From the NCBI RefSeq assembly GCF_037038585.1, contig NW_027288573.1, positions 1 to 64,000 of the forward strand: a stretch of DNA of 64,000 nt, in the 5' to 3' direction. This document shows, one piece after another, positions 1-64,000 of the stretch (positions are counted from its first letter, which is position 1; every line of letters begins with the position of its first letter). A program made the position numbers and the translations under genes. Under the pieces are notes generated by a model that was given only the letters and a program-made list of their open reading frames with translations, was not told where the DNA came from and searched no databases. This DNA comes from Patagioenas fasciata. Lineage: Eukaryota > Chordata > Aves > Columbiformes > Columbidae.

Positions 1-42
1 ACTCTGCTAGGCTTACATCGTTTTGGTGGTGCATAGCATGTT

Positions 43-883
43 TCACTTAATCCCGTCATTGCAGGTCTCTTCTAGAGCCTCCATTGTCAAATCTTGCTGG
101 TTACTCACCCAATTTCCTTTCCTAACTGTCTTCCCTTTTTCCTTAGCGTTTTGAGAAGCTTGATCCTGGGGTGTCTGGGGGTTGCCAGCTGACAAAATGA
201 CCTTGCTGTGGCCTTGCTGAGAACAGGTGTCCCTGTGAGCCACCTCCCGGGAGCAGAGCTGAAGTTGAAAGGCGGCCTGAAAGCCCCGGTGAGAGTTTTC
301 GTTAAAGAAACCGGAGATGATGGGGTTGACGCTGCTATTGAAAAAGGCCAGCCGGTGAGCAAAGGGATAGATATAAATGTGAAAGAACTGCAACTGGACA
401 TCTGAAAGGTTGACATAGTCAGAAAGCATCATCAGAGTCCACAAGGGAAGCCAGGAGAGGGTGAAAAGCAAACCCACAATAATGAGCATTTTGATTACTC
501 TTTGTTTCTTCTTTGACGTGCTGTGCCATCGCTCCTGGCTGTGCTTTCCCACCGTGGGCATCGCAGTGTTGAAGAGAGCAATGCTTATCCTGGCGTACAT
601 GATAACAGTGAGCGACAGGGGAGCCAGATAGATGTTCGCAAAGAGAACTGTTGTGTAGATCTTTCTCATTCCTGGGTCAGGCCAGTCCTCTCGGCACCAG
701 TATACGGGGCGGGTTTCGTTGCCGTAGCCGAGGATCACCCTGAAATGTTTCTCTTCTTGTACGTGCAGCATGACGGCAGAAGGACACGTGATTGCGATGG
801 CCAGAATCCAAGTGACGGCTATGATGATGACTGCAGTTGAAACGGTCAGCTTCTGCTCGAACGGATGAACGATGCAGCGAAAC
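43..883 (-). CDS. NPFFR2-like: NPFF receptor 2-like GPCR, last coding exon
   Basis: This is a class A (rhodopsin-like) peptide GPCR exon covering intracellular loop 2 through TM4-TM7 to the C-terminus. Visible landmarks are FRCIVHPF after TM3, [10 protein letters not shown] and PVYWCRED in extracellular loop 2 (with its Cys), [17 protein letters not shown] in TM5, [15 protein letters not shown] in TM6 and NSSVNPII in TM7; these match the NPFFR2 family closely. The exon begins at 883 after a good acceptor (ctttgctgcag, read on the minus strand) and ends with TGA at 45-43; there is no frameshift or internal stop over about 280 codons. The reading frame continues past 883 to 954, but that part is most likely intron. 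Oddities: the TM7 NPxxY motif reads NPIIS, and the residues before it read HRLAFFNSS. Upstream exons (TM1-TM3) were not found, so the copy may be partial. It is either a diverged paralogue or a recent pseudogene. Confidence 0.8.
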
Positions 884-1500
884 CTGCAGCAAAGATATCC
901 GGCGACATACGTAGAGAAGCTGATTAAGGAACGCTCACTCAAACAGGCAAGCATACGTTCACTTCTTCAATTGCATGCTTTTGAAACAGATTAAACATGA
1001 TACTCCAGTTGTTGGAAGCTGTGCTGTTGCTGGAAAAGTTACCATCGTGCGTTGCAAAGGGCCTCAGAAGGGAAACACTGATCAGGAAACTGGAAATAAG
1101 TTAGCAGATGCCAGTGTGAAACCAGCCACCGAAAGGACAGAGACCGATACAAAAGCCACACCTCTGATCCCAGGTGGCTGTCTCCTCCAGCCAACATCAG
1201 GAAACCGCAACAAAGAGGATAAGAAATTAATAGGAGATTTATAGCCGAATTAGAATTAGGGTCCAAAGAAGCTGTCACTGGTGACGGGAGAGCAGTGGTA
1301 CCTCGCAGCGCAAGGAGCTGATGCGCTCTATTAAGATTAGGTGAAAAGGTAAGAGTGAATTTATAAACTGTTTGCGAAGGAGTGACCCAGCAATGTGAAA
1401 TGTGTCTAGAAAACCATCATCTTAATACTGTATACAGGGTATAAATAAGAACAATTGGACGAGGGAAACGTCCCAGGACAACACTGGCAAATAGGGTTCT
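884..1500. other. Probable intron or 5' flank of the receptor gene
   Basis: Mixed-composition DNA. Short open frames on both strands have no recognisable domain. I looked for the preceding NPFF-receptor exon (end of TM3, up to the DRF motif) and did not see it. Confidence 0.4.
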
Positions 1501-1559
1501 CCAAGCTGCCTAGAAAAGAGGGGTATGGCTATTGGGTGGCACTCACAGCAGCTCCCTTC

Positions 1560-1860
1560 TCAGGTTGGCCAGGAGCATTCCCGTGCCGGGGGGCGGCTGC
1601 CGGCCTGTGGGCCGGGGGCTGCGGCTGTTTGGGGCGCTGCCCCCGCTTTGTTTTCCTAGGGGAGCCCCCCCCCGCTTTTTGGGGGTTGTGGTACGTGCAC
1701 GTGTAAATGACACAATGAGAGTAAATGACACAATGAGCTGCCTGTCGGGGCCGTTTCCCTCGTGTCGCGTGACGGTGTCGCTTGTGGCGCCCCAGCGTGA
1801 GCAGGGGCCGGCGATGCGGGTGGGGGACGCGGGGGTCAAAAGGGAGTCCCCCTGAAAAGA
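1560..1860. other. GC-rich block with a small tandem duplication
   Basis: CpG-rich DNA with G- and C-runs. At about 1703-1737 a 17-bp motif (gtaaatgacacaatgag) occurs twice in immediate tandem. No coding signal is supported; open frames on both strands reflect the base composition. Confidence 0.45.
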
Positions 1861-1899
1861 GGGGGTCACAGTCCAAACGTGCCTGAGAATTCCCGGGGG

Positions 1900-2345
1900 A
1901 GGAGAACACGTGTTCGACCTGTAAACACGAGTGTGGGAATTGCAAACAGAGAAATCTGTCCTTGGTATTTATATATTGCAGGATGGCATTCACGTGTATA
2001 TCAAATGCTTTTATATCAACGCCCTTTTCTACTCTATTATATAAAGGATTTTTCGAATGTAAAAAATTCCTGTTGATGGTTTTAAAAATACCAATATCTT
2101 GTCTATACGTAAATTAAAAAATGAAGGACTCGAAAATGAGAAAAAATTATATAGAAAGCAATTTAAAATAGAGAAAAGTGTGAGTGGGTAGAGCTACCTG
2201 TAATGACTGTGCGTTACATAATCTAAACGGATATTAAATATCATCTCTATGTATTCACTCATACCCGTGTACGTATTTTTTTAATAAGTGCAAATAGATA
2301 TCTCCGTCTAAACCTGTGTAATTGTAAATATGTCAAAATCTGTAG
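1900..2345. other. AT-rich spacer
   Basis: Strongly AT-rich stretch between two GC-rich blocks. No exon, RNA gene or repeat was recognised. Confidence 0.5.
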
Positions 2346-2359
2346 ATCTGGAAGGATCC

Positions 2360-2603
2360 TGAAGCAATGCGGGGCTGTGGGCCCGACGTCCGCTTCCTGC
2401 GGCAGGCGAGAGAGCGAGCCCCTCTCTCCGGGTGGCGAAGGCTCCCTCTGCGCGGCGTGCGGCGGGCCGGGGGCCAACGTGCGCGGCGGGGTCCGTGCGC
2501 GTATCCTGGAGCGGGACGGCTGCCTGGCGAGCGAGCCAGCGAGGCTCCATGTCCCCGAAGCCTCGTCTCGTAGGAGCCCTGACACCCCACCGTGTTCTCC
2601 TAG
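2360..2603 (+). promoter_or_regulatory. CpG-island-like block upstream of candidate exons
   Basis: There is an abrupt change from AT-rich DNA to dense CpG DNA (for example gcgcggcgtgcggcgg), as at many vertebrate promoters. No TATA box is seen. The frame used by the exon starting at 2604 is also open through this whole block, so it could instead be coding or 5' UTR sequence of the same transcript. Confidence 0.35.
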
Positions 2604-5600
2604 GCTGAGGACGGCCGAGCGCCCCGAGTTACCGGAGAGGAAGGGAGGAGAGAAGGAGACGGGAGCGTCTGAGCTGTTAGAAGCCTCCTGGCAGCCACCG
2701 AAAGCGAGAGCCGCTGTGAGTCCCCGGCCCTCGGGGCCTCGTCCCCGGCTTGTGTGTCCTGGTGCCTCCCTGCCCCTCCGTCTCCTTTTTCCCCACGCTT
2801 TCTCTGGCCCGTTCTTTTCCCTGCCATTAGTTTCCTCTCTGTGTCTGTATGTGCTGCTCTGTCTCCTTCCTTCCTCCCTCCCTTCGCCGTCTCTCTCTCT
2901 GTGCCTTTGTCGTGCTCGGCGTTGCCGGCTTTCTTCATTCCGTACGGCACTGTTCCCGTCCTCGTTCACGTTCTGAGCCTTTGTGCTGCCCCCCGCCCCG
3001 TTTTTTTTCTCTCTTTTTATTTTCTTTTTTCCTGTCCTCCGTCTCTCCGCGGGGCTCCTCATTCCTCTCTTTCTTCCTCCAAGCCCCTCTGTTCCCCGCG
3101 GTCTCTCGCTCTGCCATCGTTTTTGCCTGTTGCCCTCTCTCTTGCTTCCCGTTGATAGGAGGAACAAAAATCTTTTAGAAAGCCCTTGGCATAAGGCAGC
3201 AAGACCAGGCCTAACGGAACAGAAACCTAACAGAGAAACACTAGCTCTGTAGGGACTGGAGGTGGGGCAAAGCGGGATGTCCTTGGCTCGCAGGCTGGGA
3301 AAACGGGACGTTCCACTAAATGGAGAAGGAGCTACTTGAGTAGCAGCACAAAATGACAGCGGGCGTGCTCAAGACATGAGGTCGAGGAGCCGACACCGGG
3401 GCAGGGGGCACCGGGCTGCAGGGGCACCGGGGACCCCTGGAGACCCTTGATGGACACTGGCATACCAGAGATGGACTGCCAGCGAAGGGTGGGGTTATGG
3501 AAAGAACTTCTGTTTAATGCACTAACTAAGCGGTAGAAGCAAATGAATATGCAATAGGTGTATGTAAAGAATACCAAGAAGCGTGAATCACACGTACGCT
3601 CAAATACAGGGGCCATCCTCTGAGCGTGCGGTGCGCTGTATTGAAATTGCCCGCCGTTTCACACTTTCAGAACAGCGTTAGAGAGTCTTTTTTGCCGACT
3701 TTTTGGTATCTCTCCGCGTCCCGTGGTTCCTCGCCGTGTCCCCGTGTCCCGCTCCCTGCCCGTGGTCGCGTTCCTCTCTGTCCCGTTGACCGTGCCGGGT
3801 TTTTTTCCTCCGTCTCCGCGCCGCTGCCGCCGCGCCGATTTGTTTCTTTCTGTGCCCTGTTCCTGGTGCTCTTCCGGCCTCTTTTCCTCTGTCCCCGCCG
3901 CTGCTTTGATCTCTGCCTTGTTTTTTCAGAGCCCTGTCCCTTTTTTCTCTTCTCGCTTTTGAAGAGAAGCTGCCAAGTTAACGTATACTGCGATGAAGTT
4001 ATAGAAGGTGTACCCGTCATTAACCAGTTGACATGAGGTAAATGCTTTCTGACCGCCTGCACGATGAGGGGATATTTTTCACCTTTTAGATCCTTCTGCA
4101 CGACAAGAGGGAGATGGAAGATTAAGTAACACGTTGTTTAGAAGCTGAGAGCTTAGTTTATATTTGACTAATAATTAACAGATGTATTGTCAGCGAGAAA
4201 CTAAACAATTATAACTAACATCGTCAAATGAAATAAAGAACGTGGCTCAGCAGTGCTGCTGACTCTGCCGTCCCGTTTCTTTCCCCGTTTCAGGCGGTGA
4301 GCCAGCCGGAGGACCCGCTCTGTCCGGCCGCAGGGCCCGTGGAGCCGAGGACTCTCTTGGCGCACCCCGGGGATGTCTCTGGAGAGACTCCTCGTCTCGG
4401 TCGGATCGCCGCGGGGACGGACGAGGACCTCTGGTGAGAAGTCTTTCTTCTCTGAAATTTGGGACCGGTCACGTGCTCGCGAACTGTCCGTAAGTCGTGG
4501 TACGGAATTTCGGCAGGATAGCGTGGACGGGGTTGCGAGCACCTTAGAGGTATACAGTAGTTGCTGTGGAGTTGTTTGTGCGGCCAGCTTTTGGTGTTGG
4601 TTGTTCCCGTGCTCCGTTGTGGTGCAAAGCTGGCTCTGTATGTAGCTGTGAAGAGTACCGTAGTTCGGTTTAATTCTTGGATGTGCCTTGGTTCTGACTA
4701 TGCACTTGAACACCGAAAACTACAGCAGGAGCTGCTGTGGCTTTAACTTGCGAGGAGTGTGAGCGTTGTGGAGCCATCTGTGTTGCAGAGTGTCCTAATT
4801 GCGGTGCTGAGTGTTAGAGAGATTTGAGCTGGGTACCGGAATTGTTTTGTTTTGGAGACGGTGGGATAAACTTGGAGTACAACTTGTGAGGGCGGTGTGT
4901 CGTGGGTAGGTTTGAGTATTATCTGTGGAGTACTGCTGTAGGTGTTAATAGTTATTTGCTCGTATTTGTTACAAGATGAGCCGTGTCGTTCCGTGTGACG
5001 CGTAATGGGAGGACGGCGTAGTAGCGGTATTCTGAAAAAGAGCCCGTTCGGGTGTATTTTAGCTCACAGGAAAGAGATTGAGGAACCACCTGGTGATAAT
5101 GTGAATAGAGCAACCTTGATGAAATCTTGTGAGCAGAGGCCATTGTATAAATTGGACAAGGAAGGAAAGCCTGTGCGCAAAGCGCGGTGCTGCACCCAGG
5201 CGCCCCAATGCCGTGCCGCAATTGTAATGCCAAAGAGCAATGCAAGATAGGAGGGTTTTTTCCGCTGTGAGGGGGGACGCATAAAACCAGAGCTAAGGTG
5301 CGGTTGCAGGCTTGGTGGTGTGGCGAGTGGGGCGCCGCTTCGGTGGGAGCTCGGGGTGAGGCCCAGCGGGTTCTGTGTCCTGTACGCGTGGCTTTCGTGC
5401 CGCGGCTCTCTGTGTGCGTTTTTGTTTTGTTGTGTTTGTTTTTTGTTTATTTTTCTGCGGGATTCCCGCGAAACGCGGCACAACCGCTCGGCCCGGGCTG
5501 CCGCGGCGGTCTCAGTGCTGCCGTCCTGTGGGCAAAGCGCGGTGCTGCACCCGGGCGCCCCAATGCCGTGCCGCAGCGCGCCTCAGTGCTGCCGCCCTGT

Positions 5601-5874
5601 GGCGAAACTCGGGTACTGCGGCGCACGGCCGGGGGCAGAGGCGCTGTTCGCCCCGCAGGGCTCGCGGCCAGGTATCTGTGTGTCAGTGTCCGTCCCCGTT
5701 TGTGTAAAAACGACATCCCTGCCTCGATGGCTCCTTAGAACGTTTAAAGATGTAAATATTTCTACCACTAACATTGTCGATCCGGCTTCTTTCCTCAGTG
5801 GATCCGTTTTGCAGTCGGTGACCCACGATTGCTTGGAAACAGCAGAAGCTGTTCGCTCCGGTGGAGCGGATTGA
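2604..5874 (+). CDS. Candidate three-exon open frame, product unknown
   Basis: Three exon-like blocks join in phase. Block 2604-2715 follows acceptor ttctcctag and ends at donor gtgagt. Block 4294-4433 follows cccgtttcag and ends at gtgaga. Block 5799-5874 follows ttctttcctcag and ends in TGA at 5872. The joined frame gives about 108 residues, acidic and Pro/Arg-rich, with segments such as ASELLEASWQPPKARAA, SQPEDPLCPAAGPVEPR and SVLQSVTHDCLETAEAV. I recognise no domain. No in-frame ATG is visible, so a start would have to come from an upstream exon. All junctions use GT..AG and keep phase, which is suggestive, but the first two blocks are GC-rich and open frames are cheap there. It could equally be a noncoding spliced transcript. 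Confidence 0.27.
2716..4293 (+). other. Putative intron with long pyrimidine-rich tracts
   Basis: Two stretches (about 2755-3155 and 3700-3960) are almost purely C/T on the plus strand, rich in tctctct, cctccct and tttctt words. They are separated by ordinary sequence. They resemble each other only in composition. The long purine-rich frames on the minus strand are composition artefacts. Confidence 0.5.
4434..5169 (+). other. Putative intron, no features recognised
   Basis: G/T-rich sequence between two candidate exons. Nothing coding or repetitive was identified. Confidence 0.35.
5170..5220 (+). repeat. 51-bp direct repeat, copy 1
   Basis: Near-perfect copy of 5525-5575, beginning cctgtg and ending gccgca; the two differ at only a couple of positions. 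The core gcaaagcgcggtgctgcac is shared. Confidence 0.8.
5525..5575 (+). repeat. 51-bp direct repeat, copy 2
   Basis: Second copy of the element at 5170-5220, inside a CpG-rich stretch (about 5290-5700). A weaker third trace starting cctgtggcgaaa follows at about 5590. Confidence 0.8.
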
Positions 5875-6318
5875 AAGGACCAGCCGCTGGAGGATGCTGA
5901 AGACTCCTGGGTCGCTGATGGAAGCAGCTTTGCATAAAGCAAGGGGTACGTGAACCTGGGCATGCAGTGACGACTGCCCAGCAGGTAATGGAAGCTAAAC
6001 CTTTACCTCCAACGCCCGACAAAAATAACGCCAAGAAATGCCACTGAAAAAAACACAGTCAGGGAGGGTTTTTTTTAAATTTCCTTTAGTTCCCCCCCCT
6101 CTCCCCCGCCCTGCTGCGTTTAGTGCAGTGAATGACCCATTGGGAGATGACTGTGGATCTGGCTGTTGAAGGGTGTCTGAAGGAGAAGGAAATGTGTGTA
6201 GAGCAGGATTGGTTGTGGGGGTGAGTGTAACTGGTTTGGATGTGGGGTTGTAAATTCTTTTTGGAGGCTTCCTAGTTTCTGGTGTCACCTGTGGGGTGAA
6301 GCGTCTTTCTGTGTGCAG

Positions 6319-6420
6319 GTTTGAAAGGTGCGACGTACAGAGCTCCATCATTTGCCACCAGAACTCCAAATCACAGAGACAACGTTGCTGTGCAGCTGCT
6401 AAGGACAGTGTGTGTCTCAG
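6319..6420 (+). other. Exon-like block
   Basis: It is bounded by a good acceptor (tttctgtgtgcag) and a donor (tctcag, then gtagag). One frame is open throughout and Cys/Gln-rich. It could be a downstream or alternative exon of the 2604-5874 candidate: a possible donor (cccagcag, then gtaatgg) lies at about 5985. Evidence is weak. Confidence 0.2.
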
Positions 6421-6665
6421 GTAGAGTAACGTCCTTTGTGCTCTGTGTGCGTGTTCCTCCCTTGAAATGAAGGTGCGCTGCCCGGAGTTTCACGTTCCGT
6501 GTGGTACCTGCTGGGCTGAGTCTCCTCCCCACGCTCGCGGTCGGTTCCCTCGCGCTGCCGCAGCCTCGGCAGCACCGTGGGGCTCGTCGGACGCGTTGTT
6601 GGCGGAGCCGGCACCGACAAACTCTGGACACGTCGAGGCGCCACGGTGGGTTTTCCTGGAAATTC
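6421..6665. other. GC-rich segment without a supported gene
   Basis: CpG-containing sequence with short open frames on both strands and no recognised product. Confidence 0.35.
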
Positions 6666-6669
6666 CAAG

Positions 6670-7560
6670 GTCCTTGTGTTTTATTATTTTAACTACTTAC
6701 TTACTGTAAGACATTTAGAATTAAAACTTAAGTAAGAGTAACCAGAAGAGTCTTTGGGAGTAAATAATGCCTATAATCTACTCTAGCTGTTACTCAAAGT
6801 TCTGCAGACAGTAATTATCCCAAATTTATATAGTAAAAGAGTGAATATAAATACTGGAGCACTATTTGGAAGTAATACCTGTAGAGAAAAAATCTCTAGT
6901 TTATATCTATAATAATAAATAATGTGTGCTAGTTAATTCGCCTGGTAGTAATGTAAGGATTAAAATGTTGAAGTGTAAATGAAATTATTTAGGCGTGATC
7001 AATAACTAAATTTAATTTCAGCTATTACTTGGTGAACTAGGGAGCAATTATTCCCAATCTGTATCATAGTTTAAAAAACACATTGTTTGGAATTCCTTTT
7101 AAATGATTAAGGCAGAAAACTAAATTGGAGTCATTAGTAGCTACATTTGAACAACCGTTATGAAATAAACTGCAGACACGAATGACTGCATAGGAAACTA
7201 TGTAAGGAAGCTTTAGATTTTAAACAGTATTGGAAAGTAATCGGGAGTGTTTAGTATTTATATTACAACAGAGCCATGAGATTGGAGGCAACAACGCTCA
7301 GAACCGGACAGAGTCAAAACGTTACACTTTTTTTTCCAAAGAGAGGTAAAAAGGAACCACCAGATAGTGGCTGTTTATAAATGGAGGCATTAAAAAGTTC
7401 CCAGGCAGTAATGATTCCCAACAGAACATTAAAAGATGTTTAGATGTAAAATAAAATTAGAAAACAGTGTTATGATTGTCTAAATTTAACTACAGCTTTT
7501 TTGGGGTTGTGTGAGAACATGATCGGTATTAGTTACCTTTGAGTTACAGTAAAAAGACAG
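6670..7560. repeat. AT-rich region with degenerate tandem repeats
   Basis: Degenerate versions of a phrase like gcagtaattattccca recur near 6805, 7040 and 7405. A longer block around 6783-6840 (agctgttac..cagtaattatcccaaa) aligns with 7018-7075 (agctattac..gcaattattcccaat). No genes are seen. Confidence 0.45.
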
Positions 7561-7599
7561 CAATGTCCATCTGATTACCAGCAGTTAATTTTAATGTTT

Positions 7600-8100
7600 C
7601 AGTGTGTTGTCCAGTCTGGCTTCTCCCTCCAGGGGCGTGGTCTGAGAAAACCACACCCCACCTCCACCCCTTCCAAGCTCCCCCCCACCAGTCTGTGCCC
7701 TGCCCGAGGGGTGTGTCCCTTACAGACCCCTCCCCTTTTGTCGTGCCCACCCCCAGCAGGACCGTGCACCGAAGTCCCGCCCCCAGGTCCATCCCCACCG
7801 TCATCCCTACTAAACCACACCCCCTCAGAGCACGTGCTATACACAGCCCACCCATACCTCGGCTCCACCTCTCCTTTCCTAAGCCACGCCCCCATCGTGC
7901 GTGTCCCATGGTAACCCCGCCCCAAGAGGCTCCTCCTACGGGGGCGTGACACACGGAGGCTGCACCCCCTGCTCCCTTTTCCCAGGCGGCCTCCCCGTGG
8001 GCGTGTCCTCCCAGTTCCCGCCCCTCAGCATTGACCCCACCCCCGTAGGTGGGGCCACTGTCAGCTGCACCCCCCACCCCGCCCGCAATACGTGACCCCT
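7600..8100. repeat. CACCC / GGGCGTGG-rich intergenic repeat
   Basis: Many copies of ccaccccc, ggggcgtg and gaggggtgtgtccc-type words without a strict period. Similar wording recurs at 13640-13850. Open frames on both strands are low-complexity and are not called. Confidence 0.5.
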
Positions 8101-8344
8101 AAGTAACCCCACAGCAACCCTATGGCTGCCCCACAGGTACCGCTATAGCAGCCCTGTACCTGCCCCCTAAGAGCCCCAGACGTGCCTCTCACGAGCCCTC
8201 ACAGCAGCCACTTAAGTGCCCACAGGTACGGCCACAGCCGCCCCATCCCGCCCCACGGCCGCCGCTGCGGGACCCCCGGAGCCCCCGGTTCCGCGCCCGC
8301 CCCGCAGCGCGTGGTCTCGCGCCCCCGGTGCCCGTGAAGCCACG

Positions 8345-8545
8345 TCCTGGCCGCGGCCGGAGGAGCCGCCGCTTTTCCGCCCCCCACATCCCCCGATCCC
8401 CCGATCACTGCTGCTGCTGCCTGAGGAGCCGCCACTTTTCCGCCCCCCACATCCCCCGATCGCTGCTGCCGCTGCCTGAGGAGCCGCCGCTTTTCCGCCC
8501 CCCACATCCCCCGATCGTTGCTGCTGCCCAAGGAGCAGCCGCTTT
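8345..8545 (+). repeat. Minisatellite, about 52-68 bp unit, 3-4 copies
   Basis: The unit contains gaggagccgccgcttttccg followed by ccccccacatcccccgatc and a gctgctgc-type linker. Copies begin near 8360, 8429 and 8480, with a decayed copy near 8530. Pro/Gly-rich open frames across it come from the repeat. Confidence 0.75.
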
Positions 8546-8659
8546 TTTTGCCCAGCCCCGACTCCCCCCCTTCCTCCTCAGTCGCTGCCGTCACGACGCC
8601 CCTTCTTCCGCCATCTTGTTTCCCCTTTCTCGGCACATTCGCTATTTTACACTGAGGGA

Positions 8660-9040
8660 GGGAGAAGGCGCTCGGTGATTGGCTAACGGTGTCAGCCGCG
8701 GAAGTCGCCCACTGGCTCATCCCCACGCGGGGTTCTCCCAGGAGGTGGGAGAAAGGCACTGACTGGTCACCGTATAGCTGAGGAGAGGAAGGCACTGATT
8801 GGTCACTTCCTTCCCGCCGAAGTTCGCACTCCCAGTGCCAGGCGCTGATTCGCTAGTGCACCTGAGGTACAAAAGGCGCTGATTGGTCGCCGTTTTCCCG
8901 CCGACGTTCGCCCACAGCAGCGAAGCGCTGATTGGGCAGCGCGGCTGAGGCGGGCGGTTCGCCCATTGGCCGGAGGGCTGGTGGGGGGCAGAACCAGGCG
9001 GGACAACGAGGCGATAAATAGGGCGACGCAGGGCGCTCGC
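8660..9040 (+). promoter_or_regulatory. Multi-CCAAT-box promoter with E2F-like and TATA-like elements
   Basis: Inverted CCAAT boxes (ATTGG) lie at 8678, 8798, 8882, 8931 and 8965, with degenerate versions at 8762 and 8848, mostly in the context gcgctgattggtc. An E2F-like site, ttttcccgcc, is at 8893-8902. A TATA-like gataaatag at 9013-9021 ends the block, predicting transcription rightward from about 9040. Repeated NF-Y sites plus E2F and TATA elements are typical of histone and other cell-cycle or germline promoters. No histone or other known gene follows, so the target is unknown. Confidence 0.6.
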
Positions 9041-9183
9041 AGGACCACAAAGGTGGATGCGTCAGCCGTTACGCGAGCCGCTCAGCGCTGACGAGCCGGC
9101 TGAGCACCACCCCCCACCACCACCCCCCCCCCCCCGTCTTCACCGTGGGACCCCGGGAGCGGTGGGAACGGCGGCCGGAATCA
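9041..9183 (+). other. Possible first exon downstream of the CCAAT promoter
   Basis: It starts just after the TATA-like element and ends at a potential donor (aatca, then gtgagcg). It contains a C-rich, His/Pro-repeat stretch (9105-9135). The best acceptor for a second exon is at 11142. Coding capacity is not supported; a noncoding transcript is possible. Confidence 0.25.
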
Positions 9184-9249
9184 GTGAGCGGGGCGGGCTG
9201 GGGCGGTCGTTACCGTGCGGTGTTAACCGGGGCTCGGCGGGTTCATGAG

Positions 9250-10340
9250 GGATCGCGGGCTGGGCTGTGCTGGGGGTTCTAAAGCCGCGGGTTTGTGACG
9301 GGGGGCGGGGATTAAGGCTCCCGCAGCCGCTTTAGCGGTTTAAATCGTGTTTAAAGCGGGAGGAGCCGGTCCGGGGATTTTCTCAGCAATCGGGGCTGGT
9401 TTGGGTCGAATTCGGCTTTTAAAAGGTTTTTTTAAGTATTTTTTTGGTTTTTTTGGGCGCCGATTTGTGCCAAAAGGCGCCTTTAAAATCCGTTTATTGA
9501 CGGTGTGTCAGGAGAATTAAAGTTTAAACCTCGGGGGATCTGGGGCTTTTCCCTGGGATTTTGAGTCCAAATCAGGGTTTTTTTAGAGCCCGTATTTATT
9601 GAAATTATTATGTTTAGAGGTTTTATTTGGAACATCTCGGGCGGGTTGAGGCTCCTAGAATGTAATTGTTGATTTATTAATGTCACATCGCTGTGTTTGA
9701 CTTCCGAGGGCACTGAGCGTGTTCAGTGCGGATCCGGGGGGGGGAGGAGCCGTTTTGGGGCCGTTTGGGTCTAAATCGGCTTTTAAAAAGTTTATGTAAC
9801 GCGGTTAAAGTTTGAGGAGCCGATTTGCGACTTCAAAGGTTTTTGAATCTACTTATTGATAAGAATTTATACAGTGGATTAATATTTGAAGACCGGGGGG
9901 CGATCTGGGGAGTCCAAATGCGGCTTTTTCCTTTAACCACTTGTTAATTTAAACTATTACATTGAAACGGGGCTTTCTGAGATTTTGAGTTCGTTTTTTT
10001 TTTTTTTTTGAGCATTTTGGGCGGTTCTGAGGCTCCTAAAGCCGCTTAATTGTTTAAATTATTAATTGTGGAAACAATTTAAATAGTTTTTGAGATAAGT
10101 GTGTGAATTTTTGTATTTAAAGTCGGGAGGGGCATTTCGTTGCTTTTTGAGGGGTTTTGGGGCTGAATTCACTTTACTGAACGTGTCCGGAGCTGGAGGT
10201 CCCAGATCTGGTGCTGATTTGGACCCCAAAAAAAGCTTTTAAAATCTATTTATGGATAATTTACTGAATTAATATTTAAGCGGGAACAAATTCGGCTTTT
10301 TTAACCCGCCGCCGTTTTGTCTCCCCCTCCCGTTCTCCCC
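9250..10340 (+). repeat. Degenerate repeat of a ttttggg..ggcttttaaa motif
   Basis: Variants of gggtc(t/g)aaatcggcttttaaaa and of gaggctcctaaagccgctt recur near 9300, 9410, 9540, 9770, 9910, 10030 and 10250. Copies are too diverged to fix a period. They alternate G-rich and T-rich segments. No gene is seen. Confidence 0.45.
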
Positions 10341-10349
10341 TCACGCTGA

Positions 10350-10505
10350 GGGGGCCGAGGAGGCGCTCGCTGATTGGCCGGTGCCGTCTGGCGGGAAAGC
10401 CTCCACTGACTGCGCCCCGCGCGGCTGTCTCCGAGGTGAGAAAGGTGCTGATTGGTCGCTGCCTCTGAGGAGAGGAAGGTGCTGATTGGTCGCCGCCTCC
10501 CTAAA
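10350..10505 (+). promoter_or_regulatory. Diverged duplicate of the CCAAT promoter block
   Basis: It aligns with 8650-8810: ggcgctcgctgattggccgg matches ggcgctcggtgattggctaa, and gaggagaggaaggtgctgattggtc matches gaggagaggaaggcactgattggtc. It has three ATTGG boxes but no TATA-like element or E2F block, so it may be inactive. Confidence 0.55.
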
Positions 10506-10509
10506 CCCA

Positions 10510-10910
10510 CTTAATTGTTTACATTGTATTTTAAAATTTATTTTTATTTTTAATTTAATTCAATTTACATTTAAATTCTTTAATTTAATTTAATATATTT
10601 CAATTTAATTTATTTATTAAATAATATATTAACATTAAATATATAAAATCAATATAGTAATATACTAATATAAATGATATTATTTGATGAATAGTAGAAA
10701 TATATATAATATATAATCTGATATAATGAACTAATCAACTAATATTCATTGATATTAATGTAATTAATATTTAATATATAATGACATATATAACATAATG
10801 TATTAATAATTATATTCATTATATAATATTAATATCTATATTAATATATATAATTACTATGTAATGTATCTAATCTATTTTTACATATATATCTTATTAT
10901 ATAAAGCTGT
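10510..10910. repeat. AT-rich low-complexity tract
   Basis: About 400 bp of almost pure A/T, mostly tatata, aattta and attaatat words. Confidence 0.8.
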
Positions 10911-11142
10911 GAGGGACCATATTTGGGTGGGTCTTTGAGATTTTTAAGGCTGTTTGGTCTCAAATTCAATTTACTTGATTTTGGGGCTGTTTTAAGGATT
11001 ATTTGTTGTCAAGGAAGCTTTTAAGATCCATTTTTTGGCAAATAATTTGCCCACTAAGTTAAGATTGAAGCGGGGGGATTTGAGGCTGTTTGACAGGACT
11101 GTGACACAAATAACGGCCCTTTCCTTCCCTTTCCTCCTGCAG

Positions 11143-11180
11143 CTCCTGCTCAGAGAACAGCGAAGGCAGCCTGGCCGCTC
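11143..11180 (+). other. Possible exon start before a GC minisatellite
   Basis: A strong pyrimidine tract and acceptor (ccctttcctcctgcag) precede 11143. The following sequence runs directly into the tandem repeat, and no clear donor is seen before about 11529. It is a candidate second exon of a transcript from the 9040 promoter. Confidence 0.25.
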
Positions 11181-11400
11181 CCTGCTCCGGCTGACCGCGC
11201 CCCCCCCGCCCCGCTCCGGCTGACCGCGCCCCCCCCGCCCCGCTCCGGCTGACCGCGCCCTGCGCCCCCCGCTCCGGCTGACCGCACCCCCCCTGCTCCG
11301 GCTGACCGCGCCCACCCCCCCCCCCGCCTCTGGCTGACCGCGCCCCTTCCCCCCGCCTCTGGCTGACCGCGCCCGCCCCCCCCCCCCCCCCGGCTGACTG
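11180..11400 (+). repeat. GC-rich minisatellite, unit ggctgaccgcgcccc
   Basis: Eight or so copies of (c)ggctgaccgcgcccc separated by variable C-runs or ccgcctct linkers, with a spacing of about 25-35 bp. Glycine/arginine-rich minus-strand frames are artefacts of the repeat. Confidence 0.85.
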
Positions 11401-11409
11401 TTCCTCCAC

Positions 11410-12347
11410 TGCACACCATGGTGGGGAAGCGGAGGGGATCACAAGGGTCTATGGGGTGGTGTGGGTGTCAGGGGGGCTGTGGGGGCAATGGGGCTGTTGT
11501 GGGATGAAAGAAGCTGAACCCCCTGCAGGTGAGTGACCCACACACTGACCCACAGCACCCCATAGCACCTCCACTCTGCCCTATAGATCCACAGCACTGC
11601 CCCACAGCACCCTATAGCTCTTGCTTGCTATCCCACAGCACCCCATAGCTTCTCCACTCTGCCCCATACATCTACAGCAGTGCCACAGAGTACCTGATTT
11701 GTCTTCAGTCTGCCCCATGGATGCAGAGTGCTGCCCTACAGAACCCTATAGCTCCTGTACTCTGCCCTATAGACCCACAGTACTGCCCCACAATGCTCCA
11801 TAGCTCCTACACTCTGCCCCATAGACCCACAACACTGCCTCACAGGACCCCAGACATCGTCCGCTCTGCCCCATAGATCCACAGAAGTGCCCAACACCCC
11901 ACAGCTGCTCCATTCTGCCCCATAGAGCCACAGTGCTGCCCCACAACACTCCATTGCTCCTGCACTCTGCCCCATAGATGCCCAGTACTGCCCCACAGCA
12001 CCATATAGCTCCTGTGCTCTGCCCCATACATCCACAGCAGCGTCCCAGAGTACCTCATTTCTTCCACTCTGCCCTATAGATGCCCAGTACTGCCCCACAG
12101 CACCAAATAGCTGCTGTACTCTGCCCCATACATCCATAGCAGTGCCTCACAGCACCCCATACTGACCTTGCCCCATAGACCCACAGTACTGCCTCACAGG
12201 ACCCCATAGGACTCTACTCTGCCCCTTAGACCCAGAGAGCTGCCCCATAGCAGCCTTTAGGTGCTGCATTCTGCCCCATAGGTGCAAAGTGCTGCCCCAC
12301 AGCACCCCACACCTCTGTCCACTTGACCACCCTTTCCCCCCGACCAC
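11410..12347 (+). repeat. CCCCATAG/CCCACAG minisatellite, module 1
   Basis: A 130-bp G-rich leader ends in a donor-like site (ccctgcag, then gtgagtgacc, at about 11529). It is followed by roughly 13 degenerate repeats of about 65 bp with words such as ctctgccccatagatccac and tgccccacagcacc. The long minus-strand frames are repeat-encoded (MGQS..LWG) and are not genes. Confidence 0.85.
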
Positions 12348-12975
12348 GCCTGCACTGCCTACTATGGGTGGGTCACAAGGGTCTGTGGGGTGGCTGTGGG
12401 GATCAGGGGGGCTATGGGGTCAATGGGGCTGTTGTGGGGTGAAACACCCCTGAAGAGGCTGAAACCCTGCAGGTGAGTGACCCACACACTGACCCACAGC
12501 ACCCTATAGCACCTCTACTCTGCCCTGTAGATCCACAGCACCCTGTAGCCACTCTAATCTGCCCTATACAGACACACCACCCCGTAGCTGATTTTACTCT
12601 GCCCCATAAATGGACAGCACTGCTCCACAGCACCCTATGTCTCCACTCTGCCCCATAGATGCACAGTGCTGTTCCACAGCACCCCATATCTTGTTCACTC
12701 TGCCCTATAGACCCACAGTGTAACCCCACAGCACCCCATGGCTCCTCTGCCCTATAGATCAACAGCACTGTCCCAGAAAACACCATAGCTGCTTCACACT
12801 CGCCCATAGGCCAGCAATGCTGCCCCACAGCACACTGTAGCTCCTGCACTCTGCCGCATAGACCCACAGCAGTGCCCCACAGCACCCCACACATCTGGTC
12901 TACCCTATACATCCACAGCACTGCTCTGCAGCACCATATAGTTCCAGCACTGTGCCTCATTAATATTTAGCACCC
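12348..12975 (+). repeat. CCCCATAG/CCCACAG minisatellite, module 2
   Basis: A duplicate of module 1 including its leader: cactgc..tatgggtgggtcacaag leads to ccctgcag and gtgagtgaccc at about 12474. It is followed by about 8 repeats of the same unit. The duplication of leader plus array shows the repeat also spreads as larger blocks. Confidence 0.8.
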
Positions 12976-13289
12976 CACAGTTTCTGCATTCTGCCCATAG
13001 ATCCACATTCCTGGGTCCCCTCACCCCACCAGATGTCCTGGGTTGCGATGCTGTGTGGGGCCCTGCACACAACGGAGAAAATGAGGATAGCATGGCTGCT
13101 GGGCTCCACCCTGCTTGGAATCCGAGATGACTGGGGGGGCGAGGCTGGTGCCCATGCTGGCACTGCCACAGGGGCTGTTTTTCTGGGCTGTGCTCTGGTG
13201 GCAGCTCCTGGCTGTATCAGCTGCTCCCATTGGCTGCCCCTGTGGCCCTGCACTGTGCTTTGCCCTGTGCCCTCCCTGCCAATGGGAAC

Positions 13290-13544
13290 AAGATGGCAAC
13301 CCTGATGGGCGTGGCCACCTTGGCTGCTGTGTCTCTGCTGGTGGCTGGGGCTATGGATGTCGTGGCTGCCAAGCCTGTGCTGGGAGGGTGGGGCTGAGGT
13401 GGGCGGAGCCTGTGTAGTGTGGCCATTTTGGGGCCCAAGGTGGGTGGTGGGACTCATGACTCTGGTTACCCATGGGGGCCATCTTGGAAAAGGGCAGCAC
13501 TGTGCTGCTGCCATCCTCACTTGGCTCACCCACGGCCATGTTGG
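13290..13544 (+). promoter_or_regulatory. Cluster of YY1-like sites
   Basis: Matches to the YY1 core occur as aagatggc (13290-13297), gccattttgg (13422), gccatcttgg (13478) and gccatgttgg (13535), with a weaker gccatcc at 13510. Sites lie on both strands within about 255 bp of otherwise unannotated GC-rich DNA containing CACCC and GGGCGG words. Confidence 0.4.
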
Positions 13545-13581
13545 GGGATTTTTAACTTGGTTTTGGGGCCAATTCTCACCC

Positions 13582-13587
13582 AATAAA
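13582..13587 (+). terminator. Poly(A) signal AATAAA
   Basis: A canonical hexamer in an A-rich context, followed by a T/G-rich stretch (gtgtggtttgttctgttt) at 13613-13632, like a downstream element. It would end a rightward transcript, possibly one from the 9040 promoter. Confidence 0.4.
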
Positions 13588-13639
13588 ATTAAAAAATGTA
13601 AAAAAAACGTAAGCGTGTGGTTTGTTCTGTTTCCAGTGA

Positions 13640-13850
13640 ATGATTTGGGGCTGGGGTTTGGGGTTGAGGCTGGGGCTGAAGATGTGGGTGGGGCCACTGC
13701 CAACTCCACCCTCCCCCAAGCTCAGTCCCCCCAATGTGCCTCCCTCGAGGGGTGTGTCCCAACCAGGCCCCACCCCCTTTCTAAGCACCCCGCCCTCCCT
13801 GTTGGGCTCCTCCCCCTTGACCCACGTTTCAACCCCCATTCGTGGGCTCC
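13640..13850 (+). repeat. CACCC-rich intergenic repeat, second patch
   Basis: It shares gaggggtgtgtccc and caccccc wording with 7600-8100. No gene is supported. Confidence 0.4.
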
Positions 13851-14217
13851 CTGACAGGGCATGACAGGGACTGACAAAGCTCCAGAAAGCCCAACAGAGC
13901 CCGGCAGGTCTCGACACTGCCTGACAAAGCCCGAGAGAGTTTGACGGATCCTCACAGAGCCTGACAAAGCTTGACAGAGGCCAACAGGACGCGTCAGGGC
14001 CTGACAAATCTTGTCAGTTCCTGATAGAGCCTTGATATGTATGACAGAGCCCTGGGGGTCTCAACAGAGCCTGAGAAATCTTGACAGGACTCAGCAGAGC
14101 CCAACAGGTCTCGACAGAACCCTACAGAGCCCACCAAAGCCTGACAGAGTCTGACAGACCCCAAGAGGTCTTGACAGGGCTTGACAAAAACCGACAGTGT
14201 CTGACAGAGCCTGACAG
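13851..14217 (+). repeat. Minisatellite of ctgacagagcc
   Basis: About 25 imperfect copies of a 15-bp unit, (c/t)(c/t)tgacagagcc plus a few bases, with tgacaaagc and caacaggtc variants. It directly abuts the first founder copy at 14219. Confidence 0.8.
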
Positions 14218-14218
14218 G

Positions 14219-15475
14219 AGTGCAGGTGCTGTCATTTCCAGTGAGGGCCCAGGTGATTTCATAAGGGTGGTGGACGGGCCCTGGGGTGATTGACGCCCTC
14301 CCCTTTCTCAGGGGATTGTGGGAAGGGGGTGGGTGGGGCTCAGAGTAGTCGAGCCCCAGCCCCTGAGCGGGGAGCTCATTCTGCTCCAGGACTGCTTTGG
14401 TGCTGGTTGTTTGCTACTCCTTCAACAGTCGGCAGCTGTTGAGCTGTTTAAGGTACATAGGCCGATGTGTTTGGAGAAGTGGAGGTGCCTGTTTGACGTA
14501 AGATCTTCAGGAGCAGCAAAGATTCAGCAGCAGCTATAGTAGAAGGTATGTTTGTAACTATGTTTCATTTATTGAATCAATGCCTGGTGCTTTGCGTTTT
14601 CCCAAAATTCTTGACTGCTATGAAGATGGAGCGTTCTTTTTTGGTTTGTATCGCTGTATTAATAGTTGCTGATATAATCTTTCCTCCTAGGACTGATGCT
14701 CAGGTTATCTAGCAGGGGTTAGGATGAGCACCTTGTATCTACAGGTGGAGTTTTACCATTTCTGAAGGAAGCAGCAGGGCCATAGGGCAGAGTGTCTTTC
14801 AGGCTATGGGGTGGCTCATCGCCTCCCTGATCACCCACAGAACAGTGTGTTGTCCGCAGAACCTTTGCACTGTGTGGTGGCCCCTGGTAGATCATTCAAA
14901 TGTACCTCCAGGAACTCAGCCAAGGTGAGCAATGCCTCGTGGACTAGTACTGATAAACATCATCTGAGTGCTCATTATTGTGTGTGTGTTTTCTTATTGC
15001 GGGTGGTGAAGGGGAAAGTGGCAACTGCAGGAAGATCCCTGTGAGCTCACGTGGTGTTTTCCTCTGTTGGGGATGAATTCAGTCCCTTGGCCCTCTGAAA
15101 GCTAAGTGGAGGCACGAGGGCTGGGAAGGGGCTGGGAATTGCAGGGAGGGAGTTTAAAGCTCTCATAGGGGAAAGGGCCGTCCAGGAACAGTCCCCTTTG
15201 GGAGGGCAAAGGGTGCAGGTTTTCGGCTCCTTTGTATTCTAGGGTTGCAGTAGAGGCTCCTCGCCTCACCAGTGTCTCCCTGTAGATTATTTTGATCGAT
15301 GCCTCTCTGGTCTCGGAGTCGTTTTCGTTGCAGAGCGTTTTTGGCTCCATTGCCGTCGCGTTGTCCGTAACGTTCTGTGGAGCGTGTGTCTGCACGCGTG
15401 CGCATTTGGCTCGGAGCTGCTCTGCCCGGAGGTGTGGAGTCAGGGCTGGGTGCACTGAGCTCTAGGAGTCCATGG
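14219..15475 (+). pseudogene. Founder copy 1 of the array-related gene module
   Basis: It starts at gtgcaggtgctgtca, as copy 3 does. A GC-box promoter-like segment (about 14225-14464; gggattgtgggaagggggt) leads to a short first exon 14465-14497 (ATG, reading MCLEKWRCLFD, donor gtaaga). Exon-like sequence follows at 14841 or 14860 to 14924 (donor gtgagc). The next acceptor has decayed: the position equivalent to tgtag reads ttgcg. The frame homologous to the array C-terminus then stops early, after TAGRSL. The 3' part (15080-15470) aligns with the array spacer. Loss of an acceptor and the early stop suggest a pseudogene. The product family is not recognised. Confidence 0.45.
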
Positions 15476-16056
15476 TGTCACGGTCTGTTCGGTGATGGAC
15501 TCGTGATGCTTTTTAAACCTTCATCTCAGAGTGGAAAATTAAGGTGACCAAAAAGCCAAGGGGTTATAATTCAATCAAGCAGTGTTACTTTATCAATTTG
15601 CCTGTAAAGCGGCACGTGATAGAGAGAGAATAAGAAAAGAAAGGGGAAAGAAACAGGGAAAAGTAAAGGAAAATATGAGAAATGAGGTTGGATTTATCAC
15701 CAGTCCAGTTCCAGAAGCGTTCCTCTGGTCTCCAGTCCTATAGAGTCCTGCTGGTCCTACGCGGTGGTTCGGGATCCTCTGGCGATAAGACCTTCAACGG
15801 TGTCCTTTCTGGTCTCATCTTTTATGTTTCTTCAACCCCCCTTGCTCCCATTGTTTTAGGTCAGTCTCCAACTTGATTTCGCAGACCAGGCTCGTACTGC
15901 GCAGGCTCGAGAGATTCACGCTTTCTTTTGCCAACGCTTACGTGTCCAGCATTCAGGGGTCTTTCTCTGGTCCATCGGGTGACCTCAGGACCCTTGGCAA
16001 GCTTCTGGGCATGCTCCTTTTTGTGGACCATTGTTTGGGGGAGCAGGTGGGGGGCA
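15476..16056. mobile_element. Solo-LTR-like insertion, 581 bp
   Basis: It begins TGTCACGG and ends GGGGCA (TG..CA termini), flanked by catgg on the left and catgt on the right, a 4-of-5 match to a target-site duplication. It has no counterpart in copies 1 or 3 or in the array. No internal viral genes are present, so it would be a solo LTR of an endogenous retroelement; the family was not identified. Orientation is uncertain. Confidence 0.45.
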
Positions 16057-16359
16057 CATGTAACTGAGGCTGCAGGTCCTCAGCTACGTGGGCAGATGTC
16101 TTTGGAGAAGTGGAGGTGTCCATTTGAGGTAAGAGCTTCAGGGGCAGCAAAGGTTTAGTAGCAGCTGTGGTGGAAAGTATGTTTGTAACTATGTTTCATT
16201 AATTGATTCAATTCCAGGTGCTTTGCATTTTTGCAAAATTCCTGATTGTAATGAAAATGGAGTGTTGGTTATTGTATTTCATTTTCTATCTGCTCCCTAG
16301 AAAAGCTAAGTTGAAATCCATACTCAGTCCCATTGCAGGTGCAATAGCATCAATAAAGT
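16057..16359 (+). pseudogene. Founder copy 2, truncated
   Basis: Only the first exon remains (16096-16128; ATG, reading MSLEKWRCPFE, donor gtaaga) with part of its intron. The promoter segment present in copies 1 and 3 is missing on the left, where the LTR-like insertion lies, and all later exons are gone. An AATAAA occurs at 16352-16357, just before copy 3 begins. Confidence 0.5.
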
Positions 16360-16602
16360 GCAGGTGCTGTCACTTCCAGTGACATTCCAGGTAATTTGAA
16401 AAGGGTCCTGGGGGGGGCCTGGGGTGATTGACCCCCTTCCCTTTCCCCAGGGATTGTGGGAAGGGGGTGGGCGGGGCTCAGGATATTTGAGCCCCAGTCC
16501 CCAGGTAGGGAGCTCGTTCTGCTCTAGGGCGGCTTGGGTGCTTGTTCTCTGCCCCTCCTTCAGCAGTCAGCAGCTTTTGAGCCGTTTAAGCTACATGGGC
16601 AG
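16360..16602 (+). promoter_or_regulatory. GC-box promoter-like segment of founder copy 3
   Basis: It is conserved with 14219-14464. It contains gtgggcggggc (Sp1-like GC box) and gattgtgggaa, whose tgtgggaa matches an RBPJ/CSL core. There is no TATA box. The segment ends at the ATG of the first exon at 16603. Confidence 0.45.
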
Positions 16603-17097
16603 ATGTATTTGGACAAGCGGAGGTGTCTGTTTGAGGTAAGAGTTTCAGGGACAGTGAAGGTTTGACAATAGCTGTAGTAGAAAAGTTGTTTGTCATTATG
16701 TTTCATTTGTTGATTCATTTCCAGGTGCTTTGCATTTTCCCCAAATTCCTGACTACAATGAAGATGGCGTGTTATTTTTTGGTTTGTATTGCTGTATTAA
16801 TAGTTGTTAATATAATCTCTTCTCCTGGAAGGGCGTCCTGTCTCCAGAACCTTTGCGGCGTGCAGTGGCCCCCGGTAGATCATTCAAATGTACCTCCCAG
16901 AACTCACCCAAGGTGAGCGATTACTTGTAGGCCACTACCGATAAATACTATTTGGATGCTCAATAGTGTGCGTGTCCTTGCTTTCCTTACTGTAGGTGAT
17001 GATGGAGAAAGTGACAACTGCAGGAAGATCCCTGTTAGCAGATGTTGTGTTTTCCTCTGTGAAGACGGATTCGGTCCCTTGGCCCTCTAAAAGTTAA
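16603..17097 (+). CDS. Founder copy 3, candidate small gene, status uncertain
   Basis: Exon-like blocks are 16603-16635 (ATG, reading MYLDKRRCLFE, donor gtaaga), 16848-16912 (acceptor ctgtctccag, donor gtgagc) and 16996-17097 (acceptor ccttactgtag, ending in TAA). The last block encodes VTTAGRSLLADVVFSSVKTD then SVPWPSKS, clearly related to the array's C-terminus (AGRSLLAHVAFSLLKMDS). Joining block 1 to block 2 puts block 2 in a different frame, which ends in TGA across the third junction (about 33 residues). The array-like frame needs another first exon. Either an exon is missing from my model or the copy is broken. Product unknown. Confidence 0.3.
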
Positions 17098-18044
17098 GTG
17101 GAGGCACGAGGGCTGGGAAGGGGCTGGGAACTGCAGGGTGGGTTTAAACTTCTCAGACGGAAAAGGGCAGTCCAGGAACAGACCCCTTTGGGAGGGTAAG
17201 GGGTCCAGGGAACTGATGCCAGCTTGTGTGGGGCAGGGCACCTTCAGCCTGGGTCTGTTGTCGTGTACTTTGGGAAGCCTGCCTTGCGCCTGTCAGATGA
17301 TCCTGGGGTCTCGTTGTGCTCCAGGGGCACAAAAGGCATATTTTTTTTTTGTATTAGCAGCCGAACATGTGGATAGTCCTTGTATTTTAGACACTTCTGG
17401 TCAGTTGTGTTTATGGTGTAGTTCTGGGCTGCATCGGCAGCTCTGCTCTCTACCCATCCAGTCTCAGGGACTGGCGCTTCTTCCCAGCATCTTGAAGTTT
17501 TTAAGTCTTGCAGCAGTTTCTTGTGTGTGCCACCATCTCTGTTTGGTTTTGCCAGTACCACTGTCTCTGTTTGGTTGTGCCAGCGCTGCTGTCTCTGTCT
17601 GTGAAGTTTGGCCTCCTTTTTTTCCTGGGGTTGCAGTAGAGGCTCCTCGCCTCACCACTGCCTCCCTGCAGGTTCTTTTCATAGACGCAGTCTCTGGTTT
17701 GGAGTTGTTTAGTGCTGTTGACATCGCATTGTCTATGACGTTCTGTGGAGCCATTTTCTGCACATAGGCGCATTTGGCTTGGAGCTGCTCTGCCCGGAAG
17801 TTTGTAGTCTGGGTTGGGTGGACTGAGCTCTAGGAGTCTATGATTGATCTGTGGACGTGTTAAATTGTGCAGGCAAAGGTTGTGCAGTCATCTGGGATGG
17901 GGCAGGAGAGGGGACAGTCCCTTCCCCAGTGTTTTAGGGACTTGATTAGAGCTTCTGGTGGGATTCCTGAATAGAAAGCAGACCTGTGGAATGGTCAAGC
18001 TGTAGATGAGCCCCTGGGTGACTTGTTGAACAACTTCATTTCAG
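17098..18044 (+). repeat. Founder copy 3 spacer, diverged array 3' half
   Basis: It aligns along its length with the spacer half of the array unit (offset about +960 to the unit end) but contains only one copy of the roughly 290-bp segment that is duplicated inside every array unit. It ends at caacttcatttcag, immediately before unit 0. Confidence 0.75.
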
Positions 18045-18999
18045 ATACAGAGGAGCAACGTGGCACAAAAAGGCAACAGAAGAGGCGAGCAGAGCGCCGT
18101 AAGCAGGTGGGACGGTGCGTGGTGCCAGCGGGAAGACGTGCTGTGTGGCTCTATGTAACTTTGGTCGTTTGTCTATTTTATAGGTGTGAAGTAAAGAGGA
18201 AAGCTGGGTATCCGCACCGCAGCTCCTCGGGCCAGGTGAATAATGAGTGCTGGCCGAAGCATCAGCTCATTTGAGGTCCCGTGTTGCTGCTGCAGGTATG
18301 AGCGCCCTTTGGTTGTGTTTTACAGGCGGTAGCTGAACCTCTTTGTGGTCAACAGCGTGGCAGTCCAAAGCAAGGGCGGGCAGGCGGGCGAGCGGCCCAG
18401 GTAAGGGAGGGGGAGGCGGGCCCGTCCGCGGGCAGGCTGTGCTTCCGGGCAGCGTCCGAGCGGGTGCCTTTGTTTTTGCAGGTGCCGCAGACGATCTCGG
18501 AGGAGTGAAGCCGCACGCCGACCAGCAGCAGCCGAGAAGGTGAGGCGGCGGTGGGAGTTGAAAAGCCCAGTGTCGCGTGGTGACTCGGTTCAGCGTTTCT
18601 TTCTTATTTTGCAGGCCCCTTTTGGGCCCTTTGGGCTTGGAGGAGCGTTTTCGGTGAGCTGGGGTAGGGGCTCAGAAGAGCATGGGGCTGGGGACTCACT
18701 CCAAGCGCTACGGTTCTTTTGTTTCTCGCTGTCTTAGGCGTCACGAGCGATGCGGGTTTCTGACTGCGCCCGAGGCAGCACACGCTGAGCGGAATGCCGT
18801 GGAACTTAGCAGGAGGTGGGTGCTGCGGAAGGGGTCGGCGTTCACCCCGCGATACTGTGTGCTGGCACGGCTCGGTGAGCGTGTGTTTTCTCGTGTTACT
18901 GTAGATGTTGAAGAGGAACCCGGCGATGCGGGGAGATCCCTGTTAGCGCACGTGGCGTTTTCTCTGTTGAAGATGGATTCGGTCCCTTGGCCCTCTTAA
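18045..18999 (+). CDS. Candidate spliced gene in unit 0, product unknown
   Basis: Exon-like blocks are 18045-18106, 18184-18235, 18326-18400, 18482-18539, 18615-18653 and 18738-18999, with small introns and GT..AG ends throughout. Frame A is open across the first three blocks, all phase-compatible with the ATG exon at 16603-16635. It reads GEQSAVSR, then KRKAGYPHRSSSGQ, then AVAEPLCGQQRGSPK, and stops at TGA in the fourth block (gaggagtga). Frame B is open from block 18326 (after an early TGA) through the last block, reading LGPLGLEERFRR, HERCGFLTAP, SRRWVLRKGSAFTPRYCVL and DSVPWPS, then TAA at 18997; no ATG is seen in it. The first block also reads KRQQKRRAERRKQ in a third frame. No known family was recognised, and a noncoding spliced RNA fits equally well. 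Confidence 0.3.
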
Positions 19000-20320
19000 A
19001 GATAAGTGGAGGCACGGGGGCTGGGAAGAGGCTGGGAATCGCAGGGAGGGGGGTAAAGTTCTGATAAGGGAAAGGGCCGTCCAGGAAAAGTCCCCTTTGG
19101 GTGGGTAAAGGGCCCAGGGAATTTACAGTGCGATACCAGCATGTGCCGGGCAGGGCAGCTCCAGCCTCTGTGTGTGGTGTTGTGTAGCTCGGGAAGCCTG
19201 CCTTGCGCCTCTCAGACGATCCTGGGGTCTCGTTGTGCTCGAGGGGCCCAAGAGGCATCTTGGGTGCCATCCTGGGATCTGGAATGCTGGTCCTAATTGG
19301 CATAGTGCCAATCGGGTGCTGGATTCTTGTATCAGCCGCAGAAAGCGTGGATGGTTCTTGCATTTTGGGTGTTTCTGGTCAGTTGTGATTTATGGTGTCA
19401 TTCTGGGCTGCATCAGCAGCTCTGCTCTCTACCCGTCCAGTGTAAGGGACTGGCACTTCAAGATGTTGGGAAGAAGTTCTTAGGTCGTGCCGCCGTCTCT
19501 GTGTGTTTGCGCCAGTGCTGCTGTCTTGTAAGGGGCCGTGACGTTTGGCTCCTTTTTTTTCTGGGATTGTGATAGAGGCTCCTCGCCTTACTAATTGGGT
19601 GTAATAATTGGGTGCTGGTTTTCTTGTATCAGCAGACGAAAGTGTGGACGGTTCTTGTGCCTTGGAAGTCGCTGGTCAGTTGTGTTTTCTGGTATCGCTG
19701 AGGGCTGCGTCGGCAGCTCTTCTCTCTACCTATCCAGTCTCAGGGACTGGCACTTCAAGATGCTGGGAAGAAGTTATTAGTTCTTGCAGCAGCTTCTTGT
19801 GTTTGCGCTGTCTCTGTGTGTTTGCGCCAGTGCCGCTGTCTCACAAGGGGCCAAGACGATTGGCTCAGTTTTATTGTGGGGTTGTAGTAGAGACTCCTTG
19901 CCTCACCACTGCCTCCCTGTAGGTTTTTGGACGGTGCCGTGTCTGCTTTTGGCGTCTTTGTTGTGGAGCGTTTTTTGGTGGCGTTTCCGTCGTGTTGTCT
20001 ATTGCGTTCTGTGGAGCGTCTGTCTGCACGTGCGCACAGTTGGCTGAGAGCTGCTCTGCCCGGAGGTTTGGAGTCTGGGGTGGATGCACTGAGCTGTAGG
20101 AGTCCACGGTTAATCTGTGGACGTGTTAAATTGTGTAGGCAAAGGCTGTGCAGTCATCTGGGAAGGAGTAGCCGTGGGCAGTGGCGGGGACAGTCCCTTC
20201 CCCAGTGTTTTAGGGACGCAATTAGAGCTTCTGATGGGATTCCTGAATAGAAAGCAGACCTGTGGAATGGTCAAGCTGTAGATGAGCTCCTGGGTGACTT
20301 GTTGAATAACGTGATTTCAG
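18045..20320 (+). repeat. Array unit 0, edge unit with a different 5' segment
   Basis: From block a rightward it matches the other units. However, 18107 to about 18310 is unrelated to the corresponding segment in units 1-20. It also keeps splice signals the others lack: donor gtggga after 18106 and acceptor ttttacag before 18326. Other variants are gatctc and gtgaag in block b and tgaaaagcc after it. Block d ends at 18999. Confidence 0.95.
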
Positions 20321-20650
20321 ATGCAGAGGGACAACTTGGCACGAAAAAGCCATGGAAGAGGCGAGCAGAGCGCCGTCAGCAGGAGGCTTTTAAGTGCACC
20401 ATCAGAATTGGAGCGAAATTCCACTTGACGTTGCTGCTGTCGGTCTTGGCTTTCACTGGTTTCCCCACGGCTCCCTAATGTTCGGGAGTTCAGAGTGGGC
20501 ATTTTTTTTCGCCAAGGAGAGGCTATGCTTAAAAATGAGTTTGTTTCCTCAAAGAAGTGCAAGTCCGTTTGTGTAACCCGAGCCTAGTCAGGTTGTGTTT
20601 TACGGGCGGTAGCTGAACCTCTTTCTGGTCAACAGCGTGGCAGTCCAAAG

Positions 20651-21279
20651 CAAGGGCGGGCAGGCGGGCGAGCGGCCCAGGTAAGGGCGGGGGAGGCGGG
20701 CCCGTCCGCGGGCAGGCTGTGCTTCCGGGCAGCGTCCGAGCGGGTGCCTTTGTTTTTGCAGGTGCCGCAGACGAGCTCGGAGGAGCGAAGCCGCACGCCG
20801 ACCAGCAGCAGCCGAGAAGGTGAGGCGGCGGTGGGAGTTGAGGAGCCCAGTGTCGCGTGGTGACTCGGTTCAGCGTTTCTTTCTTATTTTGCAGGCCCCT
20901 TTTGGGCCCTTTGGGCTTGGAGGAGCGTTTTCGGTGAGCTGGGGTAGGGGCTCAGAAGAGCATGGGGCTGGGGACTCACTCCAAGCGCTACGGTTCTTTT
21001 GTTTCTCCCTGTCTTAGGCATCACGAGCGATGCGGGTTTCTGACTGCGCCCGAGGCACCACACGCTGAGCGGAACGCCGTGGAACTTAGCAGGAGGTGGG
21101 TGCTGCGGAAGGGGTCGGCGTTCACCCCGCGATACTGTGTGCTGGCACGGCTCGGTGAGCGTGTGTTTTCTCGTGTTACTGTAGATGTTGAAGAGGAACC
21201 CGGCGATGCGGGGAGATCCCTGTTAGCGCACGTGGCGTTTTCTCTGTTGAAGATGGATTCGGTCCCTTGGCCCTCTTAA
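20651..21279 (+). CDS. Representative array open frame: four blocks, three mini-introns
   Basis: Block a ends at 20680 (donor gtaagg). Block b is 20762-20819 (acceptor gtttttgcag, donor gtgagg), block c 20895-20933 (acceptor cttattttgcag, donor gtgagc) and block d 21018-21279 (acceptor ctgtcttag). Introns are 81, 75 and 84 bp. Phases match at all three junctions, and the joined frame runs through motifs KPHADQQQPRR, PLLGPLGLEERF, AERNAVELSRRWVLRKG, RVTVDVEEEPGDAGRSLL and DSVPWPS to TAA. It is Arg-rich at the N-terminal end and recognised as no known family. There is no in-frame ATG; an in-frame TGA lies just upstream of block a. A start would need an upstream exon joining at the alternative acceptor (ggtcaacag) before block a. 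The same arrangement repeats in all units, but near-identity of units is weak evidence for coding. Confidence 0.35.
20681..20761 (+). other. Mini-intron a-b of the representative unit
   Basis: 81 bp, from gtaagggcgg to tgtttttgcag; very CpG-rich in its first half, pyrimidine-rich before the acceptor. It is present in every unit; unit 12 carries gcgg instead of gcag at the acceptor. Confidence 0.5.
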
Positions 21280-21593
21280 AGATAAGTGGAGGCACGGGGG
21301 CTGGGAAGAGGCTGGGAATCGCAGGGAGGGGGGTAAAGTTCTGATAAGGGAAAGGGCCGTCCAGGAAAAGTCCCCTTTGGGTGGGTAAAGGGCCCAGGGA
21401 ATTTACAGTGCGATACCAGCATGTGCTGGGCAGGGCAGCTCCAGCCTCTGTGTGTGGTGTTGTGTAGCTCGGGAAGCCTGCCTTGCGCCTCTCAGACGAT
21501 CCTGGGGTCTCGTTGTGCTCGAGGGGCCCAAGAGGCATCTTGGGTGCCATCCTGGGATCTGGAATGCTGGTCCTAATTGGCATAGTGCCAATC

Positions 21594-22186
21594 GGGTGCT
21601 GGATTCTTGTATCAGCCGCAGAAAGCGTGGATGGTTCTTGCATTTTGGGTGTTTCTGGTCAGTTGTGATTTATGGTGTCATTCTGGGCTGCATCAGCAGC
21701 TCTGCTCTCTACCCGTCCAGTGTAAGGGACTGGCACTTCAAGATGTTGGGAAGAAGTTCTTAGGTCGTGCCGCCGTCTCTGTGTGTTTGCGCCAGTGCTG
21801 CTGTCTTGTAAGGGGCCGTGACGTTTGGCTCCTTTTTTTTCTGGGATTGTGATAGAGGCTCCTCGCCTTACTAATTGGGTGTAATAATTGGGTGCTGGTT
21901 TTCTTGTATCAGCAGACGAAAGCGTGGACGGTTCTTGTGCCTTGGAAGTCGCTGGTCAGTTGTGTTTTCTGGTATCGCTGAGGGCTGCGTCGGCAGCTCT
22001 GCTCTCTACCTATCCAGTCTCAGGGACTGGCACTTCAAGATGCTGGGAAGAAGTTATTAGTTCTTGCAGCAGCTTCTTGTGTTTGCGCTGTCTCTGTGTG
22101 TTTGCGCCAGTGCCGCCGTCTCACAAGGGGCCAAGACGATTGGCTCAGTTTTATTGTGGGGTTGTAGTAGAGACTCCTTGCCTCAC
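21594..22186 (+). repeat. Internal tandem duplication within each unit
   Basis: The first copy (about 21594-21870) starts gggtgctggattcttgtatc. The second (about 21889-22186) starts gggtgctggttttcttgtatc. Both contain ggtcagttgtg, gcagctctgctctctacc, gggactggcacttcaagatg and a terminal gaggctcctcgcc or gagactccttgcc. Copies are clearly related but diverged. Founder copy 3 has a single copy, so the duplication preceded amplification. Confidence 0.85.
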
Positions 22187-22600
22187 CACTGCCTCCCTGT
22201 AGGTTTTTGGACGGTGCCGTGTCTGCTTTTGGCGTCTTTGTTGTGGAGCGTTTTTTGGTGGCGTTTCCGTCGTGTTGTCTATTGCGTTCTGTGGAGCGTC
22301 TGTCTGCACGTGCGCACAGTTGGCTGAGAGCTGCTCTGCCCGGAGGTTTGGAGTCTGGGGTGGATGCACTGAGCTGTAGGAGTCCACGGTTAATCTGTGG
22401 ACGTGTTAAATTGTGTAGGCAAAGGCTGTGCAGTCATCTGGGAAGGAGTAGCCGTGGGCAGTGGGGGGGACAGTCCCTTCCCCAGTGTTTTAGGGACGCA
22501 ATTGGAGCTTCTGATGGGATTCCTGAATAGAAAGCAGACCTGTGGAATGGTCAAGCTGTAGATGAGCTCCTGGGTGACTTGTTGAATAACGTGATTTCAG

Positions 22601-24880
22601 ATGCAGAGGGACAACTTGGCACGAAAAAGCCATGGAAGAGGCGAGCAGAGCGCCGTCAGCAGGAGGCTTTTAAGTGCACCATCAGAATTTGAGCGAAATT
22701 CCACTTGGCGTTGCTGCTGTCGGTCTTGGCTTTCACTGGTTTCCCCACGGCTCCCTAATGTTCGGGAGTTCAGAGTGGGCATTTTTTTTCCCCAAGGAGA
22801 GGCTATGCTTAAAAATGAGTTTGTTTCCTCAAAGAAGTGCAAGTCCGTTTGTGTAACCCGAGCCTAGTCAGGTTGTGTTTTACGGGCGGTAGCTGAACCT
22901 CTTTGTGGTCAACAGCGTGGCAGTCCAAAGCAAGGGCGGGCAGGCGGGCGAGCGGCCCAGGTAAGGGCGGGGGAGGCGGGCCCGTCCGCGGGCAGGCTGT
23001 GCTTCCGGGCAGCGTCCGAGCGGGTGCCTTTGTTTTTGCAGGTGCCGCAGACGAGCTCGGAGGAGCGAAGCCGCACGCCGACCAGCAGCAGCCGAGAAGG
23101 TGAGGCGGCGGTGGGAGTTGAGGAGCCCAGTGTCGCGTGGTGACTCGGTTCAGCGTTTCTTTCTTATTTTGCAGGCCCCTTTTGGGCCCTTTGGGCTTGG
23201 AGGAGCGTTTTCGGTGAGCTGGGGTAGGGGCTCAGAAGAGCATGGGGCTGGGGACTCACTCCAAGCGCTACGGTTCTTTTGTTTCTCCCTGTCTTAGGCA
23301 TCACGAGCGATGCGGGTTTCTGACTGCGCCCGAGGCACCACACGCTGAGCGGAACGCCGTGGAACTTAGCAGGAGGTGGGTGCTGCGGAAGGGGTCGGCG
23401 TTCACCCCGCGATACTGTGTGCTGGCACGGCTCGGTGAGCGTGTGTTTTCTCGTGTTACTGTAGATGTTGAAGAGGAACCCGGCGATGCGGGGAGATCCC
23501 TGTTAGCGCACGTGGCGTTTTCTCTGTTGAAGATGGATTCGGTCCCTTGGCCCTCTTAAAGATAAGTGGAGGCACGGGGGCTGGGAAGAGGCTGGGAATC
23601 GCAGGGAGGGGGGTAAAGTTCTGATAAGGGAAAGGGCCGTCCAGGAAAAGTCCCCTTTGGGTGGGTAAAGGGCCCAGGGAATTTACAGTGCGATACCAGC
23701 ATGTGCCGGGCAGGGCAGCTCCAGCCTCTGTGTGTGGTGTTGTGTAGCTCGGGAAGCCTGCCTTGCGCCTCTCAGACGATCCTGGGGTCTCGTTGTGCTC
23801 GAGGGGCCCAAGAGGCATCTCGGGTGCCATCCTGGGATCTGGAATGCTGGTCCTAATTGGCATAGTGCCAATCGGGTGCTGGATTCTTGTATCAGCCGCA
23901 GAAAGCGTGGATGGTTCTTGCATTTTGGGTGTTTCTGGTCAGTTGTGATTTATGGTGTCATTCTGGGCTGCATCAGCAGCTCTGCTCTCTACCCGTCCAG
24001 TGTAAGGGACTGGCACTTCAAGATGTTGGGAAGAAGTTCTTAGGTCGTGCCGCCGTCTCTGTGTGTTTGCGCCAGTGCTGCTGTCTTGTAAGGGGCCGTG
24101 ACGTTTGGCTCCTTTTTTTTCTGGGATTGTGATAGAGGCTCCTCGCCTTACTAATTGGGTGTAATAATTGGGTGCTGGTTTTCTTGTATCAGCAGACGAA
24201 AGCGTGGACGGTTCTTGTGCCTTGGAAGTCGCTGGTCAGTTGTGTTTTCTGGTATCGCTGAGGGCTGCGTCGGCAGCTCTGCTCTCTACCTATCCAGTCT
24301 CAGGGACTGGCACTTCAAGATGCTGGGAAGAAGTTATTAGTTCTTGCAGCAGCTTCTTGTGTTTGCGCTGTCTCTGTGTGTTTGCGCCAGTGCCGCCGTC
24401 TCACAAGGGGCCAAGACGATTGGCTCAGTTTTATTGTGGGGTTGTAGTAGAGACTCCTTGCCTCACCACTGCCTCCCTGTAGGTTTTTGGACGGTGCCGT
24501 GTCTGCTTTTGGCGTCTTTGTTGTGGAGCGTTTTTTGGTGGCGTTTCCGTCGTGTTGTCTATTGCGTTCTGTGGAGCGTCTGTCTGCACGTGCGCACAGT
24601 TGGCTGAGAGCTGCTCTGCCCGGAGGTTTGGAGTCTGGGGTGGATGCACTGAGCTGTAGGAGTCCACGGTTAATCTGTGGACGTGTTAAATTGTGTAGGC
24701 AAAGGCTGTGCAGTCATCTGGGAAGGAGTAGCCGTGGGCAGTGGGGGGGACAGTCCCTTCCCCAGTGTTTTAGGGACGCAATTAGAGCTTCTGATGGGAT
24801 TCCTGAATAGAAAGCAGACCTGTGGAATGGTCAAGCTGTAGATGAGCTCCTGGGTGACTTGTTGAATAACGTGATTTCAG
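22601..24880 (+). repeat. Array unit 2
   Basis: 2280 bp; block d ends at 23559 and shares gcatcacg with unit 1. The first block carries cttggcg where most units have cttgacg, so the ATG frame at 22601 stays open for 88 codons (to 22867) instead of stopping after about 34. Confidence 0.97.
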
Positions 24881-27160
24881 ATGCAGAGGGACAACTTGGC
24901 ACGAAAAAGCCATGGAAGAGGCGAGCAGAGCGCCGTCAGCAGGAGGCTTTTAAGTGCACCATCAGAATTGGAGCGAAATTCCACTTGGCGTTGCTGCTGT
25001 CGGTCTTGGCTTTCACTGGTTTCCCCACGGCTCCCTAATGTTCGGGAGTTCAGAGTGGGCATTTTTTTTCCCCAAGGAGAGGCTATGCTTAAAAATGAGT
25101 TTGTTTCCTCAAAGAAGTGCAAGTCCGTTTGTGTAACCCGAGCCTAGTCAGGTTGTGTTTTACGGGCGGTAGCTGAACCTCTTTGTGGTCAACAGCGTGG
25201 CAGTCCAAAGCAAGGGCGGGCAGGCGGGCGAGCGGCCCAGGTAAGGGCGGGGGAGGCGGGCCCGTCCGCGGGCAGGCTGTGCTTCCGGGCAGCGTCCGAG
25301 CGGGTGCCTTTGTTTTTGCAGGTGCCGCAGACGAGCTCGGAGGAGCGAAGCCGCACGCCGACCAGCAGCAGCCGAGAAGGTGAGGCGGCGGTGGGAGTTG
25401 AGGAGCCCAGTGTCGCGTGGTGACTCGGTTCAGCGTTTCTTTCTTATTTTGCAGGCCCCTTTTGGGCCCTTTGGGCTTGGAGGAGCGTTTTCGGTGAGCT
25501 GGGGTAGGGGCTCAGAAGAGCATGGGGCTGGGGACTCACTCCAAGCGCTACGGTTCTTTTGTTTCTCGCTGTCTTAGGCGTCACGAGCGATGCGGGTTTC
25601 TGACTGCGCCCGAGGCACCACACGCTGAGCGGAACGCCGTGGAACTTAGCAGGAGGTGGGTGCTGCGGAAGGGGTCGGCGTTCACCCCGCGATACTGTGT
25701 GCTGGCACGGCTCGGTGAGCGTGTGTTTTCTCGTGTTACTGTAGATGTTGAAGAGGAACCCGGCGATGCGGGGAGATCCCTGTTAGCGCACGTGGCGTTT
25801 TCTCTGTTGAAGATGGATTCGGTCCCTTGGCCCTCTTAAAGATAAGTGGAGGCACGGGGGCTGGGAAGAGGCTGGGAATCGCAGGGAGGGGGGTAAAGTT
25901 CTGATAAGGGAAAGGGCCGTCCAGGAAAAGTCCCCTTTGGGTGGGTAAAGGGCCCAGGGAATTTACAGTGCGATACCAGCATGTGCCGGGCAGGGCAGCT
26001 CCAGCCTCTGTGTGTGGTGTTGTGTAGCTCGGGAAGCCTGCCTTGCGCCTCTCAGACGATCCTGGGGTCTCGTTGTGCTCGAGGGGCCCAAGAGGCATCT
26101 CGGGTGCCATCCTGCGATCTGGAATGCTGGTCCTAATTGGCATAGTGCCAATCGGGTGCTGGATTCTTGTATCAGCCGCAGAAAGCGTGGATGGTTCTTG
26201 CATTTTGGGTGTTTCTGGTCAGTTGTGATTTATGGTGTCATTCTGGGCTGCATCAGCAGCTCTGCTCTCTACCCGTCCAGTGTAAGGGACTGGCACTTCA
26301 AGATGTTGGGAAGAAGTTCTTAGGTCGTGCCGCCGTCTCTGTGTGTTTGCGCCAGTGCTGCTGTCTTGTAAGGGGCCGTGACGTTTGGCTCCTTTTTTTT
26401 CTGGGATTGTGATAGAGGCTCCTCGCCTTACTAATTGGGTGTAATAATTGGGTGCTGGTTTTCTTGTATCAGCAGACGAAAGCGTGGACGGTTCTTGTGC
26501 CTTGGAAGTCGCTGGTCAGTTGTGTTTTCTGGTATCGCTGAGGGCTGCGTCGGCAGCTCTGCTCTCTACCTATCCAGTCTCAGGGACTGGCACTTCAAGA
26601 TGCTGGGAAGAAGTTATTAGTTCTTGCAGCAGCTTCTTGTGTTTGCGCTGTCTCTGTGTGTTTGCGCCAGTGCCGCCGTCTCACAAGGGGCCAAGACGAT
26701 TGGCTCAGTTTTATTGTGGGGTTGTAGTAGAGACTCCTTGCCTCACCACTGCCTCCCTGTAGGTTTTTGGACGGTGCCGTGTCTGCTTTTGGCGTCTTTG
26801 TTGTGGAGCGTTTTTTGGTGGCGTTTCCGTCGTGTTGTCTATTGCGTTCTGTGGAGCGTCTGTCTGCACGTGCGCACAGTTGGCTGAGAGCTGCTCTGCC
26901 CGGAGGTTTGGAGTCTGGGGTGGATGCACTGAGCTGTAGGAGTCCACGGTTAATCTGTGGACGTGTTAAATTGTGTAGGCAAAGGCTGTGCAGTCATCTG
27001 GGAAGGAGTAGCCGTGGGCAGTGGGGGGGACAGTCCCTTCCCCAGTGTTTTAGGGACGCAATTAGAGCTTCTGATGGGATTCCTGAATAGAAAGCAGACC
27101 TGTGGAATGGTCAAGCTGTAGATGAGCTCCTGGGTGACTTGTTGAATAACGTGATTTCAG
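24881..27160 (+). repeat. Array unit 3
   Basis: 2280 bp; block d ends at 25839. It also has cttggcg, leaving the ATG frame 24881-25147 open. It carries cctgcgatct at about 26111, shared only with unit 12. Confidence 0.97.
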
Positions 27161-29440
27161 ATGCAGAGGGACAACTTGGCACGAAAAAGCCATGGAAGAG
27201 GCGAGCAGAGCGCCGTCAGCAGGAGGCTTTTAAGTGCACCATCAGAATTGGAGCGAAATTCCACTTGACGTTGCTGCTGTCGGTCTTGGCTTTCACTGGT
27301 TTCCCCACGGCTCCCTAATGTTCGGGAGTTCAGAGTGGGCATTTTTTTTCCCCAAGGAGAGGCTATGCTTAAAAATGAGTTTGTTTCCTCAAAGAAGTGC
27401 AAGTCCGTTTGTGTAACCCGAGCCTAGTCAGGTTGTGTTTTACGGGCGGTAGCTGAACCTCTTTGTGGTCAACAGCGTGGCAGTCCAAAGCAAGGGCGGG
27501 CAGGCGGGCGAGCGGCCCAGGTAAGGGAGGGGGAGGCGGGCCCGTCCGCGGGCAGGCTGTGCTTCCGGGCAGCGTCCGAGCGGGTGCCTTTGTTTTTGCA
27601 GGTGCCGCAGACGAGCTCGGAGGAGCGAAGCCGCACGCCGACCAGCAGCAGCCGAGAAGGTGAGGCGGCGGTGGGAGTTGAGGAGCCCAGTGTCGCGTGG
27701 TGACTCGGTTCAGCGTTTCTTTCTTATTTTGCAGGCCCCTTTTGGGCCCTTTGGGCTTGGAGGAGCGTTTTCGGTGAGCTGGGGTAGGGGCTCAGAAGAG
27801 CATGGGGCTGGGGACTCACTCCAAGCGCTACGGTTCTTTTGTTTCTCGCTGTCTTAGGCGTCACGAGCGATGCGGGTTTCTGACTGCGCCCGAGGCACCA
27901 CACGCTGAGCGGAACGCCGTGGAACTTAGCAGGAGGTGGGTGCTGCGGAAGGGGTCGGCGTTCACCCCGCGATACTGTGTGCTGGCACGGCTCGGTGAGC
28001 GTGTGTTTTCTCGTGTTACTGTAGATGTTGAAGAGGAACCCGGCGATGCGGGGAGATCCCTGTTAGCGCACGTGGCGTTTTCTCTGTTGAAGATGGATTC
28101 GGTCCCTTGGCCCTCTTAAAGATAAGTGGAGGCACGGGGGCTGGGAAGAGGCTGGGAATCACAGGGAGGGGGGTAAAGTTCTGATAAGGGAAAGGGCCGT
28201 CCAGGAAAAGTCCCCTTTGGGTGGGTAAAGGGCCCAGGGAATTTACAGTGCGATACCAGCATGTGCCGGGCAGGGCAGCTCCAGCCTCTGTGTGTGGTGT
28301 TGTGTAGCTCGGGAAGCCTGCCTTGCGCCTCTCAGACGATCCTGGGGTCTCGTTGTGCTCGAGGGGCCCAAGAGGCATCTCGGGTGCCATCCTGGGATCT
28401 GGAATGCTGGTCCTAATTGGCATAGTGCCAATCGGGTGCTGGATTCTTGTATCAGCAGCAGAAAGCGTGGATGGTTCTTGCATTTTGGGTGTTTCTGGTC
28501 AGTTGTGATTTATGGTGTCATTCTGGCCAGCATCAGCAGCTCTGCTCTCTACCCGTCCAGTGTAAGGGACTGGCACTTCAAGATGTTGGGAAGAAGTTCT
28601 TAGGTCGTGCCGCCGTCTCTGTGTGTTTGCGCCAGTGCTGCTGTCTTGTAAGGGGCCGTGACGTTTGGCTCCTTTTTTTTCTGGGATTGTGATAGAGGCT
28701 CCTCGCCTTACTAATTGGGTGTAATAATTGGGTGCTGGTTTTCTTGTATCAGCAGACGAAAGCGTGGACGGTTCTTGTGCCTTGGAAGTCGCTGGTCAGT
28801 TGTGTTTTCTGGTATCGCTGAGGGCTGCGTCGGCAGCTCTGCTCTCTACCTATCCAGTCTCAGGGACTGGCACTTCAAGATGCTGGGAAGAAGTTATTAG
28901 TTCTTGCAGCAGCTTCTTGTGTTTGCGCTGTCTCTGTGTGTTTGCGCCAGTGCCGCCGTCTCACAAGGGGCCAAGACGATTGGCTCAGTTTTATTGTGGG
29001 GTTGTAGTAGAGACTCCTTGCCTCACCACTGCCTCCCTGTAGGTTTTTGGACGGTGCCGTGTCTGCTTTTGGCGTCTTTGTTGTGGAGCGTTTTTTGGTG
29101 GCGTTTCCGTCGTGTTGTCTATTGCGTTCTGTGGAGCGTCTGTCTGCACGTGCGCACAGTTGGCTGAGAGCTGCTCTGCCCGGAGGTTTGGAGTCTGGGG
29201 TGGATGCACTGAGCTGTAGGAGTCCACGGTTAATCTGTGGACGTGTTAAATTGTGTAGGCAAAGGCTGTGCAGTCATCTGGGAAGGAGTAGCCGTGGGCA
29301 GTGGGGGGGACAGTCCCTTCCCCAGTGTTTTAGGGACGCAATTAGAGCTTCTGATGGGATTCCTGAATAGAAAGCAGACCTGTGGAATGGTCAAGCTGTA
29401 GATGAGCTCCTGGGTGACTTGTTGAATAACGTGATTTCAG
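27161..29440 (+). repeat. Array unit 4
   Basis: 2280 bp; block d ends at 28119. It has ctggccagcatc at about 28524, shared only with unit 15, far to the right. Confidence 0.97.
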
Positions 29441-31720
29441 ATGCAGAGGGACAACTTGGCACGAAAAAGCCATGGAAGAGGCGAGCAGAGCGCCGTCAGC
29501 AGGAGGCTTTTAAGTGCACCATCAGAATTGGAGCGAAATTCCACTTGACGTTGCTGCTGTCGGTCTTGGCTTTCACTGGTTTCCCCACGGCTCCCTAATG
29601 TTCGGGAGTTCAGAGTGGGCATTTTTTTTCCCCAAGGAGAGGCTATGCTTAAAAATGAGTTTGTTTCCTCAAAGAAGTGCAAGTCCGTTTGTGTAACCCG
29701 AGCCTAGTCAGGTTGTGTTTTACGGGCGGTAGCTGAACCTCTTTGTGGTCAACAGCGTGGCAGTCCAAAGCAAGGGCGGGCAGGCGGGCGAGCGGCCCAG
29801 GTAAGGGAGGGGGAGGCGGGCCCGTCCGCGGGCAGGCTGTGCTTCCGGGCAGCGTCCGAGCGGGTGCCTTTGTTTTTGCAGGTGCCGCAGACGAGCTCGG
29901 AGGAGCGAAGCCGCACGCCGACCAGCAGCAGCCGAGAAGGTGAGGCGGCGGTGGGAGTTGAAAAGCCCAGTGTCGCGTGGTGACTCGGTTCAGCGTTTCT
30001 TTCTTATTTTGCAGGCCCCTTTTGGGCCCTTTGGGCTTGGAGGAGCGTTTTCGGTGAGCTGGGGTAGGGGCTCAGAAGAGCATGGGGCTGGGGACTCACT
30101 CCAAGCGCTACGGTTCTTTTGTTTCTCGCTGTCTTAGGCGTCACGAGCGATGCGGGTTTCTGACTGCGCCCGAGGCAGCACACGCTGAGCGGAACGCCGT
30201 GGAACTTAGCAGGAGGTGGGTGCTGCGGAAGGGGTCGGCGTTCACCCCGCGATACTGTGTGCTGGCACGGCTCGGTGAGCGTGTGTTTTCTCGTGTTACT
30301 GTAGATGTTGAAGAGGAACCCGGCGATGCGGGGAGATCCCTGTTAGCGCACGTGGCGTTTTCTCTGTTGAAGATGGATTCGGTCCCTTGGCCCTCTTAAA
30401 GATAAGTGGAGGCACGGGGGCTGGGAAGAGGCTGGGAATCGCAGGGAGGGGGGTAAAGTTCTGATAAGGGAAAGGGCCGTCCAGGAAAAGTCCCCTTTGG
30501 GTGGGTAAAGGGCCCAGGGAATTTACAGTGCGATACCAGCATGTGCCGGGCAGGGCAGCTCCAGCCTCTGTGTGTGGTGTTGTGTAGTTTGGGAAGCCTG
30601 CCTTGCGCCTCTCAGACGATCCTGGGGTCTCGTTGTGCTCGAGGGGCCCAAGAGGCATCTCGGGTGCCATCCTGGGATCTGGAATGCTGGTCCTAATTGG
30701 CATAGTGCCAATCGGGTGCTGGATTCTTGTATCAGCAGCAGAAAGCGTGGATGGTTCTTGCATTTTGGGTGTTTCTGGTCAGTTGTGATTTATGGTGTCA
30801 TTCTGGGCTGCATCAGCAGCTCTGCTCTCTACCCGTCCAGTGTAAGGGACTGGCACTTCAAGATGTTGGGAAGAAGTTCTTAGGTCGTGCCGCCGTCTCT
30901 GTGTGTTTGCGCCAGTGCTGCTGTCTTGTAAGGGGCCGTGACGTTTGGCTCCTTTTTTTTCTGGGATTGTGATAGAGGCTCCTCGCCTTACTAATTGGGT
31001 GTAATAATTGGGTGCTGGTTTTCTTGTATCAGCAGACGAAAGCGTGGACGGTTCTTGTGCCTTGGAAGTCGCTGGTCAGTTGTGTTTTCTGGTATCGCTG
31101 AGGGCTGCGTCGGCAGCTCTGCTCTCTACCTATCCAGTCTCAGGGACTGGCACTTCAAGATGCTGGGAAGAAGTTATTAGTTCTTGCAGCAGCTTCTTGT
31201 GTTTGCGCTGTCTCTGTGTGTTTGCGCCAGTGCCGCCGTCTCACAAGGGGCCAAGACGATTGGCTCAGTTTTATTGTGGGGTTGTAGTAGAGACTCCTTG
31301 CCTCACCACTGCCTCCCTGTAGGTTTTTGGACGGTGCCGTGTCTGCTTTTGGCGTCTTTGTTGTGGAGCGTTTTTTGGTGGCGTTTCCGTCGTGTTGTCT
31401 ATTGCGTTCTGTGGAGCGTCTGTCTGCACGTGCGCACAGTTGGCTGAGAGCTGCTCTGCCCGGAGGTTTGGAGTCTGGGGTGGATGCACTGAGCTGTAGG
31501 AGTCCACGGTTAATCTGTGGACGTGTTAAATTGTGTAGGCAAAGGCTGTGCATTCATCTGGGAAGGAGTAGCCGTGGGCAGTGGGGGGGACAGTCCCTTC
31601 CCCAGTGTTTTAGGGACGCAATTGGAGCTTCTGATGGGATTCCTGAATAGAAAGCAGACCTGTGGAATGGTCAAGCTGTAGATGAGCTCCTGGGTGACTT
31701 GTTGAATAACGTGATTTCAG
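29441..31720 (+). repeat. Array unit 5
   Basis: 2280 bp; block d ends at 30399. It has tgaaaagcc after block b, gtagtttggg at 30586 and gcattcatctg at about 31550. All three also occur in unit 6, its near-identical neighbour. Confidence 0.97.
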
Positions 31721-34000
31721 ATGCAGAGGGACAACTTGGCACGAAAAAGCCATGGAAGAGGCGAGCAGAGCGCCGTCAGCAGGAGGCTTTTAAGTGCACC
31801 ATCAGAATTGGAGCGAAATTCCACTTGACGTTGCTGCTGTCGGTCTTGGCTTTCACTGGTTTCCCCACGGCTCCCTAATGTTCGGGAGTTCAGAGTGGGC
31901 ATTTTTTTTCCCCAAGGAGAGGCTATGCTTAAAAATGAGTTTGTTTCCTCAAAGAAGTGCAAGTCCGTTTGTGTAACCCGAGCCTAGTCAGGTTGTGTTT
32001 TACGGGCGGTAGCTGAACCTCTTTGTGGTCAGCAGCGTGGCCGTCCAAAGCAAGGGCGGGCAGGCGGGCGAGCGGCCCAGGTAAGGGCGGGGGAGGCGGG
32101 CCCGTCCGCGGGCAGGCTGTGCTTCCGGGCAGCGTCCGAGCGGGTGCCTTTGTTTTTGCAGGTGCCGCAGACGAGCTCGGAGGAGCGAAGCCGCACGCCG
32201 ACCAGCAGCAGCCGAGAAGGTGAGGCGGCGGTGGGAGTTGAAAAGCCCAGTGTCGCGTGGTGACTCGGTTCAGCGTTTCTTTCTTATTTTGCAGGCCCCT
32301 TTTGGGCCCTTTGGGCTTGGAGGAGCGTTTTCGGTGAGCTGGGGTAGGGGCTCAGAAGAGCATGGGGCTGGGGACTCACTCCAAGCGCTACGGTTCTTTT
32401 GTTTCTCGCTGTCTTAGGCGTCACGAGCGATGCGGGTTTCTGACTGCGCCCGAGGCAGCACACGCTGAGCGGAACGCCGTGGAACTTAGCAGGAGGTGGG
32501 TGCTGCGGAAGGGGTCGGCGTTCACCCCGCGATACTGTGTGCTGGCACGGCTCGGTGAGCGTGTGTTTTCTCGTGTTACTGTAGATGTTGAAGAGGAACC
32601 CGGCGATGCGGGGAGATCCCTGTTAGCGCACGTGGCGTTTTCTCTGTTGAAGATGGATTCGGTCCCTTGGCCCTCTTAAAGATAAGTGGAGGCACGGGGG
32701 CTGGGAAGAGGCTGGGAATCGCAGGGAGGGGGGTAAAGTTCTGATAAGGGAAAGGGCCGTCCAGGAAAAGTCCCCTTTGGGTGGGTAAAGGGCCCAGGGA
32801 ATTTACAGTGCGATACCAGCATGTGCCGGGCAGGGCAGCTCCAGCCTCTGTGTGTGGTGTTGTGTAGTTTGGGAAGCCTGCCTTGCGCCTCTCAGACGAT
32901 CCTGGGGTCTCGTTGTGCTCGAGGGGCCCAAGAGGCATCTCGGGTGCCATCCTGGGATCTGGAATGCTGGTCCTAATTGGCATAGTGCCAATCGGGTGCT
33001 GGATTCTTGTATCAGCAGCAGAAAGCGTGGATGGTTCTTGCATTTTGGGTGTTTCTGGTCAGTTGTGATTTATGGTGTCATTCTGGGCTGCATCAGCAGC
33101 TCTGCTCTCTACCCGTCCAGTGTAAGGGACTGGCACTTCAAGATGTTGGGAAGAAGTTCTTAGGTCGTGCCGCCGTCTCTGTGTGTTTGCGCCAGTGCTG
33201 CTGTCTTGTAAGGGGCCGTGACGTTTGGCTCCTTTTTTTTCTGGGATTGTGATAGAGGCTCCTCGCCTTACTAATTGGGTGTAATAATTGGGTGCTGGTT
33301 TTCTTGTATCAGCAGACGAAAGCGTGGACGGTTCTTGTGCCTTGGAAGTCGCTGGTCAGTTGTGTTTTCTGGTATCGCTGAGGGCTGCGTCGGCAGCTCT
33401 GCTCTCTACCTATCCAGTCTCAGGGACTGGCACTTCAAGATGCTGGGAAGAAGTTATTAGTTCTTGCAGCAGCTTCTTGTGTTTGCGCTGTCTCTGTGTG
33501 TTTGCGCCAGTGCCGCCGTCTCACAAGGGGCCAAGACGATTGGCTCAGTTTTATTGTGGGGTTGTAGTAGAGACTCCTTGCCTCACCACTGCCTCCCTGT
33601 AGGTTTTTGGACGGTGCCGTGTCTGCTTTTGGCGTCTTTGTTGTGGAGCGTTTTTTGGTGGCGTTTCCGTCGTGTTGTCTATTGCGTTCTGTGGAGCGTC
33701 TGTCTGCACGTGCGCACAGTTGGCTGAGAGCTGCTCTGCCCGGAGGTTTGGAGTCTGGGGTGGATGCACTGAGCTGTAGGAGTCCACGGTTAATCTGTGG
33801 ACGTGTTAAATTGTGTAGGCAAAGGCTGTGCATTCATCTGGGAAGGAGTAGCCGTGGGCAGTGGGGGGGACAGTCCCTTCCCCAGTGTTTTAGGGACGCA
33901 ATTGGAGCTTCTGATGGGATTCCTGAATAGAAAGCAGACCTGTGGAATGGTCAAGCTGTAGATGAGCTCCTGGGTGACTTGTTGAATAACGTGATTTCAG
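31721..34000 (+). repeat. Array unit 6
   Basis: 2280 bp; block d ends at 32679. It shares the unit 5 markers. In addition block a reads cagcagcgtggccgtcc, shared only with unit 7. Confidence 0.97.
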
Positions 34001-36270
34001 ATGCAGAGGGACAACTTGGCACGAAAAAGCCATGGAAGAGGCGAGCAGAGCGCCGTCAGCAGGAGGCTTTTAAGTGCACCATCAGAATTGGAGCGAAATT
34101 CCACTTGACGTTGCTGCTGTCGGTCTTGGCTTTCACTGGTTTCCCCACGGCTCCCTAATGTTCGGGAGTTCAGAGTGGGCATTTTTTTTCCCCAAGGAGA
34201 GGCTATGCTTAAAAATGAGTTTGTTTCCTCAAAGAAGTGCAAGTCCGTTTGTGTAACCCGAGCCTAGTCAGGTTGTGTTTTACGGGCGGTAGCTGAACCT
34301 CTTTGTGGTCAGCAGCGTGGCCGTCCAAAGCAAGGGCGGGCAGGCGGGCGAGCGGCCCAGGTAAGGGCGGGGGAGGCGGGCCCGTCCGCGGGCAGGCTGT
34401 GCTTCCGGGCAGCGTCCGAGCGGGTGCCTTTGTTTTTGCAGGTGCCGCAGACGAGCTCGGAGGAGCGAAGCCGCACGCCGACCAGCAGCAGCCGAGAAGG
34501 TGAGGCGGCGGTGGGAGTTGAGGAGCCCAGTGTCGCGTGGTGACTCGGTTCAGCGTTTCTTTCTTATTTTGCAGGCCCCTTTTGGGCCCTTTGGGCTTGG
34601 AGGAGCGTTTTCGGTGAGCTGGGGTAGGGGCTCAGAAGAGCATGGGGCTGGGGACTCACTCCAAGCGCTACGGTTCTTTTGTTTCTCCCTGTCTTAGGCG
34701 TCACGAGCGATGCGGGTTTCTGACTGCGCCCGAGGCAGCACACGCTGAGCGGAACGCCGTGGAACTTAGCAGGAGGTGGGTGCTGCGGAAGGGGTCGGCG
34801 TTCACCCCGCGATACTGTGTGCTGGCACGGCTCGGTGAGCGTGTGTTTTCTTGTGTTACTGTAGATGTTGAAGAGGAACCCGGCGATGTGGGGAGATCCC
34901 TGTTAGCGCACGTGGCGTTTTCTCTGTTGAAGATGGATTCGGTCCCTTGGCCCTCTTAAAGATAAGTGGAGGCACGGGGGCTGGGAAGAGGCTGGGAATC
35001 GCAGGGAGGGGGGTAAAGTTCTGATAAGGGAAAGGGCCGTCCAGGAAAAGTCCCCTTTGGGTGGGTAAAGGGCCCAGGGAATTTACAGTGCGATACCAGC
35101 ATGTGCCGGGCAGGGCAGCTCCAGCCTCTGTGTGTGGTGTTGTGTAGTTTGGGAAGCCTGCCTTGCGCCTCTCAGACGATCCTGGGGTCTCGTTGTGCTC
35201 GAGGGGCCCAAGAGGCATCTCGGGTGCCATCCTGGGATCTGGAATGCTGGTCCTAATTGGCATAGTGCCAATCGGGTGCTGGATTCTTGTATCAGCCGCA
35301 GAAAGCGTGGATGGTTCTTGCATTTTGGGTGTTTCTGGTCAGTTGTGATTTATGGTGTCATTCTGGTCTGCATCAGCAGCTCTGCTCTCTACCCGTCCAG
35401 TGTAAGGGACTGGCACTTCAAGATGTTGGGAAGAAGTTCTTAGGTCGTGCCGCCGTCTCTGTGTGTTTGCGCCAGTGCTGCTGTCTTGTAAGGGGCCGTG
35501 ACGTTTGGCTCCTTTTTTTTCTGGGATTGTGATAGAGGCTCCTCGCCTTACTAATTGGGTGTAATAATTGGGTGCTGGTTTTCTTCTATGAGCAGACGAA
35601 AGCGTGGACGGTTCTTGTGCCTTGGAAGTCGCTGGTCAGTTGTATCGCTGAGGGCTGCGTCGGCAGCTCTTCTCTCTACCTCTCCAGTCTCAGGGACTGG
35701 CACTTCAAGATGCTGGGAAGAAGTTATTAGTTCTTGCAGCAGCTTCTTGTGTTTGCGCTGTCTCTGTGTGTTTGCGCCAGTGCCGCCGTCTCACAAGGGG
35801 CCAAGACGATTGGCTCAGTTTTATTGTGGGGTTGTAGTAGAGACTCCTTGCCTCACCACTGCCTCCCTGTAGGTTTTTGGACGGTGCCGTGTCTGCTTTT
35901 GGCGTCTTTGTTGTGGAGCGTTTTTTGGTGGCGTTTCCGTCGTGTTGTCTATTGCGTTCTGTGGAGCGTCTGTCTGCACGTGCGCACAGTTGGCTGAGAG
36001 CTGCTCTGCCCGGAGGTTTGGAGTCTGGGGTGGATGCACTGAGCTGTAGGAGTCCACGGTTAATCTGTGGACGTGTTAAATTGTGTAGGCAAAGGCTGTG
36101 CAGTCATCTGGGAAGGAGTAGCCGTGGGCAGTGGGGGGGACAGTCCCTTCCCCAGTGTTTTAGGGACGCAATTAGAGCTTCTGATGGGATTCCTGAATAG
36201 AAAGCAGACCTGTGGAATGGTCAAGCTGTAGATGAGCTCCTGGGTGACTTGTTGAATAACGTGATTTCAG
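34001..36270 (+). repeat. Array unit 7, 10-bp deletion
   Basis: 2270 bp; block d ends at 34959. It lacks 10 bp after gtcagttgt (about 35643). It carries ttcttctatgagc, tctctacctctcc and ctggtctgc, the haplotype seen again only in unit 9. Confidence 0.97.
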
Positions 36271-38550
36271 ATGCAGAGGGACAACTTGGCACGAAAAAGC
36301 CATGGAAGAGGCAAGCAGAGCGCCGTCAGCAGGAGGCTTTTAAGTGCACCATCAGAATTGGAGCGAAATTCCACTTGACGTTGCTGCTGTCGGTCTTGGC
36401 TTTCACTGGTTTCCCCACGGCTCCCTAATGTTCGGGAGTTCAGAGTGGGCATTTTTTTTCCCCAAGGAGAGGCTATGCTTAAAAATGAGTTTGTTTCCTC
36501 AAAGAAGTGCAAGTCCGTTTGTGTAACCCGAGCCTAGTCAGGTTGTGTTTTACGGGCGGTAGCTGAACCTCTTTGTGGTCAACAGCGTGGCAGTCCAAAG
36601 CAAGGGCGGGCAGGCGGGCGAGCGGCCCAGGTAAGGGAGGGGGAGGCGGGCCCGTCCGCGGGCAGGCTGTGCTTCCGGGCAGCGTCCGAGCGGGTGCCTT
36701 TGTTTTTGCAGGTGCCGCAGACGAGCTCGGAGGAGCGAAGCCGCACGCCGACCAGCAGCAGCCGAGAAGGTGAGGCGGCGGTGGGAGTTGAAAAGCCCAG
36801 TGTCGCGTGGTGACTCGGTTCAGCGTTTCTTTCTTATTTTGCAGGCCCCTTTTGGGCCCTTTGGGCTTGGAGGAGCGTTTTCAGTGAGCTGGGGTAGGGG
36901 CTCAGAAGAGCATGGGGCTGGGGACTCACTCCAAGCGCTACGGTTCTTTTGTTTCTCGCTGTCTTAGGCGTCACGAGCGATGCGGGTTTCTGACTGCGCC
37001 CGAGGCAGCACACGCTGAGCGGAACGCCGTGGAACTTAGCAGGAGGTGGGTGCTGCGGAAGGGGTCGGCGTTCACCCCGCGATACTGTGTGCTGGCACGG
37101 CTCGGTGAGCGTGTGTTTTCTCGTGTTACTGTAGATGTTGAAGAGGAACCCGGCGATGCGGGGAGATCCCTGTTAGCGCACGTGGCGTTTTCTCTGTTGA
37201 AGATGGATTCGGTCCCTTGGCCCTCTTAAAGATAAGTGGAGGCACGGGGGCTGGGAAGAGGCTGGGAATCGCAGGGAGGGGGGTAAAGTTCTGATAAGGG
37301 AAAGGGCCGTCCAGGAAAAGTCCCCTTTGGGTGGGTAAAGGGCCCAGGGAATTTACAGTGCGATACCAGCATGTGCCGGGCAGGGCAGCTCCAGCCTCTG
37401 TGTGTGGTGTTGTGTAGCTTGGGAAGCCTGCCTTGCGCCTCTCAGACGATCCTGGGGTCTCGTTGTGCTCGAGGGGCCCAAGAGGCATCTCGGGTGCCAT
37501 CCTGGGATCTGGAATGCTGGTCCTAATTGGCATAGTGCCAATCGGGTGCTGGATTCTTGTATCAGCAGCAGAAAGCGTGGATGGTTCTTGCATTTTGGGT
37601 GTTTCTGGTCAGTTGTGATTTATGGTGTCATTCTGGGCTGCATCAGCAGCTCTGCTCTCTACCCGTCCAGTGTAAGGGACTGGCACTTCAAGATGTTGGG
37701 AAGAAGTTCTTAGGTCGTGCCGCCGTCTCTGTGTGTTTGCGCCAGTGCTGCTGTCTTGTAAGGGGCCGTGACGTTTGGCTCCTTTTTTTTCTGGGATTGT
37801 GATAGAGGCTCCTCGCCTTACTAATTGGGTGTAATAATTGGGTGCTGGTTTTCTTGTATCAGCAGACGAAAGCGTGGACGGTTCTTGTGCCTTGGAAGTC
37901 GCTGGTCAGTTGTGTTTTCTGGTATCGCTGAGGGCTGCGTCGGCAGCTCTGCTCTCTACCTATCCAGTCTCAGGGACTGGCACTTCAAGATGCTGGGAAG
38001 AAGTTATTAGTTCTTGCAGCAGCTTCTTGTGTTTGCGCTGTCTCTGTGTGTTTGCGCCAGTGCCGCCGTCTCACAAGGGGCCAAGACGATTGGCTCAGTT
38101 TTATTGTGGGGTTGTAGTAGAGACTCCTTGCCTCACCACTGCCTCCCTGTAGGTTTTTGGACGGTGCCGTGTCTGCTTTTGGCGTCTTTGTTGTGGAGCG
38201 TTTTTTGGTGGCGTTTCCGTCGTGTTGTCTATTGCGTTCTGTGGAGCGTCTGTCTGCACGTGCGCACAGTTGGCTGAGAGCTGCTCTGCCCGGAGGTTTG
38301 GAGTCTGGGGTGGATGCACTGAGCTGTAGGAGTCCACGGTTAATCTGTGGACGTGTTAAATTGTGTAGGCAAAGGCTGTGCAGTCATCTGGGAAGGAGTA
38401 GCCGTGGGCAGTGGGGGGGACAGTCCCTTCCCCAGTGTTTTAGGGACGCAATTAGAGCTTCTGATGGGATTCCTGAATAGAAAGCAGACCTGTGGAATGG
38501 TCAAGCTGTAGATGAGCTCCTGGGTGACTTGTTGAATAACGTGATTTCAG
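36271..38550 (+). repeat. Array unit 8
   Basis: 2280 bp; block d ends at 37229. Private change: the last base of block c is A (ttttca, then gtgagc). The donor GT is intact. Confidence 0.97.
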
Positions 38551-40820
38551 ATGCAGAGGGACAACTTGGCACGAAAAAGCCATGGAAGAGGCGAGCAGAG
38601 CGCCGTCAGCAGGAGGCTTTTAAGTGCACCATCAGAATTGGAGCGAAATTCCACTTGACGTTGCTGCTGTCGGTCTTGGCTTTCACTGGTTTCCCCACGG
38701 CTCCCTAATGTTCGGGAGTTCAGAGTGGGCATTTTTTTTCCCCAAGGAGAGGCTATGCTTAAAAATGAGTTTGTTTCCTCAAAGAAGTGCAAGTCCGTTT
38801 GTGTAACCCGAGCCTAGTCAGGTTGTGTTTTACGGGCGGTAGCTGAACCTCTTTGTGGTCAACAGCGTGGCAGTCCAAAGCAAGGGCGGGCAGGCGGGCG
38901 AGCGGCCCAGGTAAGGGAGGGGGAGGCGGGCCCGTCCGCGGGCAGGCTGTGCTTCCGGGCAGCGTCCGAGCGGGTGCCTTTGTTTTTGCAGGTGCCGCAG
39001 ACGAGCTCGGAGGAGCGAAGCCGCACGCCGACCAGCAGCAGCCGAGAAGGTGAGGCGGCGGTGGGAGTTGAAAAGCCCAGTGTCGCGTGGTGACTCGGTT
39101 CAGCGTTTCTTTCTTATTTTGCAGGCCCCTTTTGGGCCCTTTGGGCTTGGAGGAGCGTTTTCGGTGAGCTGGGGTAGGGGCTCAGAAGAGCATGGGGCTG
39201 GGGACTCACTCCAAGCGCTACGGTTCTTTTGTTTCTCGCTGTCTTAGGCGTCACGAGCGATGCGGGTTTCTGACTGCGCCCGAGGCAGCACACGCTGAGC
39301 GGAACGCCGTGGAACTTAGCAGGAGGTGGGTGCTGCGGAAGGGGTCGGCGTTCACCCCGCGATACTGTGTGCTGGCACGGCTCGGTGAGCGTGTGTTTTC
39401 TCGTGTTACTGTAGATGTTGAAGAGGAACCCGGCGATGCGGGGAGATCCCTGTTAGCGCACGTGGCGTTTTCTCTGTTGAAGATGGATTCGGTCCCTTGG
39501 CCCTCTTAAAGATAAGTGGAGGCACGGGGGCTGGGAAGAGGCTGGGAATCGCAGGGAGGGGGGTAAAGTTCTGATAAGGGAAAGGGCCGTCCAGGAAAAG
39601 TCCCCTTTGGGTGGGTAAAGGGCCCAGGGAATTTACAGTGCGATACCAGCATGTGCCGGGCAGGGCAGCTCCAGCCTCTGTGTGTGGTGTTGTGTAGTTT
39701 GGGAAGCCTGCCTTGCGCCTCTCAGACGATCCTGGGGTCTCGTTGTGCTCGAGGGGCCCAAGAGGCATCTCGGGTGCCATCCTGGGATCTGGAATGCTGG
39801 TCCTAATTGGCATAGTGCCAATCGGGTGCTGGATTCTTGTATCAGCAGCAGAAAGCGTGGATGGTTCTTGCATTTTGGGTGTTTCTGGTCAGTTGTGATT
39901 TATGGTGTCATTCTGGTCTGCATCAGCAGCTCTGCTCTCTACCCGTCCAGTGTAAGGGACTGGCACTTCAAGATGTTGGGAAGAAGTTCTTAGGTCGTGC
40001 CGCCGTCTCTGTGTGTTTGCGCCAGTGCTGCTGTCTTGTAAGGGGCCGTGACGTTTGGCTCCTTTTTTTTCTGGGATTGTGATAGAGGCTCCTCGCCTTA
40101 CTAATTGGGTGTAATAATTGGGTGCTGGTTTTCTTCTATGAGCAGACGAAAGCGTGGACGGTTCTTGTGCCTTGGAAGTCGCTGGTCAGTTGTATCGCTG
40201 AGGGCTGCGTCGGCAGCTCTTCTCTCTACCTCTCCAGTCTCAGGGACTGGCACTTCAAGATGCTGGGAAGAAGTTATTAGTTCTTGCAGCAGCTTCTTGT
40301 GTTTGCGCTGTCTCTGTGTGTTTGCGCCAGTGCCGCCGTCTCACAAGGGGCCAAGACGATTGGCTCAGTTTTATTGTGGGGTTGTAGTAGAGACTCCTTG
40401 CCTCACCACTGCCTCCCTGTAGGTTTTTGGACGGTGCCGTGTCTGCTTTTGGCGTCTTTGTTGTGGAGCGTTTTTTGGTGGCGTTTCCGTCGTGTTGTCT
40501 ATTGCGTTCTGTGGAGCGTCTGTCTGCACGTGCGCACAGTTGGCTGAGAGCTGCTCTGCCCGGAGGTTTGGAGTCTGGGGTGGATGCACTGAGCTGTAGG
40601 AGTCCACGGTTAATCTGTGGACGTGTTAAATTGTGTAGGCAAAGGCTGTGCAGTCATCTGGGAAGGAGTAGCCGTGGGCAGTGGGGGGGACAGTCCCTTC
40701 CCCAGTGTTTTAGGGACGCAATTAGAGCTTCTGATGGGATTCCTGAATAGAAAGCAGACCTGTGGAATGGTCAAGCTGTAGATGAGCTCCTGGGTGACTT
40801 GTTGAATAACGTGATTTCAG
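38551..40820 (+). repeat. Array unit 9, same 10-bp deletion as unit 7
   Basis: 2270 bp; block d ends at 39509. It carries the same deletion and flanking variants as unit 7, 4550 bp away. Confidence 0.97.
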
Positions 40821-43100
40821 ATGCAGAGGGACAACTTGGCACGAAAAAGCCATGGAAGAGGCGAGCAGAGCGCCGTCAGCAGGAGGCTTTTAAGTGCACC
40901 ATCAGAATTGGAGCGAAATTCCACTTGACGTTGCTGCTGTCGGTCTTGGCTTTCACTGGTTTCCCCACGGCTCCCTAATGTTCGGGAGTTCAGAGTGGGC
41001 ATTTTTTTTCCCCAAGGAGAGGCTATGCTTAAAAATGAGTTTGTTTCCTCAAAGAAGTGCAAGTCCGTTTGTGTAACCCGAGCCTAGTCAGGTTGTGTTT
41101 TACGGGCGGTAGCTGAACCTCTTTGTGGTCAACAGCGTGGCAGTCCAAAGCAAGGGCGGGCAGGCGGGCGAGCGGCCCAGGTAAGGGCGGGGGAGGCGGG
41201 CCCGTCCGCGGGCAGGCTGTGCTTCCGGGCAGCGTCCGAGCGGGTGCCTTTGTTTTTGCAGGTGCCGCAGACGAGCTCGGAGGAGCGAAGCCGCACGCCG
41301 ACCAGCAGCAGCCGAGAAGGTGAGGCGGCGGTGGGAGTTGAGGAGCCCAGTGTCGCGTGGTGACTCGGTTCAGCGTTTCTTTCTTATTTTGCAGGCCCCT
41401 TTTGGGCCCTTTGGGCTTGGAGGAGCGTTTTCGGTGAGCTGGGGTAGGGGCTCAGAAGAGCGTGGGGCTGGGGACTCACTCCAAGCGCTACGGTTCTTTT
41501 GTTTCTCGCTGTCGTAGGCGTCACGAGCGATGCGGGTTTCTGACTGCGCCCGAGGCACCACACGCTGAGCGGAACGCCGTGGATCTTAGCAGGAGGTGGG
41601 TGCTGCGGAAGGGGTCGGCGTTCACCCCGCGATACTGTGTGCTGGCACGGCTCGGTGAGCGTGTGTTTTCTCGTGTTACTGTAGATGTTGAAGAGGAACC
41701 CGGCGATGCGGGGAGATCCCTGTTAGCGCACGTGGCGTTTTCTCTGTTGAAGATGGATTCGGTCCCTTGGCCCTCTTAAAGATAAGTGGAGGCACGGGGG
41801 CTGGGAAGAGGCTGGGAATCGCAGGGAGGGGGGTAAAGTTCTGATAAGGGAAAGGGCCGTCCAGGAAAAGTCCCCTTTGGGTGGGTAAAGGGCCCAGGGA
41901 ATTTACAGTGCGATACCAGCATGTGCCGGGCAGGGCAGCTCCAGCCTCTGTGTGTGGTGTTGTGTAGCTCGGGAAGCCTGCCTTGCGCCTGTCAGACGAT
42001 CCTGGGGTCTCGTTGTGCTCGAGGGGCCCAAGAGGCATCTCGGGTGCCATCCTGGGATCTGGAATGCTGGTCCTAATTGGCATAGTGCCAATCGGGTGCT
42101 GGATTCTTGTATCAGCAGCAGAAAGCGTGGATGGTTCTTGCATTTTGGGTGTTTCTGGTCAGTTGTGATTTATGGTGTCATTCTGGGCTGCATCAGCAGC
42201 TCTGCTCTCTACCCGTCCAGTGTAAGGGACTGGCACTTCAAGATGTTGGGAAGAAGTTCTTAGGTCGTGCCGCCGTCTCTGTGTGTTTGCGCCAGTGCTG
42301 CTGTCTTGTAAGGGGCCGTGACGTTTGGCTCCTTTTTTTTCTGGGATTGTGATAGAGGCTCCTCGCCTTACTAATTGGGTGTAATAATTGGGTGCTGGTT
42401 TTGTTCTATCAGCAGACGAAAGCGTGGACGGTTCTTGTGCCTTGGAAGTCGCTGGTCAGTTGTGTGTTCTGGTATCGCTGAGGGCTGCGTCGGCAGCTCT
42501 GCTCTCTACCTATCCAGTCTCAGGGACTGGCACTTCAAGATGCTGGGAAGAAGTTATTAGTTCTTGCAGCAGCTTCTTGTGTTTGCGCTGTCTCTGTGTG
42601 TTTGCGCCAGTGCCGCCGTCTCACAAGGGGCCAAGACGATTGGCTCAGTTTTATTGTGGGGTTGTAGTAGAGACTCCTTGCCTCACCACTGCCTCCCTGT
42701 AGGTTTTTGGACGGTGCCGTGTCTGCTTTTGGCGTCTTTGTTGTGGAGCGTTTTTTGGTGGCGTTTCCGTCGTGTTGTCTATTGCGTTCTGTGGAGCGTC
42801 TGTCTGCACGTGCGCACAGTTGGCTGAGAGCTGCTCTGCCCGGAGGTTTGGAGTCTGGGGTGGATGCACTGAGCTGTAGGAGTCCACGGTTGATCTGTGG
42901 ACGTGTTAAATTGTGTAGGCAAAGGCTGTGCAGTCATCTGGGAAGGAGTAGCCGTGGGCAGTGGGGGGGACAGTCCCTTCCCCAGTGTTTTAGGGACGCA
43001 ATTAGAGCTTCTGATGGGATTCCTGAATAGAAAGCAGACCTGTGGAATGGTCAAGCTGTAGATGAGCTCCTGGGTGACTTGTTGAATAACGTGTTTTCAG
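40821..43100 (+). repeat. Array unit 10, first right-type unit
   Basis: 2280 bp; block d ends at 41779. From here cgcctgtcag replaces cgcctctcag. Private changes: acceptor ctgtcgtag before block d, tggatctt within it, and gttctatc near 42402. Confidence 0.97.
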
Positions 43101-45379
43101 ATGCAGAGGGACAACTTGGCACGAAAAAGCCATGGAAGAGGCGAGCAGAGCGCCGTCAGCAGGAGGCTTTTAAGTGCACCATCAGAATTTGAGCGAAATT
43201 CCACTTGACGTTGCTGCTGTCGGTCTTGGCTTTCACTGGTTTCCCCACGGCTCCCTAATGTTCGGGAGTTCAGAGTGGGCATTTTTTTCCCCAAGGAGAG
43301 GCTATGCTTAAAAATGAGTTTGTTTCCTCAAAGAAGTGCAAGTCCGTTTGTGTAACCCGAGCCTAGTCAGGTTGTGTTTTACGGGCGGTAGCTGAACCTC
43401 TTTGTGGTCAACAGCGTGGCAGTCCAAAGCAAGGGCGGGCAGGCGGGCGAGCGGCCCAGGTAAGGGAGGGGGAGGCGGGCCCGTCCGCGGGCAGGCTGTG
43501 CTTCCGGGCAGCGTCCGAGCGGGTGCCTTTGTTTTTGCAGGTGCCGCAGACGAGCTCGGAGGAGCGAAGCCGCACGCCGACCAGCAGCAGCCGAGAAGGT
43601 GAGGCGGCGGTGGGAGTTGAGGAGCCCAGTGTCGCGTGGTGACTCGGTTCAACGTTTCTTTCTTATTTTGCAGGCCCCTTTTGGGCCCTTTGGGCTTGGA
43701 GGAGCGTTTTCGGTGAGCTGGGGTAGGGGCTCAGAAGAGCATGGGGCTGGGGACTCACTCCAAGCGCTACGGTTCTTTTGTTTCTCGCTGTCTTAGGCGT
43801 CACGAGCGATGCGGGTTTCTGACTGCGCCCGAGGCAGCACACGCTGAGCGGAACGCCGTGGAACTTAGCAGGAGGTGGGTGCTGCGGAAGGGGTCGGCGT
43901 TCACCCCGCGATACTGTGTGCTGGCACGGCTCGGTGAGCGTGTGTTTTCTCGTGTTACTGTAGATGTTGAAGAGGAACCCGGCGATGCGGGGAGATCCCT
44001 GTTAGCGCACGTGGCGTTTTCTCTGTTGAAGATGGATTCGGTCCCTTGGCCCTCTTAAAGATAAGTGGAGGCACGGGGGCTGGGAAGAGGCTGGGAATCG
44101 CAGGGAGGGGGGTAAAGTTCTGATAAGGGAAAGGGCCGTCCAGGAAAAGTCCCCTTTGGGTGGGTAAAGGGCCCAGGGAATTTACAGTGCGATACCAGCA
44201 TGTGCCGGGCAGGGCAGCTCCAGCCTCTGTGTGTGGTGTTGTGTAGCTCGGGAAGCCTGCCTTGCGCCTGTCAGACGATCCTGGGGTCTCGTTGTGCTCG
44301 AGGGGCCCAAGAGGCATCTCGGGTGCCATCCTGGGATCTGGAATGCTGGTCCTAATTGGCATAGTGCCAATCGGGTGCTGGATTCTTGTATCAGCAGCAG
44401 AAAGCGTGGATGGTTCTTGCATTTTGGGTGTTTCTGGTCAGTTGTGATTTATGGTGTCATTCTGGCCTGCATCAGCAGCTCTGCTCTCTACCCGTCCAGT
44501 GTAAGGGACTGGCACTTCAAGATGTTGGGAAGAAGTTCTTAGGTCGTGCCGCCGTCTCTGTGTGTTTGCGCCAGTGCTGCTGTCTTGTAAGGGGCCGTGA
44601 CGTTTGGCTCCTTTTTTTTCTGGGATTGTGATAGAGGCTCCTCGCCTTACTAATTGGGTGTAATAATTGGGTGCTGGTTTTCTTGTATCAGCAGACGAAA
44701 GCGTGGACGGTTCTTGTGCCTTGGAAGTCGCTGGTCAGTTGTGTTTTCTGGTATCGCTGAGGGCTGCGTCGGCAGCTCTGCTCTCTACCTATCCAGTCTC
44801 AGGGACTGGCACTTCAAGATGCTGGGAAGAAGTTATTAGTTCTTGCAGCAGCTTCTTGTGTTTGCGCTGTCTCTGTGTGTTTGCGCCAGTGCCGCCGTCT
44901 CACAAGGGGCCAAGACGATTGGCTCAGTTTTATTGTGGGGTTGTAGTAGAGACTCCTTGCCTCACCACTGCCTCCCTGTAGGTTTTTGGACGGTGCCGTG
45001 TCTGCTTTTGGCGTCTTTGTTGTGGAGCGTTTTTTGGTGGCGTTTCCGTCGTGTTGTCTATTGCGTTCTGTGGAGCGTCTGTCTGCACGTGCGCACAGTT
45101 GGCTGAGAGCTGCTCTGCCCGGAGGTTTGGAGTCTGGGGTGGATGCACTGAGCTGTAGGAGTCCACGGTTAATCTGTGGACGTGTTAAATTGTGTAGGCA
45201 AAGGCTGTGCAGTCATCTGGGAAGGAGTAGCCGTGGGCAGTGGGGGGGACAGTCCCTTCCCCAGTGTTTTAGGGACGCAATTGGAGCTTCTGATGGGATT
45301 CCTGAATAGAAAGCAGACCTGTGGAATGGTCAAGCTGTAGATGAGCTCCTGGGTGACTTGTTGAATAACGTGATTTCAG
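43101..45379 (+). repeat. Array unit 11
   Basis: 2279 bp: one T missing from the T-run near 43281. Block d ends at 44058. Private change: gttcaacgtttc in the b-c intron. Confidence 0.97.
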
Positions 45380-47660
45380 ATGCAGAGGGACAACTTGGCA
45401 CGAAAAAGCCGTGGAAGAGGCGAGCAGAGCGCCGTCAGCAGGAGGCTTTTAAGTGCACCATCAGAATTTGAGCGAAATTCCACTTGACGTTGCTGCTGTC
45501 GGTCTTGGCTTTCACTGGTTTCCCCACGGCTCCCTAATGTTCGGGAGTTCAGAGTGGGCATTTTTTTTCCCCAAGGAGAGGCTATGCTTAAAAATGAGTT
45601 TGTTTCCTCAAAGAAGTGCAAGTCCGTTTGTGTAACCCGAGCCTAGTCAGGTTGTGTTTTACGGGCGGTAGCTGAACCTCTTTGTGGTCAGCAGCGTGGC
45701 AGTCCAAAGCAAGGGCGGGCAGGCGGGCGAGCGGCCCAGGTAAGGGCGGGGGAGGCGGGCCCGTCCGCGGGCAGGCTGTGCTTCCGGGCAGCGTCCGAGC
45801 GGGTGCCTTTGTTTTTGCGGGTGCCGCAGACGAGCTCGGAGGAGCGAAGCCGCACGCCGACCAGCAGCAGCCGAGAAGGTGAGGCGGCGGTGGGAGTTGA
45901 GGAGCCCAGTGTCGCGTGGTGACTCGGTTCAGCGTTTCTTTCTTATTTTGCAGGCCCCTTTTGGGCCCTTTGGGCTTGGAGGAGCGTTTTCGGTGAGCTG
46001 GGGTAGGGGCTCAGAAGAGCATGGGGCTGGGGACTCACTCCAAGCGCTACGGTTCTTTTGTTTCTCGCTGTCTTAGGCGTCACGAGCGATGCGGGTTTCT
46101 GACTGCGCCCGAGGCAGCACACGCTGAGCGGAACGCCGTGGAACTTAGCAGGAGGTGGGTGCTGCGGAAGGGGTCGGCGTTCACCCCGCGATACTGTGTG
46201 CTGGCACGGCTCGGTGAGCGTGTGTTTTCTCGTGTTACTGTAGATGTTGAAGAGGAACCCGGCGATGCGGGGAGATCCCTGTTAGCGCACGTGGCGTTTT
46301 CTCTGTTGAAGATGGATTCGGTCCCTTGGCCCTCTTAAAGATAAGTGGAGGCACGGGGGCTGGGATAGAGGCTGGGAATCGCAGGGAGGGGGGTAAAGTT
46401 CTGATAAGGGAAAGGGCCGTCCAGGAAAAGTCCCCTTTGGGTGGGTAAAGGGCCCAGGGAATTTACAGTGCGATACCAGCATGTGCCGGGCAGGGCAGCT
46501 CCAGCCTCTGTGTGTGGTGTTGTGTAGCTCGGGAAGCCTGCCTTGCGCATGTCAGACGATCCTGGGGTCTCGTTGTGCTCGAGGGGCCCAAGAGGCATCT
46601 CGGGTGCCATCCTGCGATCTGGAATGCTGGTCCTAATTGGCATAGTGCCAATCGGGTGCTGGATTCTTGTATCAGCCGCAGAAAGCGTGGATGGTTCTTG
46701 CATTTTGGGTGTTTCTGGTCAGTTGTGATTTATGGTGTCATTCTGGGCTGCATCAGCAGCTCTGCTCTCTACCCGTCCAGTGTAAGGGACTGGCACTTCA
46801 AGATGTTGGGAAGAAGTTCTTAGGTCGTGCCGCCGTCTCTGTGTGTTTGCGCCAGTGCTGCTGTCTTGTAAGGGGCCGTGACGTTTGGCTCCTTTTTTTT
46901 CTGGGATTGTGATAGAGGCTCCTCGCCTTACTAATTGGGTGTAATAATTGGGTGCTGGTTTTCTTGTATCAGCAGACGAAAGCGTGGACGGTTCTTGTGC
47001 CTTGGAAGTCGCTGGTCAGTTGTGTTTTCTGGTATCGCTGAGGGCTGCGTCGGCAGCTCTGCTCTCTACCTATCCAGTCTCAGGGACTGGCACTTCAAGA
47101 TGCTGGGAAGAAGTTATTAGTTCTTGCAGCAGCTTCTTGTGTTTGCGCTGTCTCTGTGTGTTTGCGCCAGTGCCGCCGTCTCACAAGGGGCCAAGACGAT
47201 TGGCTCAGTTTTATTGTGGGGTTGTAGTAGAGACTCCTTGCCTCACCACTGCCTCCCTGTAGGTTTTTGGACGGTGCCGTGTCTGCTTTTGGCGTCTTTG
47301 TTGTGGAGCGTTTTTTGGTGGCGTTTCCGTCGTGTTGTCTATTGCGTTCTGTGGAGCGTCTGTCTGCACGTGCGCACAGTTGGCTGAGAGCTGCTCTGCC
47401 CGGAGGTTTGGAGTCTGGGGTGGATGCACTGAGCTGTAGGAGTCCACGGTTAATCTGTGGACGTGTTAAATTGTGTAGGCAAAGGCTGTGCAGTCATCTG
47501 GGAAGGAGTAGCCGTGGGCAGTGGCGGGGACAGTCCCTTCCCCAGTGTTTTAGGGACGCAATTAGAGCTTCTGATGGGATTCCTGAATAGAAAGCAGACC
47601 TGTGGAATGGTCAAGCTGTAGATGAGCTCCTGGGTGACTTGTGGAATAACGTGATTTCAG
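45380..47660 (+). repeat. Array unit 12, lost splice acceptor
   Basis: 2281 bp; block d ends at 46338. The acceptor before block b reads gtttttgcgg (near 45810-45819), so the AG is gone. A cryptic AG nine bases on (gtgccgcag) would keep the frame. There is a 1-bp insertion in gggatagagg near 46366. It shares cctgcgatct with unit 3. Confidence 0.97.
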
Positions 47661-49901
47661 ATGCAGAGGGACAACTTGGCACGAAAAAGCCATGGAAGAG
47701 GCGAGCAGAGCGCCGTCAGCAGGAGGCTTTTAAGTGCACCATCAGAATTTGAGCAAAATTCCACTTGACGTTGCTGCTGTCGGTCTTGGCTTTCACTGGT
47801 TTCCCCACGGCTCCCTAATGTTCGGGAGTTCAGAGTGGGCATTTTTTTTCCCCAAGGAGAGGCTATGCTTAAAAATGAGTTTGTTTCCTCAAAGAAGTGC
47901 AAGTCCGTTTGTGTAACCCGAGCCTAGTCAGGTTGTGTTTTACGGGCGGTAGCTGAACCTGCAGGCGGGCGAGCGGCCCAGGTAAGGGCGGGGGAGGCGG
48001 GCCCGTCCGCGGGCAGGCTGTGCTTCCGGGCAGCGTCCGAGCGGGTGCCTTTGTTTTTGCAGGTGCCGCAGACGAGCTCGGAGGAGCGAAGCCGCACGCC
48101 GACCAGCAGCAGCCGAGAAGGTGAGGCGGCGGTGGGAGTTGAGGAGCCCAGTGTCGCGTGGTGACTCGGTTCAGCGTTTCTTTCTTATTTTGCAGGCCCC
48201 TTTTGGGCCCTTTGGGCTTGGAGGAGCGTTTTCGGTGAGCTGGGGTAGGGGCGAGGAGGAGCGTGGGGCAGGGGACTCGTTCCAAGCGCTACGGTTCTTT
48301 TGTTTCTCGCTGTCTTAGGCGTCACGAGCGATGCGGGTTTCTGACTGCGCCCGAGGCACCACACGCTGAGCGGAACGCCGTGGAACTTAGCAGGAGGTGG
48401 GTGCTGCGGAAGGGGTCGGCGTTCACCCCGCGATACTGTGTGCTGGCACGGCTCGGTGAGCGTGTGTTTTCTCGTGTTACTGTAGATGTTGAAGAGGAAC
48501 CCGGCGATGCGGGGAGATCCCTGTTAGCGCACGTGGCGTTTTCTCTGTTGAAGATGGATTCGGTCCCTTGGCCCTCTTAAAGATAAGTGGAGGCACGGGG
48601 GCTGGGAAGAGGCTGGGAATCGCAGGGAGGGGGGTAAAGTTCTGATAAGGGAAAGGGCCGTCCAGGAAAAGTCCCCTTTGGGTGGGTAAAGGGCCCAGGG
48701 AATTTACAGTGCGATACCAGCATGTGCCGGGCAGGGCAGCTCCAGCCTCTGTGTGTGGTGTTGTGTAGCTCGGGAAGCCTGCCTTGCGCCTGTCAGACGA
48801 TCCTGGGGTCTCGTTGTGCTCGAGGGGCCCAAGAGGCATCTCGGGTGCCATCCTGGGATCTGGAATGCTGGTCCTAATTGGCATAGTGCCAATCGGGTGC
48901 TGGATTCTTGTATCAGCAGCAGAAAGCGTGGATGGTTCTTGCATTTTGGGTGTTTCTGGTCAGTTGTGATTTATGGTGTCATTCTGGCCTGCATCAGCAG
49001 CTCTGCTCTCTACCCGTCCAGTGTAAGGGACTGGCACTTCAAGATGTTGGGAAGAAGTTCTTAGGTCGTGCCGCCGTCTCTGTGTGTTTGCGCCAGTGCT
49101 GCTGTCTTGTAAGGGGCCGTGACGTTTGGCTCCTTTTTTTTCTGGGATTGTGATAGAGGCTCCTCGCCTTACTAATTGGGTGTAATAATTGGGTGCTGGT
49201 TTTCTTGTATCAGCAGACGAAAGCGTGGACGGTTCTTGTGCCTTGGAAGTCGCTGGTCAGTTGTGTTTTCTGGTATCGCTGAGGGCTGCGTCGGCAGCTC
49301 TGCTCTCTACCTATCCAGTCTCAGGGACTGGCACTTCAAGATGCTGGGAAGAAGTTATTAGTTCTTGCAGCAGCTTCTTGTGTTTGCGCTGTCTCTGTGT
49401 GTTTGCGCCAGTGCCGCCGTCTCACAAGGGGCCAAGACGATTGGCTCAGTTTTATTGTGGGGTTGTAGTAGAGACTCCTTGCCTCACCACTGCCTCCCTG
49501 TAGGTTTTTGGACGGTGCCGTGTCTGCTTTTGGCGTCTTTGTTGTGGAGCGTTTTTTGGTGGCGTTTCCGTCGTGTTGTCTATTGCGTTCTGTGGAGCGT
49601 CTGTCTGCACGTGCGCACAGTTGGCTGAGAGCTGCTCTGCCCGGAGGTTTGGAGTCTGGGGTGGATGCACTGAGCTGTAGGAGTCCACGGTTAATCTGTG
49701 GACGTGTTAAATTGTGTAGGCAAAGGCTGTGCAGTCATCTGGGAAGGAGTAGCCGTGGGCAGTGGGGGGGACAGTCCCTTCCCCAGTGTTTTAGGGACGC
49801 AATTGGAGCTTCTGATGGGATTCCTGAATAGAAAGCAGACCTGTGGAATGGTCAAGCTGTAGATGAGCTCCTGGGTGACTTGTTGAATAACGTGATTTCA
49901 G
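47661..49901 (+). repeat. Array unit 13, 39-bp deletion in block a
   Basis: 2241 bp; block d ends at 48580. After tagctgaacct (near 47960) 39 bp are missing, removing the alternative acceptor and the start of block a. The length is a multiple of three. Other private changes: gcgaggaggagcgtgg near 48251 and gagcaaaatt near 47751. Confidence 0.97.
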
Positions 49902-52181
49902 ATGCAGAGGGACAACTTGGCACGAAAAAGCCATGGAAGAGGCGAGCAGAGCGCCGTCAGCAGGAGGCTTTTAAGTGCACCATCAGAATTGGAGCGAAAT
50001 TCCACTTGACGTTGCTGCTGTCGGTCTTGGCTTTCACTGGTTTCCCCACGGCTCCCTAATGTTCGGGAGTTCAGAGTGGGCATTTTTTTTCCCCAAGGAG
50101 AGGCTATGCTTAAAAATGAGTTTGTTTCCTCAAAGAAGTGCAAGTCCGTTTGTGTAACCCGAGCCTAGTCAGGTTGTGTTTTACGGGCGGTAGCTGAACC
50201 TCTTTGTGGTCAACAGCGTGGCAGTCCAAAGCAAGGGCGGGCAGGCGGGCGAGCGGCCCAGGTAAGGGCGGGGGAGGCGGGCCCGTCCGCGGGCAGGCTG
50301 TGCTTCCGGGCAGCGTCCGAGCGGGTGCCTTTGTTTTTGCAGGTGCCGCAGACGAGCTCGGAGGAGTGAAGCCGCACGCCGACCAGCAGCAGCCGAGAAG
50401 GTGAGGCGGCGGTGGGAGTTGAGGAGCCCAGTGTCGCGTGGTGACTCGGTTCAGCGTTTCTTTCTTATTTTGCAGGCCCCTTTTGGGCCCTTTGGGCTTG
50501 GAGGAGCGTTTTCGGTGAGCTGGGGTAGGGGCTCAGAAGAGCATGGGGCTGGGGACTCACTCCAAGCGCTACGGTTCTTTTGTTTCTCGCTGTCTTAGGC
50601 GTCACGAGCGATGCGGGTTTCTGACTGCGCCCGAGGCAGCACACGCTGAGCGGAACGCCGTGGAACTTAGCAGGAGGTGGGTGCTGCGGAAGGGGTCGGC
50701 GTTCACCCCGCGATACTGTGTGCTGGCACGGCTCGGTGAGCGTGTGTTTTCTCGTGTTACTGTAGATGTTGAAGAGGAACCCGGCGATGCGGGGAGATCC
50801 CTGTTAGCGCACGTTGCGTTTTCTCTGTTGAAGATGGATTCGGTCCCTTGGCCCTCTTAAAGATAAGTGGAGGCACGGGGGCTGGGAAGAGGCTGGGAAT
50901 CGCAGGGAGGGGGGTAAAGTTCTGATAAGGGAAAGGGCCGTCCAGGAAAAGTCCCCTTTGGGTGGGTAAAGGGCCCAGGGAATTTACAGTGCGATACCAG
51001 CAATTGCCGGGCAGGGCAGCTCCAGCCTCTGTGTGTGGTGTTGTGTAGCTCGGGAAGCCTGCCTTGCGCCTTTCAGACGATCCTGGGGTCTCGTTGTGCT
51101 CGAGGGGCCCAAGAGGCATCTCGGGTGCCATCCTGGGATCTGGAATGCTGGTCCTAATTGGCATAGTGCCAAACGGGTGCTGGATTCTTGTATCAGCAGC
51201 AGAAAGCGTGGATGGTTCTTGCATTTTGGGTGTTTCTGGTCAGTTGTGATTTATGGTGTCATTCTGGCCTGCATCAGCAGCTCTGCTCTCTACCCGTCCA
51301 GTGTAAGGGACTGGCACTTCAAGATGTTGGGAAGAAGTTCTTAGGTCGTGCCGCCGTCTCTGTGTGTTTGCGCCAGTGCTGCTGTCTTGTAAGGGGCCGT
51401 GACGTTTGGCTCCTTTTTTTTCTGGGATTGTGATAGAGGCTCCTCGCCTTACTAATTGGGTGTAATAATTGGGTGCTGGTTTTCTTGTATCAGCAGACGA
51501 AAGCGTGGACGGTTCTTGTGCCTTGGAAGTCGCTGGTCAGTTGTGTTTTCTGGTATCGCTGAGGGCTGCGTCGGCAGCTCTGCTCTCTACCTATCCAGTC
51601 TCAGGGACTGGCACTTCAAGATGCTGGGAAGAAGTTATTAGTTCTTGCAGCAGCTTCTTGTGTTTGCGCTGTCTCTGTGTGTTTGCGCCAGTGCCGCCGT
51701 CTCACAAGGGGCCAAGACGATTGGCTCAGTTTTATTGTGGGGTTGTAGTAGAGACTCCTTGCCTCACCACTGCCTCCCTGTAGGTTTTTGGACGGTGCCG
51801 TGTCTGCTTTTGGCGTCTTTGTTGTGGAGCGTTTTTTGGTGGCGTTTCCGTCGTGTTGTCTATTGCGTTCTGTGGAGCGTCTGTCTGCACGTGCGCACAG
51901 TTGGCTGAGAGCTGCTCTGCCCGGAGGTTTGGAGTCTGGGGTGGATGCACTGAGCTGTAGGAGTCCACGGTTAATCTGTGGACGTGTTAAATTGTGTAGG
52001 CAAAGGCTGTGCAGTCATCTGGGAAGGAGTAGCCGTGGGCAGTGGGGGGGACAGTCCCTTCCCCAGTGTTTTAGGGACGCAATTAGAGCTTCTGATGGGA
52101 TTCCTGAATAGAAAGCAGACCTGTGGAATGGTCAAGCTGTAGATGAGCTCCTGGGTGACTTGTTGAATAACGTGATTTCAG
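49902..52181 (+). repeat. Array unit 14
   Basis: 2280 bp; block d ends at 50860. It has gaggagtgaag in block b, otherwise seen only in unit 0. Private changes: agcaattgccg (51000), cgcctttcag and ccaaacggg. Shares cacgttgcg with unit 15. Confidence 0.97.
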
Positions 52182-54461
52182 ATGCAGAGGGACAACTTGG
52201 CACGAAAAAGCCGTGGAAGAGGCGAGCAGAGCGCCGTCAGCAGGAGGCTTTTAAGTGCACCATCAGAATTGGAGCGAAATTCCACTTGACGTTGCTGCTG
52301 TCGGTCTTGGCTTTCACTGGTTTCCCCACGGCTCCCTAATGTTCGGGAGTTCAGAGTGGGCATTTTTTTTCCCCAAGGAGAGGCTATGCTTAAAAATGAG
52401 TTTGTTTCCTCAAAGAAGTGCAAGTCCGTTTGTGTAACCCGAGCCTAGTCAGGTTGTGTTTTACGGGCGGTAGCTGAACCTCTTTGTGGTCAGCAGCGTG
52501 GCAGTCCAAAGCAAGGGCGGGCAGGCGGGCGAGCGGCCCAGGTAAGGGCGGGGGAGGCGGGCCCGTCCGCGGGCAGGCTGTGCTTCCGGGCAGCGTCCGA
52601 GCGGGTGCCTTTGTTTTTGCAGGTGCCGCAGACGAGCTCGGAGGAGCGAAGCCGCACGCCGACCAGCAGCAGCCGAGAAGGTGAGGCGGCGGTGGGAGTT
52701 GAGGAGCCCAGTGTCGCGTGGTGACTCGGTTCAGCGTTTCTTTCTTATTTTGCAGGCCCCTTTTGGGCCCTTTGGGCTTGGAGGAGCGTTTTCGGTGAGC
52801 TGGGGTAGGGGCTCAGAAGAGCGTGGGGCTGGGGACTCACTCCAAGCGCTACGGTTCTTTTGTTTCTCGCTGTCTTAGGCGTCACGAGCGATGCGGGTTT
52901 CTGACTGCGCCCGAGGCAGCACACGCTGAGCGGAACGCCGTGGAACTTAGCAGGAGGTGGGTGCTGCGGAAGGGGTCGGCGTTCACCCCGCGATACTGTG
53001 TGCTGGCACGGCTCGGTGAGCGTGTGTTTTCTCGTGTTACTGTAGATGTTGAAGAGGAACCCGGCGATGCGGGGAGATCCCTGTTAGCGCACGTTGCGTT
53101 TTCTCTGTTGAAGATGGATTCGGTCCCTTGGCCCTCTTAAAGATAAGTGGAGGCACGGGGGCTGGGAAGAGGCTGGGAATCGCAGGGAGGGGTGTAAAGT
53201 TCTGATAAGGGAAAGGGCCGTCCAGGAAAAGTCCCCTTTGGGTGGGTAAAGGGCCCAGGGAATTTACAGTGCGATACCAGCATGTGCCGGGCAGGGCAGC
53301 TCCAGCCTCTGTGTGTGGTGTTGTGTAGCTTGGGAAGCCTGCCTTGCGCCTCTCAGACGATCCTGGGGTCTCGTTGTGCTCGAGGGGCCCAAGAGGCATC
53401 TCGGGTGCCATCCTGGGATCTGGAATGCTGGTCCTAATTGGCATAGTGCCAATCGGGTGCTGGATTCTTGTATCAGCAGCAGAAAGCGTGGATGGTTCTT
53501 GCATTTTGGGTGTTTCTGGTCAGTTGTGATTTATGGTGTCATTCTGGCCAGCATCAGCAGCTCTGCTCTCTACCCGTCCAGTGTAAGGGACTGGCACTTC
53601 AAGATGTTGGGAAGAAGTTCTTAGGTCGTGCCGCCGTCTCTGTGTGTTTGCGCCAGTGCTGCTGTCTTGTAAGGGGCCGTGACGTTTGGCTCCTTTTTTT
53701 TCTGGGATTGTGATAGAGGCTCCTCGCCTTACTAATTGGGTGTAATAATTGGGTGCTGGTTTTCTTGTATCAGCAGACGAAAGCGTGGACGGTTCTTGTG
53801 CCTTGGAAGTCGCTGGTCAGTTGTGTGTTCTGGTATCGCTGAGGGCTGCGTCGGCAGCTCTGCTCTCTACCTATCCAGTCTCAGGGACTGGCACTTCAAG
53901 ATGCTGGGAAGAAGTTATTAGTTCTTGCAGCAGCTTCTTGTGTTTGCGCTGTCTCTGTGTGTTTGCGCCAGTGCCGCCGTCTCACAAGGGGCCAAGACGA
54001 TTGGCTCAGTTTTATTGTGGGGTTGTAGTAGAGACTCCTTGCCTCACCACTGCCTCCCTGTAGGTTTTTGGACGGTGCCGTGTCTGCTTTTGGCGTCTTT
54101 GTTGTGGAGCGTTTTTTGGTGGCGTTTCCGTCGTGTTGTCTATTGCGTTCTGTGGAGCGTCTGTCTGCACGTGCGCACAGTTGGCTGAGAGCTGCTCTGC
54201 CCGGAGGTTTGGAGTCTGGGGTGGATGCACTGAGCTGTAGGAGTCCACGGTTAATCTGTGGACATGTTAAATTGTGTAGGCAAAGGCTGTGCAGTCATCT
54301 GGGAAGGAGTAGCCGTGGGCAGTGGGGGGGACAGTCCCTTCCCCAGTGTTTTAGGGACGCAATTAGAGCTTCTGATGGGATTCCTGAATAGAAAGCAGAC
54401 CTGTGGAATGGTCAAGCTGTAGATGAGCTCCTGGGTGACTTGTTGAATAACGTGATTTCAG
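52182..54461 (+). repeat. Array unit 15, left-type mosaic in the right half
   Basis: 2280 bp; block d ends at 53140. It carries left-type cgcctctcag and the unit 4 marker ctggccagc, but right-type cacgttgcg (shared with unit 14). Private changes: gggtgtaaag near 53191 and ggacatgtt near 54261. Confidence 0.97.
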
Positions 54462-56741
54462 ATGCAGAGGGACAACTTGGCACGAAAAAGCCATGGAAGA
54501 GGCGAGCAGAGCGCCGTCAGCAGGAGGCTTTTAAGTGCACCATCAGAATTGGAGCGAAATTCCACTTGACGTTGCTGCTGTCGGTCTTGGCTTTCACTGG
54601 TTTCCCCACGGCTCCCTAATGTTCGGGAGTTCAGAGTGGGCATTTTTTTTCCCCAAGGAGAGGCTATGCTTAAAAATGAGTTTGTTTCCTCAAAGAAGTG
54701 CAAGTCCGTTTGTGTAACCCGAGCCTAGTCAGGTTGTGTTTTACGGGCGGTAGCTGAACCTCTTTGTGGTCAACAGCGTGGCAGTCCAAAGCAAGGGCGG
54801 GCAGGCGGGCGAGCGGCCCAGGTAAGGGAGGGGGAGGCGGGCCCGTCCGCGGGCAGGCTGTGCTTCCGGGCAGCGTCCGAGCGGGTGCCTTTGTTTTTGC
54901 AGGTGCCGCAGACGAGCTCGGAGGAGCGAAGCCGCACGCCGACCAGCAGCAGCCGAGAAGGTGAGGCGGCGGTGGGAGTTGAGGAGCCCAGTGTCGCGTG
55001 GTGACTCGGTTCAGCGTTTCTTTCTTATTTTGCAGGCCCCTTTTGGGCCCTTTGGGCTTGGAGGAGCGTTTTCGGTGAGCTGGGGTAGGGGCTCAGAAGA
55101 GCATGGGGCTGGGGACTCACTCCAAGCGCTACGGTTCTTTTGTTTCTCCCTGTCTTAGGCGTCACGAGCGATGCGGGTTTCTGACTGCGCCCGAGGCAGC
55201 ACACGCTGAGCGGAACGCCGTGGAACTTAGCAGGAGGTGGGTGCTGCGGAAGGGGTCGGCGTTCACCCCGCGATACTGTGTGCTGGCACGGCTCGGTGAG
55301 CGTGTGTTTTCTCGTGTTACTGTAGATGTTGAAGAGGAACCCGGCGATGCGGGGAGATCCCTGTTAGCGCACGTGGCGTTTTCTCTGTTGAAGATGGATT
55401 CGGTCCCTTGGCCCTCTTAAAGATAAGTGGAGGCACGGGGGCTGGGAAGAGGCTGGGAATCGCAGGGAGGGGGGTAAAGTTCTGATAAGGGAAAGGGCCA
55501 TCCAGGAAAAGTCCCCTTTGGGTGGGTAAAGGGCCCAGGGAATTTACAGTGCGATACCAGCATGTGCCGGGCAGGGCAGCTCCAGCCTCTGTGTGTGGTG
55601 TTGTGTAGCTCGGGAAGCCTGCCTTGCGCCTGTCAGACGATCCTGGGGTCTCGTTGTGCTCGAGGGGCCCAAGAGGCATCTCGGGTGCCATCCTGGGATC
55701 TGGAATGCTGGTCCTAATTGGCATAGTGCCAATCGGGTGCTGGATTCTTGTATCAGCAGCAGAAAGCGTGGATGGTTCTTGCATTTTGGGTGTTTCTGGT
55801 CAGTTGTGATTTATGGTGTCATTCTGGCCTGCATCAGCAGCTCTGCTCTCTACCCGTCCAGTGTAAGGGACTGGCACTTCAAGATGTTGGGAAGAAGTTC
55901 TTAGGTCGTGCCGCCGTCTCTGTGTGTTTGCGCCAGTGCTGCTGTCTTGTAAGGGGCCGTGACGTTTGGCTCCTTTTTTTTCTGGGATTGTGATAGAGGC
56001 TCCTCGCCTTACTAATTGGGTGTAATAATTGGGTGCTGGTTTTCTTGTATCAGCAGACGAAAGCGTGGACGGTTCTTGTGCCTTGGAAGTCGCTGGTCAG
56101 TTGTGTGTTCTGGTATCGCTGAGGGCTGCGTCGGCAGCTCTGCTCTCTACCTATCCAGTCTCAGGGACTGGCACTTCAAGATGCTGGGAAGAAGTTATTA
56201 GTTCTTGCAGCAGCTTCTTGTGTTTGCGCTGTCTCTGTGTGTTTGCGCCAGTGCCGCCGTCTCACAAGGGGCCAAGACGATTGGCTCAGTTTTATTGTGG
56301 GGTTGTAGTAGAGACTCCTTGCCTCACCACTGCCTCCCTGTAGGTTTTTGGACGGTGCCGTGTCTGCTTTTGGCGTCTTTGTTGTGGAGCGTTTTTTGGT
56401 GGCGTTTCCGTCGTGTTGTCTATTGCGTTCTGTGGAGCGTCTGTCTGCACGTGCGCACAGTTGGCTGAGAGCTGCTCTGCCCGGAGGTTTGGAGTCTGGG
56501 GTGGATGCACTGAGCTGTAGGAGTCCACGGTTAATCTGTGGACGTGTTAAATTGTGTAGGCAAAGGCTGTGCAGTCATCTGGGAAGGAGTAGCCGTGGGC
56601 AGTGGGGGGGACAGTCCCTTCCCCAGTGTTTTAGGGACGCAATTAGAGCTTCTGATGGGATTCCTGAATAGAAAGCAGACCTGTGGAATGGTCAAGCTGT
56701 AGATGAGCTCCTGGGTGACTTGTTGAATAACGTGATTTCAG
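54462..56741 (+). repeat. Array unit 16
   Basis: 2280 bp; block d ends at 55420. Private change: gggccatcc near 55497 (others gggccgtcc). It has gttgtgtgttctgg, shared with units 10, 15 and 18. Confidence 0.97.
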
Positions 56742-59022
56742 ATGCAGAGGGACAACTTGGCACGAAAAAGCCATGGAAGAGGCGAGCAGAGCGCCGTCAG
56801 CAGGAGGCTTTTAAGTGCACCATCAGAATTGGAGCGAAATTCCACTTGACGTTGCTGCTGTCGGTCTTGGCTTTCACTGGTTTCCCCACGGCTCCCTAAT
56901 GTTCGGGAGTTCAGAGTGGGCATTTTTTTTCCCCAAGGAGAGGCTATGCTTAAAAATGAGTTTGTTTCCTCAAAGAAGTGCAAGTCCGTTTGTGTAACCC
57001 GAGCCTAGTCAGGTTGTGTTTTACGGGCGGTAGCTGAACCTCTTTGTGGTCAACAGCGTGGCAGTCCAAAGCAAGGGCGGGCAGGCGGGCGAGCGGCCCA
57101 GGTAAGGGCGGGGGAGGCGGGCCCGTCCGCGGGCAGGCTGTGCTTCCGGGCAGCGTCCGAGCGGGTGCCTTTGTTTTTGCAGGTGCCGCAGACGAGCTCG
57201 GAGGAGCGAAGCCGCACGCCGACCAGCAGCAGCCGAGAAGGTGAGGCGGCGGTGGGAGTTGAGGAGCCCAGTGTCGCGTGGTGACTCGGTTCAGCGTTTC
57301 TTTCTTATTTTGCAGGCCCCTTTTGGGCCCTTTGGGCTTGGAGGAGCGTTTTCGGTGAGCTGGGGTAGGGGCTCAGAAGAGCATGGGGCTGGGGACTCAC
57401 TCCAAGCGCTACGGTTCTTTTGTTTCTCGCTGTCTTAGGCGTCACGAGCGATGCGGGTTTCTGACTGCGCCCAAGGCAGCACACGCTGAGCGGAACGCCG
57501 TGGAACTTAGCAGGAGGTGGGTGCTGCGGAAGGGGTCGGCGTTCACCCCGCGATACTGTGTGCTGGCACGGCTCGGTGAGCGTGTGTTTTCTCGTGTTAC
57601 TGTAGATGTTGAAGAGGAACCCGGCGATGCGGGGAGATCCCTGTTAGCGCACGTGGCGTTTTCTCTGTTGAAGATGGATTCGGTCCCTTGGCCCTCTTAA
57701 AGATAAGTGGAGGCACGGGGGCTGGGAAGAGGCTGGGAATCGCAGGGAGGGGGGTAAAGTTCTGATAAGGGAAAGGGCCGTCCAGGAAAAGTCCCCTTTG
57801 GGTGGGTAAAGGGCCCAGGGAATTTACAGTGCGATACCAGCATGTGCCGGGCAGGGCAGCTCCAGCCTCTGTGTGTGGTGTTGTGTAGCTCGGGAAGCCT
57901 GCCTTGCGCCTGTCAGACGATCCTGGGGTCTCGTTGTGCTCGAGGGGCCCAAGAGGCATCTCGGGTGCCATCCTGGGATCTGGAATGCTGGTCCTAATTG
58001 GCATAGTGCCAATCGGGTGCTGGATTCTTGTATCAGCAGCAGAAAGCGTGGATGGTTCTTGCATTTTGGGTGTTTCTGGTCAGTTGTGATTTATGGTGTC
58101 ATTCTGGCCTGCATCAGCAGCTCTGCTCTCTACCCGTCCAGTGTAAGGGACTGGCACTTCAAGATGTTGGGAAGAAGTTCTTAGGTCGTGCCGCCGTCTC
58201 TGTGTGTTTGCGCCAGTGCTGCTGTCTTGTAAGGGGCCGTGACGTTTGGCTCCTTTTTTTTCTGGGATTGTGATAGAGGCTCCTCGCCTTACTAATTGGG
58301 TGTAATAATTGGGTGCTGGTTTTCTTGTATCAGCAGACGAAAGCGTGGACGGTTCTTGTGCCTTGGAAGTCGCTGGTCAGTTGTGTTTTCTGGTATCGCT
58401 GAGGGCTGCGTCGGCAGCTCTGCTCTCTACCTATCCAGTCTCAGGGACTGGCACTTCAAGATGCTGGGAAGAAGTTATTAGTTCTTGCAGCAGCTTCTTG
58501 TGTTTGCGCTGTCTCTGTGTGTTTGCGCCAGTGCCGCCGTCTCACAAGGGGCCAAGACGATTGGCTCAGTTTTATTGTGGGGTTGTAGTAGAGACTCCTT
58601 GCCTCACCACTGCCTCCCTGTAGGTTTTTGGACGGTGCCGTGTCTGCTTTTGGCGTCTTTGTTGTGGAGCGTTTTTTGGTGGCGTTTCCGTCGTGTTGTC
58701 TATTGCGTTCTGTGGAGCGTCTGTCTGCACGTGCGCACAGTTGGCTGAGAGCTGCTCTGCCCGGAGGTTTGGAGTCTGGGGTGGATGCACTGAGCTGTAG
58801 GAGTCCACGGTTAATCTGTGGACGTGTTAAATTGTGTAGGCAAAGGCTGTGCAGTCATCTGGGAAGGAGTAGCCGTGGGCAGTGGGGGGGGACAGTCCCT
58901 TCCCCAGTGTTTTAGGGACGCAATTAGAGCTTCTGATGGGATTCCTGAATAGAAAGCAGACCTGTGGAATGGTCAAGCTGTAGATGAGCTCCTGGGTGAC
59001 TTGTTGAATAACGTGATTTCAG
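56742..59022 (+). repeat. Array unit 17
   Basis: 2281 bp: one extra G in the G-run near 58886. Block d ends at 57700 and has the private change gcccaaggcag (others gcccgaggcag). Confidence 0.97.
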
Positions 59023-61302
59023 ATGCAGAGGGACAACTTGGCACGAAAAAGCCGTGGAAGAGGCGAGCAGAGCGCCGTCAGCAGGAGGCTTTTAAGTGCA
59101 CCATCAGAATTTGAGCGAAATTCCACTTGACGTTGCTGCTGTCGGTCTTGGCTTTCACTGGTTTCCCCACGGCTCCCTAATGTTCGGGAGTTCAGAGTGG
59201 GCATTTTTTTTCCCCAAGGAGAGGCTATGCTTAAAAATGAGTTTGTTTCCTCAAAGAAGTGCAAGTCCGTTTGTGTAACCCGAGCCTAGTCAGGTTGTGT
59301 TTTACGGGCGGTAGCTGAACCTCTTTGTGGTCAACAGCGTGGCAGTCCAAAGCAAGGGCGGGCAGGCGGGCGAGCGGCCCAGGTAAGGGCGGGGGAGGCG
59401 GGCCCGTCCGCGGGCAGGCTGTGCTTCCGGGCAGCGTCCGAGCGGGTGCCTTTGTTTTTGCAGGTGCCGCAGACGAGCTCGGAGGAGCGAAGCCGCACGC
59501 CGACCAGCAGCAGCCGAGAAGGTGAGGCGGCGGTGGGAGTTGAGGAGCCCAGTGTCGCGTGGTGACTCGGTTCAGCGTTTCTTTCTTATTTTGCAGGCCC
59601 CTTTTGGGCCCTTTGGGCTTGGAGGAGCGTTTTCGGTGAGCTGGGGTAGGGGCTCAGAAGAGCATGGGGCTGGGGACTCACTCCAAGCGCTACGGTTCTT
59701 TTGTTTCTCGCTGTCTTAGGCGTCACGAGCGATGCGGGTTTCTGACTGCGCCCGAGGCAGCACACGCTGAGCGGAACGCCGTGGAACTTAGCAGGAGGTG
59801 GGTGCTGCGGAAGGGGTCGGCGTTCACCCCGCGATACTGTGTGCTGGCACGGCTCGGTGAGCGTGTGTTTTCTCGTGTTACTGTAGATGTTGAAGAGGAA
59901 CCCGGCGATGCGGGGAGATCCCTGTTAGCGCACGTGGCGTTTTCTCTGTTGAAGATGGATTCGGTCCCTTGGCCCTCTTAAAGATAAGTGGAGGCACGGG
60001 GGCTGGGAAGAGGCTGGGAATCGCAGGGAGGGGGGTAAAGTTCTGATAAGGGAAAGGGCCGTCCAGGAAAAGTCCCCTTTGGGTGGGTAAAGGGCCCAGG
60101 GAATTTACAGTGCGATACCAGCATGTGCCGGGCAGGGCAGCTCCAGCCTCTGTGTGTGGTGTTGTGTAGCTCAGGAAGCCTGCCTTGCGCCTGTCAGACG
60201 ATCCTGGGGTCTCGTTGTGCTCGAGGGGCCCAAGAGGCATCTCGGGTGCCATCCTGGGATCTGGAATGCTGGTCCTAATTGGCATAGTGCCAATCGGGTG
60301 CTGGATTCTTGTATCAGCAGCAGAAAGCGTGGATGGTTCTTGCATTTTGGGTGTTTCTGGTCAGTTGTGATTTATGGTGTCATTCTGGCCTGCATCAGCA
60401 GCTCTGCTCTCTACCCGTCCAGTGTAAGGGACTGGCACTTCAAGATGTTGGGAAGAAGTTCTTAGGTCGTGCCGCCGTCTCTGTGTGTTTGCGCCAGTGC
60501 TGCTGTCTTGTAAGGGGCCGTGACGTTTGGCTCCTTTTTTTTCTGGGATTGTGATAGAGGCTCCTCGCCTTACTAATTGGGTGTAATAATTGGGTGCTGG
60601 TTTTCTTGTATCAGCAGACGAAAGCGTGGACGGTTCTTGTGCCTTGGAAGTCGCTGGTCAGTTGTGTGTTCTGGTATCGCTGAGGGCTGCGTCGGCAGCT
60701 CTGCTCTCTACCTATCCAGTCTCAGGGACTGGCACTTCAAGATGCTGGGAAGAAGTTATTAGTTCTTGCAGCAGCTTCTTGTGTTTGCGCTGTCTCTGTG
60801 TGTTTGCGCCAGTGCCGCCGTCTCACAAGGGGCCAAGACGATTGGCTCAGTTTTATTGTGGGGTTGTAGTAGAGACTCCTTGCCTCACCACTGCCTCCCT
60901 GTAGGTTTTTGGACGGTGCCGTGTCTGCTTTTGGCGTCTTTGTTGTGGAGCGTTTTTTGGTGGCGTTTCCGTCGTGTTGTCTATTGCGTTCTGTGGAGCG
61001 TCTGTCTGCACGTGCGCACAGTTGGCTGAGAGCTGCTCTGCCCGGAGGTTTGGAGTGTGGGGTGGATGCACTGAGCTGTAGGAGTCCACGGTTAATCTGT
61101 GGACGTGTTAAATTGTGTAGGCAAAGGCTGTGCAGTCATCTGGGAAGGAGTAGCCGTGGGCAGTGGGGGGGACAGTCCCTTCCCCAGTGTTTTAGGGACG
61201 CAATTAGAGCTTCTGATGGGATTCCTGAATAGAAAGCAGACCTGTGGAATGGTCAAGCTGTAGATGAGCTCCTGGGTGACTTGTTGAATAACGTGATTTC
61301 AG
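59023..61302 (+). repeat. Array unit 18
   Basis: 2280 bp; block d ends at 59981. Private changes: tagctcaggaagc near 60170 and ggagtgtgggg near 61052. The first block has aaagccgtgg, shared with units 12, 15 and 20. Confidence 0.97.
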
Positions 61303-63582
61303 ATGCAGAGGGACAACTTGGCACGAAAAAGCCATGGAAGAGGCGAGCAGAGCGCCGTCAGCAGGAGGCTTTTAAGTGCACCATCAGAATTGGAGCGAAA
61401 TTCCACTTGACGTTGCTGCTGTCGGTCTTGGCTTTCACTGGTTTCCCCACGGCTCCCTAATGTTCGGGAGTTCAGAGTGGGCATTTTTTTTCCCCAAGGA
61501 GAGGCTATGCTTAAAAATGAGTTTGTTTCCTCAAAGAAGTGCAAGTCCGTTTGTGTAACCCGAGCCTAGTCAGGTTGTGTTGTACGGGCGGTAGCTGAAC
61601 CTCTTTGTGGTCAACAGCGTGGCAGTCCAAAGCAAGGGCGGGCAGGCGGGCGAGCGGCCCAGGTAAGGGCGGGGGAGGCGGGCCCGTCCGCGGGCAGGCT
61701 GTGCTTCCGGGCAGCGTCCGAGCGGGTGCCTTTGTTTTTGCAGGTGCCGCAGACGAGCTCGGAGGAGCGAAGCCGCACGCCGACCAGCAGCAGCCGAGAA
61801 GGTGAGGCGGCGGTGGGAGTTGAGGAGCCCAGTGTCGCGTGGTGACTCGGTTCAGCGTTTCTTTCTTATTTTGCAGGCCCCTTTTGGGCCCTTTGGGCTT
61901 GGAGGAGCGTTTTCGGTGAGCTGGGGTAGGGGCTCAGAAGAGCATGGGGCTGGGGACTCACTCCAAGCGCTACGGTTCTTTTGTTTCTCGCTGTCTTAGG
62001 CGTCACGAGCGATGCGGGTTTCTGACTGCGCCCGAGGCAGCACACGCTGAGCGGAACGCCGTGGAACTTAGCAGGAGGTGGGTGCTGCGGAAGGGGTCGG
62101 CGTTCACCCCGCGATACTGTGTGCTGGCACGGCTCGGTGAGCGTGTGTTTTCTCGTGTTACTGTAGATGTTGAAGAGGAACCCGGCGATGCGGGGAGATC
62201 CCTGTTAGCGCACGTGGCGTTTTCTCTGTTGAAGATGGATTCGGTCCCTTGGCCCTCTTAAAGATAAGTGGAGGCACGGGGGCTGGGAAGAGGCTGGGAA
62301 TCGCAGGGAGGGGGGTAAAGTTCTGATAAGGGAAAGGGCCGTCCAGGAAAAGTCCCCTTTGGGTGGGTAAAGGGCCCAGGGAATTTACAGTGCGATACCA
62401 GCATGTGCCGGGCAGGGCAGCTCCAGCCTCTGTGTGTGGTGTTGTGTAGCTCGGGAAGCCTGCCTTGCGCCTGTCAGACGATCCTGGGGTCTCGTTGTGC
62501 TCGAGGGGCCCAAGAGGCATCTCGGGTGCCATCCTGGGATCTGGAATGCTGGTCCTAATTGGCATAGTGCCAATCGGGTGCTGGATTCTTGTATCAGCAG
62601 CAGAAAGCGTGGATGGTTCTTGCATTTTGGGTGTTTCTGGTCAGTTGTGATTTATGGTGTCATTCTGGCCTGCATCAGCAGCTCTGCTCTCTACCCGTCC
62701 AGTGTAAGGGACTGGCACTTCAAGATGTTGGGAAGAAGTTCTTAGGTCGTGCCGCCGTCTCTGTGTGTTTGCGCCAGTGCTGCTGTCTTGTAAGGGGCCG
62801 TGACGTTTGGCTCCTTTTTTTTCTGGGATTGTGATAGAGGCTCCTCGCCTTACTAATTGGGTGTAATAATTGGGTGCTGGTTTTCTTGTATCAGCAGACG
62901 AAAGCGTGGACGGTTCTTGTGCCTTGGAAGTCGCTGGTCAGTTGTGTTTTCTGGTATCGCTGAGGGCTGCGTCGGCAGCTCTGCTCTCTACCTATCCAGT
63001 CTCAGGGACTGGCACTTCAAGATGCTGGGAAGAAGTTATTAGTTCTTGCAGCAGCTTCTTGTGTTTGCGCTGTCTCTGTGTGTTTGCGCCAGTGCCGCCG
63101 TCTCACAAGGGGCCAAGACGATTGGCTCAGTTTTATTGTGGGGTTGTAGTAGAGACTCCTTGCCTCACCACTGCCTCCCTGTAGGTTTTTGGACGGTGCC
63201 GTGTCTGCTTTTGGCGTCTTTGTTGTGGAGCGTTTTTTGGTGGCGTTTCCGTCGTGTTGTCTATTGCGTTCTGTGGAGCGTCTGTCTGCACGTGCGCACA
63301 GTTGGCTGAGAGCTGCTCTGCCCGGAGGTTTGGAGTCTGGGGTGGATGCACTGAGCTGTAGGAGTCCACGGTTAATCTGTGGACGTGTTAAATTGTGTAG
63401 GCAAAGGCTGTGCAGTCATCTGGGAAGGAGTAGCCGTGGGCAGTGGCGGGGACAGTCCCTTCCCCAGTGTTTTAGGGACGCAATTGGAGCTTCTGATGGG
63501 ATTCCTGAATAGAAAGCAGACCTGTGGAATGGTCAAGCTGTAGATGAGCTCCTGGGTGACTTGTTGAATAACGTGATTTCAG
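61303..63582 (+). repeat. Array unit 19
   Basis: 2280 bp; block d ends at 62261. Private change: gttgtgttgtacggg near 61575. It has cagtggcggggac near 63441, shared with units 0 and 12. Confidence 0.97.
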
Positions 63583-64000
63583 ATGCAGAGGGACAACTTG
63601 GCACGAAAAAGCCGTGGAAGAGGCGAGCAGAGCGCCGTCAGCAGGAGGCTTTTAAGTGCACCATCAGAATTGGAGCGAAATTCCACTTGACGTTGCTGCT
63701 GTCGGTCTTGGCTTTCACTGGTTTCCCCACGGCTCCCTAATGTTCGGGAGTTCAGAGTGGGCATTTTTTTTCCCCAAGGAGAGGCTATGCTTAAAAATGA
63801 GTTTGTTTCCTCAAAGAAGTGCAAGTCCGTTTGTGTAACCCGAGCCTAGTCAGGTTGTGTTTTACGGGCGGTAGCTGAACCTCTTTGTGGTCAGCAGCGT
63901 GGCAGTCCAAAGCAAGGGCGGGCAGGCGGGCGAGCGGCCCAGGTAAGGGAGGGGGAGGCGGGCCCGTCCGCGGGCAGGCTGTGCTTCCGGGCAGCGTCCG
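63583..64000 (+). repeat. Array unit 20, cut by the window edge
   Basis: The first 418 bp of another unit: first block, block a (with the cagcagcgtggcag variant also in units 12 and 15) and part of the a-b intron. The array therefore continues beyond the window. Confidence 0.97.

Follow-up and report, generated by a model that had tools for sequence, protein, structure and literature searches.

A 2.28-kb tandem array in a pigeon-family bird and its putative derivation from the 3' part of a duplicated small-exon gene

In the window, the whole stretch of 64,000 nucleotides analysed here, head-to-tail units of about 2,280 bp fill the DNA from position 18311 to the end. The array is best explained as a young tandem amplicon (macrosatellite) derived from the 3' part of a duplicated small-exon gene in a pigeon-family bird, a reading that is given a probability of roughly 55%. 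Its units are homogeneous and carry shuffled combinations of variants, the unit contains a CpG-rich module and a chain of splice signals, and older relatives of the unit lie at the array border. Descent probably runs from the border copy to the array, and the units probably are, or were until recently, transcribed on the + strand.

Self-comparison of the window for periodicity gave 2,280 bp as the best lag. A BLAST search with one unit returned a partial first copy (u00, 18311..20324, 2,014 bp, 99.2% identical to the next unit), 19 complete units (20325..63586, 2,241 to 2,281 bp each) and a final 414-bp piece in which another unit begins before the window ends (63587..64000), all head-to-tail on the + strand. 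These results bear out the 2.28-kb head-to-tail repeat described in the initial annotation, which had placed twenty-one units at 18045..64000. The tandem array does reach the window end, but its near-identical part begins at 18311 in the BLAST comparison, and a count of 21 requires adding the hybrid first copy and the 414-bp piece to the 19 full units. The mean pairwise identity of the full units is 99.16%, and their variation comprises 65 SNP columns and indels of 1, 10 and 39 bp. It is barely credible that the copies were added by the assembler: reads cannot be shown by the window sequence, but even the most similar pair of full units differs by three substitutions and some units have indels of their own. 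Among pairs of informative biallelic sites, 123 of 325 display all four combinations, the expected outcome of exchange between units. Repeated mutation at CpG sites can also raise this count.

The CpG-island-like module occupies unit positions 271-960 (20595..21284 in the first full unit). In the unit consensus it has a GC content of 0.62 and a CpG observed/expected ratio of 0.97, versus 0.35-0.87 in the other seven stretches; the "CpG-rich kilobase" noted previously is thus real in kind but closer to 0.7 kb in length. Splice sites were scored with hand-written matrices against a null of 300 dinucleotide shuffles. On the + strand of unit positions 200-1000 a chain of four introns scored 32.1, a value reached by none of the 300 shuffles (maximum 12.2), while the - strand scored -2.7, that is, no splice chain. 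The predicted introns, GT..AG in form, lie at 20681..20761 (81 bp), 20820..20894 (75 bp), 20934..21017 (84 bp) and 21096..21184 (89 bp) on the + strand and are followed by the last exon, in which a TAA (21277-21279) is invariant in 19/19 units. All eight splice dinucleotides are likewise kept in every full unit, save the first acceptor, which is AG in 18/19 and broken in unit u12. SNP columns number 8 per 275 bp of exon and 16 per 329 bp of intron; constraint on the splice sites is not demonstrated by such counts. Eight of the intron SNP sites sit in or near the cluster of a single unit and may represent one conversion event. The canonical splice signals proposed earlier exceed chance, and the description of a gene-bearing macrosatellite is sound in the sense of a gene-derived one, with a real splice chain and CpG module.

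The origin of the unit is suggested by the array border. A border gene copy (18045..19000, + strand) contains six chained introns (18107-18183, 18236-18325, 18401-18481, 18540-18614, 18654-18737 and 18816-18904), and a weak seventh intron (19101-19215) also enters the chain. Because of these six introns, the array looks as if the 3' part of an older small-exon gene, itself already duplicated, had been amplified. In the units, a segment (unit ~60-266; 20384..20590, + strand) takes the place of 18108-18310 of the border copy, and BLAST detected no match between the two. Just past this segment the exon-D acceptor is ACAG in the border copy and ACGG in 19/19 units. Since the array units lack the border copy's exon-D acceptor, the first exon of the unit is undefined. 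Left of 18311, BLAST found partial relatives of 76-91% identity, in pieces within 15004-15476 and 17019-18107. Block 1 (14219..15476, +) is a diverged partial relative whose last-exon and spacer pieces match the unit, and it has no strong splice chain (score 6.0). Block 2 (16357..18107, +), a second diverged relative, carries a + strand chain with scores of 21.7 to 26.6 in tiles over 16001-17601. Scores above 15 occur in just 3 of 43 tiles over 1-17601, all three over block 2 and, as in the unit, on the + strand.

These features would fit a stepwise origin. A GC-rich ancestral gene, whose exons were very short and whose introns measured 75 to 90 bp, may first have been duplicated locally, yielding block 1, block 2 and the border copy. 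The 3' portion of the last of these copies, comprising exon D through the final exon together with its spacer, could then have been multiplied by unequal exchange. At least 20 units would have arisen in this way, and exchange together with gene conversion would keep them alike.

The coding potential of the unit bears on whether a protein gene was amplified. No fully open spliced frame exists in the unit. The stop proposed as conserved in the initial annotation is indeed present in all full units, but the spliced frame leading to it holds another stop in exon G, and in the border copy also one in exon E. The longest ATG ORF on the + strand encodes 105 aa (shuffle mean 102) and that on the - strand 155 aa. 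Six-frame Pfam analysis of one unit revealed no family above cut-off, the Kunitz match remaining below it (14.7 versus 21 bits needed), and the spliced frames matched no family and no homeobox. Rfam gave no match at gathering score in the window, and in 20200-22800 a single match with E=2.1 (16.2 of 40 bits). From 5.8 billion proteins, 6,358 candidates were drawn, and P0121 alone scored (ENA, 833-bp contig). P0121 reads through the introns and so resembles genomic sequence from a relative; by eye, its similarity is about equal in introns and exons, and a PDB search with it gave no match. Among annotated proteins of 123-392 aa no homologue was detected at the sensitivity of the search, none of 42 candidates for a 160-aa - strand ORF scored, and exact-word scans had no matches in viral contigs (two words) or genome contigs (one word). 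A tandemly amplified gene for a fast-evolving basic protein would agree with the last-exon frame that ends in the invariant TAA and with the similar C-terminal frame that both block 2 and P0121 contain. The interrupting stops, the absence of annotated homologues and a + strand ORF no longer than in shuffles make it very improbable.

Polyadenylation signals are scarce on the + strand. The + strand of 18311-64000 contains no AATAAA or ATTAAA, the - strand has 20, and among nine weaker variants tried on the + strand AATAGA alone occurs, at unit position 2202. Together, the lack of an open spliced frame, of a protein or RNA family and of AATAAA/ATTAAA argues for a non-coding or decayed gene over a protein gene. 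Base composition suggests that such a gene may be transcribed. Transcription is linked to base asymmetry, and the raised G+T of the + strand (0.607 over the unit and 0.588 over 14219-18044, compared with 0.513 for 1-14000) is expected if this strand is RNA-like. Against this, the lowest G+T within the unit (0.54) belongs to the exons and to unit 1-270. Within the array, A>G changes outnumber T>C by 9 to 0 (p=2e-4, post hoc), which fits transcription; this excess is not repeated between the older copies (8:6, 4:10 and 1:6). The putative transcript is most likely, by analogy with amplicons of chicken dot chromosomes, a spliced non-coding or decayed RNA of the germ line. Roles as a long spliced RNA or as a methylation-controlled domain would be possible. 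A small-RNA source, also suggested at first, gained no support, as one unit contains no pair of inverted repeats of at least 14 bp and folding of 90-nt windows gave no convincing hairpin (lowest z -2.9).

A doubtful but possible alternative is an inert satellite, in which a dead gene fragment was amplified by chance, homogenised by unequal exchange and left untranscribed. The missing open frame, poly(A) hexamers and annotated protein relatives all agree with it, as does the lack of clear exon constraint. The spacer and module, however, hint at low germline methylation or at constraint. The spacer contains a direct repeat (21590..21868 and 21886..22183, +; 77-82% identity between copies) and a stretch free of SNPs across 19 units (unit 1689-2030; 22013..22354, +); the 343 bp between its adjacent SNPs have P=0.002 if placement is uniform, and the module retains its CpG ratio of 0.97. 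Array youth or local conversion may account for both the high CpG and the SNP gap.

The preferred reading, a gene-derived amplicon, may be compared with known tandem systems. D4Z4 and DXZ4 of mammals consist of kilobase, GC-rich tandem units, D4Z4 with a double-homeobox ORF and DXZ4 with a CTCF site in each unit. The resemblance to them that was first noted holds for this general layout, in another animal class, but not for the homeobox, which is absent from the six-frame Pfam scan of one unit and from the spliced frames. A hand-written CTCF consensus matched the unit at best in 11 of 13 positions, and 78 of 100 shuffles reached at least 11. Chicken MHM is a repeat with a BamHI unit, hypermethylated in males and expressed as RNA in females. 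A comparable domain in this pigeon-family host, transcribed in one sex or state and silenced by methylation in the other, is improbable; the array has no BamHI site, against one per unit in MHM. In its favour, both are CpG-rich, tandem avian repeats of ~2.2-2.3 kb, the MHM record measuring 2,332 nt (AB046698; excerpts of PMC1386693). The four MHM primers in the excerpted Table 6 of PMC1386693, however, match at best with 5-7 mismatches, no better than shuffled primers (average 5.3-8.5), which excludes the chicken MHM sequence, while a far-diverged homologue would be compatible with the mismatches. A bolder proposal, and a long shot, is a pigeon-family counterpart of MHM or DXZ4, in which the spliced non-coding unit, its CpG module and its near-invariant duplicated spacer would form a copy-number-dependent, methylation-switched germline chromatin domain or RNA body.

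Arrays of rDNA, 5S and snRNA genes were rejected, as Rfam gave no match at gathering score. Among columbid tandem repeats, the excerpted text of PMC10849363 describes a 28-mer (MuDR2-TC) and PR1; no copy of the 28-mer occurs in the window when up to three mismatches are allowed. The LL2R lumpy-loop repeat is placed on chicken chromosome 2 in the excerpts of PMC7151628. In literature screened mostly at the level of titles and abstract openings, no description of the present repeat was found. The closest kind appears to be the amplicons of protein genes or lncRNAs found on the dot chromosomes of chicken, together with the HINT1W array of its W chromosome, as described in excerpts of PMC9974502. 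These share with the array an avian host, a head-to-tail gene or lncRNA unit, high GC and satellite-like spread, but differ in sequence and in unit size (5,648 bp for HINT1W against 2.28 kb). Chicken-type amplicons are further characterised by intact or expressed copies, often active in testis, and by a pericentromeric position on a dot chromosome or a place on W. Near-identical tandem units with gene structure, the mark of chicken-type amplicons, are found here as splice structure with no intact reading frame. The array seems to add a further example to the gene-bearing arrays already described in chicken, and not to form a new kind of system. If it is expressed, gene-derived macrosatellites would arise in pigeons as in chicken, and the older relatives at its edge would constitute a before-and-after record of a gene turning into a satellite.

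In the left flank, no Pfam family matched any of the six translations made from 1000-15700, in which stops were written as X, and a PDB search with one minus frame of 967-15000 gave no match. A bird host, probably of the pigeon family, is supported by an NPFFR2 exon at 46-966, which groups with pigeons and doves.

From position 18311 on, the window is occupied by a head-to-tail array with a best lag of 2,280 bp, which runs on beyond the window end. A BLAST comparison of the unit at 20325-22604 with the window returned 19 full units (itself counted), the last ending at 63586. These are preceded by a partial first copy at 18311-20324, recognized by its match to the unit, and followed by a final piece of 414 bp, found in the same comparison. 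Unit positions are given in consensus coordinates, and adding 20324 yields the window position in the first full unit.

Each unit contains a CpG-island-like module (unit 271-960; GC 0.62, CpG observed/expected 0.97), followed by a GC-poorer spacer. Using splice position matrices, a chain of four introns was predicted on the + strand of the module (unit 357-437, 496-570, 610-693 and 772-860), in which donors and acceptors alternate strictly and the exons in between measure 58, 39 and 78 bp. The chain scored 32.1 in the module against a maximum of 12.2 in 300 shuffles, and 38.5 in the whole unit against a maximum of 22.9 in 300 shuffles. The same scoring found no chain on the minus strand of the module, and the spacer by itself was at chance level (90/300 shuffles). 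Taken singly, strong donors were not more frequent than in shuffles and strong acceptors only slightly so (five were reached in 13/300); the splice signal comes from how good the best sites are and how they are ordered. As a second control, 43 overlapping tiles of positions 1-17601 were scored, and only three exceeded 15, all on the + strand and all over block 2, a diverged partial relative of the unit. The splice dinucleotides are intact in 19/19 units, except for the first acceptor (18/19), and the TAA of the last exon is kept in all 19.

Two such relatives, block 1 (14219-15476) and block 2 (16357-18107), lie to the left of the array; both contain pieces that match the last exon and spacer of the unit at 76-91% identity, and the two blocks are 76-82% alike where alignable. 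Block 1 has no strong splice chain (score 6.0). A border copy of the gene at 18045-19000 carries six chained predicted introns, from 18107 to 18904. In the array units, its segment 18108-18310 gives way to one of about 207 bp in which BLAST detects no similarity to it, and at the following exon's acceptor 19/19 units have ACGG where the border copy has ACAG. Together, the relatives, the six-intron border copy and the replaced segment suggest that the array was derived from the 3' portion of an old gene copy, the last in a tandem series of several, a direction that we infer.

In the border copy, the spliced frame leading to the last-exon TAA contains one stop in exon E and another in exon G, and the other two spliced frames also contain stops. 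In u14, an array unit, a CpG change falls at the codon of the exon E stop (unit 462). SNP density is 8 per 275 bp in exons and 16 per 329 bp in introns. Neither the six frames of one unit nor the spliced frames gave a Pfam family above cut-off, and no Rfam family passed in the window or in 20200-22800. When the joined exon translations were used as the query, one protein (P0121) scored among 6,358 candidates; its source is an 833-bp ENA contig, and its translation reads through the same introns. None of the annotated bird proteins of 123-392 aa scored in this search. Across 18311-64000, the + strand lacks both AATAAA and ATTAAA. These sequence features favour a decayed or non-coding gene.

As a possible sign of activity, the + strand is rich in G+T, at 0.607 in the unit and 0.588 in the upstream relatives versus 0.513 in 1-14000; the exons' own value is only 0.542. 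Low-frequency changes in the array on this strand comprise nine A>G versus no T>C (p=2e-4 for a comparison chosen post hoc), or 6:0 once changes private to unit 13 are removed. The excess was not repeated in a three-way comparison with the older copies in the blocks (8:6, 4:10 and 1:6). Per base, CpG transitions (20/67) occur 3.55 times as often as other changes, so the array is not exempt from decay of the methylation type. Their number per CpG base is 0.082 in the module, 0.231 in unit 961-1366 and 0.014 in unit 1367-2280.

The 19 full units differ at 65 SNP columns, with a mean identity of 99.16%, and the closest pair is three substitutions apart. All four combinations occur in 123/325 pairs of informative biallelic sites, a patchwork of shared variants indicative of gene conversion or exchange among units, although repeated mutation can also add to the patchwork. 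The non-adjacent units u07 (34005) and u09 (38555) lack the same 10 bp and carry the same variants at unit 1582-1688, through either a two-unit duplication or a tract of conversion. In u13 (47665), 39 bp are deleted and seven private changes cluster at unit 628-655, perhaps through conversion from an unseen variant copy.

The spacer includes a direct repeat of two copies (unit 1266-1544 and 1562-1859; 77-82% identity). Unit 1689-2030 (22013-22354 and homologous places) is without a SNP in the 19 units, a gap with P=0.002 under uniform placement. Changes number 14 in the 914 bp of spacer 1367-2280 versus 47 in the 1,096 bp of 271-1366. An invariant spacer stretch beside a variable CpG module is the reverse of the expected conserved gene and free spacer.

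The initial annotation had likened the array to DXZ4/D4Z4-type macrosatellites of mammals. The D4Z4 likeness fails on the homeobox, none being found in a six-frame Pfam scan of one unit. With regard to the CTCF site of DXZ4, the best match agreed with the consensus at 11 of 13 positions, and 78/100 shuffles did at least as well. Chicken MHM was also considered; its primers matched at 5-7 mismatches, no better than shuffled primers, and the array has no BamHI site, which rules out the chicken MHM sequence itself and is compatible with a far-diverged homolog. In anatomy, the array resembles the gene-bearing amplicons of the complete chicken genome, which are also marked by location and expression (PMC9974502).

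At the window start, the last exon of neuropeptide FF receptor 2 (NPFFR2) was identified on the minus strand (46-966) by a PDB match and a protein search. Among the named matches listed, the best were Columba livia, at 88% over 91% of the query, and Alopecoenas beccarii, at 89% over 69%. When the window copy was placed in a tree with 29 of the 120 matches listed, it grouped with Columba, Alopecoenas and two further sequences (98/93 support); these two also contain read-through intron, which may draw them toward it. The host is accordingly read as a pigeon or dove. Raw differences over 213 columns hardly separate the groups, with 24-25 to the four columbid-like sequences and 25-33 to six other relatives, and the window copy is far from all ten. 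It has 13 private changes where these relatives agree, including the tyrosine of the NPxxY motif, against 1 to 7 in the relatives themselves; NPFFR2 here is therefore probably a decayed duplicate. Pfam found no second 7tm match in six translations of 1000-15700.

Within the same flank, 8760-9000 and 10370-10500 hold seven ATTGG (inverted CCAAT) motifs, counted by eye, and include a 34-bp tandem repeat; these stretches look promoter-like. Dense minisatellites with units of 29-31, 52 and about 10 bp lie at 11180-12880 and 14064-14217, and could be a hint of a small, GC-rich chromosome.
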